NCBI GenBank assembly: GCA_022784065.1
Contig: JALFUO010000091.1
Span: 1 to 35,395 of the forward strand
DNA length: 35,395 bases
DNA from: Bacteroidales bacterium
GTDB lineage: Bacteria; Bacteroidota; Bacteroidia; Bacteroidales; Bacteroidaceae
Direction: 5' to 3'
Made by a program: the position numbers and the translations under genes. Shown piece by piece: positions 1-35,395 of this stretch (its first letter is position 1; every line of letters starts with the position of its first letter). Under the pieces are notes generated by a model. That model saw only the letters and a program-made list of their open reading frames with translations, made no database searches and was not told the DNA's origin.

Positions 1-337
1 CTTTGGCAGATTTTGGATTTATTTTCGAGGATAAATTGTAAGTTGAAGAGGGAGCGTAGCGGGCTACGTGACCGATGAGACTTACGATTTAGACCGAAAA
101 GAAAACAAAAGATGGCAAAACGTCAACCCAACATTATTGTATTTTTTACGGTGGGAATATATAGAACCCACCTTAAGCATAAATCTTATTATTTTTGTAA
201 CTTTGTGCGCTGCAAATGCCCTTTTGGCATAGACGGCGGGCAATAATGCGCCGCTTTTTGCGTTTATCAAAAAGGCAGAAACGCCGACGGCGGCAGATTT
301 CTATAAAAGCATACACAATAATAATATAATACCTGGC
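1..337. other. Intergenic leader of the polysaccharide locus
   Basis: No convincing gene is seen here. Positions about 38-89 contain an imperfect dyad: GTAAGT pairs with ACTTAC on the outside and CGTAG with CTACG inside. The + strand from about 60 to 210 can be read without a stop and gives a peptide-like sequence, but it has no start codon and may be a fossil or chance. A promoter-like TAACTTTG lies at 198-205. The last 30 bases before the ATG at 338 are AT-rich. Confidence 0.5.
198..205 (+). promoter_or_regulatory. Putative -7 promoter element for the polysaccharide operon
   Basis: TAACTTTG matches the Bacteroidetes -7 consensus TAnnTTTG. No clear TTTG -33 box lies 19-20 nt upstream (the region around 173-178 reads TTAA), so this is a half-match. 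Transcription would start near 212 and leave a leader of about 125 nt before the first gene. Confidence 0.4.
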
Positions 338-2929
338 ATGAATAAATCTAACATCATACGAATGGCACGACAAGTGTTGAACCGCAAGCCGGCAACGGGC
401 AGAGCATTCCTCGCCGTGCTTCTTTTTTGTTTCACTTTCGCCAGCGAGGCTCTGGCGCAGTCGTCGATGACGGACAGCCAGATTATGGAGTTCGTCATCA
501 AAGAAAACGATAAGGGCACGCCCCGAGAGGAGATTTTCAAGAAACTTATCGAGCGCGGCGTGAGCGTGGACGACATTCGGCGCATTCGCAACAAATACGA
601 AAAGCAAAGCAAGAACAACGCGCTGGGCGGACGCAACATCGACGGCTCGCAGACCATCGACCGTATGCGCAAGAACAACGGGCAGAAAAAGCGCGGCGAC
701 GATTCGGACAAGAATAAGAACTTCACGCAGCGCAAGACGGCAGGCAGCAATAAGCGCGCGAATAAGAGCGAGATGAACGAGTTTCAGCGCAAACGCTACG
801 AGGGGGAGGAACTGGACGGCTTCGCCGATGCCTTCGACTTTGTGCTGCCCGATTCGCTCGACATGTTTTATCCCGAGAGCAGCCACAACAAATCGGACAA
901 GGGGAAGAAGGAAGTGTTCGGCCGCAACATTTTCAACAACAAGAACCTCACGTTCGAGAGCGACATGAACGTGGCTATTCCACAGAACTATCGCCTCGGC
1001 CCGGGCGATGCCGTGTACATCGACATCTGGGGCGCATCGGAGCAGAGCGTCGCCGCCACCGTTTCGCCCGAAGGCACCATCACGGTCGAAGGGTGCGGCC
1101 CGGTGAACGTGAACGGACTGACCGTGGCGCAGGCCAACCAGAGGGTGAAGGGCGTGATGCAGCGCCACTATGCAGGCTCGAACATCCAACTCACCGTGGG
1201 ACAGACGAAAACGATTAGCGTGAACGTGATGGGCGAGGTGAAAAACCCGGGCACATACACGCTATCGGCATTCGCCACCGTGTTCCACGCGCTCTATATG
1301 GCAGGCGGCACGAACGACATCGGCACGCTGCGCAACATCAAGGTGTATCGCGGCGGCAGGCTGATTTCAACGGTGGACATCTACGACTACATCCTCAACG
1401 GCAACCTGAAAGGCAACGTGACGCTCGCCTCGGACGACGTGATTGCGGTGGACGCCTACGACTGCCTCGTAGACATCACGGGCAAGGTGAAACGCCCGAT
1501 GGTGTATGAAATGAAGTCGAACGAGAGTCTTGCCACCCTGCTCAAATATGCCGGAGGCTTCGCGGGCGATGCCTATGAGGACGTGGTGCACGTGGTACGC
1601 AAGAAGGGCGGACGCTTCTCGGTGTATTCGCTCGACGAGTACAGCCGCGCCGACTTCCACATGTGCGACGGCGACTCCGTGGCGGTGGACTCCACGCTCA
1701 ACCGCTACACGAATATGGTGGAGGCGAAAGGGGCCGTGATGCGTCCCGGCAAGTACCAGTATGGCGGCGACATCACCACCGTGAGCCAGTTGCTCGCCAC
1801 GGCCGGCGGACTGGCTGAAAATGCCTTTGCCGAGCACGCCATACTGCGCCGCCGCAAGGCCGACCGTTCGCTAGAAGTGCTTAGCATCAACCCCCGCGCC
1901 ATCATGGACCGCACGCAGCCCGACGTGGCGCTGCAAAACGAGGACGAACTCTTCGTGCCCGACCGCACGGCCGCCCAGGAGGAGCGCACGCTCACGATCG
2001 AGGGCGAGGTGATTTACCCGGGAACGTACGACTTTGCCGAAAACATGTCGGTGGAAGACCTCATTCTTCAGGCGGGCGGCTTGAAAGACGCGGCCTCGCT
2101 CGTGAAAGTGGACGTGGCGCGCCGCCAGCGCGACAAATCGGCCGTGACTTCGAGCAACAACGTGGCGCAGACGTTCAGCTTCCAAATCAAGGACGGCTTT
2201 ACCATCGACGGGGAGAAAGAGTTTGTCTTAGAGCCTTTCGACGAGGTTTACGTGCGCCGCTCGCCCGACTATATCGAGCAGCAGCATGTGATGGTGCAAG
2301 GCGAGGTGGCTTTCCCCGGAACTTACACGATTACGAAGAAAGGCATGCGCCTCTCGGAACTGATACAGATGTGCGGCGGCGTGCTGCCCGAGGGCTACGC
2401 GAAAGGCGCGCGCCTCGAGCGCAAACTCACCGAGGCTGAGAGGATACGCCAAAGGCAGCTGCTGCGCATTTCGACACAAGGCGACTCGCTCAACATCAGC
2501 AAGCTCGAGATGAGCGACATACGCTTCGTGGGCATCTATCTCGACAAGGCAATAGCCAACCCGGGGAGCGAATGGGACATCGTGGTGCAAGAAGGCGACC
2601 GCCTCATCGTGCCTGTCTTCAACAATACGGTTAGTATCCAGGGCGAGGTGATGTATCCGAACACCATAGGGTACAAGAAAGGAGAAAAACTCAGCTATTA
2701 CATCAATCAGTCTGGCGGATACAGTCTGAAAGCCAAGAAGGACCGCGTGTTTGCCATTCACATGAACGGCACGGTGACGCGCGTGAAGAGCGCCAAAGAC
2801 ATAGAGCCCGGCTGCGAAATCCTCGTGCCGCGCAAACGCGAAAGGCAGAAACTCTCCGTTACACAGATCCTCTCGCTCGGCATGACCTTCGTGACGCTCG
2901 GCAGCGTAATCGTATCGGTAATGAAATAG
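338..2929 (+). CDS. SLBB-domain polysaccharide export protein (Wza-like)
   Basis: This 863-aa protein is an outer-membrane/periplasmic polysaccharide exporter of the Wza/SLBB type, expected to pass the finished polymer across the outer membrane. Residues 1-40 form a signal peptide with a basic n-region, a hydrophobic stretch and ALA just before Q41. A charged helical segment follows (about 45-160). A Poly_export domain begins near residue 217 (YRLGPGDAVYIDIWG), followed by a series of SLBB beta-grasp repeats recognisable by recurring V-x-GEV-x-x-PG motifs (for example VNVMGEVKNPGTYTL, VQGEVAFPGTY, IQGEVMYPNT). The C-terminus ends in one hydrophobic helix. It is much longer than E. coli Wza (about 380 aa), as is common for multi-SLBB Bacteroidetes homologues. 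The next gene starts 6 nt downstream, so they form an operon. The family call is firm; the polymer is unknown. Confidence 0.9.
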   Translation: MNKSNIIRMARQVLNRKPATGRAFLAVLLFCFTFASEALAQSSMTDSQIMEFVIKENDKGTPREEIFKKLIERGVSVDDIRRIRNKYEKQSKNNALGGRNIDGSQTIDRMRKNNGQKKRGDDSDKNKNFTQRKTAGSNKRANKSEMNEFQRKRYEGEELDGFADAFDFVLPDSLDMFYPESSHNKSDKGKKEVFGRNIFNNKNLTFESDMNVAIPQNYRLGPGDAVYIDIWGASEQSVAATVSPEGTITVEGCGPVNVNGLTVAQANQRVKGVMQRHYAGSNIQLTVGQTKTISVNVMGEVKNPGTYTLSAFATVFHALYMAGGTNDIGTLRNIKVYRGGRLISTVDIYDYILNGNLKGNVTLASDDVIAVDAYDCLVDITGKVKRPMVYEMKSNESLATLLKYAGGFAGDAYEDVVHVVRKKGGRFSVYSLDEYSRADFHMCDGDSVAVDSTLNRYTNMVEAKGAVMRPGKYQYGGDITTVSQLLATAGGLAENAFAEHAILRRRKADRSLEVLSINPRAIMDRTQPDVALQNEDELFVPDRTAAQEERTLTIEGEVIYPGTYDFAENMSVEDLILQAGGLKDAASLVKVDVARRQRDKSAVTSSNNVAQTFSFQIKDGFTIDGEKEFVLEPFDEVYVRRSPDYIEQQHVMVQGEVAFPGTYTITKKGMRLSELIQMCGGVLPEGYAKGARLERKLTEAERIRQRQLLRISTQGDSLNISKLEMSDIRFVGIYLDKAIANPGSEWDIVVQEGDRLIVPVFNNTVSIQGEVMYPNTIGYKKGEKLSYYINQSGGYSLKAKKDRVFAIHMNGTVTRVKSAKDIEPGCEILVPRKRERQKLSVTQILSLGMTFVTLGSVIVSVMK

Positions 2930-2935
2930 CGGCGC

Positions 2936-4474
2936 ATGGCAACGGCGGTGGACAACAAGCGGCTGGCGAAGAACACGATGGTGCTCTACTTTCGCATGCT
3001 CTTCCAAATGGCCGTGTTCTTCTACACCTCGCGCGTTATAATCCGCGTGCTGGGGGTGGTGGACTACGGCGTGTACGACGTGGTGGCAGGGCTCGTAGTC
3101 GTAATGATGTTTCTCAACAACGCCATGACCACCAGTTCGCAGCGGTTCATCACCGTGGCGCTCGGGAAGGGCGACAAGCAGCACCTGAGCGAGGTGTACA
3201 GCAACTGCATCATCATTCACGGGCTGATGGCACTCGTTGTGCTTCTTTTGGGCGAGACCGCGGGGCTGTGGTACATGCACCATTATATGAACATTCCGCC
3301 CGAAAGGTTCGAGAGCGCGCTGTGGGTGTTCCACTGCTCGCTGCTCTCGGCGATGTTCCTCGTGCTTAACGTGCCCTTCAACGCCGCAATCATCGCCTAC
3401 GAACGCATGACGGCGTTCGCCTTCATCAGCATCTTCGATATTCTCTGCAAACTCGGCATCGTACTCGCCCTGCCCTATTGCGACTGGGGCGACAAACTGC
3501 AAATCTACGCCGTGATGCAGCTGGCAGAAAATCTCGTGGCACGCTCCTTGTATATATATTATTGCCGGCGCAACTTTCCCGACCTGAAATTCACGTGGAA
3601 GCGCAACGCCGCGCTCTTTCGAAGCATACTCTGCTTCGCGGGCTGGAACTCTTTTTCCAACACCTCCGTGGTGTGCAACACGCAAGGGCTTAACCTTTTG
3701 CTCAACTATATGGGCGGTCCGGCGGTGAACGCCGCGCGCGGCATTGCCTTCTCTGTACAGTCGGCCGTGACGGCATTTATCTCGAGTTTCCAGACGGCCA
3801 TCAATCCGCAAATCACCAAGTCGTGCGCCCAGCAAGACTTCACGGCTATGCAGCAACTCGTGATGCGCTCCTCGCGCCTGTCGTTCTGCATCGTGCTGCT
3901 GCTGTTCGTGCCGCTCATCTGCAAGACGGAATGGTTTCTATGGCTGTGGCTCGGCAGTGTGCCCGACTATGCCGTGACGTTCACGCGCCTGCTGCTTTGC
4001 GTGTCGCTCGTCGACGCGCTTGCCAACCCGCTGATGGTGGGTGCAGCGGCTACGGGGCGCGTGAAGCGTTATTATATCATCGAGGGCTGCTCGCTCCTGA
4101 GCATTCTGCCCATTGCCTGCGCGGCGGCAAGCCTTGGCTGCGCGCCGCAGACGGTGTTTGCCATACAGCTCACGGTGGTCGTCATCGTGCAAATCATAAG
4201 GATAAAACTTTGCAACGGGCTGTTCGGCCTGCCCATTAAGGACTATCTCGCTGGCGTGATGCTACGATGCATCGGCGTGCTCGCCGCCGCCTATGCCTTG
4301 CCGCTCCTCGCCCTGTCCTTCCTGCCCGACACCACAGCCTCCACGCTCGGCATTATCGCCCTAAGCATCGCCTGGACGGCCGCCATCGTGCTGGCCTTCG
4401 GCACGGATAAGGCAGAGCGCACCTTCATCTTTCAAAAAATATCTTCCAGATGCCTTCGCTCCTCCACAAAATAA
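2936..4474 (+). CDS. Polysaccharide flippase, Wzx/MOP superfamily
   Basis: This 512-aa protein has about 12-14 predicted hydrophobic helices across its length. Its N-terminus (NTMVLYFRMLFQMAVFFYTSRVIIRVLG) is typical of lipopolysaccharide/O-antigen flippases in the MOP exporter superfamily. It should move lipid-linked oligosaccharide units from the cytoplasmic to the periplasmic face of the inner membrane. The ATG at 2936 is 6 nt after the SLBB gene stop, and its 3' end overlaps the next gene by 25 nt, which implies translational coupling. Neighbouring export, chain-length and polymerase genes support a Wzx/Wzy-dependent pathway. The repeat unit it carries cannot be told from sequence. Confidence 0.88.
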   Translation: MATAVDNKRLAKNTMVLYFRMLFQMAVFFYTSRVIIRVLGVVDYGVYDVVAGLVVVMMFLNNAMTTSSQRFITVALGKGDKQHLSEVYSNCIIIHGLMALVVLLLGETAGLWYMHHYMNIPPERFESALWVFHCSLLSAMFLVLNVPFNAAIIAYERMTAFAFISIFDILCKLGIVLALPYCDWGDKLQIYAVMQLAENLVARSLYIYYCRRNFPDLKFTWKRNAALFRSILCFAGWNSFSNTSVVCNTQGLNLLLNYMGGPAVNAARGIAFSVQSAVTAFISSFQTAINPQITKSCAQQDFTAMQQLVMRSSRLSFCIVLLLFVPLICKTEWFLWLWLGSVPDYAVTFTRLLLCVSLVDALANPLMVGAAATGRVKRYYIIEGCSLLSILPIACAAASLGCAPQTVFAIQLTVVVIVQIIRIKLCNGLFGLPIKDYLAGVMLRCIGVLAAAYALPLLALSFLPDTTASTLGIIALSIAWTAAIVLAFGTDKAERTFIFQKISSRCLRSSTK

Positions 4475-5079
4475 TAGACGCCGCCATGTGGCCGGCGGCA
4501 AAGGTTTGGAATGAAAGCCTTTCGCGCAAATGCTCGCAGCACCTCTGCGCCCTCTATGCCTCCATCGTGCGCCGCCGCTTCAAATACGCGCCCCACTTCA
4601 CCTGCTTCGGCTTTCCCTTCGAGATGCAGGGCGGAAAGTATATCAGCATAGGCTGCGGCAGCATCATCGGCAAAGACGCGCGCCTCAACGCCATTGACCG
4701 ATGGAAAGACAAGGTCTTCGCGCCCGAAATCATCATCGGCGAGCACACACTCGTCAGCCCGCGCTGCCACATCGGCTGCATCAACCGCATCGCAATCGGC
4801 AATCACGTGACGCTGGGTGACCGCGTATATATCACCGACCACGTGCACGGCCATTCGCTCCGAGAAGAAATGGACACGCCGCCCTTCGACCGCCCGCTCG
4901 TAAGCCGGGGCTGCGTGGAAATCGGGGACTATGTGCAAATCGGCGAAAACTGCGTCATCTTGCCCGGCGTGACCATTGGGCGCGGCGCTATCGTGGGCGC
5001 GGGAGCCATCGTCACGAAAGACCTGCCGCCCTACTGCGTGGCAGCGGGCAATCCCGCAAGAGTCATCAAGCAACTCTAA
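4450..5079 (+). CDS. Left-handed beta-helix acyltransferase (WcaF/Maa-like)
   Basis: A 209-aa acyltransferase with hexapeptide repeats. From about residue 58 onward it shows repeated [LIV]-G-x4 turns (SIGCGSIIGKDARLNAI, EIIIGEHTLVSPRCHIG, IAIGNHVTLGDRVYI, VEIGDYVQIGENCVIL, VTIGRGAIVGAGAIV), ending in the classic VAAGNPARVIKQL cap. Members transfer acetyl or other acyl groups from CoA (or ACP) to sugars. ITDHVHGHS contains the likely catalytic histidine. The start overlaps the flippase gene by 25 nt. Within this locus it most likely O- or N-acylates a polysaccharide residue; the exact acceptor is not inferable. Confidence 0.87.
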   Translation: MPSLLHKIIDAAMWPAAKVWNESLSRKCSQHLCALYASIVRRRFKYAPHFTCFGFPFEMQGGKYISIGCGSIIGKDARLNAIDRWKDKVFAPEIIIGEHTLVSPRCHIGCINRIAIGNHVTLGDRVYITDHVHGHSLREEMDTPPFDRPLVSRGCVEIGDYVQIGENCVILPGVTIGRGAIVGAGAIVTKDLPPYCVAAGNPARVIKQL

Positions 5080-5151
5080 AAAAAGCGGGAGCGTAATGCA
5101 TACGCCGCCGTGTGCGCCGAAAGGCATAAACAATAACGCAAACCATTAACC

Positions 5152-5170
5152 GGGCGTTTTGCGATACGCC
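5152..5170. repeat. Short palindromic intergenic repeat (GGGCGTTTTGC family)
   Basis: An imperfect palindrome beginning GGGCGTTTTGC and ending ACGCCC, followed by CTAC. It lies in the 113-bp gap between the acyltransferase and the chain-length gene. Related copies are at 13270-13289 (perfect), at the edges of 13140-13224, and at 31512-31531. Confidence 0.6.
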
Positions 5171-5192
5171 CCTACTCAAAAAATATGATCCC

Positions 5193-6260
5193 ATGGACGA
5201 AAAGAAATCTTCAATCACCTCGCTCGTAAAAGACGAGATACGCCTCGATGTCATCGCCAAAATCCTTTGGCAATACAAGAAGAAGTTTATCCTGCCCGTC
5301 TTTACAGCGTGTCTTGGCACATACCTGTTTTTGGTATTCATACCGCGCTATTACACCGCCACGGTGAAGCTCGCGCCCGAAACGGGTGCGCCAAGCATGG
5401 GCGGCGGCGAACTCAGCAGCCTCGCCTCAAGCGTCGGCGTGAATATCGGCAGCATGAACACGGGCGACGCCATTATCCCCGAGTTCTACCCCGACCTCAT
5501 GGAAAGCACGGACTTCATCGTGCCGCTTTTCTACGTAGAGGTAGAAAACAAGGACGGCTCGTTCAAAGGCCCTTTCGTGGATTATCTCACAAAGGCGCAA
5601 CCCGTGGCGTGGTGGGAAAGGCTTTACAATTGGGCTAAAAACCTCATCAAGAAGCCCGAACCGCTCAACACGGGCAAGGAATATAAAATCAATCCCTTCC
5701 GACTCAACAAAACCGAGACGGAGGTCGTGAAAGGCATCTCTGGAAGCATCAACTGCAACGTGGATAAGAAAACCGACGTAATCAGCATCACCACCACAGC
5801 CCGCGACCCGCTCGTGGCAGCACAGCTTGCCGACTCCGTTAAGGTGAAGTTGCAACAGTTTATCATTGACTACCGCACGGAAAAAGCCCGCTGCGACGTG
5901 CGCCACTACGAAGCGCTTTGCAAACAACTGAAACTCAAATATGACTCGGCAAAGGTGGCATACGCCGACTACGTGGACTCACACCGCGACCTTATCCTGC
6001 AATCATACAAGACGGAAGAAACCACCTATGAAAACGAGCTGCAAGCGGCTTACAGCTCTTACGCCACTACGCGCCAGCATCTGCAATACGCTGAGTCGAA
6101 ACTGCAAGAGTACACGCCCTCGTTCACCGTTATCCAAAACGCCACGGTGCCCGTGAAGCCCGCAGGCCCGAAGCGCATGTTCAACTCGCTGGCCATGGCT
6201 TTCTTCGCATTCATCATCGTGGCCGTCCGTCTGGTGATGAAACACTATAAAGAGTTTTGA
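5193..6260 (+). CDS. Chain-length determinant, Wzz family
   Basis: A 355-aa polysaccharide co-polymerase that sets polymer length together with the Wzy polymerase. The architecture is diagnostic. A short cytoplasmic N-terminus is followed by one transmembrane helix (about residues 28-49). A Wzz signature after it (RYYTATVKLAPE) leads into a long periplasmic alpha-helical region rich in coiled-coil (about 215-310). A second transmembrane helix near residues 328-350 is preceded by the proline-containing motif PVKPAGPKR. I chose the ATG at 5193; an ATG at 5185 is out of frame. No tyrosine kinase domain is fused, so this is the Wzz type rather than the Wzc type. An octamer repeat fills the short gap to the next gene. 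Confidence 0.88.
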   Translation: MDEKKSSITSLVKDEIRLDVIAKILWQYKKKFILPVFTACLGTYLFLVFIPRYYTATVKLAPETGAPSMGGGELSSLASSVGVNIGSMNTGDAIIPEFYPDLMESTDFIVPLFYVEVENKDGSFKGPFVDYLTKAQPVAWWERLYNWAKNLIKKPEPLNTGKEYKINPFRLNKTETEVVKGISGSINCNVDKKTDVISITTTARDPLVAAQLADSVKVKLQQFIIDYRTEKARCDVRHYEALCKQLKLKYDSAKVAYADYVDSHRDLILQSYKTEETTYENELQAAYSSYATTRQHLQYAESKLQEYTPSFTVIQNATVPVKPAGPKRMFNSLAMAFFAFIIVAVRLVMKHYKEF

Positions 6261-6264
6261 AATA

Positions 6265-6290
6265 AGTAGAAAAGTAGACGAGTAGACAAG
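6265..6290. repeat. Octamer repeat, three units (AGTAGAMR)
   Basis: Three consecutive 8-bp units (AGTAGAAA, AGTAGACG, AGTAGACA) occupy almost the whole 31-bp gap between the chain-length and polymerase genes and stop 2 nt before the next ATG. They are the complement of the TYTACTYG unit in the larger arrays at 16861-17028, 18940-19050, 29877-29964 and 33099-33162. Confidence 0.75.
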
Positions 6291-6291
6291 C

Positions 6292-7323
6292 ATGCTCTAT
6301 ATCCTCCTTATATTACTGGTGCTGCTGATGTTTATGGCCTTCTTTGAAGACTATATTTCGGAGCGCGACCGCCTGTGGCTGTTCATCGGCGCGGCGGCCG
6401 TGATGGCACTGGTGGCGGGCTTCCGCCCCGACAACGTGGATAAGGACTACGACAACTATATCCGCTTCTACTATTCTTTCGACATCACCACGGAGTACAC
6501 CTTTATCCTGATAGCAAATCTTATCCGCTTCACGATAGACAATTATTTATATGTATTTGTCATCTACGCCGCCCTGTGCATGGCGCTGGTTGCCTATTCC
6601 ATAAAAAACTTATCGGATCTTTGGCTCTCATCGCTGCTCATCTACTTTTCGCAGTATTTCATCTTGCACTGCATGACGCAGATACGCGTATCGGTGGCGG
6701 CAGGCTTCTTCTTGCTGGCCTTGCCTTTCCTCTTTCAAAGGAAGATCGGCAAATTCCTGGTTACGCTGGTCGGCGCGGTGTCGTTCCACTACTCCTCTAT
6801 CGTTTATCTGCTGTTTTTTGCCGTTACAGGCAAGGAGCTGAAAGGCAAGTGGCTTGTCTTCTGGTGCAGCCTTATCCCCGTCTGCGCCGTCCTTTTCGTC
6901 ATGAAAATCGGACTCACGGCAGTCATCCCTATTCCCTATATCGAAGAAAAACTGAGAATCTACGAAACAGTTGTGACAAAAGGCGAAGTTTCGGAGGTGT
7001 CGCCGTTTAACACGGTGCAATACCTGCGCATCGCCCTCGTGTATTTCTTCATCTGGAAAAGCAAGGTCATCGCCGAGCACAACAAATATATCTACCTGCT
7101 CATTAAGATTGAAATCATCGGCCTCTGCGCCATGTTCCTGCTGCCCGCCGTGCCCGTGCTGGCTTTCCGCGTGAGCGAGATGATTTGCATCGTTGAAGTC
7201 ATCCTTTACCCCTTGATGATCTACACCGTGCGCCCCGACTGGATAGGCAAGGCGGGCGTAACGGCAACGGCGTTCCTGCTCTTTGTCATATCGCTTTTCT
7301 TCAACAAAATCCTTTACCTCTAA
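6292..7323 (+). CDS. EpsG/Wzy-like oligosaccharide polymerase
   Basis: A 343-aa integral membrane protein with about ten hydrophobic segments. The sequence after the second helix (AGFRPDNVDKDYDNY) matches the R-x-x-x-V-x-x-DY-x-x-Y signature of the EpsG family, which polymerises lipid-linked repeat units at the periplasmic face (Wzy role). FHYSSIVYLLFF, with a histidine in the loop-helix region, is also typical of the family. It sits between the chain-length gene and a glycosyltransferase that starts 3 nt after its stop. Wzy proteins diverge strongly, so the assignment rests on topology, the short motif and context. Confidence 0.78.
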   Translation: MLYILLILLVLLMFMAFFEDYISERDRLWLFIGAAAVMALVAGFRPDNVDKDYDNYIRFYYSFDITTEYTFILIANLIRFTIDNYLYVFVIYAALCMALVAYSIKNLSDLWLSSLLIYFSQYFILHCMTQIRVSVAAGFFLLALPFLFQRKIGKFLVTLVGAVSFHYSSIVYLLFFAVTGKELKGKWLVFWCSLIPVCAVLFVMKIGLTAVIPIPYIEEKLRIYETVVTKGEVSEVSPFNTVQYLRIALVYFFIWKSKVIAEHNKYIYLLIKIEIIGLCAMFLLPAVPVLAFRVSEMICIVEVILYPLMIYTVRPDWIGKAGVTATAFLLFVISLFFNKILYL

Positions 7324-7326
7324 ACC

Positions 7327-8190
7327 ATGCAGCAAGGCACTGAAAGAATAGCCATACTCCTTGCGACCTACAACGGCGAGAAGTACCTTCGCGAGCAGTT
7401 GCAGTCGCTCTACTATCAGACTTACACTGATTGGACCTTATACATCGGCGACGACGGCTCGACCGACGGCACTGCGGACATCGTAAGGGAATTTTCCGAA
7501 CGATACGGCAATATCGTTTTTCACCGAAACAGCGAGGGCAAAGGCGCGATGAGCAACTTCATGGGCCTGCTCGCTGAAGCGGACGCCGACTACTACATGT
7601 TTTGCGACCAAGACGACGTGTGGCTGCCGCATAAAGTGGAAACCACGCTGCGCAAGATGCGGGAAATCGAAGCGGAAAACCGGCAACGCCCCGCCGTGGT
7701 CTGCTCCGACTTGAAGGTCGTAGACAAAAATCTGCAAACCATCGCGCCGTCCTTTTGGGAAATGTCGGAGATGCTGCCCGACCTGCTCGCTTCAAACTTC
7801 AACTACCTTGGCGTGCATTTCCTGGCCACCGGCTGCACCATGATGATTAACGCCGCCGCCAAGCGCATCGCCTTCCCCTACCCACCCTGCGCCTTCATGC
7901 ACGATGCCTGGCTCGTGATGAAAACGATGAAGGCAGGCGGCGCATTCGGCATTATCCGCGAACCGCTCATGCTCTACCGCCAACATGGAGGCAACGTGCT
8001 CGGCGCAGGCGACGTGAACCATTCAAGTCTACACTACAAACTGCGCCATTTCAAAGTCCTGCAAGAGCAGAACAAAAAGATGTACGCCCTCGCCAACTAT
8101 TTTGGCTACGGTTCTTGGCTGAAATTCATTTTTTATAAGGTGATGTATAAATGGCAGTTGCGCAAGGCAGGGCGCACGGGCTTGCAATAA
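7327..8190 (+). CDS. Family 2 glycosyltransferase (GT-A fold)
   Basis: A 287-aa glycosyltransferase. The N-terminal GT2 signature is intact: IAILLATYNGEKYLREQL for nucleotide binding, then YIGDDGSTDGTADIV, and the metal-binding DxD-like stretch in FCDQDDVWLPHKVE near residues 91-104. The order and the CDQDDVW motif resemble rhamnosyltransferase-type GT2 enzymes. The C-terminal third (MLYRQHGGNVLGAG) is also usual for this subgroup. It would transfer a sugar from a nucleotide donor to the growing lipid-linked repeat unit in the cytoplasm. Donor and acceptor are unknown. No initiating phosphoglycosyl transferase lies in the window, so the locus must continue upstream or use a distant one. Confidence 0.88.
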   Translation: MQQGTERIAILLATYNGEKYLREQLQSLYYQTYTDWTLYIGDDGSTDGTADIVREFSERYGNIVFHRNSEGKGAMSNFMGLLAEADADYYMFCDQDDVWLPHKVETTLRKMREIEAENRQRPAVVCSDLKVVDKNLQTIAPSFWEMSEMLPDLLASNFNYLGVHFLATGCTMMINAAAKRIAFPYPPCAFMHDAWLVMKTMKAGGAFGIIREPLMLYRQHGGNVLGAGDVNHSSLHYKLRHFKVLQEQNKKMYALANYFGYGSWLKFIFYKVMYKWQLRKAGRTGLQ

Positions 8191-8215
8191 CCTATTCCCC
8201 TCGGACAACTCAGAC

Positions 8216-9385
8216 ATGAAACACGCCATACTCCTCTTTACGCTATGGGCGGTATCTGCTGCGCTGCGCGCCGGCATCCCCATCCTCGGCTTTTGGGGCG
8301 TTGACCCCGAAAACGCCACGAAGGCGCGCTACGCCGAAATGCGCCGTGCCGGTTTCGACATAAGCATGGACGGCTACAAGTCTTTGGAGCAAATCGTCCG
8401 CGCCCTCGACTGTGCACAGGCGGCGGGCATGAAACTGCTCGTGGCAGGCGACCAACTCGTGCTGCACCCGCGCGAAACCGCCGAGGCCATACGCAACCAC
8501 CCCGCACTCTTCGGCTACGTGCTCGGCGATGAACCGCGCATGGAGGACTTTGAGGCATACAAGAAAAGATTTGACGCCATCCGCACCGCCGACCCCGCGC
8601 ACCTGTGCTACCAAAACCTTTTCCCCTACTATGGCGACGAACTGCTCGAAACCATCGGCGCGGCTTCGTATGAAGAATATTTGAGAAAGTTCAGCGAGAT
8701 ACCGCTGCCGCAAATCTCTTTCGACTTCTACCCTATTTGGGACTACGACATACGCCCCACGTGGTACTACACGCTCGAAACCGTGCGCCGCGAAAGCCTC
8801 CGCACGGGCGTGCCCTTTTGGGCGTTCGTGCTTTCCACGCCCCACGTGGGCTATCCGCAGCCTACGCTCGAGATGCTGCGTCTGCAAATCTACTCCAACC
8901 TTGCCTACGGCGCGCAGGCCATTCAATATTTCACCTTCCGCACGCCCCCGCAGGACGATACTTACGACTACCACAACGGTCCTATTACCCTGGAAGGCAA
9001 AAAGACGGAAACATATAATATTGTCCGCGACATGAACCGCGAGCTGCGCGAGGTCATTCCCTTTTTCGACGGCTGCACGGCGGAGCGCGTGGGACATCTG
9101 CTCGAAACGCCGCTCGGCACGGAGCGTTTCAACGGTGCGCCGCGCGGACTGCGCCGACTGAAAGTGGTGGGCACGCGCGGCGCCGTGGTTTCCGTGCTCC
9201 GCCAAGGAGAAAAACGCTACTTAGCCGTTGTGAATAAAGATTTTGAAACTGATTTGCGCGTAGACATCGCCTTTTCTTCGCCGCGCCGCCCGCTTTGGCC
9301 GAAAGAGTTCGCCAAAACGCCCGCAGCCGCCGCCCATTCCCTCTCGCTCTCGGGCGGCAACCTGCTTATTTTCGATTTGGACTAA
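8216..9385 (+). CDS. Secreted TIM-barrel glycoside hydrolase-like protein
   Basis: A 389-aa protein with a short signal peptide (residues 1 to about 19, ending near ALRAG). The body looks like a beta/alpha barrel of the GH-A clan kind. YVLGDEP (E106) has the position and context of the acid/base glutamate after strand 4. Later strands show ISFDFYPIWDYD, VPFWAFVLSTP and YGAQAIQYFTFRTP, typical of barrel strands lined with aromatic residues. The last 90 residues look like a small beta-sandwich. I cannot name a CAZy family. It follows the polysaccharide genes by 25 nt, so it may trim, release or turn over that polymer. No obvious T9SS C-terminal signal is visible. The hydrolase function is inferred. 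Confidence 0.6.
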   Translation: MKHAILLFTLWAVSAALRAGIPILGFWGVDPENATKARYAEMRRAGFDISMDGYKSLEQIVRALDCAQAAGMKLLVAGDQLVLHPRETAEAIRNHPALFGYVLGDEPRMEDFEAYKKRFDAIRTADPAHLCYQNLFPYYGDELLETIGAASYEEYLRKFSEIPLPQISFDFYPIWDYDIRPTWYYTLETVRRESLRTGVPFWAFVLSTPHVGYPQPTLEMLRLQIYSNLAYGAQAIQYFTFRTPPQDDTYDYHNGPITLEGKKTETYNIVRDMNRELREVIPFFDGCTAERVGHLLETPLGTERFNGAPRGLRRLKVVGTRGAVVSVLRQGEKRYLAVVNKDFETDLRVDIAFSSPRRPLWPKEFAKTPAAAAHSLSLSGGNLLIFDLD

Positions 9386-9404
9386 TATATTATATATATG
9401 TATT

Positions 9405-9446
9405 ATGCAACAGCGCGGCAACTCATTGGTTGCCGCGCTGTTGCAT
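9405..9446. terminator. Strong bidirectional hairpin between convergent genes
   Basis: A perfect 18-bp stem (9405-9422 pairs with 9429-9446) with a 6-nt loop, beginning ATGCAACAGCGCGGCAAC. It sits between the stops of the convergent genes at 9385 and 9469. There is no long T-run, so it may act as a terminator or as a 3'-end stabiliser for both transcripts. Confidence 0.7.
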
Positions 9447-9468
9447 GATATTGATTTGAAAAATGCCT

Positions 9469-11247
9469 TTACGCTTCCTTGCGCTCGATGTAGGCAATCA
9501 CGTCGCCCTTCTGCACGTGCGCTCCTTGCTTGGCATTGATTTCTACCAATTTGCCGCCAAGCGCAGCGGGGAGTTCAAGGATTTGTCCGTGCGTGTTCTC
9601 GATGTAGCAGAAGAAGTCGCCTTCTTTATACTCTTTGCCGATAAAGGGTTCGATGCTCTTGACGCATTCGCCGTCGCCGCCGATTTCCCAAAGCACGGTG
9701 CCGCTTTCAGTTGCCACGATGGCATCGGCTTTGGCGTGCTTGAAGGCAGCAGCTTCTTCGAGGCTCATGCCGCTTGCCGTCTCCTTGTCGCGAGCGGCTT
9801 GCAAATCTGCGAGGAAACGCTTCTTGGCCGCACCGCTCTTATAGTCGCGATACTGCGTTTCGTGCATGGCAAACTCAAAGAGTTCTTCATCGTCTTCGCC
9901 GCGTTCCCAGCCGTTCTCTTCCATTTCCTTGATAAAGCGCGGAAGTTCGTCGGGATAGTAGCTCTGCGGGTCGGCGTCGGTAAACTCAAAGCCTTTCTCT
10001 TTGGCGAGCTCGATGATTTCGGGCGCAACCTCGCCGGGTAGCTTGCCGCTCTTGCCGAGGATCATGCCCCAAATGCTGTTGTCCATCATCGTGTAGCGGG
10101 GTTTGCCCATTGAGTCGGTGAGGAGGTTCATCAGGGCGATGTTCTTCACATACTGCGAGAACGGCGTTACGAGGGGAGGATAACCCACGCGCGGCCAAAC
10201 GTATGCCACCTCGTCGAAGAGGCGCACGAGCAGGGCATCTTCCGAAAGGGGTTGCTTGCCCTGCTTCTCGCGGTTGCTGTTGATGGCGCTCATCACGCCT
10301 GTGAGGTCTGCCATCATCGAGCCCATCATGCCGCCGGGCAGGCCGCAGCCGAGCAGCAGCGACGACATCAGTTTGTTGCCGGGGTTCATGAAGTAGCCGA
10401 GGAAGTCGTCGATAAATTCCTGCGTGAGCTTACGGGCTTCCATATAGGCTTCCATGTTGATTTCGGGCACGTCGAAACCTGCGTTCTTGAGCATCGACTG
10501 CACAGAGATGATATCCGGGTGCACCTTGCCCCAAGAGAGCGGTTCGATGGCGGTATCGATCACGTCCGCGCCGTTGCGGCACACTTCGAGAATGCTCGCC
10601 ATCGAAAGGCCCGGGCCTGAGTGGCCGTGATATTGGATAATGACTTCGGGATGCTTGTCCTTAATCATTTTCGTGAGCTTGCCGAGCATGGCGGGCTGTC
10701 CGATGCCGGCCATATCTTTCAGGCAGATTTCGGGCGCGCCGGCTGCGATCAGTTGGTCGGCGATATTGGCGTAGTACTCTGCCGTATGAATGGGCGAGTT
10801 GGTGATGCAAAGGGTTGCCTGCGGCGTCATGCCGCCCTCGATGGCATATTTGATAGAGGGAATGATGTTGCGCACATCGTTCAAGCCGCAGAAGATGCGG
10901 GTGATGTCCACGCCCTGGGCGTGCTTCACCTTATACATCAGGCGGCGCACGTCGGCGGGCACGGGGAACATGCGCAGCGCGTTAAGGCCGCGGTCGAGCA
11001 TGTGCGTCTTAATGCCAACTTCGTTGAAGGGCTTAGTAAAAGCGCGCACGGCTTTGTTGGGGTTTTCGCCATAAAGCAGATTGACCTGCTCGAAAGCGCC
11101 GCCGTTGGTTTCCACGCGGGAGAAGCAACCCATCTTTATAATAACCGGGGCAATGCGCTCCAGCTGGTCTTTGCGCGGCTGGAACTTGCCCGACGACTGA
11201 AACATGTCGCGATAAACAAGGCTAAATTGGATTTTTCTTTTCGTCAT
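9469..11247 (-). CDS. Pyruvate carboxylase subunit B / oxaloacetate decarboxylase alpha-type protein
   Basis: A 592-aa biotin-dependent carboxyltransferase subunit. The N-terminal barrel (about residues 1-300) keeps the metal-site motifs: an RDMFQS segment in place of RDAHQS, EICLKDMAG with the lysine that is carbamylated in this family, and YHGHSGPG with the two metal-binding histidines. The conserved PYC/OADA middle domain follows (about 300-480), including the glycine- and methionine-rich LPGGMMGSMM. The last 70 residues have the fold pattern of a biotinyl/lipoyl domain, but the expected AMKM-type lysine motif is absent; the hairpin reads YIENTHGQILELPA. A separate carrier protein would then be needed. 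It has its own promoter (11309-11340) and ends at the hairpin at 9405-9446. The exact in vivo reaction is uncertain. Confidence 0.82.
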   Translation of the reverse strand: MTKRKIQFSLVYRDMFQSSGKFQPRKDQLERIAPVIIKMGCFSRVETNGGAFEQVNLLYGENPNKAVRAFTKPFNEVGIKTHMLDRGLNALRMFPVPADVRRLMYKVKHAQGVDITRIFCGLNDVRNIIPSIKYAIEGGMTPQATLCITNSPIHTAEYYANIADQLIAAGAPEICLKDMAGIGQPAMLGKLTKMIKDKHPEVIIQYHGHSGPGLSMASILEVCRNGADVIDTAIEPLSWGKVHPDIISVQSMLKNAGFDVPEINMEAYMEARKLTQEFIDDFLGYFMNPGNKLMSSLLLGCGLPGGMMGSMMADLTGVMSAINSNREKQGKQPLSEDALLVRLFDEVAYVWPRVGYPPLVTPFSQYVKNIALMNLLTDSMGKPRYTMMDNSIWGMILGKSGKLPGEVAPEIIELAKEKGFEFTDADPQSYYPDELPRFIKEMEENGWERGEDDEELFEFAMHETQYRDYKSGAAKKRFLADLQAARDKETASGMSLEEAAAFKHAKADAIVATESGTVLWEIGGDGECVKSIEPFIGKEYKEGDFFCYIENTHGQILELPAALGGKLVEINAKQGAHVQKGDVIAYIERKEA

Positions 11248-11308
11248 AAAATGAATATGTACGTTGTTAATGTTGATTTGCTTATATGGAAAAGCACAAA
11301 ATGCGTTG

Positions 11309-11340
11309 CAAAAGTACGATTTTATTTTCTTTTATACAAA
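11309..11340 (-). promoter_or_regulatory. Bacteroidetes-type promoter for the carboxyltransferase gene
   Basis: Read on the minus strand, a TTTG (-33) at 11337-11340 is followed after 20 nt by TACTTTTG (-7) at 11309-11316. Both boxes and the spacing fit the sigma-ABfr consensus. Transcription would start near 11302, giving a leader of about 55 nt. Confidence 0.7.
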
Positions 11341-11344
11341 AACT

Positions 11345-11376
11345 AATTGCACACAAGCCCCTTATTGTGTGCAATT
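11345..11376 (-). terminator. Rho-independent terminator of porX
   Basis: A perfect 12-bp stem (AATTGCACACAA at 11345-11356 pairs with 11365-11376) and an 8-nt loop, followed on the minus strand by TAGTTTTTG. It lies just after the porX stop and only 4 bp from the -33 box of the next gene. Confidence 0.75.
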
Positions 11377-11419
11377 AGCATAGATTATATATGAATATGT
11401 GGAAATATACTTATAAATA

Positions 11420-12970
11420 TCATCTCTTTTTAGGGCGGAGCGACACAAGCGGCACGATCATCTCGTCCATAGAAACGCCGCCGTGCTGGAAAGTGTCTTT
11501 ATAATACTGCACGTAATAATTATAATTGTTGGGATAAGCGAAGAAGCGTGCGCCGGTGGCGAAGATATAGGTAGTGGAAAGGTTGGGCGCGGGCAGCTGA
11601 ATGCTGCGCGGCTGCTTCACCTCGAAGACCTCGCGGGCATTGTAGTTGAGGTTTTTGCCGAGTTTGTAGCGCAGGTTGGTGTTCACGTTTTTATCGCCCA
11701 CAACCTTGGTCGGCTGGTCCACGCGAATGCTGCCGTGGTCGGTGGTGATGAGGATTTCGTAGTCGAGGCGCGAGAGGCGGTCGAAGAGTTCCTTGATGGG
11801 CGTATGCTTGAACCACGAGAGCGTGATGCTGCGGTAGGCAGCCTCGTTGGCGGCCAGCTCGCGCACCATTTTCGACTCGGTGCGGGCGTGGGAGAGTATG
11901 TCGATGAAGTTTACCACCAATACATTCAGCGGCGACTGCGTCAGCTCGTTCATCTGCGCCAGCAGGCGGTCGGCGGCGAGAGAGTCGTTGAGTTTGTGGT
12001 AGGTGAAAGTTTCCTTGCGGCGGAAGCGTGCCAATTGTTCGCGCAGGAGCGCCTCTTCGTGGAGGTTCTTGCCCTCTTCTTCCTCCTCGTCCACCCAAAG
12101 CGCGGGGTACATCTCTTTGATTTGCAAGGGCATCAGTCCTGAGAAAATAGCGTTGCGGGCGTATTGCGTAGCGGTAGGCAAAATGCTGAAGTAGACATCT
12201 TCGTCTATGTCGAAGTCATCTGCCAGTTCTTGGCTCAGCACGCGCCACTGGTCGAAGCGGAAGTTATCGAGCACCAGCAGAAACACCTTTTTGCCCGAGG
12301 AGAGCAAGGGGAAGACGCGGCGTTTCATCACGTCGGGGCTGAGTATGGGGCGGCTGTCGGGGGCGGCAATCCATGCGGCGTAGTTCTTTGCGATGAACTT
12401 GGCGAAATTTCTGTTGGCATCGGCTTTCTGCATTTGCAGCATCTCGTTCATCGCGCCGTCGGTCTGAGAAAGTTCCAACTCCCAGTAAACCAACTTTTTA
12501 TAGAGTTCTTTCCAGCCCTCCGCATCAAGGTTTTCCGACATTTGGAGGTCAATTTTGGAAAACTCCTGCCGGTAGCCCGTCTGCGTGGCTTCCTGCACGA
12601 TTTCGCGACGGTGTATGTTTTTCTTGATGCTCAGCAGGATTTGGTTGGGGTTGACGGGCTTTATGAGGTAGTCGGCTATTTTCGCGCCAATGGCCTGGTC
12701 CATAATATTTTCCTCCTCGTTTTTCGTCACCATCACCACGGGCGTGTTCACCCCGCGCTCTTTGAGTTGCGAGAGCGTTTCGAGGCCACTGAGGCCGGGC
12801 ATGTTTTCATCGAGAAATATGAGGTCGAAGTCTTCTTTTTCACAGAGTTCGAGCGCGTCCGAGCCGTTGGAAGCGGTGGAAACATCATAGCCTTTCTTTT
12901 CGAGGAACAAGATGTGGGCGCGGAGCAAATCAATCTCGTCGTCCACCCAAAGCAGTCTGCCGTTTGTCAT
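11420..12970 (-). CDS. porX: PorX-type response regulator with PglZ phosphatase-like domain
   Basis: A 516-aa response regulator, very close in length to P. gingivalis PorX. Residues 1-120 form a receiver domain: acidic pocket D10/D11, phospho-acceptor D54 in LDENMPG, and K104 in YLIKPVNP. A helical linker follows. Residues from about 205 form an alkaline-phosphatase-superfamily (PglZ) domain with VLDNFRFDQW, the nucleophile-region TATQYARN (about 266-272) and the metal-site ITTDHGS. In P. gingivalis PorX works with the kinase PorY to control T9SS genes. I took the ATG at 12970 because the receiver domain begins at once; an upstream in-frame start at 13021 adds 17 unrelated residues. A terminator lies at 11345-11376 and a promoter match at 13069-13076. 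Confidence 0.9.
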   Translation of the reverse strand: MTNGRLLWVDDEIDLLRAHILFLEKKGYDVSTASNGSDALELCEKEDFDLIFLDENMPGLSGLETLSQLKERGVNTPVVMVTKNEEENIMDQAIGAKIADYLIKPVNPNQILLSIKKNIHRREIVQEATQTGYRQEFSKIDLQMSENLDAEGWKELYKKLVYWELELSQTDGAMNEMLQMQKADANRNFAKFIAKNYAAWIAAPDSRPILSPDVMKRRVFPLLSSGKKVFLLVLDNFRFDQWRVLSQELADDFDIDEDVYFSILPTATQYARNAIFSGLMPLQIKEMYPALWVDEEEEEGKNLHEEALLREQLARFRRKETFTYHKLNDSLAADRLLAQMNELTQSPLNVLVVNFIDILSHARTESKMVRELAANEAAYRSITLSWFKHTPIKELFDRLSRLDYEILITTDHGSIRVDQPTKVVGDKNVNTNLRYKLGKNLNYNAREVFEVKQPRSIQLPAPNLSTTYIFATGARFFAYPNNYNYYVQYYKDTFQHGGVSMDEMIVPLVSLRPKKR

Positions 12971-13068
12971 TGCGGTATTTTCTAAATTCAAAGGCGAAGT
13001 TACGGAAAAAAGGCGCGGCACGCCTTCTTCCCATACTTAAAAAAGCCTATTATCACGTATGGGAATTG

Positions 13069-13076
13069 CAAAAGTA
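13069..13076 (-). promoter_or_regulatory. Putative -7 element for porX
   Basis: On the minus strand TACTTTTG matches TAnnTTTG. A TTG that could serve as -33 is at 13100-13102, 23 nt upstream, slightly longer than ideal. Transcription would start near 13062, giving a leader of about 90 nt. Confidence 0.45.
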
Positions 13077-13139
13077 GTAATTTTGCAGAAGATTTCGTGC
13101 AAGCAAACGAAAACTTGAAGCGCCGACCGCTGCCAGTAG

Positions 13140-13224
13140 GGGCGTTTTGCAAAGATAGTGCAAGGCGAGTGCGATAGAGTTTACTCTAATTGCCGAGCCG
13201 CAGCCTATCTTATTAAAAACGCCC
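13140..13224. repeat. Nested inverted-repeat element (copy 1 of the GTGCAAG family)
   Basis: Three nested layers are visible. The outer layer is GGGCGTTTT (13140-13148) against AAAACGCCC (13216-13224). Inside is AAGATAG (13152-13158) against CTATCTT (13205-13211). The centre has the family flanks GTGCAAGGCGAGTGC and GCCGAGCCGCAGC around a TAGAGTTTACTCTA palindrome. It lies upstream of the CDF transporter gene. Other copies are at 33037-33085, 35020-35067 and 35075-35134. Confidence 0.75.
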
Positions 13225-13269
13225 GGAAAGAGGTCGACTCATTGATATATGCCATGCGGCTCACACTGC

Positions 13270-13289
13270 GGGCGTTTTGCAAAACGCCC
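13270..13289. repeat. Perfect 20-bp palindrome
   Basis: GGGCGTTTTGCAAAACGCCC is a perfect dyad, followed by CTAC, 67 bp upstream of the CDF gene start. It repeats the outer arms of the nested element at 13140-13224 and the palindromes at 5152-5170 and 31512-31531. Confidence 0.75.
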
Positions 13290-13356
13290 CTACCACACAG
13301 GACAAGCGGTTTTGATTGTTTTTGTCCCATCCCACCTCCTACTCAATATTTATATT

Positions 13357-14253
13357 ATGCCAACAACCCCTTCTCGCGAACACAGCATCTACCGCATCAC
13401 GCTCCTTGGCAGCGCAGGCAACGTGCTGTTGCTCATCTTCAAGTTCGCTGCCGGTATCCTCGGCGGCAGTGCGGCCATGATAGCCGATGCCGTACACTCG
13501 CTTTCCGATTTTGCCACCGACATCGTTGTCCTGCTCTTCGTGCGCCTTTCCGGCCGTCCCTCCGATAGCGACCACGACTTTGGCCACGGCAAATACGAAA
13601 CGCTTGCTACCGTTATAGTCGGCCTGATGCTGATGGCGGTCGGCATCGGCGTGCTGTGGAACGGCGCGGAAGCCATCTACCGAAGCATCAACGGCGAACT
13701 CCTGCCGCAACCCGGCAACATCGCGCTCATCGCCGCCCTCGTATCAATCGTGGTCAAGGAGTTGCTCTATCAAGCCACCGTTCGCGTGGGACGCTCCACC
13801 GGCTCTCAGGCCGTTGTGGCTAATGCGTGGCACCATCGCAGCGATGCCCTCTCGTCCATCGGCACTGCCCTCGGCATCGGCGGCGCAATCTTTCTAGGCG
13901 AGCACTGGCGCGTGCTCGACCCCATTGCCGCATTGATCGTCAGCTTCTTTATCATCAAGGTGGCCTTCAAACTTTTTTTACCCGGCATGGAGGAACTGCT
14001 CGAAAAGTCGCTGCCCGAAAAGGAAGAGGCCTTTATCATAGACACGATTCTCGAAGAACCCGGCACTTCCGACCCGCACAATTTGCGCACCCGCCGCATC
14101 GGCAGCTATTGCGCCATTGAAGTGCATTTCCGCATGGCGGGCACTACGACCATCAACGATGCCCACGCCGCCACCCGCCGCATCGAGGACAAGCTCCGCG
14201 CCCGCTTCGGTGCGCACACCATAATAAATACGCACGTGGAGCCGGTGAAATAG
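13357..14253 (+). CDS. Cation diffusion facilitator (CDF) metal transporter
   Basis: A 298-aa inner-membrane cation/proton antiporter of the CDF family that should export divalent metal such as Zn, Fe, Mn or Co. It has about six transmembrane helices. Site A residues are visible in helix 2 (IADAVHSLSD, D44 and D51) and helix 5 (HHRSDALSSIG). The inter-helix loop has DHDFGHGKYETLAT, the D-H-x-F-G-H-x-K/R-x-E motif of the family. The C-terminal cytoplasmic domain carries HNLRTRRIGSY and ends in NTHVEPVK. I set the start at the ATG at 13357; a 36-residue upstream extension runs through repeat DNA and has no family match. Metal specificity cannot be assigned. A terminator follows at 14302-14363. 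Confidence 0.9.
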   Translation: MPTTPSREHSIYRITLLGSAGNVLLLIFKFAAGILGGSAAMIADAVHSLSDFATDIVVLLFVRLSGRPSDSDHDFGHGKYETLATVIVGLMLMAVGIGVLWNGAEAIYRSINGELLPQPGNIALIAALVSIVVKELLYQATVRVGRSTGSQAVVANAWHHRSDALSSIGTALGIGGAIFLGEHWRVLDPIAALIVSFFIIKVAFKLFLPGMEELLEKSLPEKEEAFIIDTILEEPGTSDPHNLRTRRIGSYCAIEVHFRMAGTTTINDAHAATRRIEDKLRARFGAHTIINTHVEPVK

Positions 14254-14301
14254 GATTTTTCCATTATGAATTGCTGATCCGCCTATAAGGCAGCCAACGC
14301 T

Positions 14302-14363
14302 GTCTGCTCAGACAGGATTTATTTCCTCGGAGATAATTTTTCCTGTCTGCGCAGACTTTTTTT
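14302..14363 (+). terminator. Terminator after the CDF gene
   Basis: GTCTGCTCAGACAGGA (14302-14317) pairs with 14341-14356 with one mismatch, forming a 16-bp stem, and is followed directly by seven T residues. The right arm also contains the self-complementary GTCTGCGCAGAC, so a smaller alternative hairpin is possible. Confidence 0.75.
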
Positions 14364-14407
14364 ATTTGTCCCCAGATATTTTTTACTATCCTATAAGATG
14401 TTTTTTA

Positions 14408-14485
14408 TTACAAAGTTTGTAATATGTGTTACAAAGTTTCTAACACATGTTACAAAGTTTGTAATATGCGTTACAAACTTTGTAA
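14408..14485. repeat. Four 15-bp palindromes phased at exactly 21 bp
   Basis: Boxes at 14408-14422, 14429-14443, 14450-14464 and 14471-14485 all fit TTACAAA-S-TTTSTAA. Three are perfect palindromes around a single central base and the second has one change (TTTCTAA). The centres (14415, 14436, 14457, 14478) are spaced exactly 21 bp, two helical turns, with 6-nt variable spacers. Such an array could be a cooperative operator or a 21-bp minisatellite. No gene is clearly served by it. Confidence 0.8.
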
Positions 14486-14508
14486 CAAAAATTTCAAAGT
14501 ACATCGTA

Positions 14509-14550
14509 AAAACTTTCAAGGGCTTAGGAAAAACTTTCAAGGGTTTAGGA
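14509..14550. repeat. Tandem 21-bp repeat, two units
   Basis: Two adjacent units, each starting AAAACTTTCAAGGG and ending TTAGGA and differing at one base, share the 21-bp period of the palindrome array just upstream. The stretch between them (14486-14508) also holds a related TTTCAAAG. Confidence 0.65.
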
Positions 14551-15010
14551 AGAAATGCCTGCCTGAAAATCGGCTGACGGACGGGCGTAAGGATAGCTGC
14601 ATTATTGCGAACGCGCATTTTCAGGGATATCGTATGGGCAATCAAGGTTTCAAGGGTGGAGGTGTTTGTAATAAGACGGGCTTGCAGGGCGGGAAATCAA
14701 GTAAAATCTATGCGCTCGCTTATCCGAAAAGTGCAGGCGCTTGCGCTAACTTTGCCCAAAGCCGCCACTTGCGCAGCGATGCAAGAAAAGTCGGGAGATG
14801 CAATCAACGCATTAGGAACCCGTCATTAGTGTATGGTTGGAAGGGCCAACTATACACTCGTAACGGGCTAATATAAAGGCAAATAAGCCGGAAGTGACGG
14901 GTGTGCTGGGTTTTTCGGGGTAAAAAATGCGTATAGAGGGCGGATCGTCCGCAGGAAAATCTCTTTGAGGATTATCTATCTTATCTGATAAATTGCAGTA
15001 ACACAAGCAA
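14551..15010. other. Gene-poor stretch with hairpins, possible RNA or decayed element
   Basis: No gene is recognised. A 74-residue ORF (14605-14829) ends inside a hairpin and matches no family I know. The clear structures are a 22-bp-scale hairpin at 14819-14867 and a small GCGGA-TCG-TCCGC stem at 14940-14952. The stretch is richer in GC and structure than a simple spacer. It could be a structured RNA, a mobile-element remnant or a conserved intergenic repeat. Confidence 0.4.
14819..14867. other. Long hairpin with a GU pair and internal loop
   Basis: CCCGT pairs with ACGGG at the base. After a 4x4 internal loop, AGTGTATGGTTGG pairs with CCAACTATACACT using one G-U wobble, around a 5-nt AAGGG loop. 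It is not followed by T residues on either strand, so it is unlike a simple terminator. Confidence 0.6.
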
Positions 15011-15027
15011 TAATTTTGTTACTTTTG
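15011..15027 (+). promoter_or_regulatory. Putative overlapping -7 elements for engB
   Basis: TAATTTTG (15011-15018) and TACTTTTG (15020-15027) both match TAnnTTTG. A TTG at 14993-14995 is 24 nt before the second. If the second box is used, transcription would start about 14 nt before the ATG at 15048, giving a very short leader. Confidence 0.5.
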
Positions 15028-15047
15028 CATAGAAATAATTGAAACTT

Positions 15048-15650
15048 ATGACAATAAAGGACGCAAAATTCGTAATCAGCAACAGCCGCGCAGACATGTG
15101 CCCCAAGCACGGCCGCCCGGAATATGCCTTTATCGGACGCAGCAATGTGGGCAAGAGCAGCCTTATCAATATGCTTACGGGCAGGAAAGCACTTGCAAAG
15201 ACATCGTCTACGCCAGGCAAAACGCTCCTTATCAACCATTTCCTGATCAACAACGACTGGTATCTTGTGGACCTCCCGGGTTACGGCTACGCGCAGCGCG
15301 GCAAGTCGGAGATGATGAAACTCAAAAACCTCATTGAGCACTATGTGCTGGAACGCGAAGAACTGACCTGCCTCTTCGTTCTTATCGACTCGCGCCACGA
15401 ACTGCAAGCCAAGGACGCGGAGTTTATTCGCATGCTGGGCGAGAACGGAGTGCCTTTCGGCATCATCTTTACAAAGGCCGACAAACTCAGTAAAACAGCG
15501 GCGAAAAACAATGTGGAGCATATCTGCAAGTCGCTCTCTGAGGAATGGGAAGAACTGCCGCCCTACTTCGTCACGAGCAGCGCAACGGGACTGGGCAAGG
15601 ACGATGTGCTCGACTTTATAGAAAGTTGCAACAATTCGATCGACGCGTAA
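15048..15650 (+). CDS. engB: Ribosome biogenesis GTPase EngB/YsxC
   Basis: A 200-aa GTPase of the EngB (YihA/YsxC) family, which acts late in assembly of the large ribosomal subunit. All G motifs are visible: G1 [15 protein letters not shown]2-region TSSTPGKT, G3 DLPGYGYA, G4 TKADKL and G5 SSATGLG. The length is normal for the family. I chose the ATG at 15048 over a TTG three codons upstream because translation then begins just before the conserved KFVISN strand. It heads a + strand run with the histidine kinase gene 35 nt downstream. Confidence 0.95.
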
Positions 15651-15685
15651 GGGCACTTGCGTTCACTTGAATAAGCCATAATAAA

Positions 15686-16846
15686 ATGCTTTGGACTGAC
15701 CGATACAGAACGATTAACACCGTCATCGTGATTGCCGCCCTGATTACTGCGGCGGCATCGCTCGTGGTGTCGCACTTGCTGACGCGCGACCTTGCGCGCG
15801 AAGAGGTGCGAAAGGTGGAGGTGTGGGCCGAAGCGATGCGTTCGCTGATTGCAGCCGACGAGAACACCGACCTCAACCTCGTGCTGAAAGTGGTGAACAG
15901 CAACACGACTATTCCCATCGTGGTGCTCGACGGGCAGGACGCAATCCTCGCCTCGCGCAACATCAAGCCCTCGCTCGGTGCGGACTCGCTGGCCTTTATC
16001 CGCGAGCTGGCCCGCGAGATGCGCCAAAGCGGGCACGCCATGCAGATGAACCTTTCGCAGGCGGGCGGCGGCGATGCCGACACTATATATATATGTTACG
16101 GCGAGTCGAGCCTGCTGAAACGGCTGGCGGTATATCCTTACGTGCAACTCGGCGTTGCTGCCCTGTTCCTGCTGCTCGTGGTCTTTGCGCTGTCGGCGTT
16201 CAAGCGTGCGGAGCAAAACAGGGTGTGGGTAGGCCTGTCGCGCGAAACGGCACATCAGCTCGGCACCCCTATTTCCTCGCTCATGGCATGGAGCGAAGTG
16301 CTGAAAGAAAGCCACCCCGACGACCCGCTGCTGCCCGAAATGGACAAAGACATCGGGCGTCTGCAACTCATCGCCGAGCGTTTCTCAAAAATCGGGTCGG
16401 AACCTGAGCTGCACGTGGCAGACCTGCGCCCCTTGGTGCAGCGGGCGGTGGACTATATGGCACGGCGCACGCCCCACAACGTAACCATCACGGCACGCAC
16501 GGCGGCGCATCCTTTGCCGGTGCGCGTGAACGAGCCGCTCTTTGAGTGGGTGATAGAAAATCTCTGCAAGAACGCCGTGGACGCAATGCCGCAAGGCGGC
16601 AGCATCACGCTCACGCTCTCGGCCGTTTCGACTGGCACGCTGCTCGAAGTGACGGATACGGGCAAGGGTATTCCCAAAAAGCATTTCAAGAGTGTGTTCA
16701 AGCCTGGCTTCACCACGAAGAAGCGTGGCTGGGGCTTAGGCCTCTCGCTCGCCAAGCGCATTGTCGAGAAATACCATAACGGACGCATATACGTGAAAAG
16801 CAGCGAGGTGGGCAAAGGCACGACCTTTGCAATCGAGATGTCGTAG
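15686..16846 (+). CDS. Membrane sensor histidine kinase, candidate PorY
   Basis: A 386-aa sensor kinase. Two transmembrane helices (about 8-32 and 147-172) enclose a sensor region of about 115 residues. The kinase core has the H-box SRETAHQLGTPISSL with phospho-acceptor H190, an N-box ENLCKNAVDAM, G1 DTGKGIPKK and G2 GWGLGLSLAKRIVEKYHNG. Length, topology and the HQLGTPISSL H-box resemble PorY, the kinase partner of PorX in P. gingivalis T9SS control. A porX gene lies 2.7 kb away on the other strand, which supports the pairing but does not prove it, because this H-box occurs in other Bacteroidetes kinases. There is no response regulator next to it. An octamer repeat element starts 14 nt after the stop. 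Confidence 0.8.
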   Translation: MLWTDRYRTINTVIVIAALITAAASLVVSHLLTRDLAREEVRKVEVWAEAMRSLIAADENTDLNLVLKVVNSNTTIPIVVLDGQDAILASRNIKPSLGADSLAFIRELAREMRQSGHAMQMNLSQAGGGDADTIYICYGESSLLKRLAVYPYVQLGVAALFLLLVVFALSAFKRAEQNRVWVGLSRETAHQLGTPISSLMAWSEVLKESHPDDPLLPEMDKDIGRLQLIAERFSKIGSEPELHVADLRPLVQRAVDYMARRTPHNVTITARTAAHPLPVRVNEPLFEWVIENLCKNAVDAMPQGGSITLTLSAVSTGTLLEVTDTGKGIPKKHFKSVFKPGFTTKKRGWGLGLSLAKRIVEKYHNGRIYVKSSEVGKGTTFAIEMS

Positions 16847-16860
16847 AAATAGACTGTTTT

Positions 16861-17028
16861 AGTAAACAAGTAAACGAGTAGACAAGTAAACAAGACATAT
16901 TACTCATGTAAAAAACAGTTTGCAAGACATTCCTGTCTCGTATACTCGTTTACTTGTTTACTCGTTTACTTATTTACTCGTTTACTTGTTTACTCGTTTA
17001 CTTGTTTACTCGTTTACTTATTTACTCC
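16861..17028. repeat. Composite octamer repeat element A
   Basis: The left arm (16861-16892) has four AGTARACR units. A 48-bp core follows (16893-16940) containing AGTTTGCAAGACA and the small hairpin AGACA-TTCC-TGTCT. The right arm (16941-17028) has eleven units of the complementary octamer TYTACTYG with a few variants. The arms are inverted relative to each other. The right arm ends 11 nt before the kdsB start codon. Element B at 18940-19050 has the same plan. Confidence 0.85.
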
Positions 17029-17039
17029 TCAATATAAAT

Positions 17040-17789
17040 ATGAACTTTACGGCAATAATTCCTGCAAGATACGCTTCCACGCGCTTCCCCGCCAAACCGC
17101 TCGCGCTGCTGGCCGGGAAACCTATTGTACAACACGTCTTTGAGCGCACCGCCGCCGAGATACCCGATGCCTGGGTGGCCACCGACGACGAGCGCATCGC
17201 CGAGGCCGTCCGTGCCTTCGGCGGCAACGTCGTGATGACCTCGCCCAACCACCGCAGCGGCACGGACCGCATCGGCGAGGCCGTGAAAAACATCGGCTGC
17301 ACAGCGGACGTGATTGTGAACGTGCAGGGCGACGAACCCTTTATCGCCGCGCAGCAGTTGCAGACCATCAAGCAATGCTTCGACGACCCCGAGACCGAAA
17401 TCGCTACGCTCGTGAAACCTTTCGCCCCGACCGACGCTTGGGAAAAACTCTCCAACCCCAACAGTCCGAAGGTGGTGGTGGACAACCGAGGCTTCGCGCT
17501 TTATTTCAGCCGCAGCGTCATTCCTTACCTGCGCGGCGTGGAACAAAAGGACTGGACGGCTCGGCACGAGTTTCTCAAGCACATCGGCCTCTACGCCTAC
17601 CGCGCCGAAACGCTCCAGCGCATCACGGCGATGCCGCAAGGCGCATTGGAACAAGCCGAATCGCTCGAACAGTTGCGTTGGCTGCAAGCGGGACTTAAAA
17701 TAAAAGTGGGGCGCACCGACTTGGAAACCATCGGCATCGACACACCCGAAGACCTCGAAAAGGCAGAGGCATTCATCAAAAGACAATAA
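17040..17789 (+). CDS. kdsB: 3-deoxy-manno-octulosonate (KDO) cytidylyltransferase
   Basis: A 249-aa CMP-KDO synthetase, which activates KDO with CTP for lipopolysaccharide inner-core synthesis in the cytoplasm. The N-terminal IIPARYASTRFPAKPLALLAGKP is the nucleotide-binding signature. VVMTSPNHRSGTDRIGEA, VNVQGDEPFI and RHIGLYAYR-like HEFLKHIGLYAYR are also characteristic. The C-terminus GIDTPEDLEKAEAFIKRQ is canonical. I set the start at the ATG at 17040; a 40-residue upstream extension is only translated octamer repeat (LLVYSFT-type). The MORN gene starts 18 nt after the stop. The octamer array lies where leader or promoter sequence would be expected. Confidence 0.95.
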   Translation: MNFTAIIPARYASTRFPAKPLALLAGKPIVQHVFERTAAEIPDAWVATDDERIAEAVRAFGGNVVMTSPNHRSGTDRIGEAVKNIGCTADVIVNVQGDEPFIAAQQLQTIKQCFDDPETEIATLVKPFAPTDAWEKLSNPNSPKVVVDNRGFALYFSRSVIPYLRGVEQKDWTARHEFLKHIGLYAYRAETLQRITAMPQGALEQAESLEQLRWLQAGLKIKVGRTDLETIGIDTPEDLEKAEAFIKRQ

Positions 17790-17807
17790 GACTATTCAGA
17801 CAAGACT

Positions 17808-18923
17808 ATGCTCAATAAACTCAAAACTATACTCTTCGCCATCGCCTTGCTTGCCGCGCCCCTCTCGGCGCAGAAACTGCAAGTGGGCTCGTGCGAACTG
17901 AAAGACGGCGGCATCTACACCGGCGAACTGCTCGGCGGAAAGGCCAACGGCAAGGGACGCGCCGTGTATGAAAACGGCGACACCTACGAAGGCGAGTTCG
18001 TAAAAGGCTTCCGGCAGGGGCAAGGCACCTTTACCGCCGCCGACGGCTCGCGCTACGAGGGCTCGTGGATGAAAAACGAAAGGCACGGCAAGGGCACGTT
18101 CTACGCCGTGAATAATAACCGCTACGTCGGCCTCTGGTATCGCAACCGCAAGGAGGGGCACGGCGTTATGTACTACTACAACGGCGATGTCTACGACGGC
18201 GACTGGAAGGAAGACAAGCGCGAAGGCAAAGGCACGTACACCTTTAAGAGCGGCGCGTTCTACAAAGGCGACTGGGAGGACGACAAAAAGACCGGCAAAG
18301 GCTACTTCGACTGGAACGACGGCTCGAAATACGAAGGCACATGGCTCAACAACCGCCGAAACGGAAAGGGCACGTATTTCTATGCTGACGGCGACTATTA
18401 CACCGGCGACTGGAAAGACGACATGCAGAACGGCAAGGGCATCTATAAGTTCCGCAACGGCGATGTCTACGAAGGGCAGTATGTTGACGGCGAGCGCACC
18501 GGCGAGGGCATCTTCAAGTTTGCCACGGGCGACCAGTACAACGGCCATTTCCTGAACGGCGAGCAGAGCGGGCAAGGCACTTTCATCTGGAAAAACGTAG
18601 CCAACTATACGGGGCAATGGCAAAACAACATGAGAAACGGCCACGGCACGTATAAGTGGAAAAACGGCGACGAATACACCGGCTCCTGGGTCAACAACAA
18701 GATGGAAGGCAAAGGCGTGCTGCGCACTGCCGACGGCACTAAGTTCAACGGCGAATTCAAGGAAGGGCGCAAGCACGGCAAGTCGGTGGAACTGCGCCCC
18801 GACGGCTCTAAAATAGAATGTACCTACAAGGACGGCGAACGCCACGGCAAATACGTGGAGTACGACCGCAACGGAAACGTCACCAAGAAAGGCGAATATT
18901 CCAACGGCCGCGTGGTGCAATAA
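17808..18923 (+). CDS. Secreted MORN-repeat protein
   Basis: A 371-aa protein with a signal peptide (cleavage likely after SA21, before Q22). The rest is fourteen consecutive 23-residue MORN repeats of the form Y-x-G-x-W/F-x4-x-x-G-x-G-x-x-x-x-x-x-G-x-x, with a short partial repeat at the end. MORN arrays form elongated beta-hairpin rods that bind proteins or lipids. In bacteria their function is usually unknown. Repeats 13 and 14 are degenerate (FNGEFKEGRKHGKSVELR and IECTYKDGERHGKYVEY), as is common at array ends. It is expected in the periplasm or on the envelope. It follows kdsB by 18 nt, and element B lies after its stop. The family is certain, the role is not. Confidence 0.88.
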   Translation: MLNKLKTILFAIALLAAPLSAQKLQVGSCELKDGGIYTGELLGGKANGKGRAVYENGDTYEGEFVKGFRQGQGTFTAADGSRYEGSWMKNERHGKGTFYAVNNNRYVGLWYRNRKEGHGVMYYYNGDVYDGDWKEDKREGKGTYTFKSGAFYKGDWEDDKKTGKGYFDWNDGSKYEGTWLNNRRNGKGTYFYADGDYYTGDWKDDMQNGKGIYKFRNGDVYEGQYVDGERTGEGIFKFATGDQYNGHFLNGEQSGQGTFIWKNVANYTGQWQNNMRNGHGTYKWKNGDEYTGSWVNNKMEGKGVLRTADGTKFNGEFKEGRKHGKSVELRPDGSKIECTYKDGERHGKYVEYDRNGNVTKKGEYSNGRVVQ

Positions 18924-18939
18924 TTTTTGGACGATTTTT

Positions 18940-19050
18940 AGTAAACAAGTAAACGAGTAAACAAGTAAACAAGACAAGTTACCAAATAAAATATAGTTTG
19001 CAAGACAAATCTGTCTCGTCTACTCGTTTACTTGTAAACTCGTCTACTAA
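18940..19050. repeat. Composite octamer repeat element B
   Basis: The left arm has four AGTAAACR units (18940-18971). The core (18972-19018) contains AGTTTGCAAGACA and the hairpin AGACA-AATC-TGTCT. The right arm has four inverted units (19019-19050) that end in TCTACTAA. Both outer edges therefore read TTAGTARAC inward, so this looks like a bounded inverted element. It fills most of the 160-bp gap before glgB. Confidence 0.85.
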
Positions 19051-19083
19051 TAAGACATATCAACACCTTAAATCAAATATATT

Positions 19084-21141
19084 ATGAAAACTTCCCCCAA
19101 GAAAACCACCAAGGCTGCCGCAGCGAAGCCGCAACGCCTCAAAATCGTGAAAAACGACCCTTGGCTCGAACCGTTTGAAGGCGCAATCCAAGGCCGCCAC
19201 GACCATGTGCTCCACAAGCTCTACGAACTTACGGCCGGCAAGAAACCGCTCTCGGAATTTGCCGACGGCCACCTGTATTTCGGCCTGCATAAGACAGAAA
19301 AGGGCTGGGTGATCCGCGAATGGGCACCCAATGCCACGGCGATTTATCTCATCGGCGATTTCAACGGTTGGCAGGAAAACGAGAAATATGCCTTCAAACG
19401 CCTCAAAAACTCTGGCAACTGGGAACTCAAACTCCCTGCGAAAGCCCTCAAGCATCAAGACCTCTACAAACTCACAGTGCACGGGGACGGCGGCGAAGGC
19501 GAGCGCATTCCTGCTTGGTGCCGCCGCGTGGTGCAGGACGACGATACAAAGATATTCAGCGCACAGGTGTGGGCTCCCGAACAGGAATACGTGTTTAAGA
19601 AAAAGACGTTCAAGCCCAACACCGCCCCGCTGCTGATTTACGAATGCCATATCGGCATGTCGCAGGACGCTGAAAAGGTGGGCACATACAATGAATTTCG
19701 CGAGAACGTGCTGCCGCGCATCATCGAAGAGGGGTACAACTGCATACAGATTATGGCTATTCAGGAGCACCCCTATTACGGCAGTTTCGGCTATCACGTA
19801 AGTTCTTTCTTCGCCCCGTCCTCCCGCTTCGGCACGCCCGAAGAGTTGAAGCATCTCATCGACGAGGCGCATCAGGCTGGCATCGCCGTAATTATGGATA
19901 TGGTGCAGAGCCACGCTGTGAAGAACGAAATCGAAGGCCTCGGCAACTTTGCCGGCGACCCCTCTCAATATTTCTATAGCGGCGGTCGCCGCGAGCACCC
20001 CGCATGGGACAGCCTTTGCTTCGACTACGGCAAGAACGAGGTAATCCACTTCCTCCTTTCCAACTGCAAGTATTGGCTCACGGAATTCCATTTCGACGGC
20101 TTCCGCTTCGACGGCGTTACGTCGATGCTCTATTACAGCCACGGCCTCGGCGAAGCGTTCTGCGGCTACGGCGACTACTACAACGGGCATCAGGACGACA
20201 ATGCCATCTGCTACCTCACCCTTGCCAACCTCCTTATCCACGAGGTCAATCCCAAGGCCATCACCATAGCCGAAGAGGTGTCGGGTATGCCGGGACTGGC
20301 AGCCCCGTTCAAGGACGGCGGCTATGGCTTCGACTATCGCATGGCCATGAACGTGCCCGACTATTGGATTAAGACCATTAAGGAATGCCGCGACGAGGAT
20401 TGGAAACCCTCTTCGATTTTCTGGGAACTCACCAACCGCCGCGCCGATGAAAAGACGATATCTTATTGCGAAAGCCACGACCAGGCACTCGTGGGCGACA
20501 AGACCATCATCTTCCGCCTCATCGACGCCGATATGTACTGGCATTTCCGCAAGGGCGACGAAAACGGCACGGTGCATCGCGGTATCGCGCTCCACAAAAT
20601 GATCCGCCTCATCACGGCCTCAACGATTTGCGGCGGCTACCTCAACTTCATGGGCAATGAGTTCGGCCACCCCGAATGGATTGACTTCCCGCGCGAAGGC
20701 AATGGCTGGAGCCATAAGTATGCCCGCCGCCAATGGAACCTTGTGGACAACAAAGATTTGTGTTACCACTTCCTCGGCGACTTCGACAAGGCGATGCTCG
20801 ACACGATTAAGTCGGAAAAGAATATCCAGAAGTTGCCCGTTCAGGAAATCTGGCACAACGACGGCGACCAAATCCTTGCCTATCAGCGCGGTTCGCTGCT
20901 CTTCGTGTTCAACTTCAACCCCACGCAATCGTTCACGGGCTACGGATTCATGATGAAGGAAGGCGCCTACGACGTGGTGCTCAACACCGACGCCAAAGCC
21001 TTCGGCGGCAACGGCCTGTCAGACGACAGCATCCGCCATTTCACCAACTACGACCCGCTTTTGAAGAAGGACGGCAAAGGTTGGCTGCAACTCTATCTGC
21101 CCGCCCGCTCTGCCGTTGTTTTGAGAAAGGTGGAAGAATAA
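19084..21141 (+). CDS. glgB: 1,4-alpha-glucan branching enzyme
   Basis: A 685-aa GH13 enzyme that makes alpha-1,6 branches in glycogen. After a basic N-terminal tail, a CBM48 domain (about residues 55-150, REWAPNATAIYLIGDFNGW) precedes the catalytic barrel. The catalytic residues are visible: nucleophile D343 in GFRFDGVTSM, acid/base E397 in IAEEVSGMPG, and D466 in ESHDQALVGDK. DMVQSHAVKNE is conserved region I. The layout and HYSHGLG-type segment resemble the eukaryotic-like GlgB subgroup found in Bacteroidetes. The C-terminal beta-sandwich ends in PARSAVVLRKVEE. A terminator hairpin lies 32 nt after the stop. Confidence 0.95.
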   Translation: MKTSPKKTTKAAAAKPQRLKIVKNDPWLEPFEGAIQGRHDHVLHKLYELTAGKKPLSEFADGHLYFGLHKTEKGWVIREWAPNATAIYLIGDFNGWQENEKYAFKRLKNSGNWELKLPAKALKHQDLYKLTVHGDGGEGERIPAWCRRVVQDDDTKIFSAQVWAPEQEYVFKKKTFKPNTAPLLIYECHIGMSQDAEKVGTYNEFRENVLPRIIEEGYNCIQIMAIQEHPYYGSFGYHVSSFFAPSSRFGTPEELKHLIDEAHQAGIAVIMDMVQSHAVKNEIEGLGNFAGDPSQYFYSGGRREHPAWDSLCFDYGKNEVIHFLLSNCKYWLTEFHFDGFRFDGVTSMLYYSHGLGEAFCGYGDYYNGHQDDNAICYLTLANLLIHEVNPKAITIAEEVSGMPGLAAPFKDGGYGFDYRMAMNVPDYWIKTIKECRDEDWKPSSIFWELTNRRADEKTISYCESHDQALVGDKTIIFRLIDADMYWHFRKGDENGTVHRGIALHKMIRLITASTICGGYLNFMGNEFGHPEWIDFPREGNGWSHKYARRQWNLVDNKDLCYHFLGDFDKAMLDTIKSEKNIQKLPVQEIWHNDGDQILAYQRGSLLFVFNFNPTQSFTGYGFMMKEGAYDVVLNTDAKAFGGNGLSDDSIRHFTNYDPLLKKDGKGWLQLYLPARSAVVLRKVEE

Positions 21142-21173
21142 TTTTTGTGATTGACCATACCTATTATAACAAC

Positions 21174-21201
21174 TTGGGGCGCATGATAACGTGCGCCCCA
21201 A
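21174..21201 (+). terminator. Terminator after glgB
   Basis: TTGGGGCGCA (21174-21183) pairs perfectly with 21192-21201 around an 8-nt loop and is followed by ATTTTC. It lies between glgB and the next + strand gene, which starts 19 nt later, so that gene may need readthrough or its own promoter. Confidence 0.65.
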
Positions 21202-21219
21202 ATTTTCAAAAGCAATCTG

Positions 21220-22362
21220 ATGCCTAAAATCCTTGTTTCATTGCGCGTTATCTTCGCTCTGTTCCTATTTTTCTTCCTTTCCGTGGCACAGGGCGACGTG
21301 CTGTGCTATCTATACCGCCGCCTCATAGATGCCTCGTCCGAACCCGTGCACTGGCTACTGGGCGGCGCTATGGCGGCGATACTCATATTTATAATGTGGC
21401 TGCTTTCGCGCACGGCCGTATGCCGCCGCTATCCGCTGATAGAAACGATACCGGCAGGCTTCGCCGCCGTGCTGGCGGTCAGCCTGCCGTTTGCCAGTTG
21501 GCAGCACGTGCTGGTTACCATATTATATTATTGTGTCGCAGCCGCAATGCTCGTCTTTTGCAACAGATTGCTTCAAAAGGCGTATCACACGGGCCGCCGC
21601 CGCTTGCCGCTCCTGATTTACGGCACGGGATTGCTCCTCGTTTGCTTCGTAACGGGCCTGCGTACCGCCGCCACCGATGCAGACCACTACGAACTGTGCA
21701 CAGCCGAAGCCCTGCGCCGCTGCGACTATGCCGCCGCCTACCGCACGGGCGAAATTTCCCTCGCTGTCACGCCGCGCCTCTTTGCCATGCGCTCTTACCT
21801 CTTGGCAACACAGGGCGAGGGCTTGCCGCAAACGCTTTTCAAGCAGCCCATTCCTGCGGGCGGCAGCAAGCATCTGCTTTTGCCCAACGACGAATGGCAA
21901 CGCCTCAACTTCCCGCCCGACAGCCTTTACGTCCGCCTTGGCGGCACGCCTACCGAAGGCGAAACGACCTTGCAGTTTTTGAAACGCCTTGCCTTGCCGG
22001 CCGACACGGCGCATTGCCCCACCCCGCTTGCCCGCGACTATTATCTTTGCGCCCTGCTGCTGGACCGTCGCCTGTCGGACTTCGCAAACGCATACGCCGC
22101 GCTCTGCCCTGGCGACTCTGTAAACATTCCCCGCTTTTACAGCGAAGCCCTCGCGCTCCACAGCCGCAAGCACACCCTCCCCTTTGCCTACAGCGACGCA
22201 GCCGTGGCAGCCAACTTGCTCGACTTTATGGACATGGCACGCACGGCGGGCACGGCGCAAGAGGGGCGTAACCTCCTGCGCCGCAGCTACGGTGAAACTT
22301 TTTGGTGGTATTATTATTTCGGACAGAAAGGAACGGGACTGTCTGACTATATGGGAAACTAA
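21220..22362 (+). CDS. Multispanning membrane protein, function unknown (possibly DUF6057)
   Basis: A 380-aa protein. The first 150 residues hold about five hydrophobic helices (for example LRVIFALFLFFFLSVAQG, GGAMAAILIFIMWLL, YGTGLLLVCFVTGL). The remaining 230 residues are soluble and rich in alanine, leucine and aromatic residues, reminiscent of helical repeats. The end RRSYGETFWWYYYFGQKG resembles the YGxTYWWYYF-type ending I associate with the Bacteroidales DUF6057 family, though I could not check this. No enzymatic motif is visible. It starts 19 nt after the glgB terminator and ends at a bidirectional terminator. Confidence 0.65.
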   Translation: MPKILVSLRVIFALFLFFFLSVAQGDVLCYLYRRLIDASSEPVHWLLGGAMAAILIFIMWLLSRTAVCRRYPLIETIPAGFAAVLAVSLPFASWQHVLVTILYYCVAAAMLVFCNRLLQKAYHTGRRRLPLLIYGTGLLLVCFVTGLRTAATDADHYELCTAEALRRCDYAAAYRTGEISLAVTPRLFAMRSYLLATQGEGLPQTLFKQPIPAGGSKHLLLPNDEWQRLNFPPDSLYVRLGGTPTEGETTLQFLKRLALPADTAHCPTPLARDYYLCALLLDRRLSDFANAYAALCPGDSVNIPRFYSEALALHSRKHTLPFAYSDAAVAANLLDFMDMARTAGTAQEGRNLLRRSYGETFWWYYYFGQKGTGLSDYMGN

Positions 22363-22414
22363 ACGCCCGCCAAACATCTCTCGACGATACTTATACAGCA
22401 ATCTATTGCATTAT

Positions 22415-22450
22415 AAAAAGGAAGAGCAAACTTATTGCCCTTCCTTTTTT
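22415..22450. terminator. Bidirectional terminator between convergent genes
   Basis: AAAAAGGAAG (22415-22424) pairs with CTTCCTTTTT (22440-22449), extended inside by GCAA/TTGC. The + strand ends in a run of six T residues and the minus strand in five (22415-22419). It separates the unknown membrane gene (+) from sprA (-). Confidence 0.8.
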
Positions 22451-22479
22451 ATTGCCCCACAGCCTGTTCCAATTCAATA

Positions 22480-25400
22480 CTATCTATTCAATATAAACTT
22501 GATGCTGAATCCGAAGTCCTGCGTGGTGACAGGATAAGAACTGGACGTGAGGAGCGGCTTGTTTTTCTGACGGTCGTAGTAGGCGGTGAGGGTGATGTAT
22601 TTGCTCAGGGCGTAGTCGGCAGAGAACGACACCTGCACGGCGTTGTTGCCGCTCGTGGCTTGGGAGATGAGGGTGGCGATGTCGCGGTTGAGCACGCTCT
22701 GGTTACGGATGGTGAAGTCGAGGCGCAGGTTGAGGTCGGAGGCGAAGCCTGTCGAACCGGTTTTCTTCGTTGTCTCGGTCTTGCTTGTTCTCTTTGCCTT
22801 CGACTTCACCGTCTTTTTAGACGAGAAGAGGTTGAGGTTGCTGATTTTATAGCCTAAGCCGATGACAAGGTCGTTGGAGCGCGACTCGCTCAACTGCTGC
22901 GAGGTCATGCTCAGCGTGAGGACGCGGGTCTTGCGGTATTCCACCTTTGTGGTGATATTGTTCACGAAGGTCATATCCACGCCGATAAGGGGCGAGAAAC
23001 TTTCGTTGATGCTCACGGTGCTCACGTCGAACTCGCAGCTCGGCACGGGGCTGCCCGTAGCCACGTCCGTGACGAAGCCGAAGCCGTTCATATATTCCTG
23101 ATAAGAGGTGAACGAACTGTAAGAGCCCACAGTGTAGACACTCTTGTAGGCGTGGTTGAGGTTGAAACTCTTGAACACCTTCTTCATCTTAGGCAACTTG
23201 GCCAGCCCACCGTAGCTCACGGTCCAGTTGGGCAGGAGCGCGGAGAGTTTGGGGAAGATGTCAAGCCCGCTGCCGCCCGACGTATAGGTGTCGAGGAAGG
23301 CGGGTATCATCACGTTGGCGGCATAAGGCGATACCGTGCCGTTGGCCGGGTCGAAGGTCTGGCCGGCGAGGGCGGAGTTGGCGGGATAAGGTGCTCCGGC
23401 ATACTGCGCCTCAACGCGGTCGCGGTAGGCTGCGAGGGAATTGACGAATTTCTCAAACGTCTTGCTCTTATAGCCCTTGTCGGGCGAGCCGGTTTTCTCG
23501 AACGCAGAGCCGACAGATATGGTCGTCATAGAGAACGACCCGGTGCGCGTAGCGGGCATACCGTCGAACATATACTGAACTGAAGAGTTCTTGGTCTCGT
23601 TGCGCGTGGCTGAGAGGTCAATTTTGAGGTCCTTGAACGGCTCCAGCGTTGCGCGGATTGAGAGGTTGCGGTTTCGGCTCATTGTGGCGGGCGTGACGAG
23701 GTCGTCCGAGCAGAGCAGCCAGCCTTTGTCTTTTGCCTTATAGAGCCAGTCCTCGCCCGTGAAGCCGAAAGCGAAGTCGAGGCCGGGCTGCAAGCCGCCG
23801 CCTTTGCTTTGGCCGAAGTAGTCGCCCACATTGGGCAGGAAGCCCGGCACGTTGAGGTTTTGCTTGTCGGAATAGTTCACGCTCACGTTGCGCACCATCA
23901 TGAGGAAGCGCGTGGCATATTGCAGCGCCTTGTACCAGCCTTGCTCCTCCGTGCGTTTGCGCGGGCTGACGGTGAGCTTGAGCCGCGCGGTATCTTGCGA
24001 GAGCACGATGATTTTATTATTGTCTACCACCTTGTAACGAATGGGATAGCGCGTGCCGTCGGGGCGCAGAGCGGTGACGCGGAGTTTCTTGCTCTTCTGG
24101 TTGTGCTGAATGGTGAGCGTGGTGTCGGCCTTGAGCTGTATTTCCTTCGTGAAGTTCTTCTGCTCGGGTTTCTTTTTGGCGGCGGTTGCCGAAGCGGCAA
24201 ACTTCTTGTTGGTCTTCTTCAAGAAGGGCACGTGGTTGTAGAGCGTTTCGAGGTTGAGGCGTGCGTTGTAGGTGGTGCTGCGCGAGTTGGAGATGTTGTT
24301 GCCCATGGTGGAGCCGTCTTCGAGGTCGGTGCCGCGCGTCCAGTTGTACGTGCCGTTGTAGGCAAAGTCGGCGGTGAGCCAGTCGAAGAGCGGCAGTTTG
24401 TTGAGCGGCAGTTTCCAGGTGAAGTCGAAGGTCTGCTGATACGACAGTGGGCGTCCCATATGCTTGATGCTCTGCCATACAGAGTCTTTCCAAGCCGAGT
24501 AACGGTCTGGATAAAGATCCTTGTTTACAGCCGTATAGGGCTGCTCTATTTCAGCGTTTGTGCCGGAAGAGAACGAGGCGTGGATACTCTTTGTCAAGTC
24601 CCAGCGCAGCTGGAAAGAGCGGTTCCAGAGGAAGTCGCTCGACCACGTGAGCGGTATCGACGCGTTGTCGAGATTTTCCATATCGCGCTCCTGGAACTCG
24701 TAGTAAGTGCGGTTGATGTCGGAGTTGAACGCGATGTTCTGCGGAATGTAATTGAAATTCTGCTCCTTGACGATTTTGAGCCACGGGCTCTTGCCCTTCA
24801 ATTTCTTAAAGGGTTCGTAAGGCTTATAGTTGGGCGTGTAGCTGTAGCCAAAGTTCCATTTCCAGTTTTCATCTTTCTCCCACGCCGTAGTCTCGCCCGT
24901 TGTATTTCGTGCGCTATGGGCATAGCCAAACGTAAAGTTTGCGGGGTCGTAGGGCATGGGGTGGCGCTTCGTGGAGATGTTGAAGCGTGCGCCGGAGATG
25001 CTGAAATTCTTGTTGATGACCACAGTTTCGGCAATGTTTTTCAAGGAATCTTTCTCTGCCTCGGTAGCCAAGCCGTCGAGGGCTTCTTCCATGGTCATGT
25101 CTGTATCGAGCGGGTTATAACGAGGCGAGGTGCGCTCTTTCGAGTAAGCATAGTAAATGGGGGCTTGGAGCTTCACCTTTTCTGGCAGCAGCTTACCCAC
25201 TTCCACGTTGGCGGTGACGCTGTATTCATAGAGATTGTCGTCGCGCCGCTGCGATACGCTCTCCTCAATACCGCCGAAGCCCTCCGTCTCGACGTGGCCC
25301 GTGAGGTTCACGGAGGCGAGGTCGGAAAGCTGGAGGTTCAATGCGCCGCGCGCCGCCCAGCCGCCGTTGTTGGAAAACTCTTGCAGGCGCATCTCGTTGG

Positions 25401-28400
25401 CCCATACCTCGACGCTGCGCGCATCGCGCGAATTATTGCGCACGCCAATCATGATGGTGCGCACTTCGCCGAGCGTGGGGTTACCCATCACGCTGATCTT
25501 GTTGGCGGGGCGGTTGGCATCGTATTCAGAATAAAGCTGCGCGTAAGAGATCAGCCCGAGCGATTTCTGCTTATTGCGGTTGCGCTTGGCTGAGGTGAAG
25601 ACAGAGAGGTCTATGTCGAGCATATTCTCCTCCGGCCATACGATGCGCGCACCGGCATCGGAGTTGGGATAAAGTCCGTCGGGGGTGATTTTCAGAGGAA
25701 TTTCGTATTCGTAGAAATTGTTCTTATAGTCCGTGCCGAGGCGCAAGAAGAGGCTCACCTGACCGTCCTCCACGGGCGTTTCGCCGGGCAGGCTATTGGC
25801 GTGGGCGAAGAGTTGCAGATGCTTGTAGCGGCGGAGGTCGAGCGTTGTGTTCTTATAGACGGCGCGGGCATCGTTGGAGGCCAGCTGCTTCACAGTGATA
25901 GCGAGTGCCTGCTCGTCGTTTTGCAGCACTTGGTCCTGCCCCGGGTCGATGACGCGGCTGATGCCGGGCGGTATGACGTAGTTGACGGGCTGTTTCTCGT
26001 TGTTTTCCTCGAAACTCACGGCCGAAGCGCTCACCGTGCCGCTCACATCGGGGGCTTTGCCAGCGTAAAGGCTCTGCTCGTAGGTGCGCCATTCGGCGTG
26101 GACGAGATTGAGCGTGGCGAAGCGCAGCACGACGGGATTTTCAAAGTTCGTCATGTACATACGCATGAAGCGAATGCTCGAGAAGTCGGAGATGCCGCCC
26201 ACGTTCTTCTCGTATTCCTTCACGGGTATGCGGAACAGATACCACACAGCCTGCTTGGAGACGCCGTCGCGGGTGGTGACGCTCGTGATGCGCTTGTCGG
26301 TGATGTAGTTGCTGCCCACGTTCATTGCCTCGGGCGAGATGCGCACGCGGTACTGGTAGTACTTTTCGTATTCGTTGAGCGTGAAGTCTTGGTTGATATC
26401 CTCCACGTCGGGCGTTGTCTTGTAGGCCGTGCTGTAACTCTCGGGCGAGTTGTCGGCATCTACGGAGTTGCCGTTGGGGTTATTTATATATTTGTATCGG
26501 TCGAGAATAGAAAGCTGCCGATCGTCGTAGTCCGTGCCGCGGAAATAGTGATACTTATCGGCTGAGGGGGAGTTGTAAATATCTTGAAAGGCGTCGGGTT
26601 TGACAACAGACTGAACCTTTGAGAGATAATCGGCATAAGCAGGATAGCTGCGCTCTTGCTCGCTCGTCAGGCCGTTGAAGCCTACATCTTGGTTCTGACG
26701 CGAGCCGCTGGCGGTGTTGAACGCATAGGTCACGCTGTTTTGCGTGGGCACGCGGCCCCACACTGTTTCGGAATACTGCGAGGGGTCGCCGTCGACGGGC
26801 AGGCCGCTCTCGTAGAACTTCTTGCCGTCTTTGAGCACGTCCTCGCTCACCTCGCCGAGGTTGATGTAGAGATCGCCGCTCACGGCAGCGGGATTGTCGG
26901 CATTCTTGACAAAGGGATCCATCAGCCAAAACTCGATATACTCGATATTGGCACTTTCAAAGTCGCTCGTTTCCAGTTTGCGCATCATGCCGCCCCAGCG
27001 TTTGGTGGGATTGGGCAAATGTCCGTCTTCATCAAGGCCCGGGTCAAGGTTGTACGGGCCGCGCTCGTTGGGATAGTAGGCAAGGTTGAGCACATTGAGG
27101 GTGTTGGCCTCCTTCATGTTAATGCTCTTGTTGGGAAACAACTCGCTCTTGTACACCTCGCGCACCCACGGGTCGGAAAGCTGTGCGAGGTCGTTTTTCA
27201 GATGGCCCGGCGTGAGCGATGACGAGCGGCGCGTGAAGAGCGGGTCGATGTAGTACCACGCGAGGCGGGCGCGGTTGTAGCCGTAGCGCACGTCGTTCGT
27301 GAGCTTCGCCTCGTCAAACACCGAGGGCACGGCGCAGAGGTTCCACTCCACAGGGTTGGAGATGTCGATGTTGCTCTTGGCGCTTTCAAAGTCGTCGATA
27401 TAGGAGGCATTGCCTTGTGCGCCCTTGTTCTTGCCGGCAATGAGCTGCGCAAATTCGCCCGTGAAACTGATGCTCGACGGGGCGGTGCAATGGATAAGCG
27501 GCAGTTTGTCAAGCCAGTCCGTGAGCCGCTGGCTCTGCTTCTTCCACGAGATGTTCACGCCCCATATAGTATTATTGAGCGGCTCGCTGCCCATGGTGAC
27601 CTTCGTGGTGAGCGGCTTCTCGCCGAGGTGCATGAACGTACCGCCGATTTGGAAATCTTTGGAAAAGTCGTATTCCCACGTCATTCCGAAGAGCGTTTTG
27701 CGTTGCATGCCGTAGTCGGTGTTGCTTTCGAGGCTTACGTTCACGGGCGTGCCTGCATCGAGGATACTCTGGTTGAGTATGCGCACGATGCCTGAATTAT
27801 AGTCCACAGTGTAGTCCGCGCCTTCCGAGAGCGTCTGTCCGCCGGCGGTCACGAGCACCGACCCGCGCGGTATGTTCATCGCTCCGAGGTCGATTTCGTC
27901 GTTGCGCGAGGCTTTGTATTGTCCCGAAATCTGATATTTGTTCTTCTCGGCAATTTGCCGCGCAACGGTGCGCGTGGAGTCGTAAAGTTCTTGGAACACA
28001 TAGCGTTTCGCCGTCTCTTCGTTGCCGATAGCGGCGGCGAGATCCTTGCCGAAAGGCTCTACTACGGGGAAGTATACGCGGCCGCTCGAGGCATCGATGG
28101 TGTAACCCTCCACATAGTCGAAATAGCCGTTGGGGTTGCGGCGGTTGTTGTTGTCGAGGCGGTCGAGGCCGATAAGCTGTATGATTTTCTTGCTTTTCAG
28201 CGCGGGTTCTGGAATGTACGATAGATATACGCCCGTGGTATCGCTCAAAATCTTGATGTCGAGGCGGAACTTTTCCTTTTGGATAGACGAGGCGTTGAGG
28301 GAATAGACGTTTTTCATCATCAGGTTCCAGTTGGGCATCTTCGGCGTGCAGGCCGTGTTGCGCAGCGCCTTGACGAAGAGCGCCTCTCTATTGTTCTGGC

Positions 28401-29865
28401 GGTCGGTTGAAAACTCGCCGACCTGATAGTTCTGCCCTTTGTAAGTGTACTCATACGCCACGGCCAGCACCTGGTCTGTCTGGAGCGTCGATTTGAGCGA
28501 GATGTAGCCGAGCGCCTCGTTTAAGATGTATTCCGAAGAGTTGAGCAGGCGGGCGTTTTCCAATTTCTCGTAGTCCACGCCGCCCGACAGGCCGAAGCCG
28601 TCCAGCGTCTGCGTAGCAAGCGAAATGTCGCGCGAGGCGGCGAGCTCGTTGGCGAGGTAAGAATAAAGGGAGTTGGCGGCGTTGCAGGGATTCACGTCTG
28701 CGCCGGGCGTCCAGAGCGGATTGCCGATATAGTCGTGCTCGCCGAGGTCGGCCATTGCCACAAGGTTGCGCGTGTTGGTGGTCGTTCCGTTCTTATTGGT
28801 CACCCAAATCTCCACGCGGTTAATCTTAATGCCCGAGGTAATCGTGGGCAGCTGCGCCATGTTGGCGTTGTATTTGTCACGGAAATAGTGGGCGAGGAAG
28901 AAGTGGCGGTTTTCATCGTAAGCATCTGCCGAAAGCTCGAAGTTGGTGAGCTGCACGCCGCCCTTGGAGCTGACGCTCTGCGAGCTGGACTTCTTTTGGG
29001 AGATGACGGTGCTGATTTTGAACTTGCCGAACCGCAGGTCGGCACGTATGCCGAAGAGCGACGACGCGCCGCGTATGAGCGACGAGTTGGTGGGCATGGA
29101 GATGTTACCCGCCTCGATGAGCTTGATGATTTCGTCCTCTTTGCCTTCGTAGTGCAGTTTGAGGTTTTGCGTGTCGAAGTTGAAGGTCGCCTCGGAGTTG
29201 TAGTTGAAGTCGAGGTTTATCTTGTCGCCCACCTTGCCGTTGACGCTGAGATTGATTTTCTCGTCGAAATCGAAGCCGAACACCTTGCGGTTGCGCTCGG
29301 AGAGCGAGGGGTTGTCGGTGAAGCGCGTGTTGGCACCGATTTTCAGTTCGGCTGAGCCTTGCGTCTTGATGCGCACACCGCCCGGGCCGAAGATTTTATC
29401 AGCTGGCCCGAGGTTGAACTTCATGTCGGTGAAGTCGAACTTTTCTTTTCCCTTGGCCTTGAAGTCGTCGCGGTTTTTCGAGCGGTAGTATTCCGACATG
29501 GAGCGGCGGAAACTCCAATTCATGTATTCCTCGCTCGTCATAAAAAACGGCGTTTCGAGATAGTCGTCGCCAAGTTTCGTCCCGAGGCGGTAGGTATCTT
29601 CCTTTTCGTTGTACTCTGCCTCCGTCTTCAGGTTTTCGGGGTCTTTGAGGTCGATGCTTGCCTTCGGCTCGTCTTCTTCCTGAATGGTCGTATGCTTCAC
29701 CTTGAAGCGCGGACCTACCGTGTCGGGCGGCGCAGCGGCAACGCTTGCCTTTGACGGGTGCGCGACAAAGGCGGGGCGTATGGCATACGCCCGCAGAACC
29801 AGTGCCGACACTGCCGCAGCCAGCATCAAGACAACGAATAATATTTTCAGGAAAGAAGATTTCAC
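22480..29865 (-). CDS. sprA: SprA/Sov, outer-membrane translocon of the type IX secretion system
   Basis: A 2461-aa protein, the length expected for SprA/Sov, the giant 36-strand outer-membrane barrel through which T9SS cargo leaves the cell. Residues 1 to about 28 form a signal peptide or anchor (KILFVVLMLAAAVSALVLRAYA). The N-terminal half shows the repeated SprA domain pattern (for example LGPADKIFGPGGVRIKTQGSAELKIGANT and YEYTYKGQNYQVGEFSTD). The C-terminal third alternates beta strands and ends in the barrel-closing DFGFSIKFILNR. No frameshift or internal stop is seen. The start codon is GTG at 29865. It lies downstream of ruvA, an arrangement I recall from other Bacteroidetes such as F. 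johnsoniae. An 11-unit octamer array fills the intergenic gap and ends 11 nt from the start. Confidence 0.95.
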   Translation of the reverse strand: MKSSFLKILFVVLMLAAAVSALVLRAYAIRPAFVAHPSKASVAAAPPDTVGPRFKVKHTTIQEEDEPKASIDLKDPENLKTEAEYNEKEDTYRLGTKLGDDYLETPFFMTSEEYMNWSFRRSMSEYYRSKNRDDFKAKGKEKFDFTDMKFNLGPADKIFGPGGVRIKTQGSAELKIGANTRFTDNPSLSERNRKVFGFDFDEKINLSVNGKVGDKINLDFNYNSEATFNFDTQNLKLHYEGKEDEIIKLIEAGNISMPTNSSLIRGASSLFGIRADLRFGKFKISTVISQKKSSSQSVSSKGGVQLTNFELSADAYDENRHFFLAHYFRDKYNANMAQLPTITSGIKINRVEIWVTNKNGTTTNTRNLVAMADLGEHDYIGNPLWTPGADVNPCNAANSLYSYLANELAASRDISLATQTLDGFGLSGGVDYEKLENARLLNSSEYILNEALGYISLKSTLQTDQVLAVAYEYTYKGQNYQVGEFSTDRQNNREALFVKALRNTACTPKMPNWNLMMKNVYSLNASSIQKEKFRLDIKILSDTTGVYLSYIPEPALKSKKIIQLIGLDRLDNNNRRNPNGYFDYVEGYTIDASSGRVYFPVVEPFGKDLAAAIGNEETAKRYVFQELYDSTRTVARQIAEKNKYQISGQYKASRNDEIDLGAMNIPRGSVLVTAGGQTLSEGADYTVDYNSGIVRILNQSILDAGTPVNVSLESNTDYGMQRKTLFGMTWEYDFSKDFQIGGTFMHLGEKPLTTKVTMGSEPLNNTIWGVNISWKKQSQRLTDWLDKLPLIHCTAPSSISFTGEFAQLIAGKNKGAQGNASYIDDFESAKSNIDISNPVEWNLCAVPSVFDEAKLTNDVRYGYNRARLAWYYIDPLFTRRSSSLTPGHLKNDLAQLSDPWVREVYKSELFPNKSINMKEANTLNVLNLAYYPNERGPYNLDPGLDEDGHLPNPTKRWGGMMRKLETSDFESANIEYIEFWLMDPFVKNADNPAAVSGDLYINLGEVSEDVLKDGKKFYESGLPVDGDPSQYSETVWGRVPTQNSVTYAFNTASGSRQNQDVGFNGLTSEQERSYPAYADYLSKVQSVVKPDAFQDIYNSPSADKYHYFRGTDYDDRQLSILDRYKYINNPNGNSVDADNSPESYSTAYKTTPDVEDINQDFTLNEYEKYYQYRVRISPEAMNVGSNYITDKRITSVTTRDGVSKQAVWYLFRIPVKEYEKNVGGISDFSSIRFMRMYMTNFENPVVLRFATLNLVHAEWRTYEQSLYAGKAPDVSGTVSASAVSFEENNEKQPVNYVIPPGISRVIDPGQDQVLQNDEQALAITVKQLASNDARAVYKNTTLDLRRYKHLQLFAHANSLPGETPVEDGQVSLFLRLGTDYKNNFYEYEIPLKITPDGLYPNSDAGARIVWPEENMLDIDLSVFTSAKRNRNKQKSLGLISYAQLYSEYDANRPANKISVMGNPTLGEVRTIMIGVRNNSRDARSVEVWANEMRLQEFSNNGGWAARGALNLQLSDLASVNLTGHVETEGFGGIEESVSQRRDDNLYEYSVTANVEVGKLLPEKVKLQAPIYYAYSKERTSPRYNPLDTDMTMEEALDGLATEAEKDSLKNIAETVVINKNFSISGARFNISTKRHPMPYDPANFTFGYAHSARNTTGETTAWEKDENWKWNFGYSYTPNYKPYEPFKKLKGKSPWLKIVKEQNFNYIPQNIAFNSDINRTYYEFQERDMENLDNASIPLTWSSDFLWNRSFQLRWDLTKSIHASFSSGTNAEIEQPYTAVNKDLYPDRYSAWKDSVWQSIKHMGRPLSYQQTFDFTWKLPLNKLPLFDWLTADFAYNGTYNWTRGTDLEDGSTMGNNISNSRSTTYNARLNLETLYNHVPFLKKTNKKFAASATAAKKKPEQKNFTKEIQLKADTTLTIQHNQKSKKLRVTALRPDGTRYPIRYKVVDNNKIIVLSQDTARLKLTVSPRKRTEEQGWYKALQYATRFLMMVRNVSVNYSDKQNLNVPGFLPNVGDYFGQSKGGGLQPGLDFAFGFTGEDWLYKAKDKGWLLCSDDLVTPATMSRNRNLSIRATLEPFKDLKIDLSATRNETKNSSVQYMFDGMPATRTGSFSMTTISVGSAFEKTGSPDKGYKSKTFEKFVNSLAAYRDRVEAQYAGAPYPANSALAGQTFDPANGTVSPYAANVMIPAFLDTYTSGGSGLDIFPKLSALLPNWTVSYGGLAKLPKMKKVFKSFNLNHAYKSVYTVGSYSSFTSYQEYMNGFGFVTDVATGSPVPSCEFDVSTVSINESFSPLIGVDMTFVNNITTKVEYRKTRVLTLSMTSQQLSESRSNDLVIGLGYKISNLNLFSSKKTVKSKAKRTSKTETTKKTGSTGFASDLNLRLDFTIRNQSVLNRDIATLISQATSGNNAVQVSFSADYALSKYITLTAYYDRQKNKPLLTSSSYPVTTQDFGFSIKFILNR

Positions 29866-29876
29866 CTTAAAAATCG

Positions 29877-29964
29877 TCTACTTGTTTACTCGTCTACTTG
29901 TTTACTCGTCTACTCGTTTACTCGTTTACTCGTCTACTTGTTTACTCGTCTACTTGTTTACTAA
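29877..29964. repeat. Octamer array between ruvA and sprA, eleven units
   Basis: Eleven contiguous TYTACTYG units on the + strand occupy nearly the whole 103-bp gap. The array begins 4 nt from the ruvA stop and ends 11 nt from the sprA GTG. In the direction of transcription the units read AGTARACR, opposite to the kdsB and recF arrays. The ruvA-proximal boundary reads TTTTAGTAAACA, as at the left edges of elements A and B. Confidence 0.88.
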
Positions 29965-29968
29965 AACC

Positions 29969-30571
29969 TTACAGCAATTTCAGTCCCTGCTTGATCAGTT
30001 CCTCCACTGTGGCATGGGGTTGCTGGCGGATAAGCTGCATGACTACTTTGTGGGTCGGTGCGGGCGGGAAACCAAGCACGGTGAGTGCCGAAACGGCTTC
30101 GTCCACAATTTCCTTATTGGCCACGGGCTGCCCGGCGCCGGTTTCTGCCGCGCCGCTGCCTTCTGCCAAAATGCCCACTACCTTGTCGCGCAAGTCGAGA
30201 ATGATGCGCTGCGCGGCTTTCGGCCCGATGCCTTTCACGCTTTTGAGCGAGCGCACGTCTTCGTTCTGGATAATGCCCGCCAGTTCGGCAGGCGTGAAAG
30301 CCGAGAGTATCATGCGTGCCGTTTGCCCGCCCACGCCGTTCACGGAAACCAGGAGCGTGAACAGTTCCCGCTCCTGCTTCGTGGCAAAGCCGTAGAGCAG
30401 ATGCGCGTCCTCGCGGATGGCCTCATAGACATACAGTTTCACGTCCTTTTTGCCCTGTACGGCAGAATATGTGTTGAGCGAAACGAGCAACGCATAGCCT
30501 ACTCCGCAGGCTTCAACCGTTGCCTGCGTGGGCGTTAAGTCGTCTAATTGTCCTTTGATGTATTCAATCAT
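29969..30571 (-). CDS. ruvA: Holliday junction branch migration protein RuvA
   Basis: A 200-aa RuvA. The N-terminal OB-fold starts MIEYIKGQL and contains YEAIREDAHLLYGFATKQER. Two helix-hairpin-helix motifs follow (VNGVGGQTARMIL and VKGIGPKAAQRIILDLRDK). A flexible acidic/glycine-rich linker leads to the C-terminal domain III that binds RuvB (VDEAVSALTVLGFPPAPTHKVVMQLI). RuvA tetramers bind four-way junctions and load RuvB for branch migration in recombination repair. I took the ATG at 30571; an in-frame extension of 19 residues upstream is not conserved. ruvB is not in the window. It is followed by the octamer array and sprA. Confidence 0.95.
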   Translation of the reverse strand: MIEYIKGQLDDLTPTQATVEACGVGYALLVSLNTYSAVQGKKDVKLYVYEAIREDAHLLYGFATKQERELFTLLVSVNGVGGQTARMILSAFTPAELAGIIQNEDVRSLKSVKGIGPKAAQRIILDLRDKVVGILAEGSGAAETGAGQPVANKEIVDEAVSALTVLGFPPAPTHKVVMQLIRQQPHATVEELIKQGLKLL

Positions 30572-30619
30572 TGTGTTTAAGAATGCGTTCTCTCTCGTGG
30601 TTCGGCGGCATATTACCGC

Positions 30620-30673
30620 GAAACGCACAATATTATTTTATAACGTTTGTTATAGCCTAATATTGTGCGTTTC
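30620..30673. other. Long hairpin between yggS and ruvA
   Basis: A perfect 16-bp outer stem, GAAACGCACAATATTA (30620-30635) with 30658-30673, encloses a second 5-bp stem, ATAAC with GTTAT. It starts 20 bp after the yggS stop and is not followed by T residues on either strand, so processing or mRNA stability is as likely as termination. Confidence 0.7.
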
Positions 30674-30693
30674 TTATGAAAAAGTTGCTTGCC

Positions 30694-31362
30694 TTATATT
30701 CTTTCTCCGAAGATGTACGAACCGACGCGCACCAGCGTTGCGCCTTCCTCTACGGCTATCGGATAGTCGTGGCTCATGCCCCAAGAGCATTCTTTGAAAA
30801 AATCTTTATCTGCGAAATAAAGGGCTTTGTAGCGCTTGTAAAGTTCGTGCGCAAGATGAAACTCGCTGCGGATTTGGGCTTCGTCGTCGGTATTCGACGC
30901 CATGCACATCAGCCCCGCTATCTGCACGCCTGCCAATTCTTTCCATTCGCCGGCGGCAAGCATCTCCTCGCAGGCTTCGGGCGTGAAGCCGTATTTGCTT
31001 TCTTCCTGGGCAATATGCAGTTCGAGCAGGCAGGGAATGACGCGGCCGCAGCGCAGGGCCTGACGGTTGATTTCTTGCAAGAGGCGCAGGCTGTCCACGG
31101 CGTGGATAAGGCTGACGTAAGGCGCGATGTATTTCACCTTGTTTTGTTGCAGATGCCCGATGAAATGCCATTCGATGTCTTTGGGCAAGGCTGCGTGCTT
31201 GGCTTGCAGTTCCTGCACGCGGCTTTCGCCAAACACGCGCTGCCCGCAGTCGTAGGCTTCTTGCAGAGCCGTTACGGGGTGGAATTTCGACACTGCCACG
31301 AGGCGCACGCTCTGCGGCAGGCAGGCAATTACGTTCGCAAGATGGCTTTTAATAGTGCTCAT
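30694..31362 (-). CDS. YggS/PROSC-family PLP homeostasis protein
   Basis: A 222-aa member of the YggS/PLPBP family, which binds pyridoxal phosphate and helps balance vitamin B6 and amino acid pools; it has no firmly known catalytic reaction. The PLP lysine is K26 in VAVSKFHP. Other signatures are WHFIGHLQQNKVKY, SLIHAVDSLRLLQEIN, ELHIAQEESKYGF, GLMCMAS and the C-terminal phosphate-binding VRVGSYIFGER. I took the ATG at 31362; a longer in-frame reading runs backward through the tRNA-Tyr gene and cannot be coding. The start lies about 10 nt after the T-run of the tRNA terminator, so expression may come from readthrough. Confidence 0.93.
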   Translation of the reverse strand: MSTIKSHLANVIACLPQSVRLVAVSKFHPVTALQEAYDCGQRVFGESRVQELQAKHAALPKDIEWHFIGHLQQNKVKYIAPYVSLIHAVDSLRLLQEINRQALRCGRVIPCLLELHIAQEESKYGFTPEACEEMLAAGEWKELAGVQIAGLMCMASNTDDEAQIRSEFHLAHELYKRYKALYFADKDFFKECSWGMSHDYPIAVEEGATLVRVGSYIFGERI

Positions 31363-31370
31363 GGTCTTAG

Positions 31371-31408
31371 GATTAAAAAAAGGGTATGCCCGCGAGCACA
31401 CCCTTTTT
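31371..31408 (-). terminator. Rho-independent terminator of tRNA-Tyr
   Basis: A 9-bp stem (AAAAAGGGT at 31377-31385 with 31400-31408), extended by a 3-bp inner TGC/GCA pairing, is followed on the minus strand by a run of seven T residues. It is 13 nt after the tRNA 3' end and just before the yggS start. Confidence 0.85.
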
Positions 31409-31421
31409 GCAAAACTACTTG

Positions 31422-31504
31422 TGGGCAAAGATGGATTCGAACCACCGAAGGCGTAAGCCAGCAGATTTACAGTCTGCCCCATTTGGCCACTCTGGTATTT
31501 GCCC
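31422..31504 (-). tRNA. tRNA-Tyr (GTA anticodon)
   Basis: 83 nt. The acceptor stem GGGCAAA pairs with TTTGCCC and the discriminator is A. The anticodon loop CTGTAAA carries GTA, with a closing stem GCAGA/TCTGC. A long class II variable arm (around TGGCTTACGCCTTCGG) is present, as expected for bacterial tRNA-Tyr, and the T-loop is GGTTCGAATCC. CCA is not encoded. A promoter match lies at 31546-31576 and a terminator at 31371-31408. Confidence 0.95.
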
Positions 31505-31511
31505 ATGCTGC

Positions 31512-31531
31512 GGGCGTGTTATGAAACGCCC
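31512..31531. repeat. Imperfect GGGCGT...ACGCCC palindrome
   Basis: GGGCGTGTT opposite AAACGCCC with one mismatch, lying between the tRNA-Tyr gene and ribH, in the tRNA leader. It belongs with the palindromes at 5152-5170 and 13270-13289. Confidence 0.5.
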
Positions 31532-31545
31532 CAACTTTTACGCTG

Positions 31546-31576
31546 CAAAGTTATGAATTATTTCTGTAACTGCCAA
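31546..31576 (-). promoter_or_regulatory. Promoter for tRNA-Tyr
   Basis: On the minus strand TTGG (-33) at 31573-31576, then 19 nt, then TAACTTTG (-7) at 31546-31553. It overlaps the 3' end of ribH. Transcription would start near 31539, about 35 nt before the mature tRNA. Confidence 0.6.
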
Positions 31577-32052
31577 GCGTAGTCTACCATTTTTATAGCA
31601 GTAACTGCGAACTCGCAGCCTTTATTGCCGAGTTTTCCGCCTGCGCGCTCTTCGGCCTGCTCTTGCGTGTTGGTCGTAATCAGACCGAAAATCACGGGAA
31701 TGCTGCCGTTGGCATTGAGGTCGGCCAAGCCGCGCGTCACGCCTTCGCAGATATAATCGAAATGGGGCGTATCGCCGCGCACCACGCAACCGATGGCAAT
31801 CACGGCGTTCACGTGCCCGTGTTTCGCCAGCTGCGCCGCGCCGTAAATCAGTTCGAAACTGCCAGGCACGCGCTTGATGGTGATTTTAGGAAGTCCCACG
31901 CCGTGCTCTTGCAGCGTCTGCACCGCGCCTTCAAGCAACTTGTCCGTGATGTGGTTGTTCCATTCGCTCACCACGATGCCGATGCGCATATCCGTGGCGT
32001 CGGGAATGGGCGTTACCTGTGCGTCGAGGTAGGAAAAATTTTGAGTAGACAT
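31558..32052 (-). CDS. ribH: 6,7-dimethyl-8-ribityllumazine synthase
   Basis: A 164-aa lumazine synthase, the penultimate enzyme of riboflavin synthesis. It condenses 5-amino-6-ribitylaminouracil with dihydroxybutanone phosphate and usually forms a 60-mer or pentamer. Signatures are [43 protein letters not shown] with the catalytic histidine H97, and [18 protein letters not shown] followed by GKLGNKG. It starts 3 nt after the TPR gene stop, so the two form an operon. No FMN riboswitch is visible upstream. Confidence 0.95.
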
Positions 32053-32055
32053 TTT

Positions 32056-32763
32056 TTATTTGGTCAAGCGCTCAATATATTTGTCGATGACTGCGCCGAG
32101 CACCTGGCCGTTGTATTCCTCGTTTGCGCAAAGGGGCGATTCGGGATAGTCGGCCTTGATTTGCTGATAGAGGGCGAGGGCTTCCTCGTTCTTCTTCTGA
32201 GATTCGAGGATTTGCGCTGCCTGGAACGTATATTCTGCGCAGAGTGCAGGCACGTCGGTCTTCTTGGCTGCTTTCTTGAAAGTATCGACAGCCTTGTCGA
32301 GCTGCTTGTCGGCAGCGTAGCAGTTGGCAAGAGCGGCTACGGCCTGAGCGGAAATAGTATTGTCGCCCTTCGTGCTGAACTTTTCGAGCGAGGCAATGGC
32401 TTCCTTAATCTTGCCCATTTGGAAATAGCAGATACCAGCCTCGTAGTTAGCCACGTTGCCGGCATCGGTAGAACCGTAAGTTTCGGCAATCTTCGTAAGG
32501 CCGGGGGTCTGTGCATCGCCTTTGAGCGCGTTCTCAAAGTCCTGCTTCATCACGAATTTCTGCATCACGTTGCCGAGCAGTTCCTGCGCCTTTTCTTCGC
32601 GGGGCTTGGCATAGCCGTAAATGTAGGCGAACGTGCCGCCCACGATTACCACAACGGCCACGATGCCGATGATGAGTTGTTTCTTGTACTTGCTGATAAA
32701 TGCCTCGGACTGTGCAATCTTGTCGTTCACGTCCAATGCGTTTTGCTTTTTGTTTTGGCTCAT
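32056..32763 (-). CDS. TPR-repeat inner-membrane-anchored protein
   Basis: A 235-aa protein. A charged cytoplasmic N-terminus of about 28 residues precedes one transmembrane helix (about 29-51, LIIGIVAVVVIVGGTFAYIYGY). The C-terminal region of about 175 residues carries tetratricopeptide repeats, for example AGNVANYEAGICYFQMGKIKEAIASLEKF, AQAVAALANCYAADKQLDKAVDTFKKA and FQAAQILESQKKNEEALALYQQI. The topology resembles YfgM-type periplasmic TPR proteins, which work with chaperones at the Sec translocon, but that link is only by analogy. It is the first gene of the unit with ribH and is divergent from recF. Confidence 0.82.
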   Translation of the reverse strand: MSQNKKQNALDVNDKIAQSEAFISKYKKQLIIGIVAVVVIVGGTFAYIYGYAKPREEKAQELLGNVMQKFVMKQDFENALKGDAQTPGLTKIAETYGSTDAGNVANYEAGICYFQMGKIKEAIASLEKFSTKGDNTISAQAVAALANCYAADKQLDKAVDTFKKAAKKTDVPALCAEYTFQAAQILESQKKNEEALALYQQIKADYPESPLCANEEYNGQVLGAVIDKYIERLTK

Positions 32764-32808
32764 AATGATATTTATGCTCTAATTTTTTAATTGTCTGTCA
32801 GTCGCGCC

Positions 32809-32842
32809 GCACATTATTATATATATAAATAATATTGTGTGC
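32809..32842. other. AT-rich imperfect hairpin in the TPR-ribH leader
   Basis: GCACATTATTAT is opposed by an AATAATATTGTGTGC arm, with a small bulge. Its arm resembles that of the yggS-ruvA hairpin at 30620-30673 (GCACAATATTATTT-like). It lies in the expected 5' leader of the TPR-ribH transcript. Confidence 0.45.
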
Positions 32843-32882
32843 ATCGGCAGCGTTTTTGCACACTGCTTCAATTAAGGCGGTG

Positions 32883-32913
32883 CAAATTTAATGTTTTTCG
32901 TAGGATAATTAAA
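32883..32913 (-). promoter_or_regulatory. Promoter for the TPR-ribH operon
   Basis: On the minus strand TTTA (-33) at 32910-32913, 19 nt, then TAAATTTG (-7) at 32883-32890. A start near 32876 gives a leader of about 113 nt that contains the hairpin at 32809-32842. Confidence 0.5.
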
Positions 32914-32961
32914 GCAAAAGGCCTTTTTTTTATAGGAAACGCTATTTTCGACCGCGCTGGC

Positions 32962-32993
32962 TTTGCCTATCTGCCCTCGGCGTGGTAACTTTG
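32962..32993 (+). promoter_or_regulatory. Promoter for recF
   Basis: TTTG (32962-32965), 20 nt, TAACTTTG (32986-32993), an exact match to both Bacteroidetes boxes. A start near 33000 puts the GTGCAAG-family element and the octamer array inside a leader of about 174 nt. Confidence 0.7.
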
Positions 32994-33036
32994 CGGTAGT
33001 TTTCCCTTGTTTACTTGTTTCACTTCGTGATTTTCT

Positions 33037-33085
33037 GCTGCGCTCGGCATAGCTCGAACAAGTTCGGCTCTGCACTCGCTTGCAC
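33037..33085 (-). repeat. GTGCAAG-family element, copy 2
   Basis: Read on the minus strand it runs from GTGCAAGCGAGTGCAGAGC through a central GAACTTGTTC palindrome to TGCCGAGCGCAGC. It lies between the recF promoter and the octamer array, in the recF leader. It is nearly identical to copy 3 at 35020-35067. Confidence 0.75.
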
Positions 33086-33098
33086 GAAAATTTCCTCG

Positions 33099-33162
33099 TC
33101 TACTTGTTTACTCGTTTACTTGTTTACTTGTTTACTCGTTTACTCGTCTACTCGTTTACTAA
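33099..33162. repeat. Octamer array before recF, eight units
   Basis: Eight contiguous TYTACTYG units, ending in TTTACTAA exactly 11 nt before the recF ATG, which is the same distance as for kdsB and sprA. A stray TTTACTTG-like unit also appears near 33010. Confidence 0.88.
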
Positions 33163-33173
33163 GCAACTTCTCA

Positions 33174-34295
33174 ATGATTCTTCAAAGCATCTCTGTCCTT
33201 AATTATAAAAACCTCGAGCAGGCGGAACTTACCTTTTCGCCCAACGTGAACTGCATCGTAGGCGCCAACGGCGTGGGCAAAACCAATTTGCTCGATGCCA
33301 TCGGCTACCTTTCGCTGTGCCGCAGCGCGCAGGGCGGTAGCGACAGCCTCAACATTCGCCACGGCGCGGACTTCTTCATGATTTCGGGGCAATATGTATC
33401 GGAACTCGGCGAAGCGCGGAGCGTGACGTGCAGTTTGCAGCGCGGCTGCCGCAAGCGGGTGAAGGTAGACGGCAAGGACTTGAAGCGGATATCGGAACAT
33501 GTGGGCAACATTCCGCTGGTGCTCATCTCTCCTTCCGACTCGGAATTGATTTCGGGCGGCAGCGAAGAGCGGCGGCGGTTTATGGATCAGGTGATTGCGC
33601 AGTATGATGCGCCTTATCTCGAAGCCCTTATCCGCTACGAGCGTTGCCTCAAGCAGCGCAACGCCTTGCTGAAGCAGGAGGAAGAGCCGGACGCATCGGT
33701 GCTGGACGTTTTGGAAATGATGATGTCGCGCGATGCCGCCATTATCTACGCCGCGCGGCGTGTTTTCGCGGAGGAGTTCCGTCCAATTTTTCAGAAAATG
33801 TATGCCACGCTCAGCCGCCAGGAGGCCGAAGGGGTGGAAATTGAATACCAGTCGCACGGCGAGCGCGGCGAGCTCGAACCGATTTTGCGCGATTGGCGGG
33901 CGCGCGAACGCCTTGTGGGCTACACGCTCCACGGCACGCACAAGGATGATCTCCTGCTTTCTTTGAAAGGTTACCCCGTGCGCCGCGAGGGCTCTCAGGG
34001 ACAGACTAAGACATATTTTATCGCCATGAAACTGGCGCAGTTTCTTTATCTCAAGCAAAAGGGGCATTGCCACACGCCGCTGCTCCTGCTCGACGATATT
34101 TTCGACAAACTCGACGATAGCCGCGTGGGCAATATCATCGACTACGTGAGCGGCGACGACTTCGGGCAAATCTTTATCACGGACACGCAGCGCGAGCACC
34201 TCGACAAAATATTGGCAGCCACGCAGCGCGACTACCGCCTTTTTCACATCAACGCGGATCAGACAGTATGGAACGACGAAAATCTGAAGAAATAG
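33174..34295 (+). CDS. recF: DNA replication and repair protein RecF
   Basis: A 373-aa RecF, an SMC-like ATPase that helps RecO and RecR load RecA at gapped DNA. The Walker A motif GANGVGKTN is at residues 30-38, the family signature in the middle is LVLISPSDSELISGGSEERRRFMD, and Walker B with the D-loop is PLLLLDDIFDKLDDSRV. Length and order are normal. I took the ATG at 33174; a 53-residue in-frame upstream extension is translated repeat DNA. The gene overlaps the DUF721 gene by 28 nt. It has an own promoter match at 32962-32993 and a long repeat-filled leader. Confidence 0.95.
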   Translation: MILQSISVLNYKNLEQAELTFSPNVNCIVGANGVGKTNLLDAIGYLSLCRSAQGGSDSLNIRHGADFFMISGQYVSELGEARSVTCSLQRGCRKRVKVDGKDLKRISEHVGNIPLVLISPSDSELISGGSEERRRFMDQVIAQYDAPYLEALIRYERCLKQRNALLKQEEEPDASVLDVLEMMMSRDAAIIYAARRVFAEEFRPIFQKMYATLSRQEAEGVEIEYQSHGERGELEPILRDWRARERLVGYTLHGTHKDDLLLSLKGYPVRREGSQGQTKTYFIAMKLAQFLYLKQKGHCHTPLLLLDDIFDKLDDSRVGNIIDYVSGDDFGQIFITDTQREHLDKILAATQRDYRLFHINADQTVWNDENLKK

Positions 34296-34558
34296 GCGGC
34301 GTGCTTTTGCGCTATCTGCGCCTTGCGGGACTTGAAACGCCGCTCAACGAACACCGCGCCCTCATGGCGTGGCCGTCGGTAGCGGGCGAGGCGTTCAGTC
34401 GATATACGGAAGCCGTTGCTATCCGCAACCAAGTGCTCACCGTCCGCGTGTCGTCGCCTGCCGCCCGAGCCACGCTGATGATGCAGCGCAGCAATCTTGT
34501 AAAGAAAATCAACGAAACGGTTCGCGCACAGGTCATCGCCGACATTTCGTTTGTATAA
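34268..34558 (+). CDS. DUF721/DciA-family protein, probable DnaB helicase loader partner
   Basis: A 96-aa DUF721 domain protein. The family signature is visible in W-P-x-V-A-G-E-A-F (MAWPSVAGEAFSRYTEAVAIRNQVLTVRV) and in the following AARATLMMQRSNLVKKINE. DciA proteins of this family load or recruit the replicative helicase DnaB in bacteria without DnaC or DnaI. It overlaps recF by 28 nt, so the two are probably translationally coupled. It is short, about the domain alone, as is usual in Bacteroidetes. Confidence 0.85.
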   Translation: MERRKSEEIGGVLLRYLRLAGLETPLNEHRALMAWPSVAGEAFSRYTEAVAIRNQVLTVRVSSPAARATLMMQRSNLVKKINETVRAQVIADISFV

Positions 34559-34808
34559 ATTGGGGCCTATTGCAAACGCCCGCCGTGCGGATTGATTGCC
34601 TGCGCCGAATGGGCAAATGGTTGGGGCGGGCTGTAAGCCCAATTGTTGCCCCCAGCCCCGGGCAGCACCCGGGGGAGCAATGTTGCATTGATTAAAGTGT
34701 CGCGCTCTGAAATGTCGTGCAAACGAGGGCAATCAAGCTTGCTTGGATTGCCGAGTGCGGCCGACATTATGAACAGAGCAACCTGCTTTATGAGGGGCAA
34801 CGCCCCGT
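34559..34808. other. Non-coding spacer with a diverged repeat copy
   Basis: No gene is seen. A GGGGCGGGCTGTAAGCCCAA start marks a diverged copy (34620-34692) of the hairpin-rich sequence in the inverted repeat arms that follow. The rest has no clear signal. Confidence 0.5.
34620..34692. repeat. Diverged third copy of the hairpin-rich repeat
   Basis: About 60 bp align with 35248-35320: the GGGGCGGGCTGTAAGCCCAA start, a GTTGCCC segment, then a GGGCAG...CCC-rich hairpin and GATT. Many substitutions and small changes are visible, in contrast to the near-identical arms at 34809 and 35214. Confidence 0.6.
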
Positions 34809-34990
34809 GTGGCGCTAAGGGCGTAATGGGTTACGCGCTTTCGGCGCGTGGCATTTTTGCGCAGGCGCAAAAATGCCGAATGTATTAATCGCGGTCTACG
34901 TTCCCCCAGGGCGCTGCCCTGGGCTATGGGCAACATTTGGGCTTACAGCCCGCCCCAATCATTTACCGGGCATTTGTGCAAATTGGTTCA
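34809..34990. repeat. Left arm of a 182-bp inverted repeat
   Basis: It is the reverse complement of 35214-35395 with only about four mismatches. It contains serial hairpins: GCGTAA-TGGG-TTACGC, GCATTTTTGCGC with GCGCAAAAATGC, CCAGGGC-GCT-GCCCTGG-like, and GGGCT-TAC-AGCCC. No transposase is encoded. Confidence 0.85.
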
Positions 34991-35019
34991 GCTAAATGCA
35001 CCTTTTCTTGACATTTTCG

Positions 35020-35067
35020 GCTGCGCTCGGCATAGCCCAACAAGTTCGGCTCTGCACTCGCTTGCAC
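35020..35067 (-). repeat. GTGCAAG-family element, copy 3
   Basis: Nearly identical to copy 2 at 33037-33085, with the same flanks and a GAACTTGTTGGGC centre. The neighbouring bases TTTTCG and CGAAAA add another inverted layer. Confidence 0.75.
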
Positions 35068-35074
35068 GAAAATT

Positions 35075-35134
35075 GGCGGCGGCTCGGCAGAGCCCGATCA
35101 AACAAGTTTGTCGGTGTCTGCTCTCGCCTTGCAC
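35075..35134 (-). repeat. GTGCAAG-family element, copy 4
   Basis: It keeps the flanks GTGCAAGGCGAGAGCAGA and GCCGAGCCGCC but has a longer centre, CCGAC-AAACTTGTTTG-ATCGG, that forms a different hairpin. Confidence 0.72.
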
Positions 35135-35213
35135 AAACGTAGAATTAACTGCAAACAATATGCCCAATATTAAAATGCACCTTTGGCAACTGCTCGCCAA
35201 AGGTACATTTATA

Positions 35214-35395
35214 TGAACCAATTTGCACAAACGTCCGGTAAATGATTGGGGCGGGCTGTAAGCCCAAATGTTGCCCATAGCCCAGGGCAGCGCCCTGGGG
35301 GAACGTAGACCGCGATTGATACATTCGGCATTTTTGCGCCTGCGCAAAAATGCCACGCGCCGAAAGCGCGTAACCCATTACGCCCTTAACGCCAC
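35214..35395. repeat. Right arm of the 182-bp inverted repeat, reaching the window end
   Basis: Reverse complement of 34809-34990. It runs into the window edge, so the full repeat may be longer. Confidence 0.85.

Follow-up and report, generated by a model that had tools for sequence, protein, structure and literature searches.

What are the runs of the octamer TYTACTYG that recur in gene junctions of this Bacteroidales genome? In the window (the whole stretch of 35,395 nucleotides that was analysed), such runs are present at all five places reported by a first-pass annotation, all five lie in gene junctions, and a hand count in phase that includes imperfect units (4 + 11, 4 + 4, 11, 8, and about 3 at 6265) reproduces the 45 units claimed. 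The annotation had taken 16861–17028 and 18940–19050 to be contiguous arrays, which they are not: each consists of a left arm, a unique core of ~48 bp, and a right arm. This inverted-arm build, absent from the earlier description, is the main fact about the arrays. Of the four larger sites in the window, those upstream of kdsB and glgB have two arms and those at sprA and recF have one, as listed below.

16861..16891, no strand assigned: left arm of element 1, four reverse-complement octamers with outer end TTTTAGTAAAC
16892..16940, plus strand: core of element 1, AAGACA ... GCAAGACATTCCTGTCTCG
16941..17028, plus strand: 11 octamers forming the right arm of element 1, with kdsB starting 11 nt after
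18940..18970, no strand assigned: left arm of element 2, four reverse-complement octamers
18971..19018, plus strand: core of element 2
19019..19050, plus strand: right arm of element 2, four octamers, among them the odd unit TAAACTCG; outer end GTCTACTAATAA; glgB starts 33 nt downstream
29877..29964, plus strand: single arm of 11 octamers, flanked by sprA and the next gene, outer end TTTACTAAAA
29865, minus strand: GTG start of the sprA gene adjoining that array
33099..33162, plus strand: one-armed array of eight octamers upstream of recF, outer end TTTACTAA
6264..6291, no strand assigned: short degenerate run of about three reverse-complement units, followed directly by an ATG at 6292
33006..33099, no strand assigned: palindromic repeat of a second dispersed family, directly adjoining the recF array

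The gene across the 29877..29964 array from sprA is presumably ruvA. The second palindromic repeat is 89–91% identical to copies at loci L019, L025, L026, L030, and L175, and its family sits inside octamer arms at other loci. As for the octamers themselves, we consider it probable that the arrays are the arms, or leftover single arms, of ~110-bp nonautonomous mobile elements with the build of a foldback transposon or miniature inverted-repeat element (MITE).

How abundant is the octamer, and how is it arranged? The pair pattern TYTACTYGTYTACTYG has 309 matches, overlaps counted, in the 2,228,181-base, 85%-complete host genome and its backwards control has none; the earlier description of the octamers as dispersed was right. 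Besides the window, we read 40 stretches (328,542 bases, 15% of the genome), comprising the octamer places listed for contigs C1–C19 and further contigs holding the core pattern; the second part leans toward two-armed copies, because its contigs were chosen by that pattern. The sample yielded 72 clusters of at least two exact octamers each; three elements interrupted by inserts count as two clusters apiece. Both orientations occur in 42/72 clusters when only exact units are counted; with one mismatch allowed, 49/72 contain two or more units in each orientation within 180 bp, and 23/72 are one-armed. Among 559 in-phase units (up to two mismatches), the types TTTACTTG (118), TTTACTCG (104), TCTACTCG (73), and TCTACTTG (27) were counted, along with 81 terminal units TTTACTAA/TCTACTAA. 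Switching between C and T at positions 2 and 7, which the annotation had singled out, does dominate, but other changes occur too (A at position 2 and A at position 3, for example, in 35 units each). Our literature search found no description of TYTACTYG octamers in open-access papers, its coverage leaving out most subscription journals, and exact-letter matches were unrelated.

The clusters are tied to gene junctions. By our own gene caller, 66/72 lie in junctions though the sequence is 84% coding: 55 between co-directional genes, 7 in divergent junctions, and 4 in convergent ones, with 2 more in predicted frames and 4 at stretch edges. All sampled junctions of at least 20 bp number 209 (161 co-directional, 19 divergent, and 29 convergent).

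What does a complete copy look like? By eye, the element consensus is TTTTAGTAAACAAG(octamers)ACA AGTTACTCATATAAAATATAGTTTGC AAGACATCTCTGTCTC G(octamers)TCTACTAATAA. As in a foldback element, tandem-repeat arms are inverted around a centre in the 49 two-armed clusters, and 46 cores were collected; as in a MITE, the copies end in terminal inverted repeats (TTAGTARACRAG...CTYGTYTACTAA) and are short, numerous, and alike in their termini. The terminus TTAGTARACRAGT has 189 matches in the host genome and the core pattern 24, with none for either control; one copy used as a query returned 77 matches, a figure that includes hits to the opposite strand of the same palindromic copies. The outer anchors AGTARAC and GTYTACT stand 107–111 bp apart in 17 of the 44 anchored elements, a set that includes a few false ones (e.g., C76:8790 and C84:41382) and copies with nested inserts. 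Arrays do vary by whole octamers, as had been proposed: 19/27 nonmodal lengths are in octamer phase with the 107- to 111-bp form (P = 0.0005), as are 14/18 of those up to 160 bp (P = 0.0006).

Do the copies look as though they had moved? Loci L240–L243 are 98.3–100% identical across 118 bp, and their 60-bp flanks are 17–33% identical. At three unrelated sites (L251, L254, and L258), the same palindromic hairpin insert of ~60 bp occupies one and the same place inside the core hairpin; L251 and L254 are 98.3% identical across 181 bp, L258 is shorter than both by 8 bp (one octamer), and the flanks of the three are 22–42% identical. The composite of element and insert was thus copied as a unit. 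Direct flank repeats were sought in the 19 copies with both termini, from 30 loci fetched. With a floating offset, the longest common strings sum to 93, against 74.1 ± 4.4 in permutations (0 of 5000), and repeats of at least 5 bases occur in 10/19 copies versus 4.5 expected (P = 0.006; best 9, 7, and 7 bp); the other 9/19 share fewer than 5 bases. A fixed-offset scan for target duplications in 44 elements gave none that was clear (best 5 versus 0.4 expected among ~1,760 offset/length combinations). A search for plasmid carriage returned one 35-bp partial match in one of 72,556 records.

Within the genus, the core pattern is specific to the host, the only one of 58 genomes to have it. Inspection by eye showed the host core in none of 19 congeneric MORN-glgB spacers (all 57 other genomes matched the query somewhere) and in none of four kdsB upstream regions; one MORN-glgB spacer (L207, G169) carries a few TYTACTYG-like units. 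The evidence for mobility compares copies within one genome, from the single strain of the species included, and on these sequence comparisons it is likely that the elements were inserted.

Is the orientation of the core fixed? When the 46 cores are set in one direction, the core-adjoining arm letters are A...C in 25, G...T in 16, and G...C in 5. The odd unit GTAAAC occurs in the right arm of 8/25 A...C copies (type-1), 0/16 G...T copies (type-2), and 0/5 G...C copies, and left arms carry its reverse, GTTTAC, in 0/25, 8/16, and 0/5, respectively. Thus, relative to arms that otherwise match, the core has been inverted, the switch lying inside AGACA/TGTCT. The turned core is seen as a state in 16/46 copies, which supports at least one core inversion. 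All turned cores may stem from one old event, because 13/16 form one closely related group; the remaining three are diverged, one of them (L260) with mixed arms.

How far does this build extend beyond the host? In the genus, the TYTACTYG pair was found in 9/58 genomes, with 309 matches in the host and no more than 16 in any other (backwards control, one to two matches in 3/58). Across 295 genomes of the order it was again found in 9, with more than two matches only in the host, G000 (309), and in G342 (44), a member of another family (backwards control, one to three matches in 19). Sister stretches were surveyed by 10-mer counts. Congeners carry a different word: AGGTTATR pairs occur in 11/58 (G190, 139; G193, 109; G160, 105; G195, 48; G064, 39; the rest 23 or fewer), the host genome has none, and the control has none in all 58. 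These runs also form inverted arms. Between them, at the loci fetched from G189, G190, and G195, most centres have AAAGTTAC...GTAACTTT-like ends; in G160 the centre is a GGGGCTGCGCGACGCCC-like hairpin. The kdsB junction of G195 holds AGGTTATR arrays, and the MORN-glgB junction of G189 a different inverted short-repeat array. By eye, AGTTACT stands beside the left arm in the host and many sister cores, a sequence likeness that hints at common descent of these cores. In G342, TYTACTYG arms surround a GGGGTTCGGGTAYCACAAAGCCGGAC-type centre in four of eight places fetched. This genome is Candidatus Azobacteroides sp. Mp193P4bin6 (WRGA01), letter-identical in the four stretches compared. A cross-phylum scan returned at least 110 loci; most of the 68 examined belong, by title, to Chloroflexi or to groups of Bacteroidales type, and other phyla contribute single loci. 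Inverted arms are visible by eye at several of the Chloroflexi and Bacteroidales loci, but as a sign of one family this spread is weak evidence.

How might such elements arise and spread? Under the foldback/MITE reading, a ~48-bp core and the inverted tandem-octamer arms on its two sides would disperse together, as whole units, into gene junctions; near-identical, sharp-ended copies at unrelated sites, the nested insert at three sites, and the absence of the core pattern from congeners argue for this step. Transposition would depend on a putative trans-acting enzyme that reads the arms or the termini TTAGTARAC...GTYTACTAA. The arms would then lengthen or shorten by whole octamers; slippage or unequal exchange is plausible, because lengths change in such steps. 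The core could turn round within the arms at a switch point probably inside the 5-bp AGACA/TGTCT, and selection or insertion bias may retain the orientation that weakens the mRNA hairpin, a bias observed among the copies (below). A more far-reaching proposal, which we advance tentatively and regard as possible but doubtful, is that word and centre are separate modules: each lineage would set its octamer (TYTACTYG in the host and G342, AGGTTATR in several congeners), arms of one word would enclose unlike centres, and inversion of the centre would be possible at AGACA/TGTCT, all pointing to a putative, undescribed arm-reading enzyme and to a bacterial counterpart of foldback elements.

Could the elements instead be REPINs, in which a single-copy RAYT (Y1) transposase moves inverted word doublets, with octamer arms in place of REP sequences? 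Genome-specific, over-represented words in inverted doublets with variable spacers, extragenic and here bound to junctions, are common to both (PMC3116915). The host has a single Y1_Tnp match, with octamer clusters ~1.1 kb and ~1.5 kb from the gene on either side, but another repeat family flanks it directly. Full-length Y1_Tnp is present in array-bearing G158 (Bacteroidaceae bacterium RGIG212) and G159 (RGIG858), both congeners from dairy cattle, and in G160 and G342, yet the Y1 loci fetched from these four have no octamers of either word within ~1.5 kb. G190 and G064 have partial matches only, above the cut-off, and no Y1_Tnp was found in array-bearing G193, G195, G169, and G189 (75, 76, 87, and 56% complete, respectively). 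Overall, Y1_Tnp exceeds the cut-off in 27/59 genomes, and its presence does not track the arrays or their abundance; Y1/RAYT is not supported as the mobiliser. REPs are, moreover, palindromic and tied to a RAYT (PMC3116915), whereas single octamer arms have no hairpin of their own and the octamer elements show no such tie. We judge the REPIN explanation unlikely. A parent element with a transposase and matching ends was also sought, and no mobilising gene was found: by eye, among the 100 termini listed of 189, no inward-facing pair 0.6–3 kb apart was seen beyond ordinary copies.

Plain minisatellites that arose by slippage at many junctions and spread through gene conversion, with no transposition involved, would account for the 23 one-armed clusters (some with as many as 12 loose units, all pointing the same way), for lengths that change in octamer steps, and for the low word counts in other genomes, which are at the level of the reversed control. 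Against them stand a shared unique core, a fixed 107- to 111-bp form with sharp ends, a shared nested insert, and flank repeats, and we think this origin quite unlikely.

A selected RNA element, that is, an intercistronic hairpin that stabilises or regulates operon mRNA, deserves weighing, since the predicted RNA hairpins of the two window elements are strong (z −9.3 and −4.6) and 55/72 clusters lie between co-directional genes. Such junctions already make up 161/209 in the sample, however, and among 41 distinct anchored elements between co-directional genes (43 listings, two elements being listed twice; 36/43 on that count) the fold in the mRNA sense is weaker than the antisense fold in 34 (P = 2.5e-5; means of −43.7 versus −52.7 kcal/mol). 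This bias of arm orientation toward the weaker mRNA hairpin speaks against the RNA leader that the first-pass annotation had suggested. In 17 modal-length elements, pairing of each arm with its own partner (0.841) is poorer than with permuted partners (0.876), showing no covariation; we read the difference as the mark of that strand asymmetry and not as selection for pairing. Rfam has no family near threshold in window positions 16700–19200 (best match 26.1 bits versus a gathering score of 211), the core pattern occurs in one genome of 58, and it was not seen in orthologous spacers. A selected RNA element is thus improbable.

Do the arrays stand at a set distance from start codons? An 11-nt spacing had been claimed before kdsB, recF, and sprA. 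It stands for the ATGs of kdsB and recF, whereas at sprA it requires that a GTG be taken as the start; at glgB the distance is 33 nt, and the run at 6265 lies directly before its ATG. Of the array-to-start distances measured with our own simple gene caller (first in-frame ATG), only 2/69 equal 11 nt, both of them in the window, and the rule was rejected as coincidence. Distances range from 1 to 449 nt, with 51/69 at 8–43 nt. That concentration upstream of start codons and the whole-unit variation would suit an operator array or a spacing switch for a regulator, as first proposed, but neither the distance nor the unit orientation relative to the start is constant and the four downstream genes (kdsB, glgB, sprA, and recF types by Pfam) are functionally unrelated; we consider this explanation very unlikely.

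A promoter within the element was considered separately. The Bacteroides-type promoter consensus is TTTG-N17..23-TAnnTTTG. With this consensus, 0 of 144 strands had a match (shuffles, 0.56), and the candidate was rejected; the −7 part alone was found 6 times versus 11.6 in shuffles.

Which known systems does the proposed mobile element resemble? The nearest bacterial case is BrickBuilt, a MITE of Porphyromonas gingivalis, which we take to belong to the same order as the host. BrickBuilt is described as having 19 copies, with 23-nt direct repeats between a leader and a tail and with IS5-like 12-nt ends (PMC4596501). The two are alike in being intergenic miniature elements with short tandem repeats in variable number; BrickBuilt_13 also lies beside sprA in P. 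gingivalis, and target duplications in its family are irregular (PMC4596501). They differ in build. In BrickBuilt, 23-nt direct repeats fill the centre and the ends are GAGACCTTTGCA-like (PMC4596501), whereas here 8-bp units form inverted arms, the centre is unique, and the ends, with 189 termini in the genome, read TTAGTARAC; the elements are thus not BrickBuilt copies.

With their inverted tandem-repeat arms, the elements also invite comparison with foldback transposons. Foldback transposons, which include FB and Galileo, are eukaryotic, whereas the element described here is bacterial; the likeness lies in architecture, and a link in sequence is not expected. In Tetris, a eukaryotic foldback transposon with repeats of ~220 bp, tandem-repeat inverted arms likewise surround a centre, free arrays of the repeats are found too, and forms are modular and rearranged (PMC4079207).

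What would this mean for the biology of these bacteria? If the foldback/MITE reading is right, the junction arrays of the host and of some related Bacteroidales would be traces of a single build of mobile DNA whose word differs by species, and arrays upstream of genes would need testing before they are read as leaders or operators. The elements would then offer a bacterial model for foldback-type elements and for the origin of inverted tandem-repeat arms.

Octamer arms in this genome, tandem TYTACTYG units inverted around a core of about 48 bp, are adjoined or broken at a recurrent position by a second dispersed repeat, which is palindromic, about 70-90 bp long and of the type GAAATTTTCGTGCAAGCGAG...GCAGCCGAAAATCTCAAAG. 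The window holds this repeat, a third dispersed repeat and a response regulator gene:

11420-13021: response regulator with a PglZ domain
33006-33099: copy of the second dispersed repeat, palindromic
34578-35374: third dispersed repeat, GC-rich (also at L166, about 31080-32450 of contig C18 of the same genome)

Further copies of the palindromic repeat (loci L019, L025, L026, L030 and L175) are 89-91% identical to the window copy, and a variant of it lies within the core hairpin of the octamer elements at L251, L254 and L258. Pieces of the GC-rich repeat are 81-91% identical and flank the genome's sole match to a Y1 transposase, whose gene appears to be frame-shifted close to its end.

Short-word arrays also occur in congeners. 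The MORN-glgB spacer, which holds an octamer element in the window's genome, carries in G189 (L194) a hairpin flanked by two arms that are built from a different short word, AATGAATAATG / CATTATTCATT, and stand in opposite orientation. Short arrays in the single-contig congener G082 (L209 and L211) are built of nine-base words, CGATAACTC and GAAGTTAAA. AGGTTATR-type arrays in G160 (L298 and L299) are very long, one cluster spanning about 275 bp, and lie to one side of a short GC-rich hairpin.

The PglZ-domain response regulator, which we take to be PorX-like, is, together with sprA, consistent with the presence of a type IX secretion system.
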